Part shown: piece by piece, positions 1-64,000 of the stretch
Numbering within the stretch: the first letter of the stretch is position 1
Layout of the letters: the number at the start of each line of letters is the position of its first letter
NCBI GenBank assembly: GCA_963920765.1
Contig: OY987248.1
Span: forward strand, 14,728,539 to 14,792,538
Direction: 5' to 3'
Length of the DNA stretch: 64,000 bases
From: Ulota crispa
Lineage: Eukaryota > Streptophyta > Bryopsida > Orthotrichales > Orthotrichaceae
Made by a program: the position numbers and the translations under genes
The notes under the pieces: model-generated
Told to the model about the DNA's origin: nothing
The model's database searches: none
What the model saw: the letters and a program-made list of their open reading frames with translations, nothing else

Positions 1-129
1 GTCATTACTTTTGGCCGTTGTCCTTTACAATCCAAGAAAGTTGAAAATGACACTATAGTAGGAGTGCAAAGCCACATCATAGGACAGGATTTGAACCAAC
101 CTAGAGTGATAGCTAATAAGATAAAAGGC

Positions 130-340
130 CTTGAAAGCAACCTTGTACTACTAAAGTAGAGTGTCTTGAAACCAACTTTGTACTAGTAAAGTAGAGTGTC
201 TTGAAAGCAACCATGTACTAGTGTGGTAGGAGGTCTTGAAAGCAAATTTTTACCAAACAAGTAGGAAACCTTCATAATGGCCGTTTACTAGTAAGGTAGG
301 AGGTCTTGAAAACAGCTCTTTATTATAGAAGCAAGTTTGA
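130..340. repeat. 35-bp tandem repeat, six imperfect copies
   Basis: Units begin with CTTGAAAGCAA or a variant at 130, 165, 200, 235, 270 and 305, so the period is exactly 35 bp. The copies diverge by several bases each, which suggests an old array. Each unit carries a GTACTAGTAAAGTAG-like core. No ORF follows the period. No function is evident. Confidence 0.85.
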
Positions 341-351
341 AACGCTATATT

Positions 352-595
352 AGGTAAATTGGAACAAAACAGTGTCCCAATTTGTACTTCACCTAGATCC
401 AAGGAAGTCACCTAAAACCAAATTCAAAGGTATTAGATTCAATTTGAGCCACTAAGATTTTTTCCCTCGCAAATTCCTCCTCTTAAGTGAGGGCACGTGT
501 TAAAAAAAAACACTAAGCTTGGTTGTAGGTGATCATGTACAACCTTCACCAAAAACATTGCTAATCCAAGAATGTACCCTTTTTCCCAATTTATA
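352..595. repeat. Dispersed repeat H, copy 1
   Basis: About 240 bp that recur diverged at 40935-41160. Both copies share CCCTCGCAAATTCCTCCTCT followed by AGTGAGGGCACGTGT and end in a CCCAATTTA-like stretch. This is a dispersed repeat of unknown class; clear terminal inverted repeats were not found. Confidence 0.6.
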
Positions 596-2128
596 ACCTA
601 ATATTGTGATTTGATTGCCTATGGTACTTTTAGATTGATCTTTTGCCTAGTAGTGTCATTACCTTGTTGCATAAGGAATAATAGTTTTTGTCTTGAATCC
701 TAAACTTGTTCTTTTTATTTATACTATTGCCTCTAAATGCCCAATATAAAAAATAATAATAACCATTTCCTTTAAAATACTAATTATTTGGTTATAGTAA
801 TTCCTAAAACATGCTTTTATTTTTCAGAAGTGTAGGACTTGTTTACTTTTCTTGGTCCCATTGATAAATTTTGTTACCTTAATTGATGGTTCTTGAATCA
901 TTTTATGAAAAGAATTCTAGTGAGGCTCTATTTGTAAATAATACCTTTAATCCAAAAATTAGCCTTATGTAGGAGACACTATTTGGGTAATTTGAAGCAA
1001 TTTATTAAGTGGACTATTGGGACTTGTGTTGAGCTGTCAAGAGATTGTTCCTGTTACAACTAGAGCTAGACTCTCGTAAGATCAAATATTTACCGTATTT
1101 GTAAAATATTGAATTACGAGGAACACTGAGATATTGGTACACTTCCCTTTGGCTCTAGCCTCATCTTGCATATGAGTTGGACCAAGTTCATGGGTGTAGA
1201 AGGCCACTTTTGAAGAGACAACAAGCAACCTTGTTATCATTGAAAGATAAGTGAGCATCAAGGCTTTTTCTTTTTTTCATTTTTCAAGAAGTGCAAAAGT
1301 GGTAATTTAAAATGTTATAGTGGTGCTCCAAATTCCAATATTCATCCATACATTGGATAAAAAATATCACATTAGTACATATTACAGGTTTATAATTTGG
1401 TTTTCACCCACAATTTAGCACTTTCATCCAAGTTAATTTTTAAAAAATTTGAAACCTTTCGATGATTTCATCCAACTTTTCTGACTTTTTTTTGACTTTT
1501 TTTAGCCAGACAATTTTTTTTGGGGTGCAGTTTGGCACGAGAAAGCCAGAAAAAAAGAAAAAAAAAACCCCCCTAGTGAGCGTAGACATGTAACTTAACC
1601 CAGGCATGCTTTACGCCACATGCTCGCCGAAGGTCAACAAATGTACTGGAAGAATATTTGGAAGGGAAAAAGGCGAAACAAGATGAGGTCCTTTTTTGTA
1701 TGTTCTACTGTACCTTGCATACTTGCTTTCAGTTAGGTGCAATAATAAATGTCATCCTTTTCAAAGTTAGGGTTTGAAGGTTTTGGTCCACTGTGTCAGT
1801 ACTGTGGGGTTTCCTTTCCTTTTCTACACTGGTAACACTGTTTTATCCTAGAAATGCATTGTTTGTGAAGTCTCTATGTTTCTCCCCTTCGTAACATCAT
1901 GACATGCATACTCTTACTACAATCTTCCTACGGACTGAGATGCAAAAAGTTCAGCAAGGTTTACCACATGCTTGAGAGAGGAGGCGCTTGTGTTTCAACT
2001 GGAGTGAAAAAAACAGAGTGGCCTTATCCTAGAATGTAGACTTTCGTAATTTGCACAGGAGGGGGAAAAATTGCTGATCTTCTTAGTATGTCGTTGGTGA
2101 ACAGTTTTTGGAAACCTATTTGGTTTTG
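596..2128. other. Gene-free AT-rich stretch
   Basis: Only low-complexity AT-rich sequence, A/T homopolymer runs and short chance ORFs are seen. It lies beyond the 3' side of the FPF1-like gene. No exon, RNA gene or transposon end could be supported. Confidence 0.5.
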
Positions 2129-2210
2129 CTATCTGCACAGGGAATTTGGGCATGAGGAATACATATAAATTCCTCCTGGTATCAATTTTTCCCTGACTCC
2201 CCTTCCATGG

Positions 2211-2360
2211 CCATTGAAGTGTTGCAAATCAAGGAAAACTGCATATCTTTGACACCAAGGCCATTGAAGGGTTGCAAATGAAGGGAAAATGCATATCATT
2301 GACACCAAGGCCATTGAAGTGATGCAAAAGCAAGGGAAACGGCATATCTTTGACACGAGG
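2211..2360. repeat. 50-bp tandem repeat, three copies, 3' of the FPF1-like gene
   Basis: Units starting CCATTGAAG at 2211, 2261 and 2311 repeat with a 50-bp period, each holding a GCATATCTTTGACACCAAGG-like segment. The array begins about 110 bp past the stop of the minus-strand FPF1-like gene, so it probably lies in its 3' UTR or terminator region. Short ORFs across it on both strands are products of the repeat. Confidence 0.85.
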
Positions 2361-2466
2361 GGGAAGGCAAACAACTTACGTGTGGTCATCTGGTGTTTTG
2401 AATCCAAATTTGAGCCTTGGAAGTGCAGCAATGAGGGTGATGCCATTCGAATTTTAGGTGAGAGAC

Positions 2467-2805
2467 CTAACCACCACCGCGCACCTCGAAGGCCGACCGC
2501 GTCTTCACAACAACATCGTACATGTGAGTGGTGCGGAGGTCGCCAAAAAACGATGGCAAGGTGATGAGGCCAACCATGTTGTCACCCTGATGGTATTGTC
2601 GAAAGTGCTCGTTTCGAGCGTACGGATACCAGCCAAGCCCCTGGAGCTTGCAATTAAGCTGCTCGTAAGTTGTCATGGTCGCATTGGTGGCTGCGTGCAC
2701 GAGCACCTTGCGCCCCATCTCTGGCCCTGGAATCGTCAGTTCCGCGAGTGGATTTTCTACCAAAAGGTAGACTCCATCGGAATCAAACATCCACACGCCA
2801 GACAT
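2467..2805 (-). CDS. FPF1-like protein (flowering promoting factor 1 family)
   Basis: Intact single exon of 112 codons, ATG at 2805 and TAG at 2467. The protein starts MSGVWMFDSDGVYLLVENP, continues with KVLVHAATNATMTTYEQL and a KLQGLGWYPY block, and ends with THMYDVVVKTRSAFEVR. These match, in order, the conserved blocks of plant FPF1 and FPF1-like proteins (MSGVWVF.NGV.RLVENP, VLVH.PT.E.ITSY..LE.KL..LGWERYY, MYDIVVKNR..FEVRD). The usual length is about 110 residues, so the copy is full length; a small insertion follows LVENP. FPF1 proteins are small plant proteins without a known catalytic domain that promote flowering or modulate gibberellin-linked growth in angiosperms; a role here is inferred only from family. 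The gene is clearly more GC-rich than its surroundings. Tandem repeats flank both sides. Confidence 0.95.
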   Translation of the reverse strand: MSGVWMFDSDGVYLLVENPLAELTIPGPEMGRKVLVHAATNATMTTYEQLNCKLQGLGWYPYARNEHFRQYHQGDNMVGLITLPSFFGDLRTTHMYDVVVKTRSAFEVRGGG

Positions 2806-3030
2806 TACGAAATTCTTTTGACAGAGCTGGTTTCAAAGCACGGAAACCTGGATAAAGATAGATCAGTAATAAAACAAAAGTTGAACTCGACATACTTATA
2901 AATCACAGGATTAAGGAACTTGCTCGCTGATAATTGCAACACCGCTATGGTTAATTAATAAATGGTTCAATGAATCGAATTAATATCACTGGATACATGC
3001 CAACGACAGCATAACCCTTTCCAAGAACGA

Positions 3031-3255
3031 TCAAAATTCAATGGCGGTATATACAGGATTACTTGAAAAAGATCAGTAGCAAATTGAATGAATCAAACTA
3101 ACAGCTTCAAAATTCAATGGCGGTATATGCAGGACTACTTGAAAAAGATCAGTAGCAAATTGAATGAATCAAACTAACAGCTTCAAAATTCAATGGCGAT
3201 ATATACAGGACTACTTGAAAAAGATCAGTAGCAAATTGAATGAATCAAACTAATT
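3031..3255. repeat. 76-bp tandem repeat, three near-identical copies, upstream of the FPF1-like gene
   Basis: TCAAAATTCAATGGCG starts at 3031, 3107 and 3183, a period of exactly 76 bp. The copies differ at only a few positions, so the triplication looks recent. It lies about 230-450 bp upstream of the FPF1-like ATG (minus strand), in promoter or 5' UTR sequence. Confidence 0.92.
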
Positions 3256-4782
3256 ACAGCTTCCTCATAAATATCTGCTGTTGAAGCATTAATACTATTT
3301 CCAGGAGACTTACACTGGATGAACGCTTAACGTCCTATTTTGTTTAAGCTAAATGCTACTAGTCCACAAACGATAGCGTGTACACGCACGTACTTCTGTC
3401 ATAATGGAGAAAATAATTTTTAGACATGTGTCGAGGAGATCGTACTCAGATATTTCAAAGGTGACACTTAAGGCCTGCCAATTTATTCGATGAGAGAATT
3501 CAGCCTTAATTAGTTTCGAATGCTTGACCGAGTGCTTGACTGATCTTTAGTTCTAAGGAATGATCTACTTAAACTCGAGCTTCTACGGGAACTTCCACAA
3601 ACACCTCCATTATTTTAACAACACTCATTTTCATAGGATTTCTTAGTTTGTTCTTATAAAAAAACAGCACTAACTTAACAGCTACACGCTAATGTTCGTT
3701 TCGAGGTAAGCAAAGTTTGCAAGAACAACTTTTAAACGTACGAGCCTAGCTAAACCTCTCAGGACTTGAAACAGCGGTACGTTGCTCTCATATTTATTTA
3801 TAGCATCGTGCACTCTCAAACGAAAACGGCGCAAAGTCAAGTAGCCATTCCTGATCAAACGCATCAGCTCAAAAACTGAAGCCAATGCTCTGCATAAAAG
3901 CATGAAATTACACCAAAACTGATTTTCTGCAGCCAGCCGTTGCAAATGATAGCAAATTAGCAGGCTCGAAGTCATTAACAGTTGGAAGAAGCAATGAAAC
4001 TATTTCTTGCGTGAGCTAGAGAATGCACAAAAACCAGGAAGAAGACGACACAGCTAGTACACGATTTTTAATGGCATTAATCATACAAATAAAGAGCTCA
4101 CTGATGCAACTAATATCAGATACTTGAAGCTGCAACCGTGCATGTAACAAATTAAGCAAAAAAAACAAGCAGCAACAACATTTTTCACGGATTACAAAAA
4201 CAACTAAGCGCCGAAGCACAGTGCGCTAAGGCTACCGACGATAGAAAGAGGAAATTAAATGAATAAGGCATATCACCTTAGGCAGCTACTCGCAAATGCA
4301 AAGAATCGATCGGTTCAGATTTCACGTGTCGTGCGTGTCAATGGCGTGCGTTGCGTTTTCAGTTCCGAAGCAGGCGCTCACGTTCAGACAAAGTTGCTCA
4401 TAACAAAGTTTTTGAGGATCGGACTCAATGCGGGAGCTAGTGAGAGTGCGGCATATGTAACAAACAACGAGTCTCTAATCTCTAAGATACTTTGAATTTT
4501 CGCCGGTCAGCTCTAGAACGTGGATTTTTTGGTAGGCTGGCAGACTGACCAACGAGAGACGAGACCGTCTCATGCAATATTATCATGCAGCAACCGACTG
4601 AAGGGAGGAAAAGATCAGTAAAACTTCCATGCTAACAACTTTTGAAATAAATCAGATATTTTTTCCACCGAATAAATTTTCTGCGCATGTTGTGCAGTTA
4701 TATCCATTTGCTGCATCAAGATCGAGTGCAATCTTGGTGATCACTCAAGTATCAATTGCACCTAACGGCTCACTTCACATGA
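3256..4782. other. Single-copy upstream region of the FPF1-like gene
   Basis: No repeat family of this window is seen here, and base composition is more balanced than in the transposon block to the right. It lies upstream of the minus-strand FPF1-like gene and may hold its promoter or untranslated exons. The short ORFs on both strands have no recognisable domains. Confidence 0.4.
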
Positions 4783-5698
4783 TTAACCCCTAAAGAACCA
4801 TTGTCCCTCCCGGGGACAAATAGGATTTTGGGCAGGTACCTACGACCTCAATTTTTGTTTTAATTTTTTGAAAGTTTTTTTGAAGATAGAAAAACACATT
4901 AGCTTTTGGGGAATATAATTTTTATTCCAATTGATGCCAGGGAGCAAAAGTTATGCCCAAATAAGTAAAAATTTGGGGATTAGGGGCAGCAAAAAAAATT
5001 TGAAAAAAAAAATTATTTATTTTTTCTTATAGATTATATCTTTGTCTACATCTGAAGCTTTGATTCATTCCATTTGGACTAGTTATGAGAAAGTTATGGA
5101 CAATCATGTTTTTTGGGCAACTTGAGCATCTTCTTGAAAAAATAACTTATAAACTTCATTTTTGAATGCAAGTTTAACATTTTTCCAAAAAAAACTATTG
5201 GAGAGGGTGAAGTTTGCTTTCTTGAACAATCTCACCATTGGGATTATTGCATTTCAATTCCAATCCAAGGTTGTTAACAATTTAAGTTTTTGTTCAATCT
5301 CATACCTTCTTCTACCTAATGTTTTTTTAAAGAATGAAAATTAAGTATTAATTTATAAATTTTTTTCCCAAGATTCCCAACTCAACTTCCCACCATGCAA
5401 AAATAGAATTCCAAACTTTGTGGTGCAAAAATTTTAAGTTAAAAATGTTTAAAGTTAAAAAATCTAATCATGCAAGGTGCAAAAAAAGTTTTTTTAACAT
5501 TTTAAATACATATATCTTCCAATTTGTGTTGTCAAAATTCTTGAGTTTTGTATGACACATTCTTATAGTAGTCTAGCACAAGATCCTACGGTCAAATATG
5601 CAAAATGCTTGATTTCCAAACTTTTTTACTCTTTACCATAGAAGTGATAGTTTTGAGTGTTTTTTGACAAAATAAAGGCCATGGTCCTTTAGGGTTAA
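4783..5698. mobile_element. TTAA-bounded piggyBac-like MITE, D1
   Basis: The left end reads TTAACCCCTAAAGAACCA and the right end TGGTCCTTTAGGGTTAA, an inverted repeat of about 17 bp beginning at TTAA on both sides. No longer target duplication lies outside the TTAA. A small subterminal palindrome (ATTGTCCCTCCCGGGGACAA) follows the left end, then GGATTTTGGGCAGGTACC, which is found inverted near the right end of the element at 7503-8270. No transposase ORF is present. TTAA target sites with CCC-starting ends are the hallmark of piggyBac; the assignment is by ends only. Confidence 0.75.
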
Positions 5699-6693
5699 AC
5701 AAAGCAAAGCAAAGCTTGCGACCGATAGGAAAACTCGAAACTAAGTAACCGCCAAATTCAAACAAAGCGCGCGCACCTTTCCTAAAAAAAACTTGCAGGA
5801 CCTCGCATTCTTATTACAAATTATATACACTATCGATCACTCACAGCAAACTTACGAAAACCTGGAAAAAAAAAAGCATAAGCGATGTCAATTTTTTTTA
5901 GTAAAATTGGAATTGAATGTTGTCGTCGCCGTAGCGGGAACTGAGCAGCGTCGTCGACGTACACCTCCTCCGCCACAGCAGCAGCAGCGATGAGAACGGA
6001 ATAATCTGCCGAAGCTTGGTGGCGCCCTGCTGCCAGAGCAGGGCTGGTTCGGTGTGACATCGTGTCTGACAAGGGAAGGCGGTGTTGTAGAGGAGGAGCC
6101 AGTGAGGCGAAGCGGTGGACCTGCTCCGCGGTGAGTGACGCAGCACCATCCCCCCTGTAATCAGTCCTTTACATTTTTGGACACCCGGATACAGAAATTT
6201 GTTTGAGTGGCCCCTCCAAACCGACTGGTGCTTGTGTCCTGCTTGAGACCCCCCCCCCCCAGTGCACCTTCACAGCAGCTACACGACGGAAAAGGGGCCA
6301 CATTCTGTCGCTCGTCGGATGAAACCCTGGAATGAAACTCATCGCTTTAACTTAATTTGTGCACAGGCTGTGAGAATATAGGTTAACTACACTTTTCGAA
6401 ATGCCCTGCTAATATCCATATATGACCCGTCATATATAAAAGATGAACATTACTATGTATATATTTAGATGCATGGTGAACTTTTGTACTCCAATGCATT
6501 TCACCGGATAAATTTGAATAAATATATTTTTGAAATTTTTTCCGAAATATTAAATAAATGTAATGATAATAAAATGTATTTTTTAATTAAGTACAAATAA
6601 ATAAATCTATTTTTAAAAATAATTTAAACAAATAAAAGACAATCCAAAACGTTTATGTTTAAAACTATAGTTTACATTTATATTTTTGATTCT
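5699..6693. other. GC-rich exon-like island, then AT-rich spacer
   Basis: Positions about 5920-6330 are markedly GC-richer than the flanks, with CGTCGTCGACG and CCGCCACAGCAGCAG runs and a run of C at about 6249-6260. Overlapping ORFs of 66-83 codons exist on both strands but show no known domain. It could be a 5' UTR exon, for example a distal leader of the minus-strand FPF1-like gene, or a coding exon I cannot identify. Positions 6330-6693 are AT-rich spacer with nothing recognised. Confidence 0.3.
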
Positions 6694-7463
6694 TTAACCC
6701 TTAAACGCCAAGGCCCATAGTCGTGACCTGCCCCGCACTGTACAGCTACAGTCCCCAAGCTGTGCCCATCCTATAGTATTGCTTCAAAAAGTGAGAAAAG
6801 TTAATAGTGCATGCTGCCCACCTGAAATTTGTAAGAAGGGCAAGAAGAGACTTATCAACCATGGTTGCAAATGTTCTCACAAATTTTAGTTTTGAAAACA
6901 TGAGGACTTTCAAACAATCCAATTTTGGCACTCCGTGGTGAAGAATCTTGCAATGACCAATTATGAAAATAAATTGAATAAAAAAAGCTTTTTTTCCAAC
7001 CCCCATATTGTTTTTTTGCACCAAAAGGACAATAATAGTCTTCTTTGACCTTTTAGGGTTAACAACAGTGGTCAATTCTGGAGGTGGGCAATCCTTTGTA
7101 TGGCCGTTTGGGACAAATTTTAAAACAATTGAATACAAATGTCTGCCACAAATCTGATCGTACAAATAGAAGTATCTCGCAGGGTTTAGTGTTAGGCATC
7201 ATGAATTATGCTCACTCTTTAGTTGTTATGGCCATCGTTTTGCATTCATTGGTGTATTTTCAGTTGATACTTTTTTAGTTTTTTCAACCCTTTGGCCAAT
7301 TGCCACCTCATTTTGGCCTGATTATTGTCCCAAATTCTTCACTTCCCAATTCCATAGACATGCCTCCTTTGGCTAATCACTAGATTCATTGCCATTCTCT
7401 TCGTACACATGGAAAAGGGGCCGGATCGACCACAAAGTGGTCAACCAGTCCTTAAAGGGTTAA
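6694..7463. mobile_element. TTAA-bounded piggyBac-like element(s), D2
   Basis: Starts TTAACCCTTAAACGCCAAGG and ends CCTTAAAGGGTTAA. A second inward-facing end, CTTTGACCTTTTAGGGTTAA, lies at 7043-7062, so this is either one element with an internal end or an element at 6694-7062 with a second copy or fragment after it. No transposase is readable. Confidence 0.65.
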
Positions 7464-7502
7464 CATGAGAAGGGACTCCAATATGTATTTCTGCTTTAAC
7501 CC

Positions 7503-8270
7503 TTAACCCTTAAACAACCAAAGGGCATAGTGTATATGTTGACATATAATTGTCATATGCTACTAATAAGAAGTTTTAATTTGGGATCTCAAGTAGCTCA
7601 CTAGAATCGCATTGATCTATTCTCCAACTTCTTTGTTGGTCTCAAATGTAATAGAAGTGTGGATCCATTCCAAATACAAGAAAAATACCCAAAACAAAAA
7701 ATACTTAATTTTCATTCTTTAAAAAAACATTAGGTAGAAGAAGGTATGAGATTGAACAAAAACTTAAATTGCTAATAACTTTGCAATGGAATTGAAACTC
7801 AATAATCCCAATGGTGAGGTTGTTCTAGAAAGAAAACTTCACCCTCTCCAACAACTTTTTTTGGAAAAATGTTAAGCTTCCATTCCAAAATGAACTGTAT
7901 AAGTTATTTTTACAAGAGGATGCTTGAATTGCCCAAAAATCAAGATTGTTCATAATTTTCTCATAACTAGTCCAAATGGAATGAATCAAAGCTTTAAATG
8001 TAAACAAAGATATAATCTACAAGAGAAAACAAAATTTAATCAAGTTTTTGTAAAAAAAATTTGCTGCCCGGACCCCCTAAATTTTTGCTTATTTGGGCAT
8101 AACTTTTGCTCCTTAGCATTGATTGGAATAAAAATTATATTCCCCAAAAACTAATGTGTTTTCCTATCTTCAAAATAAGTTTCAAAAAATCAGGACAAAA
8201 ATTGAGGCCGTAGGTACCTGCCCAAAATCCAATTTGTCCCTTGAATGGACAATGGTCCTTTAGGGGTTAA
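7503..8270. mobile_element. TTAA-bounded piggyBac-like MITE, D3
   Basis: Starts TTAACCCTTAAACAACCAAA, next to an extra TTAACCC at 7496, and ends AATGGTCCTTTAGGGGTTAA. Its right part is an inverted relative of the left part of D1: the GGTACCTGCCCAAAATCC segment and the flanking end match. Its left 190 bp also resemble D7 (17572-17807) in reverse. It carries only chance ORFs. Confidence 0.72.
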
Positions 8271-8470
8271 GGTTTAAACAACCAAGCAACCATAGGACAT
8301 AGTATGTACAATGCTATATAAGTGGCATTTGTTACCAATAAAAAGTTTTAAATTGGGATCTTGACTACCTCATTAGAACAACATTGATCTATATTCTAAC
8401 TTCTTTGTTGATCTCAAATGTAGTAAAGGTGTGGATGCATTCCAAATTCAAGAAAAGTACCTTATATTGT
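8271..8470. mobile_element. Partial D-family copy
   Basis: From about 8278 the sequence repeats the left arm of D3 (CCATAGGACATAGT, then AAAAGTTTTAAATTGGGATC, then ATTCTAACTTCTTTGTTG) and stops after about 190 bp without a right terminus. It directly follows the right end of D3, giving a head-to-tail arrangement of two related elements. Confidence 0.6.
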
Positions 8471-8507
8471 ATTCCTTACTACAGGCTGCCCAGTCGTTCA
8501 AGCTTCA

Positions 8508-8812
8508 AGGTAGGAGGCTCTAATTTGGCTCACGCTCTAGATTGGGTCACCTTCTCAAATGTACTATTGTTGTACATATTGTTTTTCATAGGCTTCAACA
8601 ATATACATTTGAGGAGGTGATCCATTTTAGAGCCCTATGATGTTTCCATTTCAAAATTTCATAACTAATTCCACAAAATTCCAAAAAATATGAAACAACT
8701 TGGATCAAATGCTACTTCTTGCCCTCAATTTACTGAAAAATATTTCAAGAAGTCTCACCTCTCCAAAATTCAATTTCAGCCCTTACATGATCCATTCATG
8801 GGCCTCGTACCT
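8508..8812. mobile_element. AGGTAGGAGGCTC-type MITE, B1
   Basis: Left end AGGTAGGAGGCTC, right end GGGCCTCGTACCT followed by TA. The interior holds an inverted pair around TCAAATGTAC and GTACATTTGAGGAGGTG. Seven further full or partial copies lie in this window. Most copies are flanked by TA on both sides, consistent with a TA target duplication; here the left flank is CA. It is non-autonomous. Confidence 0.75.
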
Positions 8813-8944
8813 TAGTTCTGCCGCAAGTCATTTTATTTGAGGGACTACTTGTACTTGTTTGTAACCTACTGCACTTGTTCTTCATACAATATCATTATCC
8901 TTTTCCAACTTACTCTTCTTTTCCTTTACAATTTACAAATTTAC

Positions 8945-10670
8945 AATGGATTTTGAGCGTTTTGGAGAGGTGATAATTTCTGATTTTTTTAAGTGGAGGC
9001 AAGATGATGCTGTTGTTAATTGGTGGCATTCTTAGACGAGTAGGTCAGGCTTTGCAACACATGGACTCTCGGAGACCTAAATGGGGTGGCTCTAGGCTTG
9101 GTCAAGCATTAGATTTGTTTAGAAGAAGAGTATTTGGTCATGTTTGTATATTTGTTGATTCTTTTGTTAAATACCTACTTACAAACATTCTCTTTATAAG
9201 ACAACATTAGACCTTTTTTTGTGCACATCATGATAGCAATTTGTGAGGTTGATGACTTCTTTGTGCGAAAGAAGGATGCAACTGATTAGTATGGGTCGTG
9301 TCTTCTATTCAAAAATGCACAATTGCATTGCACATGTTAACTTATGGAATATCTCCAATACCAAATTGACAATTCTAAAACTACAGAATTTGTGGAGCGT
9401 TTTTGTTGCGTGTGCAAGTGATTTTTGAATCAACATACTCAAGACAATTGACACAAAAGAACCTTGAGAAATAATTGAGCACCAATTTCGCGAAGGGTTT
9501 TTTTTGATATGTTTGATTTAATCAACTGCAAGTATTAAATCTAGAAAAACTAATTTGTGACATAGCAAGGACATTTCAGGAAAATGATGCAAACCGATCC
9601 ATCATTTTCAAAACTTTTGTTGATTACTCATTACGATTTTGGCATGCCTTCTAATAACCACATCAATATATTGGATTGGTGAGGGTTTTTTTAGCTCTAG
9701 GTGCAAAATGGTTGTTATTGAGATGGTCTCTAGTTTTTATAGACAATAACATAAAAAAATCATTGACTACTTAATGAGTGTGCGATTTGACAAATGTTTG
9801 TGTGTTTCTAATTGAATTTGGAACAAACATGAATTAACCCTCATTAGCACTTGGGTTATTGTATTTTTTGTAAACAACATGTACTTCAAAAGAAGTTATT
9901 GAATATAGCAGTGTAGTTCAATTTTTTTTTATAACTCTTTTGCTTGAGATTGCTTAAACTTATAGCTTCTACATTGACATGGAGTTACAATTTTTTTAAT
10001 TCCAATTGCTGAATTGATTTTAGCATAGTAAAATTGATTTCATATGTTAAAAATTGTTCAATATTATGTACTAATGTTAAATATAGTAGAATTCCTCTAA
10101 ACTAATATGGCTGGGACTCCAAGAATTACATTAGTTTAAGTAAGTTATTAGTTAATTTTGTGGAAGTGTAAATGAAGTGACCTTGAGGTTAGTGCCAAAA
10201 TAGCATCAAGGAGCATTACAACTATTGAATTAATTACTTTGGATTATGATTGACGTATGATCTGACTTTGAGATTTGTGTTATACATTAGTTTACAAAGG
10301 ATTTTAGTTTACATGATATTAGTTTACAGGAGTTCTACTATATAGAACTTGTGCAAATCTCTCCTAAAGATTGATATGCTTCAGATAAAGGGAGTTGGTG
10401 TGAAGTTTAGTGTAAACTGGCATCAATATGACAAATTTTATTTGCTAGTAGATAGAATGCATAAAAAATGGACTTGCTTTGTTGAGAAATTACATGAATT
10501 GCAAGATGAAATGCAAAATTATCTTCCACAAAAGTAAAGAGCTTGTAAGAAGGATGTGGAGAGAATATTTGATGTTCTACACTCTAGGTTTGACTTACTG
10601 AAAAATCTTTGTTGTTAATGGAACATGTCTCAAATTGAATGTATTAATTGGCATGTGTCATGCATAATAC
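8945..10670 (+). pseudogene. Decayed PIF/Harbinger (Pong-like) transposase
   Basis: Translated blocks of a plant Harbinger DDE transposase appear in order on the plus strand, in different frames with stops between them. From 9251 comes DDFFVRKKDAT, matching the family's FF..R.DATG block, followed by diverged remnants of the QKCTAA..MLAYG region and an EFVERFCC block. At 9638-9679 is FGMPSNNHINILDW, matching FGMPGS.NDINVLDRSP, which lies in the catalytic core. From about 10535 is RACKKDVERIFDVLHSRFDL, matching the C-terminal RKDVERAFGVLQARFAI block, then a diverged C..IL.NMI-like tail. An intact enzyme would be roughly 400-450 residues. No terminal repeats or ORF1 partner were located. It is non-functional and clearly old. 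Confidence 0.8.
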
Positions 10671-12845
10671 AAATGTTGAATTTAAAAGTGCCTTAGGTTT
10701 TTGTAACAATGTGCCTTTATAATAAAATCTTATGTTAATGCAATTGCAAAAAAATAGAGGATTTGAAAACACTTGTTTGCATTTTGCATTGAAATTAAAG
10801 TGACTTATTATAATATTTGTAGAATTTGAAAGGAGCCAATGTACTCTTGTAGAATTGTGTTTGTAAATTGATTTAAGTGTACAATTAGGATTTAACATTT
10901 TTTTCTTTTGATTGAGTGTTATTGCAATTCTCACATTGTCTTTGCAATTTATTTCTTTTTCAAACTCATCATCCAAAATGCACTCCTCTATGTTTGCAAT
11001 GGCTTTAATGTCAATGTTTAAAACTTGTACATTTAAAAGTTGCATAGAATAAGGACTACAAAATCTGGCCTTTCTATAATATGAAGGATAGATACATGCT
11101 TGGACCTAAAACTAAAAGCAAAAGTAAATGTTTTTAAGTAATATTATGATTCAAGTGCATTGAGGATGAATTTGAGCAAAATAATTAGCAAATGAACTAT
11201 GTAGTCTATTACCTTCTATCTTATAAATTGATATAAATTGATGCATTGTCAAATTGGCTTGTGTCATCACTGCATTATGCATGAGAATAAGGTTTGTCGT
11301 TTGTATTTACAATGGTGGATATAGGCTTGCAAGGATCTTGTGGAAGTGATTGACATAAAGGTTTGTTAATAGCAATAATAATAGGCTAGTCAACGTATTT
11401 TAGTAATAAAATGGATTTTTGTATTAGGAAAACTCAAATTTGGAGACTATAACTTTGTTGCAAGCATTGAAAGAGTAAAAAATGACAACTGGACATGCGG
11501 TATATGAAAGCAATTATTGAAGTTGGTTTTGATTAATTTGTGATTCTTAGCAATTTCCTTACAAAAGATTAATTGAAGGTTCGGGAGCAAGTAGCATTTC
11601 GCTTGTAGCGTATGTTCCTGCAATTTGTTGATAAAAATTGGCAATTTCCAGTTTTTTGTCTTAATTCGATGAACTCCCATGGCTTTTAGCTTAATCAAAT
11701 TTATTGTGAAAGTCTTCTTCTTTGTGGCAAGAGCCGCCTTTAAAGTGAAGGTTGTGTTTTGGAGATTTAATCTCATGTGGTTTCATGTAAAGTAGGAGGC
11801 TCGTAAACCGAGCATCTAAGGGAAAGATGAGGTTTGTTCAAAAATCAAGCCAGTTTAGCAGCTTGGAAGTATTTTTGGTAGAAAGTTAAAGAAAAAAAAG
11901 TTCTATGAAAAAGTTCTATGGCCATTTATATTGAAATTTTTTGAGTTGGTATGAATTAACTACAATTTATCAAAGCAAAAGGTGCATAGGTAGCTATTCT
12001 TAATCATAGGATGTAGCATTCATGATTCAAAGGCGATTTGCAAATGGAGCACATGAATCCTAAAGGCAACCATTACAAAGCCAAGAATGCTCCAATAAGG
12101 ATCTTAAAGCGTGCAAGCACCCATTCCATATTCCAATACTCAGATCATGATTGAGAACACGTTCTCATTTATTTAGTATGACATATATCTACATTTTACT
12201 GAAAGACAAAAATCAACATAATTATGACAATAAGCACAGAGAGTGGTAGCTCATGTCACTCTCTTGAGATTCTGAAACAATGCATGCACAAGTACAATTT
12301 TTGAACATAAAAAACGTGACTCATTTTAAGAAACTGAGTGCACGATTTTTGAAACTCCTACAAGATGGTTCAAAATGACCACACAGTTTATGAGCCCCTT
12401 ATCTTACAACCGTCTTTTTGTGCTGCTTTGACTTATAGTAGTAAACAATAGTTGGCTAATGTCTTTGAAGACTGGGCTTGAAAATTAAGCAAATATTTGT
12501 TTTAAGTATTTCCTATTTGTCTTGTTTGATTCTGGCTTTGTGCTACTTTGAATGATTATTTTGTTAGTTCCATCCACTTTTGAAGACAATAAAAAATAAT
12601 CCAACAATTGCTGAAATGGAAAGGACTTTCCTTGTGGATGATGTTGCATGTATAAGTCTAAAGCATTGTTTACAAAAAATTTCTCAAATTTCCCACTTTC
12701 TCTAATTTTCTTCACACTAGAGAAAATACCAATAAAATTTGCTACATGATACTTAATCATTTTTCACTTGCTTTCAAGACTACCGGTATATGACATGTAT
12801 GATTCACATCCAGCCATTGTTTTGGATTTGTAAAAACATGCAATT
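10671..12845. other. Gene-free stretch with one MITE fragment
   Basis: AT-rich sequence with chance ORFs only. At 11791-11830 a left end of the B family is seen (AGTAGGAGGCTCGTAAACCG, then AGCATCTAAGGG) with no matching right end. Nothing else is recognised. It may include the degraded 3' part of the Harbinger element. Confidence 0.45.
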
Positions 12846-13824
12846 TTAACCCCTAAAGGCCCAAGCCCTTTTTTCTATGAAAGTCACTAAAAATTATCAA
12901 TTTTGAAGGAATGAGTAGAAAAGTAGGATTTTTTTATTTTATTTTATTTTTTTTGGAAATCCAACAGCGGGATCTTACCCTAGATTATGGGAGGTACACG
13001 TGGGAAAAAAACTAGCTCATTCTAGAGGTAAAGGAGTGAGATATTGACATTTGAAGTGAAAAGGAAAGTTTTTTTCTTTGCTGCCCAAAAATTTTAGAAG
13101 CCTTTGATTGCTCTTATATAAATAAAAATGCTCTATGCACAATTGGGGTTTATTTTTTCCATGTAGAATACCAAGTTAGGTATGTGTGGGAGAATTTTTG
13201 AATGAATTGGAGGTATAAGACATACTTTGTAAAATTTGGCAATGCCAGAAGGTCATGAAATTTGCATATACACTAGGCAAAATTGGAGGCTTTGTGTAAA
13301 ACTATAAATTTCAAATCATAATGATCCAAATGATGAAAACAGAGGGTTCTTAGCTTACTACAACTTTAGAAAAAAACTAATAAAAAAATAGATACTCGAA
13401 TTGCTCAAAAAATTAAAGCACCTAATTTTACAAGGGGCAAAAGGAATGGAGGTTTGGGAGTCCCATACCTACCAACAAACTAATAAAAGCTTCTCACTCA
13501 TCAATCAAATTGAATGATTCAAAGCTTCCCACATATATGCAAATGTAAAGAACCAATTTTAGATTTTTATTTATTTTTAAATGAGAATTTTTTAAAAGTT
13601 TTTTGGGCTATCTGGATTGCTTGCCCTCCATTGTTTTTTAGAAATTCATGCATTACTTCTTCAATAAATGTCGGAATGAAGAAAAAATTAGATGCCCGCA
13701 TAGGTCTTGAAATTCCCTACCTTCAATTGAAAATTTCAAAAATTCACACAAGCTACTTTTGCTATCGGTACATGCCAGAAATCCATTTATTCCTTAAGGG
13801 GACAGTTGGGCCTTAAGGGGTTAA
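12846..13824. mobile_element. TTAA-bounded piggyBac-like MITE, D4
   Basis: Starts TTAACCCCTAAAGGCCCAAG and ends GGGCCTTAAGGGGTTAA. It is homologous along its length to D9 (41163-42100) and, inverted, to D11 (51619-52524): shared features include a GAAAATCACT-like segment after the left end and a TACATGCC block near the right end. Its length of 979 bp is close to those copies (about 900-940 bp). The flanks just outside the TTAA differ. No intact transposase is present. Confidence 0.78.
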
Positions 13825-13972
13825 CTCAACAAACCTACACTTGTATTCAAAAAATGCTAGATAAAGATGTGGACTCCATTTCAGCTAAACTTGGCCATAT
13901 ATAATTATGTTTTTTTCTAATAAATAAACAAATTGTGAGGAAGTGTTTTGTTATTTGCATAAGGACAATCAG

Positions 13973-15266
13973 TTAACCCCTAAATGCCAAGGGATACTTA
14001 TCTTGAGTTAAGAAGGCATTTTGGAAGTTTTTGAGTTGTAATTGTAAGATCATTATCAAATATTGTTAAATATTGTAACTATAGGATTTTGAACTTCAAG
14101 GCTTCTAGATGATGGCACAAAAAAAAAAAAAAAAAAAAAAGAAAAAGCCCCGTGGATGTTAAGATATTTGTGATTGAATGTGGATGAGTATAGTTTTTTT
14201 TTTTTTTTGAAGCTACCCAAAACTTGTTATGCAAAATGACAATTTTTGTGTACAAAATTAGGAAACAGTCACTAATGATGATTTCAAATTTGTTGTTGTT
14301 AGACTGTAACTAATTACTTCCTTTCCAAATCCATGATCACAATTTTACATATGAGCCATCAATGCAATAGTCAAAGAGCTACCATCTATTACAAAATATG
14401 TTTAGCTCCAACCATTGAGCAAAAATCATTATGAATGAAAGAAAACTCAACAAATAATGAATTCTAATATGTATAACAAAAACATCCCAAGTTGAATTAA
14501 AGCAAATGCACATTTAGAATTTGTTTGATGATGAATTTCAATTAAAAAGCCCTAATTGACTAAAGGAGTGCCCAAATGAGATCTTTACTTATTCTCAACT
14601 TCCTACCCGTCTTTCCAATATGATAAGGTAGTATGCTCTATAACTGTCATTTTAAGGGCAAGTTTGCTTTTTCATGGGCTTTTAGGACATGAGGATTTTT
14701 TATTTAATTTTTAGACAAAGAGAAACATATGCCAAATGTAACACAATTTTTTCATATTTTTTGAAGCATTATTGAATAGTTGATGAATTTCAAAGTTTTC
14801 TATAATAGACACCTATTAGTAACTCTAGGTTTCCCATAAACCCTTCCCTTGTAGCTTATAAAGAGATGGGGTGAAACCAAGGAGTATGATTGGCTCTTGC
14901 AATAGAATACACCTTTCCTTCTATGACTCAAAGAGGTCCATTCAGAGACCACTTCATATCTATTCCTAAGCTACCTATGGGAATCTTTGTATGAAAGTGG
15001 CGCTTTTAGAACACAGTGTGCTTCTCATGAATCTTTCATGACACTATTAATCACATTTTTGATGCGCACTAGGCATGCTTGCAATTTAGCTTCTAGTAAA
15101 AATAATTGGAATGTGGTATGGAGGAAATTCAAATTGGACACCAAAGCTAACTTTAGAAAACAACTTCTCCAAAAGAAAAAATGATGCAATTCAAATCTTT
15201 CCCTTCAGCATGGTCTCAAAGTTTCTTGAACACCTAGACTTGGTGCCTTAGGCATGTAGGGGTTAA
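13973..15266. mobile_element. TTAA-bounded piggyBac-like element, D5
   Basis: The longest complete element of the D type: starts TTAACCCCTAAATGCCAAGG and ends CCTTAGGCATGTAGGGGTTAA with TTAA on both sides. Poly-A (from about 14119) and poly-T (about 14194-14208) tracts interrupt it. A 65-codon ORF at 14987-15184 has no recognisable DDD transposase motif. Only the outermost 15-18 bp resemble D1-D4. Confidence 0.65.
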
Positions 15267-15272
15267 CAACTA

Positions 15273-15580
15273 TTTACACTAAATATTGCATTTAGGTTGC
15301 TTTAACAATTAGGTTGCCGTACCTTAAAAAGTTACCTCATGACTCATAATTTGGCCACTTGAAGACTCATGTAACTTTTTTAATTTTAGTATTTCACATT
15401 GTTTGCAACATGAATGCCTCTAGTTTGTATTTTTGCAACTTCCTTGTTGTTACTAGGACCTTTAAAAATTGTTTATTGCAGTAACTACTCATGAAAATCA
15501 CTATAATGATGGTAACTATTTATATATTGTAAAATGCTAAGAAATTAGTGTGGGAGCAACCTAAACGCAATATTCCGTGT
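15273..15580. mobile_element. Terminal-inverted-repeat element E
   Basis: The left end ACACTAAATATTGCATTTAG continues into GTTGC, and the right end is the inverse, GCAACCTAAACGCAATATTC followed by CGTGT, about 300 bp apart. Fragments of the same end recur at 46064-46140 and 46423-46505. The superfamily is not determined; it is non-coding. Confidence 0.6.
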
Positions 15581-15698
15581 TGTTTTTTCCAAGGACTTTG
15601 CTGTGGTTTTTGCACTCAGTGGTGGCACAAACATTGGCAACAAATTGTTGGAAAAAGGGCTCATTTAGTAACAAAAAAGAAAAAGAGCTTGTTTAGTA

Positions 15699-16026
15699 AG
15701 GTAGGAGACTCTAATTTGGCTTAGGACTCTAAGATGGATGACCTTCTCAAATGTACTATTGTTGTATATGTTGTTTTTCATAAGCTTTAGCAATGTACAG
15801 ACAATGTACATTTGAGGAGGTGATCCATTTTAAAGCCCTATGTCATTTCAACTTCAAAGTTCTGTAACTAACTCCACAAAACTCCAAAAAAATATGAAAC
15901 AACTTGGATCAGATGCCAATTCCTCTTGTTTTTGAAGGAACGTTTATTGAAAAATATATCTATAAGTCTCACCTCCCCAAAATTTAGTTTTAGCCCTTAG
16001 ATGAACCATTTATGAGCCTCATATTT
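15699..16026. mobile_element. AGGTAGGAGGCTC-type MITE, B2
   Basis: The left end AGGTAGGAGACTC is preceded by TA, and the interior matches B1 closely, including TCAAATGTACTATTGTTGTA. The right end has decayed to GAGCCTCATATTTTA and is immediately followed by the 9-bp target duplication of the element at 16036-16450, so that element landed at the edge of this one. Confidence 0.7.
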
Positions 16027-16035
16027 TAACAAAAA

Positions 16036-16450
16036 GGGAATTGCTAAATCCACCATATTTTTTTGCTAAATCCACCACATGGCACCATGTTTAAGAGTTC
16101 CATAGAGAAAAGAAAGGTGAATTTCAAATTTATTGAATGATTGTGTAATGGTGACCACAAATGTACTTATTTGAGATTACATGTATTCAAAGTTATGAAA
16201 GTCAAGCCAATGAAAAAGAGATAAAAAGGAAGAGTGGATAGAAAAGTGAAAGAAGAAAAGAAAGAGTGAACAAAAAAGAAAAGAAAGAGTGAACCAAAAA
16301 AGAAAAGAAAGAGTGAACAGAAAAAGAAAAGAAAGAGCGGAGTATATTTGTCATCATCATTAAATGATCACTCAATAAATATGAAATTCACCTTTTTTTT
16401 CTTTATAGAAATCTTAAACATGGTGCCATGTGGTGGATTTAGCAACTCCC
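16036..16450. mobile_element. Mutator-type MITE with 9-bp target duplication, L
   Basis: The ends are GGGAATTGCTAAATCCACC and its inverse GGTGGATTTAGCAACTCCC, extended inward by CACATGGCACCATGTTTAAGA-like sequence. Perfect 9-bp direct duplications, TAACAAAAA, flank it at 16027-16035 and 16451-16459. A 9-bp duplication with G-starting long inverted repeats is typical of Mutator-like elements. The interior includes a purine-rich tandem repeat (GAAAAGAAAGAGTGAAC units, about 16254-16338). No ORF. Confidence 0.85.
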
Positions 16451-16592
16451 TAACAAAAAAGCACTCACGCAAGCCACTCACGGAAGAGAGACAGAGACAC
16501 AAAGAGCCAAGGTTAAGCTTAAGGTAGAAGCACCCAAATGCAACACTAGCACTGTAGCGACATCTAAAATTAAACCTAAAAGTAAGCACTCC

Positions 16593-16655
16593 TGCACCCA
16601 AAGAAGACACGCATGCACCCAAAGAAGACACACATGCACCCAAATCAGACACGCA
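16593..16655. repeat. 21-bp tandem repeat, three copies
   Basis: TGCACCCAAAGAAGACAC starts at 16593, 16614 and 16635, a period of 21 bp. Because 21 is a multiple of three, it keeps a minus-strand frame open (16368-16784) with a repeated GACVSSL peptide. That ORF runs into the MITE at 16036-16450 and has no known domain, so it is not called as a gene. Confidence 0.75.
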
Positions 16656-17027
16656 AGTTGACATAAGGGAACAAAAATTGTGTAGGTGGCAATTTGTGAT
16701 TGGGTGTGACATGGTCTTTTTGTTGTCGCTTTTTTGGGGGTCTAGTGTCCACAATAGGTCAATCCAAGGAGTTACCTGCAACAATTCTTAATTTATTTAT
16801 GATCTCAAAAAATTCCAAAAACAATTTTGCTTGAATCTATACCCATTTCTTAACAAGCACTTGCCATTACATTCTCAAAAGACCCTCCCACTTACCACAT
16901 TTGAGGCAAGTGTTGCATTTGGGTACTTCTACCTTAGCAGATTTGCAAGCAACACTTCCTTAGGCGGTCTTGTCCTGATGGGGCCACTAGAGCAGCACCC
17001 ACAACGGAGCCAAAAAGTTAACCCCTC

Positions 17028-17575
17028 ACTGCCCAAATCGGGCTTCTTTGAATTTTATTCAAAGATGCTCAACCTTTCTACAAGATTTTTTTTAGTGATT
17101 ATTATTATTTTTAAACTCTTATTGAAGTCTAGTTTCAGCATCAGTAGTCTAATTTTGAAAATGAATTAAGGTGATTTGTCTATTCAAGATTTTGTGCAAG
17201 GGTGTCCATGTAATTTAAAAAATTGTAGAATAGAGTTTGAGGAGCCGTAAATTGATTGCGGTTAATCATTTTATACTTACATACTTATATTTTTTTGGTA
17301 CCCACAACTTTAGGTTTGAGATGCAAAAAGAGGATTGAAAGGCTTCAAATCACTTTCGCAGTTTTAACACCCTCATGATCAAACATTATAATTTTTCAAT
17401 CCATAAATGATATTGTTTTGATTTCTTTTCCTATGTGATCTATAACATGTCTACTTTGAGTTTTTGCGGTTGCACTTTAGAGAAATTTGATAAGATTGTT
17501 CAAAATGCCGGCATTTTGTTCACTTTCAAGCAAATTCTAAGATACTCCAAACTACCATGGGCGGTGAGGGGTTAA
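17028..17575. mobile_element. TTAA-bounded piggyBac-like MITE, D6
   Basis: Starts TTAACCCCTCACTGCCCAAA and ends TGGGCGGTGAGGGGTTAA, a near-perfect 18-bp inverted repeat. Its right TTAA at 17572-17575 is also the left TTAA of D7, so the two elements sit end to end over one shared TTAA. Confidence 0.8.
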
Positions 17576-17807
17576 CCCTTAAACGACCAAAAGGCCCTTT
17601 GCAACTAATACAATACGGGATATTTTTCTTGTATTTTTGAAATGGATCCACACCTCTATTACATTTGAGACCAACAAAGAAGTTGAAAAATAAATCAATG
17701 CAATTCTAGTGTGCTACTTGAAATCCCAAATTAAAACTTCTTATTGGTAGCAAATGACAATTATACTTCAGCATACAAACTATTCCCTATGGTCGTTCAA
17801 GGGTTAA
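17572..17807. mobile_element. TTAA-bounded piggyBac-like MITE, D7
   Basis: Starts TTAACCCTTAAACGACCA and ends TGGTCGTTCAAGGGTTAA, giving about 17 matching terminal positions in 236 bp. The interior matches the left arm of D3 in reverse, so it looks like an internally deleted or one-arm derivative of that subfamily. It abuts D6 at a shared TTAA. Confidence 0.82.
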
Positions 17808-18250
17808 GCAAAGTGTTAGCTCGAAAGAATTTTATTTAGTCGTCTTTCCCTCCTTTTTCTTCTCTCTCTCAGCGATTGTGTGCTTCGATTCTAAAGTTTC
17901 CCCTTCGATGTCATCTTTACGGCCTGGTCTTGTCTTTTCTGGTAATCGATGCGGCGAGCGAGAGATCTACGACGCCTGAGTTGCGGTATCATTCTGTTGT
18001 GGCAGGAGTACGAGGTTGTTGATCGAAAATATCGAAGGTGCACCGGTGAATATATTTTTGAGATCGTGGTAAATCTGAGGCCTGCTCAGGCACGGGAGAC
18101 ATTCCTTTTCGGCGGATTTGAACCGACTTAGGGTATGCTTTTCGGACTAGCTCATTGAACTTCTGTTTTCTCATTTGAAATTCCTCTTGGACTAGGCTGA
18201 GAAAGGCATTCTTCTTGCGAAGGTCCGGTTTTCTGGTTTATTTTTATTTA
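17808..18250 (+). promoter_or_regulatory. Possible promoter and leader exon upstream of the METTL13-like gene
   Basis: This stretch is less AT-rich than its surroundings and contains a pyrimidine-rich run (CCCTCCTTTTTCTTCTCTCT at about 17849), typical of plant 5' untranslated leaders, then GC-rich sequence with GTAAT at 17941 that could be a donor. It lies 2 kb upstream of the METTL13-like ATG on the same strand. No transcript evidence is available; it could equally serve another transcript. Confidence 0.25.
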
Positions 18251-18431
18251 AATTTTCAATTCGGCCTCACATGCTGCTGGTCACAGAGTGCTTATCGCAT
18301 TTGAGATCAAGTGCTGAGAGTTTCGAGCTGCTCATGTTACTATGAACTCCAAACGATTGGTAGCTGCTTTAAGCTCTAAATCCAACGCAGTTTTTATAGA
18401 ACATTTGTTAGTTACAACATTTGTCTATTAG

Positions 18432-18843
18432 TCCATTTGTGAATCACTACATTTGAGAATCACTACATTAAGGGCTTCAAACATAAAATTCAGGTGTACT
18501 AGTTTCTCACCTAATAGGTCCCAGCTTACTAGTGAATTATTTTTGTTCACCAGCATGCCCAAAGTCTGAGACACCAATGAGGTTGCGGTCAGCCTCAAGT
18601 AAGATTTTGTGCATAGTCGGGGTCTAAGCAAGCGTCTGAGACCTGTGATGTGAGATGAGCCGCACTAAGGTGAATTGAAATTCACTCCTAATGTGAATCA
18701 CATTGGGAGTGAATTCTAGAGTTGAGTCACCTTGCTCTTCACTAGTGAGTTCATCGAGGTGAATCACGACGTGATTCGCGTGAAAAACTTGATGTTTGAA
18801 GCCCTCTATTTGTGAATTACTACATTTGAGAATCACTGCATTT
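18432..18843. repeat. Inverted-repeat unit between 39-bp direct repeats
   Basis: Direct repeats at 18432-18470 and 18805-18843 are built from 16-bp units of the CATTTGAGAATCACTA type. Between them, GGGCTTCAAACAT at about 18471 is inverted as ATGTTTGAAGCCC ending near 18804. A further palindrome (ATTCACTCCTAATGTGA and its inverse) lies at about 18680-18715. It is probably a transposon derivative, but the class is unclear. Confidence 0.55.
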
Positions 18844-19296
18844 GTCATTCACTAATTTTACAATGTAAAGATGATAGTGTGTTTCCTAGATTGTGTCTTT
18901 TACTACTCTAATGTTAAATTGATAGTAAAGTTGATAGTAAATTGTTATCTTTTACTATGTAGGAAAACAAAATTATCTCCTTGTGAATGGTCTGGCCGAT
19001 TTGTCTATCTTAACTCACTATTTAGCAAACGTTAGGAGTAAATCTCCGATGAGCCCCAAATTCTTACCTTTTGTACAAAGTGGCTGAGTTTTAGTCGAAG
19101 CTTGTGTCACCGTCAAGTATCCATTAGCAGGCTCTTGGTAGCCACAGTGCAGCTGCGAATTGTAGAAAGGAGGCTCATTTTATTTCTGAGATCGTTCTTG
19201 GGAATGATACTTTGTAAAATAGGTCGGCTGTTTCATCAAAGTTCATATGTCTCACAGTGTAGGTGGTGGTTAAATTTGTTAGAGGGCAGTGGCATA

Positions 19297-19610
19297 AGGT
19301 AGCAGCACCCATAATCGTCAAATTAAGGTTTTTGAGCATGATAATTATTAACAAACATCTAGCAAATTATAGGATTCTGTTAGCAAGAGAAAAATGATGA
19401 GTTTGTACTTTTGAATGTATTATTTGGATACTGTGAGAGTAAGTTGTGAACTTTTGAAGAGCCGACTGCAATGGCACCTAATATCAACACTAAGGTTTCA
19501 TGTTCACATGTTGTACATCCTTGTAATTACATCTATTCACTTCCACAGATTTTTCAAGATTTTAGAGGTGATGATTATGGGTACAGTGATGGTTATGGGT
19601 GCTGCTACCT
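19297..19610. mobile_element. AGGTAGCAGCACCC-type MITE, C1
   Basis: Left end AGGTAGCAGCACCCATAA, right end TTATGGGTGCTGCTACCT, both flanked by TA. Closely related copies lie in intron 1 of the TRAPPC4 gene (31721-31962) and, inverted, at 46141-46424. It sits about 570 bp upstream of the METTL13-like ATG. Confidence 0.8.
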
Positions 19611-19615
19611 TAGAC

Positions 19616-20110
19616 TTCATTATGACAGTATGTTTGAGGGAGATGATAATCATTTGTTAAGCATGGAATCGTCTCATTTGGTACTAATTTCGAAAACATA
19701 TTGTGGTTTTTTGTAGACTGACACCAATATTCAAGTAGGAGGGCGAGGGGCACAAGTTCTGTTGTCTTGGGCGTAGATTCATGCACATTTTAGTACTAAG
19801 AAATAAGCAGCATTACAATGCTAGCAACTTATAAGGTAATAGATTATTGTACTAGTATCTTTTACGTCATTATGACAGTATGTCGAGGGGGACGGTAAAT
19901 CGTGTGTTAGGTATGGAATCGTCTCATCTGGTACTAATTTCTAAAAAATATTGTGGCTTTTTGTAGACTGACACCAATATTCAAGTAGGAGGGCGAGGGG
20001 CACAAGTTCTGTTGTCTTGGCGTAGATTCATGCAGTTTCTCTTCATTCTAGTAACTAAGAAATAACAATGCTAGCAACTTATAAGGTAATAGATTAATGT
20101 ACTAGTATTC
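19616..20110. repeat. 250-bp tandem duplication just upstream of the METTL13-like ATG
   Basis: TATGACAGTATG occurs at 19621 and again at 19871, and the following 240 bp are duplicated with a few differences; one shared segment of about 45 bp around GACACCAATATTCAAGTAGG is identical. The second copy ends about 75 bp before the ATG at 20183. The duplication probably covers promoter or leader sequence. The first copy begins right after MITE C1. Confidence 0.85.
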
Positions 20111-20182
20111 TTCTTTTTTATTCGAGAGGAAACAAGATAAAGAGAGATAGAAAGAGATTTAAAGCCGTGTTAGTCGGTGGGC

Positions 20183-23100
20183 ATGATGGAGCTTCCCCCC
20201 ACCAATGGTAGCAAGGATGGTGAACAGGTCCAGTATTGGGATTCGTTTTACCGGTTACAAAACGGGCGAGTTTCGGAGTGGTGCAGTGGCTGGACGGATT
20301 TGCAGGGATACTTAACAATGCTGGTGCCTAAGAATGCAAAGATTCAAAGTCAGATTTTAGTGGCAGGGTGTGGCAATTCGGAGTTGTCGGCACACATGTA
20401 TGATGGAGGGTGGCCCAAGATCATTAATGTCGATTTCTCCAAGGTGGTTATTGCGGAAATGTTGCGTTTACATGTGCGCTCTCGTCCTCTTATGCGTTGG
20501 CAAGTGATGGACATGACCAATCTACAGGTTTGTTGCATTGTACCTATTTCTAACCCCTTTTTATATTGGGAAAATTTCATGGACACCCCTAAAGTTTGCA
20601 GTATTTTCATAGTTACTCCTGTTTTTTTCAGAAATATCACAAATACCCTTGGTCCATAATTTTCAGGCGTTTCATTTGTTATGCATGTCACTAATTTCTT
20701 CTCCCTTTGTGGGCACATTAGTTCTTTCTTGTTATGCGTGCGCACAAAGGAAGAAGGGAAGTGGCATGCGCAACGAAACAAACGCCTAATTTTTTTGTCC
20801 AAGGGTATTTGTGATATATTTGAAAAAGCAGGGGTATCTATGAAAATATTGCAAACTTCAGGGGTATCCATGAAATTTTCCCTTTTATATTTTGGTCCCT
20901 TGTGCTTTACGATCCAAGCCTAATCATGCACTTCCAGCACGCTTGCTTGCCTCTGGGACTTAGGGTTGTGACTAGTCTTCGGAGCTTGTTATGATTCAGG
21001 GTCATGGTAGAAAACCTTTAGATTTAGAATGATCACCCCAATCATATTTAGCATCCCGGTTAATTCTTTGTTTTTCTTATTATCCCCATGCTTGTCCTGT
21101 TCATGAGAGTTGATGGAAACTGATTGTATAATATGTTTTAGATCCGTAAACAGAGTAATTTAAAAAAAAATTTAGACATCAATCTTGAACTGTTGGAGAT
21201 GGGTAGGATGTTGCCAACCTTGTCATGAACACTAGTGGTGTCTTCCGCGGATGATGATGACGTTTGTTTGTGCAGTTCGCAGATGCCTGTTTTGATGTGG
21301 TGCTAGATAAGGGCAGTTTGGACTCCTTAGCGGGAGGTCCGACTGAGTGCTCACTGGTTGCAGCCAGAAGCTATCTTTCAGAGGTATGTGGTCGTGAATG
21401 GTATGTTTTCTGTGATTCATTGCTTCATGAAAAGCAATACAAGAGTTGTCAAGGGCTTTAGGGTTGCAAGGGCTACTCTAATTTCTTGTCAACTCTAATT
21501 TTCTAGTGGCATGAAAATCCTGATCCACAAGTGTCACTACCCGACTTGGTCTTTCTCGCACCATTTTCAATTCAGAATTCAAGTCCAGATTGTCATTAGG
21601 GGGATTTTTTTGAGGTGATATGCTGTGGTTGCTTGTGGTATCCTACGAGTAGCTTGAGTTTAATCCCTGTTCATCATCATCGTGCTGGTCTTCAGTCTGA
21701 TTTTGCTTATATCTTGGGTGGCTGTTACTTTATTTCCATACTCATATGGCTTTGCTGAATTCAATGATTCACTTTGTGATAAGTTCAATAGATTGCATAC
21801 GTTGTGACCTTTAATTTCGAAGTCTTCTCATTTTGTAGAATATTGAAAAAATACCTCCTCTGTTGCCCAAACAGTTGCGCTACTGTCAATGTGGTTCATT
21901 CGTATTGCAGTCTACTCAGCGTGGCACATTACTTGCATGGGGAGAAGCTACGGATAGGTCTCCGCATTCTCATGGAGAAGACATAATGATGTTGGTGTTG
22001 TTCTGTATTTGTAGCAGGTCAAACGTGTGCTTCGACCAGGCGGGAAGTATGTATGCGTGACAGTTGCTCAGAGCAATGTCTTAGGTTACGCTCAATTACA
22101 CTTAATTTATTGAATTAATTAATGGTTGATATGGTGCAGTATTTAGGGTACATAATGAAATTTTCACGGTTTGAATGTTTTAATTTGCTCAGAATGGGGT
22201 TTGAACTAGAAACCGCTTGACCTGAGTTCTTATTCTTGTGTTTCTAAGAATTTTACATTTTTTGTGTACAATATTATTGTATTTCACTAAGTGGACCTCT
22301 TCGGAAGTCATATGCCCCTAGCATCGCATGTAAGTGATATTTTAGAAGTTTGATAAATCTGTGGCCCTTGAAAAGTGGCACGCAACCATTATTGTACTTC
22401 GATCTTAGCTTTTTATGATTTAGATTAAAACTACGACAAGATTTGTACTTACAGCTAGTATCTTTGTTTTGAATTGTGATGAAATCAGAGTTGCTGCTGG
22501 AGACCTTCAGGCAAGGTTGGCTGCTCAATGTACACACAATTCCGCCAGTGTCTAACAGTTCTTACTTGCAGCGACAACCATACTTGGTCTATGCTATAAA
22601 GAGCAGTACAGAAGATTTAGTAGCAGTAAAGTGTTTTTTTGAAAACAGTCAGAATACATCAGCTGAAAGTCAGGTACACAAGCAAAACATACCCTTTGCC
22701 AGAAGAAGTGGCTGAAGAAAATAAGCGATTGTAATACCAAGCATTCGACAGGTGTTGGGATTATATTAAAAGAATTCAGCAGAGCTCTTAATAAATAACT
22801 GTAGTAGCAATAGCTGGCTTGTTGTCCACAGGAACGCTTGTGTGCTAGTTTTTGGCTTGTTTTGCACGGGTTCTTCTTTTCTGTGTATCAAGCAATTTTC
22901 AGTTCCCTTGGCCGTCCTTATGACGTACAGCTTGAATGTCTTCAAACTAGCCATCTAGCCGGCCAGATGTGTCTTTGATTGAATATTGTATGGGTTGCTT
23001 TTACCTATAAAGCTGTGGGAAACGAGCCCTGCTTCAAGTCTTATAAGACCTGCATGATTAGTGCTTTGTTTTGGAGGTCTTGTTCTGAGTACAGTACTCG

Positions 23101-26100
23101 CAATTCTAAATTGTTTTATTGTCGGCTATTGATTCAGTGGAAAGTAAAATTTCCACCTGTAGAAAGATTCGTGGCAAATGGTTACGAATAGAATATGTTT
23201 GAACTGGACATATGTTTGTTCCTGGATCTGCAACAATGCTCTACTTGACCTGCAGATGCATCTTGTTGTGGAATCAATCAAAGAAGAAAACAGGCTCCGC
23301 TCCAAAGGAGGACTCGTTAATAGCACAGATGTGTTTGACCAACTTCTTCAAGGCCGGAGGACATCCATAAAGCTGGGTGGACAGTATCCAGCAATTGTTC
23401 TGGATGCTAAACCTGATGCAGAACCAGCTGCCGTACACTGTGGTGTCTTCTTAGTACCTAAGGTCTATTTTGAACTTCAGATTTTCCCGGAGCATGGGTT
23501 AGCGAAGTCCATCAAGTGCTGAAGTGTACACCTAACATAAATTTGTGGCACTGTCCACAGAGCCGAGCACATGAGTGGCTATTTTCAGCTGAAGAAGGAC
23601 AGTGGCAGGTCATAGAAACTGTACAAGCAGGCCGTCTTATACTGGTAGAACATCAATATTATTGTGAATTAGACTTTGTGCTTCATCCATCCACTATGAT
23701 GTTCGTGTGTCATTCCGTTGTTGCCGATTATTTAATCCTCAGTTGCCGAGAGTTTGTGTGGCTATAATTTCTTCTTCAGTGTTGTCTTAATATCAGTATG
23801 TCGTCGTTTTTTTCAACGTTTCATATGAATGATCAATTGTCTAACTTTGTTTGAGTTTGAATTCTAGGTCATGTTGGATGCTCAGCAGACAGAAAACATT
23901 GATAACATCAAGGTACAATTTGCCGTAGCTAACTTACATGAATTTTGAGATGATTGAATAAACTACTTGCAGTGCTTTCCTATCGACGATACGTGGTGGA
24001 AGACTGCGTTGATTTCTTGATTGGAACCCTCGTCATTTCTCAAGCTTCACCCCTTTGATTGCTGAATCATTTATTGCTTGGATGCTTCATGTACAGCAAG
24101 AGTTGTCGCCTTTGATTAAGCCCTTTCTACCCCTGCACTGTCGACTCTCGGATACGATTCCGTAAGTGTATGCTGACGTCTTTGAGTAACTGTAGAGTTT
24201 GCCAGAACCAACTAGTAATACCGTCGCGTTTGAGACTGACAGAGTAATCCTGATTACGTCACGTCAAGGTGCTAACGTGCTAATCTCATGACTGCTTGTC
24301 AGATATATGACTACAAATGATGCTGCAAGCCAGAGAACTCTAGTGGAGGAGGTAAGTTTTTTGAAGTTACCATTTTAATCATCAGTTTACTCTTGGATGA
24401 ACTTGATATATGCAGTTGATATTATTTGCATGCAAGAGTGCATGATGCAGAATGGGTATGTGTGTTGCAGATTGAGTCCCCAATGACTGGCACAATACAT
24501 GTGGAAGAGGTGGTAGTTTTAAGCAAGGAATCATTACTCAGCTCAGCCGGAGTAACGAAGCCAAACCATTATCGGCGTCTTACTTTCCGGAGGAATCCTA
24601 ACTTGATACAGTCCGAGGCCTTCTTAATACCAGTCAAGGGCTCCAGTAACCAAATTAAGAAAGGGGCTGGTTTTGTGAAACGACATTGTGGAAATAAAAA
24701 AAAGCACAAAATCAAGGATTCAGCTATGGGCTGTCGAGTAGGTACGTCAGGAGCTCAGAATCTGGACTCTGCATGTTCAGTTGTTATTTAGTCGGACAAA
24801 TTGGTGTATATCAATGATTGAAATGAGAAAATCTATCTTCGTAATGTTATTCGTTGAAGTTATTTATTATCGTTTTTGATAATTTGATGGCAAGATTATG
24901 ATATGGAAATACTCCGAAGTGTTACGTATCTCGGAAATGAAAACGAAATGCCGTGTAGGAGACGCCATTTCCCTTCTTTTCAGGTTCCAATAATGTTACT
25001 TAGCAAGGACGTAGAGTAGATTACTGAGTTTACATTGACTTGTCTATTAGTGTTGGTTAGTGGAGCTCCGGCGTAGTGTAAGGGCTGATGCCAATTATGC
25101 TTTGGTTGCAGGTTACGAAGAATTAAGACCTGATTTTAGTTACTTGGCGAGTGAGTACCATGCAGGAATCATTTCTGGGTTGTCTTTGATCGCTCACAGT
25201 ATGGACGAGTGGATATCTGCAAAGGAGCCGGTATGTTTTCACCTCATTCCGAAGAAGGAATATTTAGCGAATCACAGATCTTGGCGTCGTAGTTTATTGT
25301 TGACGCATGCCCAATTGTATTCTTGGATTAAAATTTTAGCTCCTGCTGAATTGTGGCGTGGCGTGTGCAGAGAAGGGCTATGATTGTTGGGCTTGGAGCA
25401 GGACTATTACCCATGTTTGTACACAATCATATCCCAGTTGATACAATTCAGGTGCCCAAGGACTGTCTCATAGTGACGTTTAACACAAACTTTCTACAAT
25501 TTATATTGAATTTGCGGTGTTCGTTAGAGATCCCTGTTTGCCATATATATATATATATATATATATATCAGCTGCGCTTACAAGTTGTCTGATTCGGAAT
25601 AGTTACACGGCAAAAATGCGCTGTGTCCACACAAATGCTCTTTTGCATGCCGAAGCTTGCAGATCTTTTTGTCAGTTGCAAATTGTATGAAATTGATCAC
25701 AGTTGAATTTTTGTTTCATGATATCGTTCGCCTAAGTAAATATTTCTGTCACTGAAGTTCAAGGCGATGTGATACTTCGTGAAGGTTGTTGAGCTCGATG
25801 AAGTAGTGGGTGATGTGGCAAAGCGTCACTTCGGCTTTGTTGAGAACGAACGTATGCAGGTACACTCAGAAAATAAAATCCTCCAGTGTATTGTAGTATT
25901 AAACCTCTGGAGCTACTACTCCTCAGATCTCTTTTTTGATAATAAAGCAGTAGTAGCAGATGAAGGTAGTACCACCGAGGCTTACGATGGCCAAATTATC
26001 TCGTACTTTGGATGATGATACTCCGTGTTTTTTGTTTTGTTGCTTGATTTTCATCATATCACCTCCCAAAATTGCCAATTTAGATCTGTAGGACGGCTTA

Positions 26101-28316
26101 GGATAATGTAAGCAACATTTTAATCACGAGTTGCAAAATGGCTCTTTTTTCCGTTCTGGATTGGTTGTTTGACCACGCTGTATTTATTTGTTGATTTTCT
26201 TGCGCAGTTATATATTGCTGATGGAATACAAGCTGTCGCGGCAATTGCAGAACTTGACCCAAAGTTCAAATTGTCCACTTTTCCATGCAAAAGCGACTTG
26301 TTGGAAGAAGACCTTTCTCCACTTGATTTATCAAGTAGAAACTCCACGAATATGAACTTGACTAGCGAAGTGGACTTGAAAGTTGTGCATGCCACCGAAG
26401 AAGTTGTAGCAGCGGCATCTGTTCATACAAGTGAAACTCATGATAGAAATCACGGCAACATTATCGAAGGCGAAAAGTTGCACATATTGATCATTGACGC
26501 CGACTCAGAGGATCCCAGGTTGGCTTTGCTTTGCTGTTCGGACACGATTCCATATACAGATGGTTGTACTTTTGGAGATGTCCTATAGATAGATAGTCCA
26601 GGGCTGCTATTTGAAATTTGGGAAAATTTCATGGATACCCCCTCAAGTTTGCAATAATTTCATAGATACCCCTGTTTTTTCAGAAACATGGACCAAAAAA
26701 ATTTGGGCGTTTGTTTTGTTGCGCATGCCACTTCCCTTCTTCCTTTGTGTGCACGCATAACAAGCAAGTAGTGTGTGCACAAAGGAAGAAGGGAAGTGGC
26801 ATGCATTAAAAAACAAACGCCTAATTTTTTTGGTATTTGTGAAATTTCTGAAAAAGTAGGGGTATCCATGAAAATATTGCAAACTTGGGGGGTATCCATG
26901 AAATTTTCCCTTGAAATTTTGAGTTAGGTAATGAGGTTGGTAGCGTTAACGGTTGTGGCGTTTCAGTGGAGTTGATGATGGCTGGCACTTGTGTGGGAAT
27001 TGTTGTAGTACGGGATTGAGCTGTCCACCTGCGGAGTTTTTGGAGGAATCTTTTTTACGATCAGCTAGAGAAGCCCTCGTGGATGGTGGCATCCTGGCAA
27101 TCAACTTAGTTTCACGAGCGTCGTCCCCGCACATAACATCAGTTGCTCTGCTGCAGAAGGTGAGTGAGTACAACTTGCAATGTGAATGTAAGGTAGGAGG
27201 CTCATAAAACCGACCATCTAAGGGCTGAAACTGGATTTGGGGAGGGGAAATTTCTTGAAATATTTTCCAGTTTTTTTTCCTTGAAAGACAAGAGGAATTG
27301 ACATCAAACCCAAGTTGTTTCATATTTTTTGGAACTTTGTGGAATTAGTTATGAAATTTTGAAGTTGAAGTGGCACATGGCTCTAAAACTGCCCACCTCC
27401 TCAAATGTACACAACCTGTACATTGTTGAAACCTATGAAAAACATGTACACACGGCGTACATTTGAGAAAGTGAGTAGTTTTAGAGCCTGGGCAGTTTAT
27501 GAGCCTACTACCTTAGTTATGAAATTTTGAAGTTGAAGTGGCATATGGCTCTAAACCTGTCCACCTCCTCAAATGTACTCTGCTTGCTTGTACATTGCCG
27601 AAGCCTATGAAAAACAGCATGTGCAAATAGAGTACATTTCAGAAGGTGGGCAGTTTTAGAGCCTAAGCAGAATATGAGCCTCCTACCTTAGGACCTATAC
27701 ATATTTGACTGGTGATTGAAACATGCCATGTGTTTGACTGATTGCGTGAATTGTTTCATATTTTTTGGAGCTTTGTGGAATTAGTTATGAAATTTTGAAG
27801 TGAAAGTGACATAGGGCTCCAAAACCGTCCACCTCCTCAAATGTACTGTACTTGCTTGTACATTGCTGAAGCCTATGGAAAACAGCATGTACAAACAGAG
27901 TACATTTTAGAAGGTGGACGGTTTTAGAGCCAGAGCAGAATATGAGGTGGACGGTTTTAGAGCCTGAGCTGAATATGAGCCTCTTTACCTTAGGACCCAT
28001 GCATCTGATTGGTGATTGATTGAAACATGCCATTTGTTTGTTTGACCGAATGCGTGTGGTGTGTGCGTGGGGGCGACATTTTTGACAGGTGTTTGAGGAG
28101 GTGTATGATTTAGAGATTGAAGAACATGTGAGTCGAGTCCTATTTGCACGGCCTCATCATCATAGCCACAATAGTCAGCAGGGTCATTTGAAGAAGGATG
28201 GGCAAACGATGGAAGAGGCTAGGTCGTGTTTTGAGAGGCAGACAAGAGCATTCGCCCCTTGGGAGAATGGCCCATCCTTGAGAAACTATGTAAATAGGCT
28301 GAATCGTCTCAAGTGA
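20183..28316 (+). CDS. METTL13: METTL13-type dual methyltransferase (eEF1A lysine/N-terminal methyltransferase), 16 exons
   Basis: Exons read as 20183-20527, 21276-21383, 22018-22084, 22489-22673, 23256-23462, 23561-23644, 23868-23912, 24097-24161, 24303-24351, 24471-24741, 25112-25230, 25371-25451, 25785-25859, 26208-26518, 27009-27159 and 28089-28316. All use GT/AG with matching phase and give about 796 residues, against about 700 in the human protein. The N-terminal methyltransferase domain has QYWDSFYRLQ, the SAM-binding ILVAGCGNSELSAHMYDGG, VMDMTNLQ and DVVLDKGSLDSL. The middle has RAHEWLFSAEEGQW and the HYRRLTFRRNPNLIQSEAFL block. The C-terminal second domain has MIVGLGAGLLPMFVHNHIP, VVELDEVV, RMQLYIADGI, LIIDADSEDP and SCPPAEFLEESFL. 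In animals METTL13 methylates eEF1A at Lys55 and its N terminus; the same role here is inferred. Exon 14 carries a poorly conserved linker of about 70 residues. Introns 1, 14 and 15 hold MITEs. Most junctions are well supported; the acceptor of exon 4 (AG at 22487-22488) is the least certain. Confidence 0.95.
20568..20882. mobile_element. Mutator-type MITE A1 in intron 1 of METTL13-like gene
   Basis: Inverted ends GGGAAAATTTCATGG and CCATGAAATTTTCCC extend inward for more than 40 bp. Perfect 9-bp target duplications TTTTATATT lie at 20559-20567 and 20883-20891. Inside is a second palindrome around CACAAAGGAAGAAGGGAAGT. The 9-bp duplication points to the Mutator superfamily. It has no coding capacity. 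Confidence 0.9.
25543..25568. repeat. (AT)n microsatellite in intron 12
   Basis: An uninterrupted AT dinucleotide run of about 13 units inside intron 12 of the METTL13-like gene. Confidence 0.95.
26620..26910. mobile_element. Mutator-type MITE A2 in intron 14 of METTL13-like gene
   Basis: Same family as A1: ends GGGAAAATTTCATGG and its inverse, with perfect 9-bp duplications TTGAAATTT at 26611-26619 and 26911-26919. The duplication differs from that of A1, so the two insertions are independent. The interior palindrome built on CAAAGGAAGAAGGGAAGTGG is intact. Two insertions of one family in one gene suggest a preference for genic sites. Confidence 0.9.
27191..27513. mobile_element. AGGTAGGAGGCTC-type MITE B3 in intron 15
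   Basis: Left end AGGTAGGAGGCTC after TA; right end GAGCCTACTACCT before TA. Interior pair TCAAATGTACACAACC and GTACATTTGAGAAAGTG. It lies in intron 15 of the METTL13-like gene and is the only full-length member of a local cluster of three. Confidence 0.8.
27516..27990. repeat. Two tandem partial B copies in intron 15
   Basis: Two further copies of the right-hand part of B3 follow it, at 27516-27688 and about 27745-27990. Each runs from a TTATGAAATTTTGAAGT segment to a CCTCCTACCT or CTCTTTACCT end without its own left terminus. This looks like repeated local duplication, or slippage on the hairpin, rather than three transpositions. Confidence 0.7.
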
Positions 28317-28510
28317 GCTGGCTGTGCGTGTTGTATTTATTTCAATTTAAGCAAGGATCAACGTGAACTTTTGGTGAGGCCTTGGACCAAAAATAATATT
28401 ATTTGCTATAGTAGACCTAGCTAGGATGATAATGAAACGGTTTCTTGTTTCGTTTCAGAATCTGGTTGTTTGCAGGCAATTGAAGGTGACCAGCATCGTC
28501 TTTAGGAGTA

Positions 28511-29090
28511 AGGTAGGAGCACCCCTTACCGTTAGTGTCCGTGTCCGTATCCCCAATATCTATTTGTACGAGTGATGTCAGTGACTAACAATCAAAGAAA
28601 AAGATTGGTTATGGGTGACAAAGTGATGGTTATGGGCATGGCATTTTTTTTTGACTTGGCAGTTTTGCCAAATTCAAAAAGCATGCAGGCGATTGGAGAA
28701 TAAATGGAGGGAGTAGCCCCAATTAGTGGCATTTGTTGTTAGTTGGCTTTCTTTTGTCAAAAAAAAAATGGCCTAGTTTGGGTGATAAAGTGATGATTTT
28801 TGGGTGATTGGCATGATGGTTTTGAGTGCCCCATCTCACTATTTAAGAACTCTTTAAGTTAGTATTATGAACATTTGAGCACATTTAAGACATCTCATAT
28901 ACACAACTATACATTTTCAGTGATTTAGAACTTTGAAAAATATTTATGAACAAATGCTTGCAATTAAAACTTTCAAATTGATGCCAATATTTTTGACTTC
29001 CTCTTCCTAACTTCACACTATTTCTTTCAAAGTTCATCAACTGATTTTCTTACCTTAAAACCCTTAGTTTCACTCTTATGGGTGTTGCTA
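28511..29090. mobile_element. AGGTAG-type MITE 3' of METTL13-like gene, C-prime 1
   Basis: Left end AGGTAGGAGCACCCCTTACC after TA; right end CTTATGGGTGTTGCTA, truncated before the expected ACCT. The interior carries GGTTATGGGTGACAAAGTGA and an ATTTAAGAACTCTTTAAG-like segment shared with the copies at 49627, 53151 and 53733. It begins about 190 bp after the METTL13-like stop codon. Confidence 0.7.
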
Positions 29091-30172
29091 TCGTATCGTT
29101 TATAGATATGGAGGTGAAGTGCGTATCTCTTGGCAGAAGTTGATAAATTTCTGAATTTCTTTGCTTCAGTAAGTATCGCACAGTTTCACTGTGATCATGA
29201 TTTGTTGGTTGTGCCACCCAAGCCTTCTTCATTGTAGCTTTGGGAAGGCTTTCACTGAGTTTTCAATGTCTGGTTTGGTCAAGAGGTTGAAGACTGGAGC
29301 ATAAGTATATATAGTTCCCAATGAATTCTCGAAATCTGATCGGTAAAGGTGAAATTCTGGTACCTATAAATACATGTTTTTTCCTATTACCAATTCTAAT
29401 ACCAGTCCTTTTGTGACAACATAAGTAGCATTCGTTTCGTAGAGTGGAATGAAGACGTTGGATGTTTTTCATCCATTGCTATGTTTTTTCGTTGTTGTCT
29501 CTGGCAAGACTTTTTGTTCCCAGTACTCGTTTCATTGGAAGTGGTAGCTTGTTTTCCTTTGTAGTCGTTTTAGATCTAATAAGCTTGAGGTATGAAGTAA
29601 AGCTTGAGGTATGAATTGAGCACAAATGGTCTTCATGCCAAGTAATATACTTTATGTGTAGAGTAGGCCTATTTTTAGATTACATGCTATGTCTAAGAAT
29701 ATTGTGTAAAGTTTGTTTACGAATGTTGCATACAGTTTGGTGTAAGACAATTGTTGACCAGGTTTCGAGAATGGCTACCGTATTTCACTAAAGAATTTCA
29801 CTTGAAGTCAACAGTGCTTATTCAAAATGATTAGTTATGCTGTTAAGTTTGCAACAAGACACAATGTTCGTGAACGCTCGAACACCGATGCGAATGTTTT
29901 TTGTGTGATGGATGACTAAAAGACACTTTGTTGGATGTAAGAAACTTATTTATCATCCATTTGAAAAGAATTGACCATGTAGAGATTATTTGTCACAAAA
30001 AGCAAACAAACAATCTCATTGAATGCTCTCGGCAACATCGGAAATATGGATTAGAATTCTAATAACCAAGAAGCCTCTTATTGATGTATTTATGTATTTA
30101 AAAAGAATTTCAAAGAATCCCAAGAAAAGCCAAGGCACACTCAGGAGTAAGGATTATTTTGAATCCATGCTA
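29091..30172. other. Gene-free spacer
   Basis: Unique sequence between the METTL13-like gene and TRAPPC4. Only short ORFs (for example 29263-29472 minus) without domains are seen. No transposon ends were found until 30173. Confidence 0.45.
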
Positions 30173-30473
30173 AGGTGGGAGGCTCATAAACCACACATCT
30201 AAGAGCTGTTTGCCATTTTGGGGAAGCTAAACTGCTTGAAACAATTTTTAGTAAATTTTTGTAAGAAGAAAAATGGAATTTGCATCTAGCTTAAGTCATT
30301 TTATATTTTTGGATCTTTGTGGAATTAGTTATGAATTTTTGAGGTTCAAATGCAATGGTCATTAAAATCAATCACCCCTTGAAATGTACACAGTTGGTAC
30401 ATGAAAGAAAGCAAAATGTACTTCTAGGCCATGATCGGTTTTACATCCCAATTGGTTTACGAGCCTCTTACCT
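30173..30473. mobile_element. AGGTAGGAGGCTC-type MITE, B6
   Basis: Left end AGGTGGGAGGCTCATAAACC after TA; right end ACGAGCCTCTTACCT before TA. The interior is more diverged than in B1-B3. Confidence 0.72.
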
Positions 30474-30703
30474 TACACAATTATCTTGAGCCCATCCAAA
30501 ATGCTGTAGTTTTTGTACAATGTTTTGCATTCACATGGACAACTTTCTTCCCATAATTGGTTGCTGAGTTTTCTACGCTAACGTGGCACTGTTCCATAGG
30601 CAACCCATCACCATTGCCACTACAAGTTGCAACTCATAACCTTCTTTCCTTTCAACTTGCTTCCTACACCTTTGGATCATGAAGATCAAAGGAAATAACC
30701 TAT

Positions 30704-31115
30704 GGGGATTGATATGTCTACCACACCCTTTCAGCTATTCTACCACACCCCGGGGTAAATTTTAGACTTCTACCATCAAAAAGCTGAATTTGAGAATTTG
30801 GAATTCAGATCTGGACTTAGAGACCATGATTTAGTTAAGAATCATAAAAGGATTCTAATTGAACAACACACTCAATGAAAAAGCTTATCTTTTTATAGAC
30901 AATAGTAAAAATAATACTTTCCCCCAAGCTAAGCTTTTTCATTGGGTGTTGTGCAATTACAACTTTTTTGTTATGGTTTTAGACAAAATCCAAGTCTCTA
31001 AGTCCAAATCTAAATTCCAAATTCTCAAATTCAACTATTTGATGGTAGAAATCTAAAATTTACCCCAGGAGTGTGGTAGAATAGCTGCAAGGGTGTGGTA
31101 GACATATCAATCCCC
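30704..31115. mobile_element. Inverted-repeat element F1 with 9-bp target duplication
   Basis: Ends GGGGATTGATATGTCTACC and the inverse GGTAGACATATCAATCCCC, flanked by perfect 9-bp duplications ATAACCTAT (30695-30703 and 31116-31124). The inverted repeat continues inward as a second CTACCACACCCC motif, a TGAATTTGAGAATTTGGAAT segment and an AATGAAAAAGCTTATC segment, so most of the element folds on itself. Related to F2 at 44061-44797. It lies just upstream of TRAPPC4. A Mutator-type origin is inferred from the 9-bp duplication. Confidence 0.85.
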
Positions 31116-31391
31116 ATAACCTATTCATCACTGGCGCTGCTCATCAATTATCTAATACATAAAAATCCCCGTTCACACGAACAGATTTCTTCCCACAAAA
31201 GTCCCCTTTCACACGAACAGCGTCATTCTCACCGGAATTGACGACCGACCCCTCGTATGCGCTCTCATCGTCCTCCGTGTTCTGAGAATTCGGAGATGGC
31301 GTCGCACATTTGATGAGCGCCGATCGAAGCGCTCTCCGTTGTTTGTTGCAGCGCCATCGATCACCACAGCTTGTGCGCTCAACTCCCCGCC

Positions 31392-34389
31392 ATGGCAGGA
31401 GCCATCATTTTCAACATCTTCGTCATCAACAAGTCCGGCGGACTCATTTTCTACAAGGTCAGTAGTGTTCGGCACTTTCTCTCTCAATCACATCACCTTT
31501 TACTCCGTATTCTTTCACTTTCTTCACAAATGTTACAATCCGATTTAGTTGTTTTGATATTGATGAAAATCTTGATTATGTCTTTCTTAGGGTTTTGGTT
31601 AATCGAATCAGTCTATTTCTATAGAAGTTTGTTTCGTAGCGATCGATCTAGTGGAAGGTAACGATTACGTTGAATAATGTGGCAATCTTGGAAGCTAATA
31701 GGAGTAAATGCTTCTGCTTAAGGTAGCAACACTCATAACCGTTAAGGGTTTTGAACATGATGATTATTAATAAACATCTAGCAAATTATAGGATCCTCTT
31801 AGCAAGAGCAATGGCACCTAATATCAACACTAATGTCAACACTAAGGTTTCATGTTCACATGTTGTACATCCTTGTAATTACATCTAGTCACTTCCACAG
31901 ATTTTCCAAGATTTTAGAGGTGATGGTTATGGGTACATTGATGGTTATGGGTGTTGCTACCTTATATCTGAATTTCGAACGTTCGTAAGATCGGGTAGAA
32001 GAACATCGGTAATAAATTGTCGTTAGTTCATTCGTGAACCTTAATGTTGAGGCAGTGTGTGTGAAGTCACTTGATTGGATAATTAGTAAGTGGAATCATA
32101 AATATTTAGTGTATTTTCTACGGTTTTGATTTAGAGGAGTTGAAGGTTGCTGATATTTGTCAGACATATCGTATTGCGATCGAGCTAGTTTATGCAACGA
32201 TTGCTTTTTTATGATGTGCCAATTGTGGAACAGCTAATGCGGTGGAGTGCTTCTGCTTGTGATTTCTGAATCTCAAATTTTTTGTAAGCTGGTAGAAGTG
32301 ACAACACTCGTAAGATGTCGTTTGTTGATCCCTGGATCTTAATTCTAAGATAATGCGTGTCGAAGGAAGTCACTTGATAATACTCCTTGTGTCCCACTAT
32401 AAAGCTCCAAATTAGGCATAGTTCTTGTCCCACTCCCTTTTGCTAATTTCAATTCCTGAGAAAGCGTTTGTCATGTCCAATGGTCTCGTGGGGGCACGTT
32501 AAGCAATTAAAGAGCATTCCTCTCCTAACAAGCTTGGCCTTGCCCATATGAGATACCATTGTTGCTACTAATCTTTAAATCATCAATAATGAGGAGCTAG
32601 CAACGTATACAAATACGGTACTTTTTGCATGGAACTTGGGTGCCCAAACGGCAACATCGAAGATGGAGGTTTTGCATACATTTAATAGATGGTATATTGA
32701 TTCTAGAATGCATGTGTCACTAGCACAAAGACTATTATAATGAGGAATTGGCAGCATTCACAAACTATGTACAAATATGGTATTTGTAGCATGGAATTTC
32801 GCTGCTCGACCTGCTGCTTTAAAGATGGAGAATTTGCATACACTTGGCAGATGAGTTACTTATTTCGGATTGCATGTGTCACTAGAAAAATATTGAAAAT
32901 ACAATTAACCCGTCGTGGAGAAGTATTTTGGAGCTTTATAATGGGACAGACGGAGTATGTTTTACGGTCCTTGGTTGATTGTTTTGTTGAATTGCTCTAC
33001 TTTTGATGGTTGATGGACTGCATTTGAATTGGTGCTGAGAGTGTGCTCTGGGATTTGGAACTGTGCAGGATTATGGAACGCAAGGCCGTCTGGACACAAA
33101 TGACAGCTTGAGACTGGCGAGTCTCTGGCACTCGATGCACGCGATTTCAAAGGAGCTGTCTCCGGTTGGTGGCTGCACTGGAGTCGAGCTTCTAGAGGCG
33201 GACACTTTCGATCTGCACTGCTTCCAAGCCCTTACAGGTTAGAGACAAGACGGCCCTCTTACAAATTTCTTTGAAAGATAACTCTCCTGTCAATTTCCTT
33301 CTCCCATGGTGCATTGCAGTCGGAAAAGTGGGCGAGGACTTAAAGTCTTAATCCCATCCTCCCGACACTCTCTGAGAGAGGAGTAGATCTCCAAGATCGT
33401 CTTATTGATCTTGGTTGGGATAGAAGGCTATGTCCAATAACTGAATCGGAACCCCCAGCTCTTTTGTCTGGTGCTCTAGTACATAGCAGGCATCAGCGCA
33501 GTTACTTCGGTATTGCCCATTATGGAAAACTCTAAATGTTTCTGAGGGCGATAACAACTATGATTACTACTAGTAGGGGCAAAAGCGGCCCCTTACTTCT
33601 AGTGACCTCGTCGAGCCACTTTAAACTGCACAGGTCAAAACGATAAGCTTGCGATGAATAAAAATTGTACAAACAACAGCGTTTATTTGCTTTGCCTTGC
33701 TTTATTCAATTTTGATTTTAATTTAGTCTGTAAAGAAGAATGAGGATGAAGAGTTGGCACTTACATGGCTCCTATGTCACATAGTGATTTTTTTTGAGAT
33801 GAAAAGGTTTCAAATGACCTTGTACGGTTTCATATGTGTCATAGATTATTTTGTGTTGTCTTAAGATGTCACATATAAGTAATGGATTCTTTTTAGCTTG
33901 TTGTCTCACACTTGGCACGCATGATGTCGGTTCAATTTTTAAGTTTGAGATACTTCGAGCTTTAAGCTTATTTCAAAGCTTGATGCTTCGACTTGGGCAA
34001 TCGAATGCAGCTCTTTGGTCGAAATTACAAGTTGTGTATCGCTTTGAAGGCGATGGGCAGGCGTATACATGTCTTTCGACTCATGTTGCGAGAGATTCTC
34101 ATTCTGAGCTCCTACGTTTTTTCCTTCCAATTCTAGAGTTCTTCTCTTCTGGCTCATGCGTTTGTTTCTTGTCATTTTCACCCGCACAGGCACGAAGATT
34201 TTCGTGGCTACTGAACCAAGGACCCCGGGTATCGAGGGCTTGCTGAAAACCATATACGAGCTTTATACAGATTATGTTTTGAAGAACCCGTTCTACGAAG
34301 TGGAAATGCCGATCAGGTGCGAGTTATGGGACCTGAATCTGGCTCTTGCAGTTCGGAAGGATAGCAGGGCCAGCCTTGCAAGCCGGTAA
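31392..34389 (+). CDS. TRAPPC4: TRAPPC4 (Trs23), TRAPP tethering complex subunit, three exons
   Basis: Exons 31392-31457, 33069-33237 and 34190-34389 join with GT/AG and matching phases (0, then 1) into a 144-residue protein. Exon 1 encodes MAGAIIFNIFVINKSGGLIF. Exon 2 starts DYGTQGRLDTNDSLRLASL, continues with WHSMHAISKELSPVGG, and ends with the LLEADTFDLHCFQALTG block. Exon 3 has KTIYELYTDYVLKNPFYEV then EMPIRCELWDLNL. These match the plant TRAPPC4 (Trs23) family, about 141 residues in Arabidopsis. The longin-like subunit belongs to the TRAPP core, which tethers vesicles at the Golgi and acts as exchange factor for Rab GTPases. The start is the first ATG in frame with the conserved N terminus. 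Intron 1 (about 1.6 kb) contains MITE C2. The region around the first exon is GC-richer, as expected near a plant promoter. Confidence 0.97.
31721..31962. mobile_element. AGGTAGCAACAC-type MITE C2 in TRAPPC4 intron 1
   Basis: Left end AGGTAGCAACACTCATAACC and right end GGTTATGGGTGTTGCTACCT, both flanked by TA. It shares the ATTATTAATAAACATCTAGC and TTGTACATCCTTGTAATTAC segments with C1 and C3 but is shorter, with a central deletion. Confidence 0.82.
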
Positions 34390-35135
34390 AGAGTCTGAGC
34401 TGTATCATATCAGGTTTGCGTACAAAAGTCCACCAAACTCTGTCAATTGTACATGGTATACTATCATGCCAGACAGAAATAGGGAGGTTCAAAATATCCG
34501 TTACTCATGTGCAGAACCTACATGTCTTAAGTCTGAAATTCTGTCAGAAGGATAAGATAGTTCTTGATTTGCTTCATGTAGTCTCTAATGCATGTATCAA
34601 ATGCACTGTGTGATTGTATTCGAGTTGCTCTGGAATTATCTGTATTGCTTTGGACTGAAATCTTGGAAGATTTTCTCCACGAGTTTGCGGAAGTTTGTCT
34701 GATTATTGTGGGGCCAGTTGAATTGTATGTTTGTATTGTTCAAGCCTTTGATTCACTGAAATATAAACAGGTTATAATAGTGGCCAAAGGTAATTATCTC
34801 GCTAGGTAGATACAATTCCTTTGGTGTTCACCTTGATTTCGTCTCAAACTCTTCAGCTTATCCTTATTCTTTGACTCTTCATGATTCACAAGCTCTTCAT
34901 CTGGCTTTTTCTTGATGGTGTAACTCAGTTTGTGTGTTTTTAAAAACAAAAGTGAAAATAACCTTGTACTAGAATTTACATGATTGTGTCCAAAAAAACA
35001 TTGGCGTACTTTAAAACACACTGCAATGGAGGATGGTATGTTTTGTTTGGTTGTTTGTGATAGTAGGGGTGGTATTGTGGAATGTGTGGGGATGTACTTC
35101 CGCTACATACCTACTTAATTTCTATTTATCCATTG
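34390..35135. other. 3' flank of TRAPPC4
   Basis: The first few hundred bases are probably the TRAPPC4 3' UTR. No further gene or repeat family is recognised up to the Tc1-like element at 35136. Confidence 0.4.
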
Positions 35136-35774
35136 TACAGTCGGGTACAGTAATCTTACGAATTTTTTTGCAGTGAAATTTCAGCCAACAGTTCAGCAAC
35201 TTTAAGAAGTCATATTTTCCTCAAAGAATGTTCAATTTTGAAACCGCAAATTGCATTGGAATCACACAAAAGAGTACTACATGATTTGATAAAAATAAAT
35301 AAAAAATTGAAATTTTACAAATGATAAAAAAAGTTTGGTTACTTCCTATATTGTGTCAACCATCTAGTACTTCCACCTCTTGCAAAAATCACCGCTTGAA
35401 TTGATTGGGCATACTTGTAATAAGAGTTTTTAGTTGCTCCATGGATACCTCATCCCATACTCTTTGAATGATGTGTATCATTTCTTGCTTGTTCTTTGGT
35501 TGTTGGTGGTGGCGTAACTCAATCAAATTCAAGTGGTGATTTTGGCAAGAGGTGGAAGTACACTATATAGGAAGTAGCCCAATTTTTTTTATCATTTGTA
35601 AAATTTCAGATTTTTTGTTTTATCAAATCATGTAGTACCCTTCAGTAGTATTCCAACACAATTTTTGGTTTCAAAAACGGATAATTTTTGAGGAAGTTAT
35701 GGCCTTTGGAAGGTCTTGAAGTTGGCTGAAATTTCACTGCGAAAAAATTCATAAGATTACTGTACCCAACTGTA
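35136..35774. mobile_element. Degenerate Tc1/mariner-type element
   Basis: Inverted ends CAGTCGGGTACAGTAATC and the matching GATTACTGTACCCAACTG are bordered by TA on each side, and the repeats continue inward to GTGAAATTTCAGCCAAC and its inverse. TA target sites and CAGT-starting ends are typical of Tc1-like elements. The interior (minus strand, 35389-35553) still encodes the C-terminal tail of a Tc1-type transposase. The rest of the transposase is missing, so this is an internally deleted, non-autonomous copy. Confidence 0.82.
35389..35553 (-). pseudogene. C-terminal fragment of Tc1/mariner transposase
   Basis: A stop-free minus-strand frame ending in TGA at 35389 reads CQNHHLNLIELRHHQQP and then EMIHIIQRVWDEVSMEQL followed by KTLITSMPNQFKR. 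It aligns with the family's QSPDLNPIE..W..LK region, which carries the last catalytic acidic residue (E kept as E in NLIE), and with the I...W..I....L..LI.SMP.R tail. Only about 55 residues of a roughly 340-residue protein remain. The usual SPDLNPIE reads NHHLNLIE, so the motif has decayed. Confidence 0.75.
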
Positions 35775-35775
35775 T

Positions 35776-36641
35776 AGTACCCCTCAATATGTTTATGTTT
35801 GTACTCACTTTTCCGTTTAATTTTTTTTGCATAATCTAGAGTATAATTGCATTTCTTGCCTTGTATCAAGGTTTTGTAACTTTTATGCAGTTCTAATCAA
35901 GCATACCAAATTTTAGTTCCAAAAAGTCAAAAATCTATTTTTGGTAAATTGTTTTGTATTATAATGCATGGTTTATATGAAAATTGATTGAAGAAAATTG
36001 GTGATGAATTTTTGAAATATGATTGCATAGATATGTAGGAAACATCCATATGCGCATCTTCCATGCTAAAGAAAACCCCCTTAAGTCACAAAAATTTGGT
36101 TTACAAAAAATTCACTAAAACTTGTGATAGACCCAAATTTTGTAAAATATATATTATTCTATGAAAATCAATTTTTGATGTTTGACTTAAATATTGTAAC
36201 TAGGTTTGTATCTCTAAACATGAAATATTGTTTTCTTGATGAAAAGCTAGTTAAAAATTAGAAATATATATCTAAGAAAATTTGGGTCTATCACAAGTTT
36301 TAGTGAATCTTTTGTAGACCAAATTTTTGTGACTTAAGGGGGTTTTCTTTAGCATGGAAGATGTGCGTATGGATGTTTCCTACATATCTATGCAATCACA
36401 TTTCAAAAATTCATCACCAATTTTCTTCAATCAATTTTCATATAAACCATGCATTTTAATACAAAACAATTTACCAAAAATAGAGTTTTGACTTTTTGGA
36501 ACTAAAATTTGGTATGCTTGATTGGAACTGCATAAGAGTTACAAAACCTTGATACAAGGCAAGAAGTGCAATTATACTCTAGTTTATGCAAAAAAAATTG
36601 AACGGAAAAGTGAGTACAAACATAAACATACTGAGGGGTAT
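35776..36641. mobile_element. Large foldback: about 360-bp inverted arms
   Basis: The arm starting TACCCCTCAATATG near 35778 is repeated inverted, ending CATACTGAGGGGTA at about 36640. The two arms (about 35776-36140 and 36284-36641) match almost base for base with scattered differences, leaving a loop of about 145 bp. There is no coding sequence. It abuts the right end of the Tc1-like element. Transcription across it would give a hairpin of several hundred base pairs. It may be a foldback transposon or an inverted duplication. Confidence 0.88.
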
Positions 36642-36920
36642 TGTACGGTGCATGACACATAACCAACGACTCCCAATTCAAGTGGTTAGCCTAAGGCTTT
36701 TTCAAAAAAAAAGTTATCAAAAAATTAAGTCCACCAAGATGAAGCTTAGGATTTGTCCCACTTAGTGGTGGAGTTATTTTTGAGCTAACGAGTATATGTT
36801 GTGCTTTAGTATTTCTTGTTTGGCCAGTAGTTGTTGGTTATAAGTGTCATGCACTATATACCTTGATTTTTCTATCTTCACATTGCACATATGTCTATGA
36901 CTGTAAGTTAGAAATCAGTA

Positions 36921-37245
36921 AGGTAGTTTGCTCATATTCCGCCCATGCTCTAATCCCGCCCACCTCCTCAAATGTACCCTATTGGTACATGTCTTATTCA
37001 TAGCCTTTCAACAATGTACACGGGACGAACGTTTGAGAGGTGGGCAATTTTAGAGCACCTATGACCTTTCCACTTCAAAATTTCATAACTAATTCCACAA
37101 AGCTCCATAAAATATGAAAACACTTGGGATAGATGTCAATTCTTCTTGTCTTTCAAGGAAATTTTAGTGAAAAATATTTCAAGAAGTTCTACCTCCCAAA
37201 ATTCGGTTTCAGCCCTTAAATGGTCGGTTTTCGAGCCTTCTACCT
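36921..37245. mobile_element. AGGTAG-type MITE, B7
   Basis: Left end AGGTAGTTTGCTCATATTCC after TA, right end TCGAGCCTTCTACCT before TA. The interior has the family's CCTCCTCAAATGTACCC and AACGTTTGAGAGGTGGGCAA pair. It is a full-length but diverged copy. Confidence 0.75.
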
Positions 37246-37916
37246 TAGAACTTAGGTCTGTTTTAGGTTTTATGTTAATTCTGCAACAACTTTTTTTAAA
37301 TTATTTTTCCTGGTTAGAAATGCTCGGATATTTGAAAGCACTTCCAACTATTTCAGTTCCTAACAAAATCATGTTTGATAGTTACTAAGTAATATGAATA
37401 TGAAGAAATTTTGAAATTTTGAAATTGAGTTTTTAATAAATTTAAACCTTTAGTAATCTTTGGACATCAATCACAAGATGTATTCTGGAGTTGATATTCA
37501 AGTAAGTTAGAAAAGACCTTCCCATATGATTGAGATTGTTCAATGTTGCTATGTATAATTTTGGATAGTGATATCATTCAGCACCTTGTATAAAGGTGCA
37601 TAGCAGGTAAAATAGGGTGATCTTTCTAGCTAGGGAGGTCCATAAATCACGTCTGTTTACTCTGTTTCCTTATACTCTGTTTTCTTACAATGTCCCCAAT
37701 ACTTTCTAAATACTTAATTTTATTAAAAATATGTTGAATGCTTTGTCATCAAAAGATTATGCAAACTCATGACATGGTTCTTCATATTTTATCCATCTAT
37801 TGCCATTGATCATACAAAAAATCATGTGGTATATGTTCTATGAATTTCCTACTCGTAGTCATTTGCAATACAAATTTGGTAGTTTAAACTAAGCTTGTAA
37901 TTTAGTTTTTCTATAA
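37246..37916. other. AT-rich spacer
   Basis: Nothing supported: no domain-bearing ORF and no terminal repeats were noticed. Confidence 0.4.
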
Positions 37917-38481
37917 GTTTTACCCCTTAAATGCCTAATATAAAATAAGAGTCTGTCTTCTTGATTATGTTTATATGCATGTTTATCCAGCTGTCTTCAT
38001 GTTTGCAATTCTTTGGAATTTGATTTAGAGATTCAAATACATCAACAAAGCGCAACTAGTGAAATGGACAGTCCACTCCAAAATCTCTTTAAAAGATTAC
38101 ATAATTGGTAGTGGTAACAGTCCCTTAGAGCATCCTATTATCAAATGCTTGATGTGCCTAATTTTAGTTAAATCAGGTACCAAACTCTTAAAGAAGTAGG
38201 CATTATATCCAAAAATATTCTCAAAAAACCTTAGAACTATAAACTACACTTGGGTATTTTAGTTTGTCCTCTGGGATTAGGCAGAAGACCCACATGGAAT
38301 TAGGCAAAATAAGCATTTGTTTTTAAATCCCTAATTTTGAGAAGGCTTCACTAAATTCATTGTAATTTTTCCTCTAGAACTAGGTTTTAAAGCCATGTGA
38401 ATTTAATCCCTAAATGCATGAGGCACAGATTTCTAGTGTAAAATCCACTGGAACTTGGTGCTGCACGCATTTAGGGGTTAA
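37917..38481. mobile_element. piggyBac-like MITE with one decayed TTAA, D8
   Basis: The left end reads TTTACCCCTTAAATGCCTAA and the right end GCATTTAGGGGTTAA. The right side keeps TTAA; the left side has TTTA at the matching position, probably a point change. About 565 bp without coding content. Confidence 0.55.
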
Positions 38482-40219
38482 GTATTGGGAAAACTAGAAT
38501 CATATATTAAAATGAACAACTTTAAGAAGATCAGCTATTATATGGAGTTGAAGATTATTGCATTCATTTGTGCAAACATATATTTTTATCAAATAAATCC
38601 TATAACAAATTTGGTAAAAATCTGACATAAAAAACTTACACTACTTATTAACTGTAATTTTCTAGTACTTCTGTTTCATCTCCACTTGCTTTGCTCATTC
38701 AACTTTTGAAAAGTGTTGTCTCCAATTTAAGGATTTATATTGTCTTTAGTTGCCATTTTGTCATTTCTCCACTACTTTCTTTCGAAATACTTCATTAGTA
38801 ATCTCAAATTTTTATTCGCTTTGACAAATGTATTTTATTAAAATGTGACACAATTCAAGCAACTCAGACATAAGCACAATCTATTAGAATTACAAAAATC
38901 TAACAAAGTAATTGCTGTAAAGAACTTTGCTACTTTAGTGAATACATTCAGTGCAACAATCTTACAATATATTTGATTGGAATCATGTAAGACTCTTACC
39001 TCATTATATGTATCATTGAACATTTAATTGTGGTGTATGGAGCATTTTAAAAGTGTTTCATACAAAGTACATACAAAATAAAAAATTCAAATGACAATTT
39101 GATAACCTCATGTATTTAGCAAGTCTTTCGAATTTACTGATTTCTGTTTTTCCAAGTCTTTGCTGTTTCTCATGTAACATAATTGTTCAAGCGTATTGCA
39201 TTTCCTACCGTAATTTGTAATTGGTGCTCCAATTTAATAAAATTACCATTACAAGAAAGCTTTATAGATTAAGCATTTATGTTCCATAAGTAGTATACCA
39301 TACTCGTGTAAAGTTATCTATGCTTTTGAAAATTCAAGCTTTACACCAATAAAATGATTTTTATTGCGTAGTGTCTTTGTCATTGTGAAATTCAGAACTC
39401 TTTGGAAAGTGTACGGCATTGACTGCAAAGAAATTGAACATTTAAGCACCAAACATCTACAAAACAATAGTATTCAACATAGGCTTCTTCAAATAAAAGC
39501 CAAAGGCAAAAAAAACACACTAATAATTACATTTACAATACTCAACAAGACAATTAGAGAAAGCACTAACATCTTTATATAAGAGCATGTAGGTTAAGTA
39601 TGTAGAATAGATGTGCTTTTAAAATTTGTTGCTAATAGCCTCCATCGATGTTAGTTCTCTTCCATTTTTTTTAATAAGTTCTCTTTTTATAACTGGAAAT
39701 TTAATAATAATATGCTTTCCGAGTTGAATAATGTTATAAGAAAAGAAAACTGCGGAAAAATGGGAAAAAACACATACTTAAGAAGGCGCCTACAGTAAAA
39801 AACACACCAATGTAAAAAGCAACACCCGTATATAAGTCATGTTGGTAGACTTGAGAGACATACAAAGAGATAAGGATGGATATTAAACAAGATAGTGCAA
39901 GAATATAGAACATGAGCATTATTGCCTCTTTGACGCCCATATCCAACCTTTCTTCATATTGGAGAGAGTGCCACACAATGGTCTTTATAGATTGAGTTGC
40001 GTTCAAAGAAGAAATACTCTATATTTGTCTTGCTTGCAATGCAAATGAAGGTCATTAGCGCTTCACAACCCACCCAAGTAACCGCCAACCCTCCACATCT
40101 ATATTTTTGATTGTGTTAAAACTTGTTCACACTTGTTTGTTCACACTTGAAATTAGACGTAACATTAGCAAAGTAAATCTATTCCAAAAATGTACTTAAA
40201 TTCCTTTCTAAGACCCTTA
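38482..40219. other. AT-rich region, mostly unexplained
   Basis: Apart from a possible exon at about 39786-40020 (listed separately) nothing was recognised. Sequence between 38500 and 39600 is uniformly AT-rich with only chance ORFs. Confidence 0.4.
39786..40020 (-). CDS. Possible exon of an unrecognised membrane protein
   Basis: The minus-strand frame here has no ATG of its own. It encodes a soluble start (KTIVWHSLQYEERLDMGVKE) followed by two hydrophobic stretches, MLMFYILALSCLISILISL and TGVAFYIGVFFTVGAFL, which look like two membrane helices. The frame could be entered at an ATATAG acceptor near 40020 and left at a GTATGTG donor near 39786. I do not recognise the family and found no partner exons, so this may be chance in AT-rich DNA. 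Confidence 0.25.
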
Positions 40220-40934
40220 TCTATCTATATAATAAAGGTTGGTATGTCCGTCTCATGATAAAATCTTATGATATAAAGTCCTGGACATGAAGTTGTACTC
40301 TTTTTGAAACCCCTCCCACACTCAATATTTCATCAAATTCAAAAGTGATTACCTATATGAAAAGCTAGCTCAAGCGGACAAAATGTATTAGAATTTGAAA
40401 AGTAGATTATATTTATTTCATACTTTTAATCCATGTCAAATGTAATTTTGCACAAATGAATATGCCATATTTATTCACTTCTATCAACATCATCAACATT
40501 TTTGTAGCTTTTAACCACCTTTCAAAACTTGAAATTGTTTCAACTCAAGCAAGCATGTAGTGCTTTGAGAATAGATCAAGAATAACTAGTGGTAAATTGT
40601 TGACAAGGTTGTAGTAATTTTAAAAGTATTTAAATCATAACTATTTTTTTTTGCAAATGTTTTTTTTTCTACCACTTCTCTTTATTAGATTCACGTCAAA
40701 CTTTAAGAAAAGTTTCTCCTTTTTCTAATCTTCTCAAATATATAGTTAGTTTTAGATTTGGTAAAACATTGATTGCGTGAGAAAATTACAAAAAAAGGAC
40801 TCCAGCTTACTATTCAATAATCTAATGTCTCATGATATAATGACATGTCATGCCATAATTCTCTATTAACATCACAAGTTCTAACAAAGAGGGGAAAGAA
40901 GAGGAAAAGGCAAAAGTAGGAAACACCATATTTG

Positions 40935-41160
40935 TTAAATTTGGAAAAATGGAGGTACCATTTTGTACTCCACCTTAAACCCAAAAAGTTACTTTAAACT
41001 AAATTTGAAGGCATTAGATTCCATCTAAGCCACTACAAAAATTTCCCTCGCAAATTCCTCCTCTCAAGTGAGGGCACGTGTACCAAAAAAAACGCTACAA
41101 GCTTAGTTCTAGGTAATCACCTAAAATCTTTAGAAGTCCCAAAATGTATTGTTTTTCCCA
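40935..41160. repeat. Dispersed repeat H, copy 2
   Basis: Diverged copy of 352-595 sharing CCCTCGCAAATTCCTCCTCT and AGTGAGGGCACGTGT. It ends directly against the TTAA of element D9. Confidence 0.6.
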
Positions 41161-41162
41161 AT

Positions 41163-42100
41163 TTAACCCCTAAAAGACCACTCCTTTTTTTTCTCTGAAA
41201 ATCACTGAAAATTGCCACTTCTAGGAGGTTTAGAAAAAAGGGATTTTGTGTTTTGTTTTTGGGAAATCTTGCCATAGGATCTTGCCCCAAACTAGAAGAG
41301 GTACCTGTGGGGAAAAAATCAACTCATTCTAGATGGAGAGGAGTGAGAAATTTACATCTAAAGTGAAAAAAAAGTTTTTTTCCATGCTGCCCCAAAATTT
41401 TAGAAGCCTTTGACCACTCCTATATCAAAAAAATTGCTCTATCCAAAGTTGCGCTTTTTCTTTCCATGTAGAAGATTAAGTTTACTATGTGTGGGAGAAT
41501 TTTCAAATCAATTGGAACTATGCAACACATGGGAAAAATCAATAAGTAGAAAGAAGTAGAGAATGAGTCAAATCACTAAATTGTTAAGAATTTAATTATT
41601 GAAATGAAAAATGCAAATCCCAAAGGTTATAATGTTGTGATATACTATCTACTTCCTTTGGTTTAATTTATTTTCCAAAATAATGAAAATTGATTGAAAT
41701 AAAGGATTTCAAAGTTTATTTTAGAGTAGGGAATCCATAACTTCCCCCAATCAAAAACTCCTCATAACTTTCATCTCATTGACTGAAGTTGAATGATTCA
41801 AAGCTTCTCACATACGAAAAAATCTAAATAACCAATTTTAATTTTTAATTTAAAAAAATGTAAATTTTTAAAGAAAATTTTGGGCTGCCCGAGCAGGCAG
41901 TCCTTCCCAAATTTTCATAAAATCATGCAAAACTTCTTCATCAAATGTCAAAATGAAGAAAAATTTAGATTCCCACATAGATTTTTGAATTCCCCACCTT
42001 CCACAAAAGTTTCAGAAAATCACACAAAGTAGTTTAGCCATAGGTACATGCCCGAAGTCCAACTTGTCCCCCAAAGGGACAATGGTCCTTTAGGGGTTAA
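41163..42100. mobile_element. TTAA-bounded piggyBac-like MITE, D9
   Basis: Starts TTAACCCCTAAAAGACCACT and ends ATGGTCCTTTAGGGGTTAA. Full-length relative of D4 and of D11 (inverted). Near the right end it has the subterminal palindrome TTGTCCCCCAAAGGGACAA, also seen in D1, D3 and D11. No intact ORF. Confidence 0.8.
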
Positions 42101-43311
42101 TGAATAAGCAGTTAGGACAAGAGTTAGGAGGGTGAAATGTCACAAAGGGAGACAAAAAGGCATCCTATTGGAGGGTGAAAAGTCATTGAAATTGTGGAAA
42201 GTCACTCATTGGAATTGTGAAAAGTCATTAGACTTTCCAAATTAAATATTTTAAATATTGTAAGTTTAAAGCTCTAAAGCATTTGGACGGAAGGGGGAGA
42301 GAGAGGAAAAGATAGGGAAAGGGTAGGTAAAAACTCACATAGAGAAGTCACACAATGTATACTAGTTTTTCATAGAGAGGGAGAATCTTAGTCCGAAATT
42401 TCAAAACCAATGTCAATGAAGAATTTGTATATTCAAAACCCTATTAAAATCCAAAAATCAATGAGAGAGTACAAATCTATGTTTCCTTCTTTTGGGAGGA
42501 TGGATTCAATGTCAAACACTATTTCAAATATAAAAAAAGTTAAAAAATAAGTTAGTGGTTATGTTTGTATGACCCCTTTTGGTGGATTGTTCTATAGTAG
42601 TAATAGTTAGTGGTATTCAAAACAGTTTATTGTGTAAATGTGTGTTTATAGAATGTTGAAGTGTATGACTCTTTTAGCATTAATTTGATAGGTTTTCTCA
42701 GATATTTTGGCATATTAGTTTATGAGTGATACATCTTTGCTTATGTATTGAACCTCTTATATCCGAGATGAAGATGAGATTTCGGTCAACTATCAATCTT
42801 GATTCTTGTGTCTTGGTTATTGTGTCTTGCAGAAAATTTCAATATTTGTGGATCACCTTGATTGTTCTGTTTTTACAAAATCCCTATGGAAATTTGAAAT
42901 TCTATAAACTTAAAAATGAGACTTGAATCGAGTTGATTTGAAAGTGCACAATTATTTTGGTTTGGCTTGAATGGTTCCTAATATACTGCCTTGCTAAAAT
43001 TGAAGATTGCAACAACATCTTTTAGCAATGTTATACATGTGCAAAAATAGAGCGACTTTAGATTCTATATCTTGTGGTAAATCAATATACCTACCAAAAA
43101 ATATAATGATTAAACACTTAATATGTTTGAAAAAGAGACTAAGTATTTCACAATATCATAACATTTGCAAATTTGAGCACATGATAGAGATTGGAATGCG
43201 ATATAATTTACTTTGGGAGAAACCCAAATTTGGGACTTGAATTTGAATTTAGTAAATATTGTTTTGAGGATGCAAAAACCTAGAAGTCCCAATTTTTTTT
43301 TTTTTTTCATA
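42101..43311. other. Gene-free spacer
   Basis: Short ORFs (42726-42926 and 43007-43240, plus) have no domains. Near 42130-42240 an AAAGTCATTGGAATTGTG-like phrase recurs imperfectly. No gene is supported. Confidence 0.4.
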
Positions 43312-43700
43312 TTAACTCCTAAAGGCCCAAACAATGTTTTTTTGGCAACATAGTAATTTTGGGCACCTCACTACAAATGGATTGTTCCTTATTTTTCTTT
43401 GAAATTTTCACACAGGATGTGCCCAAGGAGTAGCTTTAAGGTTCAACAATTTTCATAACTATTAATTTTGTGGTTCAAAAATTATTGCATGATATGTAAT
43501 TTTCTTTACTCAACATGCAGCCCAAGCAACTCAAAGAAAATTCTTTAGAAATTTCATGTAACATAAATTGGTTTTTTTAAATTGCTAGATTGGATATACA
43601 TATATGTGGGACATTTTGAATAATTCAATTTTGATTGATGAGATGAAAGTTATGAGAAGTTTTAGATTGCTATTAGATATGGTTTTGAGAAAAAAAACAT
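43312..43700. mobile_element. Truncated piggyBac-like element, D10
   Basis: A single left end, TTAACTCCTAAAGGCCCAAA, is present at 43312. No matching right end could be found before 44030, so the element is truncated; its right limit here is arbitrary. Confidence 0.45.
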
Positions 43701-44060
43701 TTCACTTCAAGAGGGTTGAACAAAATGGGAGGAGTGAATATGCTTAACATGAAGTATTCTCAACCCTCAATCTACTACCATAGTAGATGCACCTAGTTGC
43801 AGGTGCCCGCACATCTATGTGCGTGGGTCTGCTATGCATATGTATTACTTTATCAATCATCTCTCTAAAGTGAGCAACAAGATCCAAGCCAAACTTGTTC
43901 CAACTCTTCCATTGTCAATTGTTATCACTTGTGCTAAACCTGGTCCTACTTAATATACCAGAATAGGCATGCATTCCTCAAGTCTACGAATAGATCTTAA
44001 ACACCCGCACATTCAAATGCGGGCCTCTAGACAGAGTTACATATCAATGACAATATTTAA

Positions 44061-44797
44061 GGGAAATGATATGTGCACACCCAGGGTTTGATATATGCAC
44101 ACCCAGGGTTTGATATATGCACACCCAGGGTTTGATATATGCACACCCACGGTTTGATATATGCACACCCACGGTTTGATATATGCACACCCAGGGTTTG
44201 ATATATGCACACCCAGGGTTTGATATATGCACACCCAAGGTTTGATATATGCACACCCAGGGTTGATATATGCACACCCAGGGTTTGATATATGCACACC
44301 CACGGTTTGATATATGCACACCCAAGGTTTGATATATGCACACCCTCGCACGTAAAAATTAATTTTAGACTTTTACAATCAAAAAGTTGAATTTGAGAAT
44401 TTTGAATTCAGATTTGGACTTAGAGACCTTCATTTCATATAAAACCATGAAGAAGGTTACAATTAAACAACGCCTAATGAAAAAGCTTATCTTTTTTTAC
44501 AAACAAAAGTAAAAGTAATAGTTTGCACCCTACCTAAGCTTTTTCATTAGGCATTGCTCAATTCTAACTTCCTGTAAAGTTCTAGACTAAATCAAGGTCT
44601 CTAAGTCCAAATCTGAATTCAGAATTTTGAATTCAATTCTAACTTCCTATACAGTTCTAGACTAAATCAAGGTCTGTAAGTCCAAATCTGAATTCAAAAT
44701 TTCGAATTCAACTTTTGGATGGTAAAAATCTAAAATTTAGCCCGCCCGCTGGGGGGCGTGCATATATCAAACCCCGAGTGTGCATATATCAATTCCC
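44061..44797. mobile_element. Inverted-repeat element F2 with expanded left end
   Basis: The left end GGGAAATGATATGTGCAC is inverted on the right as GTGCATATATCAATTCCC. Perfect 8-bp duplications ATATTTAA lie outside (44053-44060 and 44798-44805). The interior TTGAATTTGAGAATTTTGAA and AATGAAAAAGCTTATC segments match F1 at 30704-31115. Unlike F1, the left terminal motif has been multiplied into a 22-bp array. Confidence 0.82.
44068..44345. repeat. 22-bp minisatellite, about 12 copies, in the left end of F2
   Basis: Units of GATATATGCACACCC plus a seven-base tail (AGGGTTT, ACGGTTT or AAGGTTT) repeat about 12 times with a 22-bp period; one unit is 21 bp. The same motif occurs only about twice, inverted, at the right end (about 44757-44790). 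Overlapping minus-strand ORFs of 94-104 codons across it are produced by the repeat and are not genes. Confidence 0.95.
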
Positions 44798-44805
44798 ATA
44801 TTTAA

Positions 44806-46063
44806 TACTCAAGTTGGAATTCACTAACACGACAAACGCATCAACAAAAGTATCATTTGCTTCTTTACATTGATGTATCTTGCACGACAGATTGCATTGT
44901 AGAATACTAAACTTCCTGAACTAAGAAGAACGCTTCATGCACACCCCCACTCTTTATGGAATCGAGGAAAGTGAGCAAATGGTCCACAGAATAACAATTA
45001 GACTGATGAACAGTGCGTGAAACCTACTATTCAGCAGAACGGTGTCTATCTTGAAAAGGTGAACGCCATGATTTCAAAGCAACTCGGAATATGTAAACGA
45101 AACTTCTAGCTCAAAGTTGCTTGGTGAATAAGCATGGAGGTGTAGGTGGAGGATTCATAAGATACAAAAACATTCAAGACAGTGTGTGGCACTTCAGGAA
45201 CTGTTAAAATCACAGAAGCTTAAAGGTGTTAAGTCAATCTGAAGCTTTGAATGTACCAGCTGAAATGACAACTGCCATGAACTTGTTCGCATTTGTAAAG
45301 TCGCTTTCATCGCAAACTCCACCGTTCTCTCCAAAAGTGCAAAGAGACAAGGGAACTCATCTTCAACCTGCAACCAATTGGTACGTCAATTATGTTGCAG
45401 TCTACTTCATTACGTCCAAGTCTGAATGGACACTCACGACGTTGAATGTACTGACTCTTAAACCACCTCAGAAAAACCAACAACTCTTCAATTCCAGTAC
45501 ATGCAAAGTTTGAGTAGCACTCCTCTTATGTACTAGATATCTAAACATACTGTTAAGCCCATATGAATGCATGTGTCTACGAAGACGAGAAGAACATGGG
45601 AGGAAAATTAGTATCGTGTATGACAGAAACAGCATGTTTACACTAAAGAGTTTTCTCTTCTCGAGCATCTCATGATACAAGTATTGCCGAGAGGATTATA
45701 TCCCATCGTTGTCGAATACAAAACCTTCTATAAATATGCTGTGGTGACACGAAGATTTCTAGACTTCCATAGTTAAAAGGTAAGTTAGCTACACTGAAAT
45801 CTTGCGTTTAGGTAGCCCCACACTAATTCCTCGACATTATTCACTATATAAACACTTAATTTTAATATGGTAACTTAAAGGCCTGGCAACAATAACAAAG
45901 CTGCAGAAAAACAAATTAGCAACATCCAAGTTGTAAACCATGTGAAATCCTAGTATCTAGAGAGTTGCATGCGCCTCAAAAGCTGCAGAGAAACAAACTA
46001 GCGACGGTCGCCTCTAAGTGGCCAAGCGATGAGTGATGAGGTAACTTTCCAAAGTAAGGCAAC
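44806..46063. other. Unassigned region downstream of the MAS2/NKAP gene
   Basis: Less AT-rich than the transposon blocks, with a 95-codon plus ORF (45226-45513) and a 70-codon minus ORF (45468-45680), neither with a known domain. Some of it could belong to an untranslated or non-coding transcript. No repeat family was recognised. Confidence 0.3.
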
Positions 46064-46505
46064 CCTAATTGTTAACCTAATTGTTAAGGCAACCTAAATG
46101 CACTATTTTGTGTAGTTCATGTTGTTATCAACGCAATGTAAGGTAGCAACACCCATAAGCACCACTGTCCCCATAACCATCACCTCTACAATCTTGGAGA
46201 ATCAGTGGAAGTGAATAGATGTAATTACAAGGATGTACAACGTGTGAACATGAAACCTTAGTGTTGGTATTAGGTGCAATTGCAGTTGGCTCTTTCAAAA
46301 TTCACAGCTTATTCTCATAGTATGCAAATAATACATTCAAAAGTGCAAACTCATCATTCTTCTCTGGCTAATAGGATCCTATAATTTGCTAGATGTTTAT
46401 TAATAATCATCATGTTCAAAGGCAACCCTAATTGTTGACCTAATTGTTAAAGGCAACCTAAATGCACTATTTAATGTAGTTTATGCTGTTATCAACGCAG
46501 TGTAC
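46064..46505. repeat. 80-bp direct repeats flanking MITE C3
   Basis: The segment 46064-46140 (GCAACCCTAATTGTTAACC through ATCAACGCAATGTA) is repeated with a few changes at about 46428-46505. Between them sits C3, an inverted copy of C1 (46141-46424), which keeps its AGGTAGCAACACCCATAAG end but lacks the other terminus. The repeats contain the GCAACCTAAATGCACTAT end of family E, so an E element appears duplicated around the C insertion. Confidence 0.7.
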
Positions 46506-46588
46506 ATCAGATTGAATCAAAATGCCACACCAGAGGGGATCCACTATTCAAGAGGAAGAGCTAGCTTACCATAAAAGTTCAAAAACAA

Positions 46589-48270
<1,682 letters not shown>

Positions 48271-48890
48271 ATATTTTTGATTGTAGATGAATTGCATCGA
48301 ATGTAGATGAATTGAGTCGAGTGTGGATGACTTATGATGAGTGAGGATGAATTGCGTCGATTGTGGGTTACGTTGATTGCGGATGAAGTGTGTCGAATGT
48401 GGATGGATTGCGTGACGGGGGATTCAGTTGTTTGCGTCGAATGTGGATGACTTCAGTTGAGTGTGGATGACTTCAGTTGAGTGTGGATGACTTCAGTTGA
48501 GCGTGGATGACTTCAGTTTAGTGTGGATGACTTCAGTTGAGCGTGGATGACTTCAGTTTAGTGTGGATGACTTCAGTTGAGCGTGGATGACTTCAGTTGA
48601 GTGTGGATGACTTCAGTTGAGTGTGGATGACTTCAGTTGAGTGTGGATGACTTCAGTTGAGCGTGGATGACTTCAGTTTAGTGTGGATGACTTCAGTTGA
48701 GTGTGGATGACTTCAGTTGAGTGTGGATGACTTCAGTTGAGTGTGGATGACTTCAGTTGAGCGTGGATGACTTCAGTTTAGTGTGGATGACTTCAGTTGA
48801 GTGTGGATGACTTCAGTTGAGTGTGGATGACTTCAGTTGAGTGTGGATGACTTCAGTTGAGTGTGGATGACTTCAGTTGAGTGTGGATGA
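48271..48890. repeat. 20-bp minisatellite upstream of the MAS2/NKAP gene
   Basis: From 48441 to 48880 the unit GTGTGGATGACTTCAGTTGA repeats 22 times without a gap; the only recurrent variants are GCGTGG for GTGTGG and TTTA for TTGA. From 48271 to 48440, and in the last unit, diverged GTGGATGAATTGCGTCGA units form the border. The array starts about 210 bp upstream of the MAS2/NKAP ATG. Confidence 0.97.
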
Positions 48891-48990
48891 ATTGCGTCAA
48901 ATGTGGATGGAAATTACATATTGTTTCATCTGAATTTATATAAGTGCACCCACTCTGCTAATTTTCATTACAAACAAAATTAACAAGGGA

Positions 48991-49344
48991 AATTACAAAT
49001 AGGGGCATGAAAATGAAAAATACTACAAATAGGGGCATAGTTTCAAAATAATTACAAACAAGGCACAGCTTCAAAATAATTTATAATTTTTTGTAATTTT
49101 AGTGTGGACAATGGCTAGTTTATTTTCAAAAAAATTAAGAGCCTCTCCAAATCAAACTTAAACTAAGAAATTTTAGTAAAGGGGATGATTTTTTTTTGGA
49201 GAGACCTCTAAATTTTTTTGAAAGTTAACTATGTATCTAAATCAACCTTTCCAAACCATAATAAATTTACAAAAATTTACAATTTATTTTAAAACTGTGC
49301 CCTATTTGTAATGTTTTTTGATTTCTGTGCCCTTATTTGTAATT
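48991..49344. mobile_element. Inverted-repeat element K
   Basis: The left end AATTACAAATAGGGGCATG is matched on the right by TGTGCCCTTATTTGTAATT. A second inner pair (ACTACAAATAGGGGCATAG and CTGTGCCCTATTTGTAATG) gives each arm two subrepeats. About 350 bp, non-coding. No clear target duplication. Confidence 0.65.
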
Positions 49345-49626
49345 ATGTATATTTTCAATTCCGTTTTTGATTCCATAATAGCTTGAAGGATATTGCAAAG
49401 CGTGACTATGGTCTTTCCTCTAATTAGTTCTTCTTCAAAATCATTTAACCTTGGCTCAGTTTTAAAGATTTTCTACAATTTGAGTTTTAATAACGCAAAA
49501 TTTTAAATTTTGAGTTTTTACAAAGCCATCTTTTAAATGCTTTGTGGAAGGAGAAAATGATCTTTTTACACTTTTTCATTTGATAAGTGATATGCGGCAT
49601 TTTACTAGATCTAAACTATTCATGTA

Positions 49627-50024
49627 AGGTAGGCGCACCCACAAGCGTGGAAATAAGGGTTTTGGGTAGGAAAAACAATTAATTAATTTTGCAAAAAATA
49701 CTATAAGTTAGGAAGTGGAAATCAAAAATATTGGCATCAATTTCAAGGTTCCAACTGCAAGCATTTGTTCACAAAAAAATTTCAAAGTCCAATATTACTG
49801 AAATTTTAAGAACCATGGGTAAGAGATGCTAAAAATAAGGCTTGTTGGTTCTTAAATAGTGACATGGGTACTCAAAACCATCATGCTATCACCCACAACC
49901 ATCATCACTTCATCACTCATAACCATCATTCTGTCACCCACAACCATTTGTTTTTTTATTGATTAGCCCCTGTCACTTTTTGGTAACGTCCATGGGAACA
50001 CAACGCTTATGGATGCTGCTACTT
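49627..50024. mobile_element. AGGTAG-type MITE, C-prime 2
   Basis: Left end AGGTAGGCGCACCCACAAGC after TA; right end GCTTATGGATGCTGCTACTT. The interior shares GCAAGCATTTGTTCACAAA and the CACCCACAACCATCAT segments with the copies at 28511, 53151 and 53733. Confidence 0.72.
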
Positions 50025-50078
50025 TAATTTTGGAGTTTGTATGCAATACATAAAGAGATCCCTCAATGATTTGTGCTC

Positions 50079-50482
50079 ATGGCTCACCTTTATGCTCACC
50101 AAATAGAATCATGTTAACATGCATAGAATCTGTAGATTTACTACTATAATACTTCATAAATCTCACAACAATATTAAACTTAACAGAGAATGTACTAAAC
50201 TCTTGAACACAATATTGGTGTTGATGGCATCCAACTTCTAAAAAAATTCTTATAGGAACATCATAAAACATATGTATTAAAAGTATCAATCCATGTAAAA
50301 ATAAATGTACATACACTAAGCCAACAAATTGTTTTCACATCAATACTAGTAAATAGGGATCTTGAAATCAGAAAATCATTTGTAAACTCATCTCCAGAAA
50401 AATAGGTTTTAGTACCAACTGAAAACTCTTGTTTATGTAAGATTAAATCTTGTGCGGATGAGTCTATAACATGCCAGTACAT
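50079..50482 (-). other. Possible further exons of the filamin-domain gene
   Basis: Minus-strand frames here read HVIDSSAQDLILHKQEFSVG and, after a possible short intron, VGCHQHQYCVQEFSTFSVKF followed by NIVVRFMKYYSS and a stop. The composition looks like protein rather than random AT-rich sequence, and the strand matches the filamin-domain exons at 54736-56606, 4 kb upstream. No family motif is recognised, so the link is a guess. Confidence 0.2.
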
Positions 50483-50841
50483 GATAATTAGAATAGAATT
50501 ACTTATTTGCTACTGCAACATTATGAGTCTTCTTCTTAACTAATAAGTAAACTCTGAGATTAAAAAAAAGTAATATGGAAAAAACAATGACGAAGAAAAA
50601 ATAAATACTTAAAGATTTGTAATTCAAACCATGATTATCTTAATGGACTATTACAAATCTAGAAGATTCAAATCATTTGATAATAAGGATTACATCACTT
50701 TATAAGTATTGTACAAAACAAATCTATTTTAAAACTTTGAAGAATATTTGCATTGATGTGTCATACTTCAATAGTAGAAAAACCAACTCTATCACATTGA
50801 AGTCAAAGAATGTTAATTTGAAACAAACATATTTTTGTTAA
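50483..50841. other. AT-rich spacer
   Basis: Nothing recognised. It separates the possible exons at 50079-50482 from MITE A3. Confidence 0.4.
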
Positions 50842-51160
50842 GGAATTTTTGTATGGATACCTCTGAAGTTTGCAATATTTGCACAAATATCCATGATTTT
50901 TCAGAAATTGCACAAATACCCTTGAACAAAAAATTTATGAGTTTGTTTTGTTTTGCATGCTACTTTCCTTCTTCTTTTATGCACACATTTTTTCTTTTTT
51001 GTGACATTATATTCTCTTCTCAACATTGGTCAAGAAGAAAGTACAAGCACAACTATAAATGCCTACAAATTATAGTCTGAAGATATTTGTGCAATTTCTG
51101 AAAAACCAGGGGATAACTATGCAAATATTGCAAAGTTCAGGGGTATTTATGAATATTTCC
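50842..51160. mobile_element. Mutator-type MITE A3 (diverged)
   Basis: Ends GGAATTTTTGTATGGATACC and GGGGTATTTATGAATATTTCC correspond to those of A1 and A2, and the TTTGCAATATTTGCA/TGCAAATATTGCAAA inner repeats and the TACTTTCCTTCTTC core are kept. The flanking 9 bp no longer match exactly, as expected for an older insertion. Confidence 0.7.
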
Positions 51161-51618
51161 TTTATCAACATATGCAACATCATCAACCTTTTTGGTATAA
51201 TTATTTTCCAATGAACAATTGGTTTTCGTTCATTTTAAATAACAAGTGTTTCATGCAGTACATATTGTGTGGATTGTCCTATTTTTACATAAATTTTGGA
51301 CATTTTAATTAATGATGATTGAAAACAATACATTCTATAGGATTAATTTTTTTATCAATTTGACAGAGACATTAACTATTTGAACCATTCATCTGAGAAT
51401 TGGAACAGAGAGGGTTTTATTTTAATGTTTTGTGAAAGAATATGCAACTAAGTTAATTTTATAGCACATTGAGGTTATCCGAGTTATCTCTTCATTGTTA
51501 AGTTGTTCTTCCACCTTTTGATTTTAGTTTCATGTCCCAAAAGTGAGTATGTTTGGAAACTTAATGAAATATTTCAATCTTTCAAAGTGTTTTCGGCCCA
51601 AGCGACTGAAATACTCAA
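51161..51618. other. AT-rich spacer
   Basis: Nothing recognised between MITE A3 and D11. Confidence 0.4.
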
Positions 51619-52524
51619 TTAACACCTACATGACCATTGTCCATTTGGGGGACAAATGGGATTTTGGGCATGTACCTATGGCTAAACTACTTTGCGTGCT
51701 TTTTGAAACCTTTATTGAAGGTGAGGAATTCAAAAATCTACGTGGGAATGTAATTTATTCTTCATTCCAACATTTACTGAAGAATCTAGAAAATGCTGCT
51801 CCTTGGGCAGCCAAAAACTTTTTTAAAAATTGCGTTTTTTTTCAAATAAAAATCTGGAATAGGTACTTTAGACTTATATAGACATGGGGAGTTTTGAATC
51901 ATTCAATTTTGATAAATGAGATGAAAGTTATGAGGAGTTTTTGTTTACGGGCAGTTCTAGATTCTCTACTTTAAAATAAACTTTGAAGTCCTTTATTTTA
52001 CTCAATTTTCAATATTTTGGAAAAAAAAAAAAAATTAAAGGATGTAGATTATTTTTCACAACATTATAACCATTGGGATTTGCATTTTCATTATAATAAT
52101 TAAATTCATAACAATTTAGTGTTTTGACTCACTCTCTACTTCTTTTTACTTTCTATTTTTTCCCATGCGTTGTATAGTTCCAATTGATTTGAAAATTCTC
52201 CCACACATATCTAACTTGGTCTCCTACTTGGGAAAAATAAACCTCAACTTTGTGTAGAGTAATTTTTTTGCTCTAAGAGTGGTCAAGGCCTTTTGAAATT
52301 TCTAAACAGCAGCAAAAATTAAATAAATCCGCAATTTAGGTGTAAATATCTCACTCATTTTTGTGTAAATTGAACTCATTTTTACCCATGTGTACCTCTT
52401 GTAGTTTACTATAAGATCTTACAGTTGAATTTTTGTAAAAAACCTTTTTTTTTACTTGTTTCCCCAAAAGTGGCAATTTTTTATGCTTTTTGCAAAAAAA
52501 ATGGCTTGGTCCTTTACGGATTAA
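51619..52524. mobile_element. piggyBac-like MITE, D11 (diverged)
   Basis: Starts TTAACACCTACATGACCATT and ends TTGGTCCTTTACGGATTAA; TTAA is kept on both sides although the ends have several changes. It is an inverted relative of D4 and D9, with the GGATTTTGGGCATGTACC block near the left end. A 112-codon ORF (51543-51881) crosses its left edge and is not a gene. Confidence 0.7.
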
Positions 52525-53150
52525 ATTAGTCGTTGGGTTTTCACATCAAAAAATGTAGGAATATATTGACATAAATCGATTCATGCGTTTTTTACATGTT
52601 TTACATCCGGGTGTAACTTTTTAAACTCAAATTTGCATTGGTAATTTGATAAATTAACTTCCACCCCCAGTGAATCAACTGCATACTCCAATTTTTTTCT
52701 TTGAAGACCATAATCAAAATTTTACACATGTTTATCATCATTTAACTTCTCTTTTTAATCTCTATTATAAATTTTTGATGCCTCTAATGATTGACTTAAC
52801 TCCAAGTCTTGAATTTGTCCCTTCGTAATCATCTTAGAAGGTAGAACGTACTTAATAGATATAGAACTATCACTTGCATCATAACATCTTCTAGCACACC
52901 ATCACAATAATCAATTATTAACAATTGAACTTTGACTGTTATTGTGGATACTACATTTAAACAACAAATGTTCTACAATTGTCAAATCTTAAATTTTAAC
53001 AAATATAGACCAATGTGCTACACTTATCATGACGAATTCTATTTGTCAGATTATCCATCTACAAAGGCAAATAATTTTTATATGGATGGGCAACCATTCT
53101 ATTGAAATTTCAAACACACGTTTATGAAGTGTAGAAGTGAAAAGACAGTT
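52525..53150. other. AT-rich spacer
   Basis: Nothing recognised; only chance ORFs. Confidence 0.4.
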
Positions 53151-53514
53151 AGGTAGGGTTCTCTTGAGGGTTTTAGAGTGTATACCCCAATCAAATAAGC
53201 TTGAAAGTAATATTGCTAAATTAGCAAGAAGGAATGAAAAATATTGGCATCAATTTCAAACTTTCAATTGCAAGCATTTGTTCACAAAGATTTTACAAAG
53301 TCCAAAATCATTAAAAATGTAAAGCAGTGTGTAAGAGATGCTAAAAACAAGACTTGCTGGTTCTTAAATAGTGAGATGGGGCACTCAAAATTATCATGTT
53401 AGTCACCCATAACTATCACCCCATCATTCATAACTATTTGGTTTTATGTTTATTAGGCCTTAACTTTGCCAGTGACACACATGGGGACAGTCATGGTAAG
53501 CGGTGCTGCTACCT
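53151..53514. mobile_element. AGGTAG-type MITE, C-prime 4 (diverged)
   Basis: The right end AGCGGTGCTGCTACCT before TA is clear; the left end AGGTAGGGTTCTC is degraded. The interior GCATCAATTTCAAACTTTC and CAAGCATTTGTTCACAAAG match the family. Confidence 0.6.
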
Positions 53515-53732
53515 TATGGAAAAAACAAAAGACAAGTTCAATCAAAAATTCTAACAACTACTATTGCTAAGTAGAATAACAACAAGAGATGACAATGATA
53601 ATAAAACTAAAAAACATGACACATCTAACTTACTATAAAGCATCCAAAGTCCATAAATAATTGGTTAAAAACAAATTTTATTAGCACTACATTGCAAAAT
53701 AGTGGGAGATTGATCCAAAACACATGGAGATA

Positions 53733-54128
53733 AGGTAGCAGCACCCACTAAGGGCCATGTCGCCATAGGCGTCACCTGGCATAGTCAAAGACTATTGAAT
53801 ACAAAATCAAATGGTTATGGGTAAGAAAGTGATGGTTATGGGTGATGAAGTGATAATTGTGGGAAATTGCATGCTTGTTTTGAGTACCCATCTCACTATT
53901 TAAGAACCAACAGCCTTGTGATTAGCATCTCTTACACATGGTTCATACAATTTCAATGATTTTGGACTTTGAAAAATCTTTGTGAACAAATGCTTGTAGT
54001 TGGAACCTTGAAATTGATGCCAATATTTTTGGTTTCCACTTACTAACTTATAGTATTTTTTCCAAAATTAGTCAATTGTTTTACCTAGTCCAAAACCCTT
54101 ATTTCCACGCTTATGGGTGCTCCTACCT
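53733..54128. mobile_element. AGGTAG-type MITE, C-prime 3
   Basis: Left end AGGTAGCAGCACCCACTAAG after TA and right end CTTATGGGTGCTCCTACCT before TA. Interior as in C-prime 1 and 2, in the orientation of C-prime 1. It is the best preserved copy of this subfamily. Confidence 0.8.
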
Positions 54129-54735
54129 TATATCCAAAATACCAAAAGATATATTCAAAACATCAAGAGATCTACCAATGTAAAGGGAGAAATTTTTTTC
54201 ATTAGTTTTTAGTAGATTGTATAGAGAGTTTCTTGCATCCAATTCAAAAAAAAATCAGAAAATTCATGCAATGAACTTCACTAATTCTTGGAATTTAGAA
54301 TTTGGATTCACATAAATTATGTTAATTTGAACATAATCAATGAAATTAGTGCAGAAAACAAGGATAATCATTTCAATATGGAGAGTACACAAACAATTCA
54401 TAGTAACATAATATTTATTAACTTGGGAAAAAGCCTTTCCCAAGATAAATTTTGGGGATATTACATTTTGCATTTGTGAGAATGTATGATGAATTAAAGT
54501 GAGTTTTTTTTGATAATGTCTTCAAGATATTTTATCATTGATGTGAGGTGTTGAAAAAATCATCAAAAAATTCACTCTAAATCACCTAAAAACTCTTAAT
54601 GGAAAAACATCAAAATTCTCAAAATTGGTGATTTTTTGCAAATTAACAAATATTGCGTTTAGTTCAATGCTAAAACATGTCATAAATTATGTAATGTTAT
54701 TAAATATGATAAAATCCATTTGGAAAGTTTCAAAC
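54129..54735. other. Downstream intron or flank of the filamin-domain gene
   Basis: The exon ending at 54736 has a donor site, so this is probably intron. Translations on the minus strand show no continuation of the domain. No repeat family was noticed. Confidence 0.4.
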
Positions 54736-56606
54736 CTGGTAATACATAAAATAGTGTAGGCATGTCCTTTAGTTTGTTTCCTTGAGCATCCGCAATAGTC
54801 ATTAGAAATGACCCAACTTGGGTGGAGTATACGCTTACAAGACAAATTCCAAAAGCATGCCTAGAAGACAGTTTAGCAAAAACCGGAGACTCTTGAGGGG
54901 TAAGGGTTTCTTCATACCCATACTTTTGAAAACTTATAATGAGGTCATCCGGTCTAATTTCTCTACCCCCGGTCAAACCCCAAATCTTATTTCCATAGCC
55001 ATCATTTAAGATTATTTTAATGGCACCATATTCTTTTAACAAAAATGAGTTGGTTCTTTCCCATTGCCAAAAACAATTTTGTAGTGATACATTACCTACC
55101 GTAGCCCACAAAAAACAAATAAGATAACTAAAAAAAATCGTTAATTATAATACTTTTCATCATGCATTGAACATTTTTTTAAAAACAACTTCAGTTACTG
55201 GCTACTTTTATGAACATCCAAACGAAGACTGGGACAATTTTTTCTTTTTTTCTTTTGATGGATTTCATTTACTTTAATTAAATGCTTCTATATTTAGTTT
55301 AGTTTCTACAGGTTCATTTTATAGCTTTCCTCAATTCCAAAAAACCCTTACATTGTTTTAATTTACCACCAAAATGTTTTGTTTATGAATTTGTGGATAG
55401 TATAGATTGTCATTTTCCCTAAAATTTTACCAAAACCCAATTATTTTTTCATTAATATTCTTAAATTTTGTCTTCTCAAAACATGAAGGTTTTATATATA
55501 AACCAATCATCGTATAAATGACAAACCATTAGAAACTAATAGAATTATCGATTTTAGCGTTTTATTTAGTTACGTTTTGTACCAATAGAAAAACCCTAAA
55601 ACCAAAATCTTTGTTGTATTATCAAAACCCTCTCGATCAACTGATATGAATCATATGATTGAATATTGTAAATAGTTAAAGTAAACATAATGGGTATATA
55701 CAAACAATCATTTTCTGCACTCCAATATATTTTAACATAAAAAAACAATACAAACACTAAAAAAAAAACCTGTCCTAAAAAATAGTGTTCACAATAATTA
55801 TTTACAACAAATGTTAAACAATTCAATTGTAGTCATTGTGGACATTTGCAATTATTCTCAATCAATCATTCAGGACAATTTTTTTCAAAAAATTCAAATC
55901 TTTGTTCATATTTTTATAAATTTATGTATAAAAAGTTAGCCATGATAACATGAATATAAAATTTACCTGCTACATATCGCACGTCAATACTTATAGGCAA
56001 AATTTTATTTGAAAGTTTCATCCATGCAAGGGAGGTGAGTTGCAATTGAAGTGGTTTTAAAGCTGAAGCCAAGTTCCAACCAGTTAAAATACAAGAAAAA
56101 TTATAAGTTCCATTAGGATTAGGAACCCATGCTGGAAAAGTGCAGTTTAAATATTGTGAGTATGTTGGACCTTCGCCATTGGGTGCCCAAATATTAACTT
56201 TAAATCCGGGGTCTTCTCCAATATACATTTTACAACAAGCACATGCTAAGGTGCAAGTTGCATATGCTCTAGTGCAAAATGGTCCTGTGCATTCACGTTG
56301 AAATGCAAAAATACTAAAGTTTATAGACTCACCAATTGGATAATAAACTTCTTTTTTGTTATTAGGTTGGTTTGTTATGTTAAAAGAGGTGCAATTGTAG
56401 CTAAGCCCGGTTGGGTTGTTTGAAGAGTCGCATGTGCTGCAACAGTGATATGTGTACTTGGAATTTACACAACATTGTTCTTTAAGAGTAACTTGGTTTT
56501 TGTACGCACAACATGAACCATCTTGCATTTCAAATGCATTGACAAATGCAATAATGTTAAACATCAGAATAGCAAAGAGATATGAGTATCTTTGGTAATA
56601 TATCAT
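54736..56606 (-). CDS. Secreted cysteine-rich protein with filamin-like Ig domains (5' exons; partial gene)
   Basis: Exon 1 is 55967-56606 (ATG at 56606), exon 2 is 54736-55095. The donor G|GTAAAT and acceptor GGTAG join in phase 1 (RYVAG to NVSLQN), and exon 2 ends at another phase-1 donor, so further exons are expected to the left. The protein begins with a hydrophobic signal peptide (YSYLFAILMFNIIAFVNA), then a cysteine-rich stretch with four CC pairs, then two stretches with the look of filamin/ABP280 repeats. The first ends PISIDVRYVAG; the second has FLLKEYGAIKIILNDGYGNK, then GICLVSVYSTQVGSFLMTIA and ends FYVLPG. The pattern of a D.YGN turn, a G.Y/F..T..G.F...I strand pair and a V.PG end is typical. 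Plant GEX2, a gamete surface protein, has such domains in an extracellular setting; homology to GEX2 is a suggestion only. The cysteine-rich part does not fit COBRA. Exon 2 encodes exactly one domain. Confidence 0.55.
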
Positions 56607-59600
56607 GTTTCTAACAATGATAATAACAAGTATGTCTTGCCCGTGCTTTGCGTTGTCTTTTTCTTAATTTTCGGTGACTTTTTTACTTCTCTTTCCGTGC
56701 CTTTTCCTCTCCCTCTCTGTCCCCTCTTTGGATTACAAAATTTCAATGAAAAATAAAGACACTAGTTGGTTAAACATACTACTAAAATCACAAGGACCTT
56801 TGTCATTAGAAGCAATTTTGGGTCTCCAAAAGGCCCCAAGAGGGCAACTGTGGTCAATGGAGAAGGAAAGCACGGGTCAAAGAACCTTGTAACTACACTG
56901 GCTGCCATTAGGACAGCTGAGCCTAAAATATTGAGGTTGTGGCCAATGAGAAGGAACTTCCACTTTGCTCATTGGATAGTTGCGTGCCAATTCTCCATGC
57001 TGCCAAACGTGTTAGTAGAATAAAATAATCCAAAGCTAGGATGTTGAAGGACAGCCGCACTTTTGTGAAACACATATTTTAATTTATTGTTCTAATATTT
57101 TACTTTACTGTTCAAATATTTTGATTTACCATTCTAATATTTTAATACTAGAAGGGACGCTCATGTCAACAAAGATAAAGACCAATGTTGGTGGGAATCT
57201 TGCTGAGTGTGCATTATCGACATTGTTTAGGTTCATCATGTTCTTTCAATGCAACAGTGTGAATTTATCTAGATATCCTTGCGGCTGCATGCAATTTGTT
57301 GAGTTCTTGGAAGAGCGAGTAGCGGTCCTATGTTAGCCATGGATCACCCAGTTGAGATCAATCAGTCGCCAGCGGAGGTTCACAATGTAGTTCTTTTTAA
57401 CTCACAGGATGTTTATGGCAAGTGGATTCCGATGCCTAAGGGTACAAGAAATGTGTTTGATTTGGAGGTTTTTAGAGGGACATAGGGAGTACCATAATAC
57501 AAAATCCACAATTACCTCTGTAATATCACATCCCCAATCTTTGTTGTCATACTACTAAAATCACAAGGATTATTGTAATATCACATTTTGACACCTCCAC
57601 TCTTTGTGGTATTATCACATGCATACGATTTGAAGACTGATTGAAATTCTAATTTGCATACTATTTAACATATGAAAATCCTAATAAAATTTTGATGGTG
57701 AATACGTTATGTAGCAAGCGCCAACCTCTAATATCCTACTATAATCACAAATTGACAAGAAGTAGCAAAGGCAATAATATAATCAATCATACATTCCAAA
57801 ACCACCTTATTGCACAAAGGTACAAAAAGCCACCTTAATCTTAGTGGTGGTTTCTTTAACCCAAATTTTAGGTCAAAGTTACTTTGAACAAAATACTAGC
57901 ATTTTAATTACATCTCTTGGTTACATTTTTGTTGGAACATAGTAAATTACATTGCCCATATTTTTGTTATAATGCCAATAGTATCTACCATTGATAATGC
58001 CACCTAGTTGACCTAGTACACCTAGTACATACATATGCTTTCATATCTATATATAGATATTGTAGGTGAACAAATACTTGGCTTGTTCAAGACTGAAAAA
58101 CCTACACATACTTAGATTGAAACAAGTCTTGGATAAAAATCACAAAAATTTGAGGGTTGTTGAGTTTGTAAATAGAAAGTCACAATTTATTGACTTGATT
58201 AGAGCTCTAAAAATAGACCCACAAAACATTGGATTAAATTGGAACTTTAATTCCACAAAAATTTGTCCTCATATGAAATCTAACAAAAATCCTCAAATCT
58301 AGAGTTTACTAAGGCTATAGATGGAAACACTCAAAGCTCTAAGCAAAAAACCACAAAATTTTGGGCTCGTTAAAATCCCAAGAAATTCTAAAGAATTTGA
58401 GTTCATTTGAAACCCTTGATAAAACTCCAAATAAAGGTAAATTCATGTAAGAACTTGGCTAAAAACTTACAAAATTTTGGATTTGATTGAAGCCCTACAA
58501 GATATAGAGGATCCATTTGGAACTTCAAATGACTCTAAGTGATTGCAAGAAACACTTGTACTACATTCTGTCCCCTCCCCCTTGGGCGGGAGGTAATAGG
58601 CTTGTATCTTTTGCATAACAAGTTCTTTTTACCTGAAATTTCAGAGTAAGGTGAACATCAAAGTTATTGACATTTACTAAATTTTTGGTGTTTTTTAAAA
58701 TTATTTTTCTATTTATTAAGGGGCCCCAATTGCATGTCTACCTTCGTGGTTTTGGGGGTTTGTAGTACTACATTGGGTCCAAAAAAACGAATTTGGTGCC
58801 ACAAATCAGGGTAGTGGTTTAAGAAGCATCATTACACAGATCATCAAACCAGTTTTACAAAACTCAAAAATCTCTACCCTGCACATTGTCTCAACATGGG
58901 CATCTTTTCTCCCTCCATTGGTAAAAGACAAAAACCTTCCTCCAAAAAGTACTTGCATTAGTTCAAGCTAATGAGGGAAATCAGAAATGTCCATTTTTTG
59001 TTTTATTTTTTTGATTTTTTTACTATTTTCTAAAGAGAAAAAAGGAAATTGTCTTTTTGTTGGTAATTTCTATCCCTCTTTTTTTGAGCATTACTTTTAG
59101 AATAAGTTTTTTCTAGGTTTAAATTTTCACATGTATGCTATTTTAAGTGCTGAACAAATTGTCTGTATTTTATTTTATTTAAAAAAAAAAGTTCAAAAGC
59201 TCATAGTACTACCTAGTATTACCAATTTTAAGAGTGTTTGAGACAAAATTGTGAAGTGTTTCTTGCAACTACCCCTCTAATCATTTGCAACAAATGCTAA
59301 ACATTTATGAACTTCCAATTTTGTAGTAAAACTAGAAGTTTTATTATGTGGGCAAAATAACAAGCAACAAAAAACCTTCTAAAGATTGTATTCTTCTCTA
59401 GAAAAGCACAATGTGTAAGAGTAATGCATGTCATTTTAATCACTTTGAGTATGCAATATTCATCAAGGCATGAGACCCAAAGAACAAGAAAGTTATATGT
59501 TTTGAAGGAGCTTTAAATACAGCCCTTCTTTCTAACACTCTATTTGATAGTATTTTCAACGGTTTTGGACACTGTATTCTAAAAATACATATGAAAAATT

Positions 59601-60608
59601 TGGTGTTTTTTAAGTAATTAGCTTAATATAAGGAAAACTAGTGGGAATTAGTGGGAAAGCGTTCAAGGGAGAAGTTAATTTGATAGGCACAATCTTGGTC
59701 TTAAAGTGTCTAAAAATAGGCACTCAAGGCTCTTGCCATTCTCACAATTTAGGAATGGCTGCTAAAGAGGGTGAAAATAAAGCATTAGAAAACAAAAACC
59801 ACTTGGTAGGCGCTGTTTTACATTTACATAAATGCAATATTAATCACTTATAGCAGTTTTTAATATCAAGAATATCTTATTCAAAATTTTAAATACCAGA
59901 TTATTCTTTATTGGGCAACACTTAAATAAGCAAAGAAACTAATTGCATTCAATCTCTATTTTTAATTGAATCATAACAAAAAAAATCATTTTGTATGATG
60001 ATTCTATAATTATAAATTGAATGTGTTTTTGCCTAAATGATTATTTCTTTACGATAAACTTTCAATGAATGTACTTTGATTCAAAAAGTCAAGGTTGTTA
60101 GAGTTTTCTTAGTTTTGAGTATGTAAGTATCAAATTTGAATTAATATCAAATAGAAAATATAAGATGCATAACTTGTAAATAAATTAACTAAAAAAGAGA
60201 TTGGGTTTTGATCAATATTAGGGATTCATTTATAAATTTGTAATAAAATCACATTCTAGATAATTAGACCTTTTAAATGCACACAATGATGTTTTTGTTG
60301 CAATCAAGGTTCATAGTGATAAATATGTGATGATTTGAGGAAATATGTAAGATTTCCCTAACCAAATATTTCTATGATAGTTGCAATGCTCCAACAATTA
60401 ATTAATTTTTATCCTTTTTTTATTTTATCAAATAATATTTCAGTTTGTTTACTTTTTTTTTGATCTAATCAAGGTATTATTATTTTTATTGATTTTTTTG
60501 AAAAAACACATTTGTATGAATTCAAAAAAGTAAGAAAGAAACCATAAATATGTATTCAAAAAGATATATTTAATGTTGGATTGAGTATCAAAGATTTAAC
60601 TTTTAGCT
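56607..60608. other. Gene-poor region with coding-like fragments
   Basis: At 56766-57023 and 57121-57484 the sequence is less AT-rich, and short ORFs are found, among them one from ATG 57340 to TAG 57484 that reads MDHPVEINQSPAEVHNVVL onward for 48 codons. None carries a known domain; they may be decayed gene or transposon pieces. At 58060-58560 a phrase like CACAAAATTTTGG recurs irregularly. From 58600 to 60608 only AT-rich sequence is seen. Confidence 0.35.
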
Positions 60609-61655
60609 ATGAATTACATGATTGATGAATTAGGTTTCTTTGTTCCATTGGATTTGTGGCGTATAATATTTTGTTTTGTACCAATAGTTAGTCTTTGTAG
60701 GTTTCAAGTAGTTTGTCATGAATGGAAAACTATCATTCATAGCAATGAATTCAATAGAGCAAGGATTAAAAGACATATACAACAAAAAGAAATGTTTGTT
60801 TTTGGATATAATTCTCTTCATACCATTTCATTTCTTGATTTTTCAAGTGGTCAACGATATCGAATCAAATGCTCATTTTTTAAAACAGATGTATTAGTGA
60901 GTACAAAATATAGGTTTCTTGCTACAAAAGATGGTTTGATTCTCATTTTATGTAGACCTCGTTATATTGTTTTTGCCAATTCCATTATTGTTTGTAATCC
61001 GGTTACAAAAACCTATAAACATCTTTCTTTACCTAAAACACAAATTGATTGGAAAACTGAAGGTGACATGATTGTAAACCCCTATTCAAATACGTTTGAG
61101 ATAGTAACATTTGAAAATCATCCTTTTGATTACCTACATGTTTATAATTCCAAGCTTGATAAATGGCAATCATATGTTAGCATGTTTAATGAAGTCTATG
61201 TGACTTCTTGGTCGCTTTATGACAATGTTGTATATATTTTATGCAAAGGTTGTCTGAATCCAATGCTCATGATTTTTGACATAAAGAAGGAAACTTGGTT
61301 CAAATATGACCTTGATAATTATTTTGAAAGGGGATGGAAATTGTTTGTCATTCAACATAGATTATTTTTTATTCAAATCTATCACAATGCAGCTCTTATA
61401 CTTGAATTAATAACTTATCCAAATAATCAAGATTCAAGAATCAAATTGATGTACCGTGTTGATTTAAATAATGGCTTTCATGACGTTCAAGATGCAATAA
61501 TTTTTGGCAAAAACATTATTATTCCAACTTGGAATGGAGGCTCTATTATCAATGTTTTACAACAAACTATGGAAACTCTCAATTGTAGTTTTTCTGACAT
61601 TATACGTTTTGATTTTAAAGGTTCATATGAGTTTAGTATGTTTAGAATACAATAG
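60609..61655 (+). CDS. F-box protein with F-box-associated (kelch-like) C-terminal region
   Basis: Intact single exon of 348 codons starting at ATG 60609. Residues about 10-50 form an F-box: FFVPLDLWRIIFCFVPIVSL then CRFQVVCHEWKTIIHSNEF, with the usual P.DL...I...P...L.R...V...W pattern. The rest has repeated beta-blade-like segments: an NPVTKTYKHLSLP segment, VNPYSNTFEIVTFEN, VYNSKLDKWQSYV and IFDIKKETWFKYDL, as in plant F-box-associated or kelch-type F-box proteins. Such proteins act as substrate adaptors of SCF (SKP1-Cullin-F-box) ubiquitin ligases; the substrate is unknown. The gene is as AT-rich as its surroundings, and AT-rich codon use contrasts with the MAS2/NKAP and FPF1-like genes. 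It is intronless and isolated, as in rapidly evolving F-box families. A TATAAATATG-like or TATATTTAATG stretch lies 40-60 bp upstream. Confidence 0.87.
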   Translation: MNYMIDELGFFVPLDLWRIIFCFVPIVSLCRFQVVCHEWKTIIHSNEFNRARIKRHIQQKEMFVFGYNSLHTISFLDFSSGQRYRIKCSFFKTDVLVSTKYRFLATKDGLILILCRPRYIVFANSIIVCNPVTKTYKHLSLPKTQIDWKTEGDMIVNPYSNTFEIVTFENHPFDYLHVYNSKLDKWQSYVSMFNEVYVTSWSLYDNVVYILCKGCLNPMLMIFDIKKETWFKYDLDNYFERGWKLFVIQHRLFFIQIYHNAALILELITYPNNQDSRIKLMYRVDLNNGFHDVQDAIIFGKNIIIPTWNGGSIINVLQQTMETLNCSFSDIIRFDFKGSYEFSMFRIQ

Positions 61656-62457
61656 AAAACAAAACATTTTGTTTGCTCAAAATAATACATGATTGTCACT
61701 CATTACCCTTCACTAATTTTCATTTTATTTATTTTTGTTATAAAAGCCAAGAAATTGCAATTTTAATATCTTTGTTGCTTTGATCATCCTTTTAAAAACA
61801 GAACCACATCTATGTTTATTTGCACACTACAACCAACAACTACCAAAGTTATAAATTCATAGATAGAACACTTCCAAATCATATTTGATAAGGTAGTATG
61901 GTTGAGTCCAAATATTCAAGGAGTGTATATGTATTCTAATATGTAACCTTTTAACAAGATTAAAACATTGTGTATATTGATGAACATTTTGTCTAAATAG
62001 TCACCATTAATTTTTTTGTATCTACATTGCTACAGTAGTATCATTATGTAAATCACCATGTTCCCAAGAGGAGATATTTGGCAACTATCATCTCCATTTC
62101 AAGAAAAAAGAAATCTCTCAAGAATATTGTTCAACAAAGACATTCTATCTACACTACTTGATTGATGATAACAAAAATATTCAAAAATTTGTACTTGGGC
62201 ATTTTTATTCTATATTGAAAGCTTGTTTATGAATGGACTTTTTGAATGTTGATCTTCCTCTTATTTATTTATTTATTTATTTATTTACAAGTCTTGTAAA
62301 CCCATTTACCAAGGTAAATGAATAGTGGTGAGATTTTAAGTGGGGATCCAATGTATTTGATAGCAAAAAGGAGGAAAATTCATTAAAGAACTTTTTATTT
62401 TTTGAATTTGGATTTCAAGTTCAAATCAAGAATTATCCAATGGGTCTCATTAATTAA
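61656..62457. other. AT-rich spacer with ATTT microsatellite
   Basis: A (TTAT)n run lies at about 62260-62286. Otherwise nothing was recognised apart from the probable 3' UTR of the F-box gene. Confidence 0.45.
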
Positions 62458-62790
62458 ATCATTAGGAAAAATATGGGGCCCCAATAAGGCCTTGAGTTTG
62501 GGGGGGTCCCTAGCCATGGGAACTCGGTTCCCAATAAAATCATGCGCAAGCTGAGGTGGCATCATTGATGCCACCTCAGGTTTTTCAAATTTTTTTATTA
62601 AAAAAAATCAAAATAAAAAAGTTTCTTATTTTTTTCTAAGACTTTTATTTTGTTTTGGTTTTTTGGATTTTTTTAATTAATTTTTTCTGGCCTTTTGCAG
62701 GGGCTGGTTCTCTACATCGGGAATAAAACATATGGAGGGCCAGATTTGTTTATAAAGGTCTTATGGGCCCCCCATATTTTTCCTAATGAT
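62458..62790. mobile_element. Inverted-repeat element J with central palindrome
   Basis: Ends ATCATTAGGAAAAATATGGG plus GCCCC and the inverse CCCATATTTTTCCTAATGAT form inverted repeats of about 25 bp. Inside, at 62551-62579, is a near-perfect palindrome: CTGAGGTGGCATCA, one base, then TGATGCCACCTCAG. Non-coding; no target duplication was recognised, so the superfamily is open. Confidence 0.75.
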
Positions 62791-63671
62791 GTCTTTTCAT
62801 GTCAATCAATACTCTTCTAGTTTTAAATTTTCAAATTTAAAGATTAGACAATGGTGTTCATTTCAATTGTCTTTTTGTTTCCCTCCCCACCCCTTTGTAT
62901 TCATTTTAAAATACAAAGTAAGAGTTAACTAATAAGGTTCATTGAAAATGTCCTTTCACCTTCCAAATATAAGGTAAAACACCGGTCACAATATACCAAA
63001 CGTTTTTTGTTTTTTGATTATGTTGCAGGTTGACCAGTTGTAATTACCCAACAGACATGTAAAAGGGGGCATTTTTTTATAAATGTTAGATTTATTTATT
63101 TATAATACAATAATGATGTCAATTTACACAATGAGTAAAACAAATCATGTGTTTGTTTTAAAATTTTACAATCAATATATGATAGTTGAATTTTCACTTT
63201 GTCATTTGTAATTTACATATGAAGTTTGACATCCAACTAATTTTAACATCCAATTCTTGAAAAAGTTTTGTCTATAACAGTATGATTGACACCAAGATTT
63301 CACTTTTCCACTTCAACAATGTGGTGATTTAGAGGGGACATAAATCCACAACTCTACAAGGATAACATTTTCTTTGCAAAAAACATTTATGGGTTGAAAT
63401 TTGTTACGCACGTGTCAAGCCTAGCTTTATCACTTTATGTGCATTAATTGTGCTAACTACTTTCAAATAAAGAAAAATGAAAGAGAGAGAGAAAGAAAGA
63501 AAAAGAGAAAATGGGGAGAAAGAAAACAAAAAACACAAACAAAAAAGTGCTTGAAAAGATAGAGCAAATAAAAGCACATTGAGAAAGACAAAAAATGAGA
63601 GTGTAAGAGAGAAATAAGAAAATGAGAGCAAAAAATTGAAATCATGCATATTCTCTAAAACAAATCTCTCT
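62791..63671. other. AT-rich spacer with GA-rich tract
   Basis: At about 63476-63615 the plus strand is purine-rich (GAAAGAGAGAGAGAAAGAAA and variants). ORFs on the minus strand over this tract (63404-63649) are phenylalanine/leucine-rich artefacts. Nothing else was recognised. Confidence 0.45.
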
Positions 63672-64000
63672 AACCCCTAAAGGTCCAAGGGTAAAACATA
63701 GGTGTGTTATAAAATGGTACTTTTGTAACTTTGATGAATTTTTCTTCAAAATAGAAAATAAGAATCATAATGTTGAGTAATTATCCATATGGTCAAACAC
63801 TCAAAAAAAGTTTTGGATTTTTATGTAATGAATTTAGAAGCATTTACCATTTAATATTTAACAAAATTACAAATTTTACTCATAGATTTCAAAATTTGGT
63901 ATGATTGGTTAAAAATTGATATTCTATTTTAAATTTCAAAAATGCAATTTTTTGAAAGGAGAGAACATCATTAGTTTCCCAAAATAGTAAATTTTACAAC
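63672..64000. mobile_element. piggyBac-like element cut by the window end, D12
   Basis: CTAACCCCTAAAGGTCCAAGG at 63670 matches the D-family left end, with CTAA in place of TTAA. The right end would lie beyond the window. Confidence 0.5.

Follow-up and report, generated by a model that had tools for sequence, protein, structure and literature searches.

TTAA-bounded MITEs and piggyBac-type transposase elements in the genome of the moss Ulota crispa

The ends of piggyBac start with CCC, as do the ends of the moss elements described here. The piggyBac of Trichoplusia ni (PDB 6x67/6x68) also shares with the moss elements a DDD transposase and TTAA. According to the available text of PMC7351741, a palindromic repeat in the piggyBac left end (bp 17-33) is bound by the cysteine-rich domain. 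The accessible part of PMC11707139 describes a 19-bp palindrome at both piggyBac ends with different spacing, whereas a palindrome was absent in 14 of the 15 moss right ends tested. The piggyBat of Myotis lucifugus (PDB 9c0f) and the moss elements have in common a PF13843-type transposase, the TTAA target and, from the same part of PMC11707139, an imperfect palindrome near the left end with none such on the right. However, the piggyBat left end carries three palindromes, whereas one was seen in the moss left ends, of which the first 46 bases were searched. The moss elements further differ from piggyBat in being about 5 kb long and mostly broken.

The presence of the superfamily in plants is already known. 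PiggyBac is one of the seven superfamilies named for angiosperm MITEs in the available text of PMC10004981, and the accessible portions of PMC8086355 and PMC4438587 also report it from plants, which qualifies the statement in a sequence-only reading of this DNA that it is not commonly described in land plants. In contrast to the angiosperm MITEs, those of the moss are linked to transposase elements of the same genome, and a single family has 10,100 exact ends. The scale and this linkage are new. No earlier account of piggyBac elements in a moss genome was found among the matches listed in our literature searches; PMC10619864 was rejected as a source, the word there being "piggybacking".

We conclude, with a probability of about 0.93, that the elements in the window (the whole stretch of 64,000 nucleotides that was analysed) are non-autonomous members (MITEs) of the piggyBac superfamily. 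This assignment is based on their ends, the TTAA boundary, the copy number, the transposase elements of the same design and the empty sites of two of those elements.

Elements in the window

The following elements and ends were found.

4783-5698, no strand: MITE of 916 bp, left end with the palindrome TTGTCCCTCCCGGGGACAA at position 19
6694-7463, no strand: second element of the sequence-only reading, probably composite (369-bp TIR pair at 6694-7062 plus the relic left end at 7248-7463)
7248-7463, minus strand: left-end relic from a transposase lineage, with homology to the transposase-bearing element C7:2697503
7503-8270, no strand: MITE of 768 bp, resembling element 7 at one end and element 1 at the other
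12846-13824, no strand: MITE of 979 bp, left end TTAACCCCTAAAGGCCCA, TIR 17/18
13973-15266, no strand: MITE of 1294 bp
17018-17575, no strand: MITE of 558 bp, ends TTAACCCCTCAC(T/C)GCCCA
17572-17807, no strand: MITE of 236 bp, one TTAA in common with its neighbour 17018-17575
37920-38481, no strand: diverged MITE of 562 bp, left TTAA decayed
41163-42100, no strand: MITE of 938 bp, right end with the palindrome TTGTCCCTTTGGGGGACAA
43312-43330, plus strand: lone diverged end, for which the window gave no partner
51619-52524, no strand: diverged MITE of 906 bp, ends pairing at 13/18
63670-63700, plus strand: diverged left end, whose element would extend past the window edge

The window elements have the features of MITEs: they are short, carry TIRs, are bounded by TTAA and contain no transposase. 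No PF13843 match in the window was among those listed in the genome profile search, and an Rfam scan of the window gave 0 matches. The sequence-only reading had listed eight elements starting with TTAACCC and ending with GGGTTAA. All eight have the GGGTTAA end and seven have the TTAACCC start; the sixth begins at 17018, not at 17028. Four diverged ends had also been proposed. Those at 37917 (with the right end at 38481, 14/18) and 51619 are paired, whereas for 43312 no partner was found in two pairing scans of the window, and the end placed at 63672 begins at about 63670. That the bases outside TTAA vary was confirmed, since position -1 is mixed over 48 ends, 16 of them from the window (C15 T14 G14 A5).

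It is doubtful that 6694-7463 is a single unit: the pairing is 15/18 for 6694-7062 and 13/18 for 6694-7463. The relic left end at 7248-7463 aligns with the left end of C7:2697503 over 216 columns (71.3%, E 2.9e-24) and with transposase locus L036 over 198 columns (69.2%). The end type of MITE 17018-17575 is that on the transposase elements L009 and L014. Relatives of other elements were also detected: MITE 4783-5698 is 91.5% identical to m6 (L006) over 928 columns, 41163-42100 is 86.0% identical to m4 over 941 columns, and 51619-52524 is related to 41163-42100 (78.3%, 817 columns). A duplicated region on C1 (L086) also contains the right part and flank of MITE 13973-15266.

A scan of the window for TTAA-bounded convergent pairs with matching TIRs yielded 8 rows, whereas 20 block shuffles averaged 0.1. 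These rows are six listed elements and two alternative pairings, elements 1 and 2 lying below the threshold. Single fuzzy ends numbered 39 against 30.7 expected by chance. Since this is little excess, the pairs bear the weight of the evidence.

Ends, transposases and the subterminal palindrome

The sequence-only reading had proposed a genome-wide search for the ends. The dominant 18-base end, TTAACCCCTAAAGGNCCA, has its 10,100 copies (5066 + 5034) in a genome of 275 Mb, with 0 for the reversed control; three exact occurrences lie in the window, one of them being the right end of MITE 7503-8270. CCCCTAAAGGNCCA occurs 11,954 times genome-wide (control 0). Thus, 84.5% of the dominant ends retain TTAA.

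TTAA with CCC-starting ends had been called diagnostic of piggyBac. By themselves these features are insufficient; the transposase and the end anatomy decide, and they bear out the piggyBac reading, as elements with ends of this kind contain DDE_Tnp_1_7 transposases. PF13843 (DDE_Tnp_1_7) had at least 120 matches in the genome (best E 1.3e-73), most of them with stops, and was matched by 6/6 open segments tested; none of the 14 control genomes had a match. We conclude that the genome holds about a hundred piggyBac transposase genes, mostly decayed, many of them within elements of the same design. In the open copy L032, the only one aligned over all three catalytic aspartates, these residues align with those of piggyBac (PDB 6x67) and piggyBat (9c0f), in the motifs TVDE, TDNF and GVDIVDQ. 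A cysteine-rich motif follows the domain at 5/20 loci (one weak), the other 15 having no pattern match, against 0/40 in the controls. When the 20 transposase loci were compared as DNA, the gene regions of nine pairs aligned over 300 columns.

Animals are the best-known hosts of the superfamily, so the elements might come from contaminating animal or fungal DNA instead of the plant. This is extremely unlikely: the PF13843 matches sit on C1 to C11, which are contigs of the main assembly, and the ends occur on C1, among the matches listed, and in the window on C7 (22 Mb). Furthermore, the plastid contig of the assembly has complete psaA and psaB, and fragments of both are present in the same large contigs. 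The plastid PsaA points to a moss as the host.

Convergent TTAACCC-type ends surround the transposase at 13 of the 30 loci scored, the other 17 having no end pair. The first set gave 10/20 loci (200 shuffles: mean 0.21, maximum 2) and the second 3/10 (shuffles: mean 0.045, maximum 1). One of the 13 pairs, at L011, is probably a neighbouring MITE. The complete transposase elements L009 and L014 are 5027 bp and 5102 bp long, TTAA included.

Sola2 and Sola3 also duplicate TTAA. The dominant MITEs could therefore belong to such a superfamily, with only some minor families being piggyBac. The sequence retrieved for 39 loci (the 30 scored and L009, L014, L018 and L032-L037) contained no transposase element flanked by TTAACCCCTAAAGGNCCA at both ends, as this alternative would have it. 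The dominant family matches the transposase elements in end grammar and palindrome position alone. The near-dominant ends of L035 (at 41 and 6330, 15/18) were rejected as its termini; they belong to two flanking MITEs, e8-like (41-963) and e5-like (5772-6330). The repeat table of a fern in the available part of PMC6890710 also counts 2,739 Sola copies. However, ends of the form TTAACCCC..GG.C together with a palindrome at the same place are present on PF13843 elements, the transposase end nearest to the dominant one departs from it at 3 of the first 20 bases, and a table in the accessible part of PMC4438587 puts Sola2 among the one-group superfamilies, under animals. We therefore regard a Sola origin of the dominant family as improbable and retain its assignment to piggyBac.

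In the transposase elements, the palindrome passed in 12/17 left ends and 1/15 right ends. At p<=0.05, the first set gave 10/13 left and 0/11 right ends (Fisher 1.5e-4), counts that are not independent because several left ends are closely related; four further elements gave 2/4 and 1/4. The passing right-end palindrome is in C7:2697503, at base 30. At one end, 9/17 MITEs have a palindrome at the same place.

Empty sites

A single TTAA at empty sites had been named as the support to look for. The empty sites of two transposase elements have it in 11/12 cases (drawn from 38 places listed) and in 8/8 cases (five host copies, three supplying both arms). In contrast, the MITEs gave a mixed result. 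MITE L135 (C1:576696-577636) has one TTAA in 8/11 empty sites, at a 3-base offset, whereas TTAA was found in 0/9 for L137, five of which have TCAA, and in 0/20 for m2, 16 of which have CCAA. The MITE empty sites are old, and we infer that those of L137 and m2 are copies one or two C-to-T changes away from the target. In one search, m2 and the 17018-17807 site were the only cases with matches across a junction; the latter has a single paralogue without TTAA, too diverged for a target reading. Another search gave one match, reaching 14 bases past the junction (m29, C8:5080344).

A TTAA empty site alone cannot separate duplication of TTAA from duplication of a TA within it, as would be left by Tc1/mariner-type elements that prefer T-TA-A. 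Such an origin is nevertheless very improbable, since the linked transposases are PF13843 and all four bases are retained at the 84.5% given above.

Proposed mobilisation and its implications

In the mechanism that we propose for these piggyBac elements, full-length copies of about 5 kb would encode the DDD transposase. Its core would bind the terminal repeat, and its C-terminal cysteine-rich domain the subterminal palindrome of one end. The enzyme would cut at TTAA and paste into other TTAA sites, duplicating TTAA, and short copies with usable ends would be moved in trans. Some insertions may have used the terminal TTAA of an older copy as their target (17572; L133). At present, most of the transposase copies are broken.

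It is possible, although we hold it with less than even confidence, that mosses have retained piggyBac lineages of their own, diverse and long-lived, with a palindrome in the left end only, that these gave rise to tens of thousands of MITEs making up about a tenth of the sequence here, and that at least one open copy, C1:1180709-1181995, which has no terminal repeats nearby, may have turned into a host gene.

On the piggyBac reading, a superfamily known mostly from work on animals has done very well in a land plant and can be a major builder of its genome. Plant ends and transposase lineages become available for comparison with piggyBac and piggyBat, including many lineages for study of the role of the left-end palindrome. 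The results also suggest that plant repeat annotation based on animal piggyBac models may overlook such elements. The sequence-only reading had further proposed that the source was active for a long time. The identities of the MITE pairs, 67-92%, are compatible with this proposal.

Elements in the window and in the genome

All eight TTAACCC...GGGTTAA elements listed by the sequence-only reading are present, although the start of the sixth had been placed ten bases off; it is at 17018. TTAA-bounded TIR pairs gave eight rows in the window, compared with 0.1 per shuffle, and the number of lone fuzzy ends (39, compared with 30.7 in the shuffles) was not far above chance. The ten delimitable elements, with 6694-7463 taken as one, occupy 7,924 bases, 12.4% of the window.

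The genome (274.8 Mb in 157 contigs, with complete psaA and psaB on C157) is probably that of a moss and almost certainly that of a land plant; its PsaA reaches 1642 bits against 6l35/7ksq/7xqp and 8htu, 1610 against 9lut and about 1570 against the group after them. It was searched for the 18-base end TTAACCCCTAAAGGNCCA of the dominant family. This end occurs 10,100 times and its reversed control 0 times; when TTAA was not required, 11,954 occurrences were found. Thus, 84.5% retain an intact TTAA. Since the exact 18-mer fits just 3 of roughly 20 element ends in the window, extrapolation from this one window puts the genome total at possibly some tens of thousands. Within the dominant end CCCCTAAAGG lies CCCTAAA, which is the repeat unit of plant telomeres; this likeness is probably a coincidence.

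MITEs share or abut the TTAA of another element's terminus at 17572 in the window and in the comparison stretches L133 and L036 (position 6361). The motif GCACGTGTACC, perhaps a piece of another repeat, lies beside three MITEs (41163 in the window and the elements of L002 and L007). One MITE with its flanks occurs twice, the copies being inverted relative to each other and separated by about 16 kb (L143-L146; C1:177793-178908 and 193619-194734), which is a recent inverted duplication. Other features of the window are as follows.

30701-31118 and 44307-44792: palindromic repeat family, relatives of which adjoin several transposase loci (L012, L022, L036)
35769-36649: foldback, 88% to its own reverse complement over 903 alignment columns, with relatives in L026 and L086; not a TTAACCC element
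44067-44345: tandem array, 22-bp unit TGATATATGCACACCCAGGGTT, 12.7 copies, 96%
46589-48058, minus strand: NKAP-like gene
48442-48890: tandem array upstream of the NKAP-like gene, 20-bp unit, 22.5 copies, 95%
60609-61655: F-box protein gene, one open frame of 348 aa

Transposase genes and their termini

The profile of the piggyBac-type transposase domain (PF13843) gave 120 matches in the genome (best E 1.3e-73), most of them with internal stops, and 0 matches in 14 control genomes. A comparison of the 20 best loci on the same strand gave nine pairs with gene-region alignments longer than 300 columns and identities of 64 to 90%, which indicates several old lineages. The closest pair, L009 and L018, is 90.5% identical over 5 kb with borders identical in place, and the left TTAA of L018 is TTCA. 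When two open segments were compared with the PDB (E up to 1), the sole matches were piggyBac (6x67) and piggyBat (9c0f), and all three catalytic aspartates were matched in the alignment of L032 with both. A cysteine-rich motif was detected downstream of the domain at 5 of the 20 loci (one weak) and in 0 of 40 controls. The PF13843 gene of L037 (3441-5129; C1:1180709-1181995) consists of two open parts separated by a gap, and no convergent end pair was found in the 7.3 kb around it; it may represent a domesticated transposase, or else a copy that is spliced. In each of two pairs of transposase matches, C7:18203169/18223004 and C2:36765124/36779670, the two members score equally and lie on opposite strands.

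Flanks taken at the expected distance from the transposase loci were scored for convergent ends, with shuffles as the control. TTAACCC-type pairs were detected at 10 of 20 loci (shuffle mean 0.21) and, in a second set, at 3 of 10 (shuffle mean 0.045). One of the ten pairs, that of L011, is in doubt, since its right end resembles that of a MITE. The L009 element runs from TTAACCCCTCATCGCC to GGCAATGAAGGGTTAA (5027 bp), and that of L014 is 5102 bp long. The end pair of L036 (14/18) delimits 5656 bp; its right TTAA has decayed to TTGA.

The search proposed by the sequence-only reading, for PF13843 transposase elements with termini matching the MITEs, had a mixed outcome. The relic left end at 7248-7463 aligns with the left end of the C7:2697503 element (216 columns, 71.3%) and with L036 (198 columns, 69.2%), and element 17018-17575 has L014-type ends (15/16 at one end). 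However, no transposase with dominant-family ends on both sides was present in the stretches examined at 39 loci; the dominant family has only the end grammar in common with the transposase elements.

Empty sites and superfamily assignment

A single TTAA at empty sites, which the sequence-only reading would take as support, was observed for two transposase elements and one MITE, but not for two other MITEs. The element at C1:30795509 is inserted in a repeat family, and 11 of the 12 empty sites examined among the 38 junction-region matches listed carry TTAA (TTTA in one). For the L027 element, TTAA was found in 8/8 sites, from five host copies, three of which gave both arms of a foldback. With the MITE L135, 8 of 11 sites examined of 21 matches listed have TTAA at a 3-base offset (two TTCT, one TTTT). 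In contrast, TTAA was present in 0/9 sites for L137 (five TCAA, two -TCA, one TAAA, one T-AA) and in 0/20 for m2 (16 CCAA, two CTAA, one TCAA, one GCAA), all matches listed being included. As the slot is about four bases in both, a longer duplication is not seen. With an identity of just 80-86%, the empty copies of m2 and L137 fall short of proving the target; C-to-T changes would have created TTAA in the copy actually hit. A possible empty site of the MITE m29 lies at C8:5080344-5080454, where the match crosses the junction by 14 bases.

The piggyBac assignment proved right, given the PF13843 genes in the same genome, the convergent TTAACCC-type ends around many of them and the single TTAA at the empty sites of two transposase elements. 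We put the probability that the window elements are piggyBac-superfamily MITEs at about 0.93. Such elements in plants are already known and not new: PMC8086355 describes piggyBac-like elements in plants, PMC4438587 places PiggyBac among the superfamilies in all groups studied, including land plants, PMC6890710 tables 1,230 PiggyBac copies in a fern, and PMC10004981 includes PiggyBac among angiosperm MITE superfamilies. The literature matches listed contain no prior report of a moss in which piggyBac elements form a mass population linked to transposase elements.

Palindrome at the left end

A palindrome was accepted when p was <=0.05 relative to shuffled versions of its own 30-base stretch; positions are counted from TTAA inclusive. 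A palindrome starting at base 18-22 passed in 10 of 13 left ends of transposase elements, compared with 0 of 11 right ends (Fisher 1.5e-4), counts that are not independent since several left ends are closely related. Of four further transposase elements, two passed at the left end, with starts at 18 and 23, and one at the right end, with its start at 30. According to PMC7351741, one left end of piggyBac has its palindromic repeat (bp 17-33) bound by a cysteine-rich domain dimer, and PMC11707139 describes palindromes in the left end of piggyBat and none in the right. By analogy, the palindrome in the present elements may have the same role.

Among 17 MITEs, the remaining eight were below the threshold at base 17-22, and nine (elements 1, 2, 3 and 8 of the window, and m2, m3, m4, m6 and m29 elsewhere) have the palindrome at exactly one end, starting at base 17-22. 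Five MITE ends pass at other positions (starts 24-31). In element 2, the palindrome-bearing end is the relic left end.
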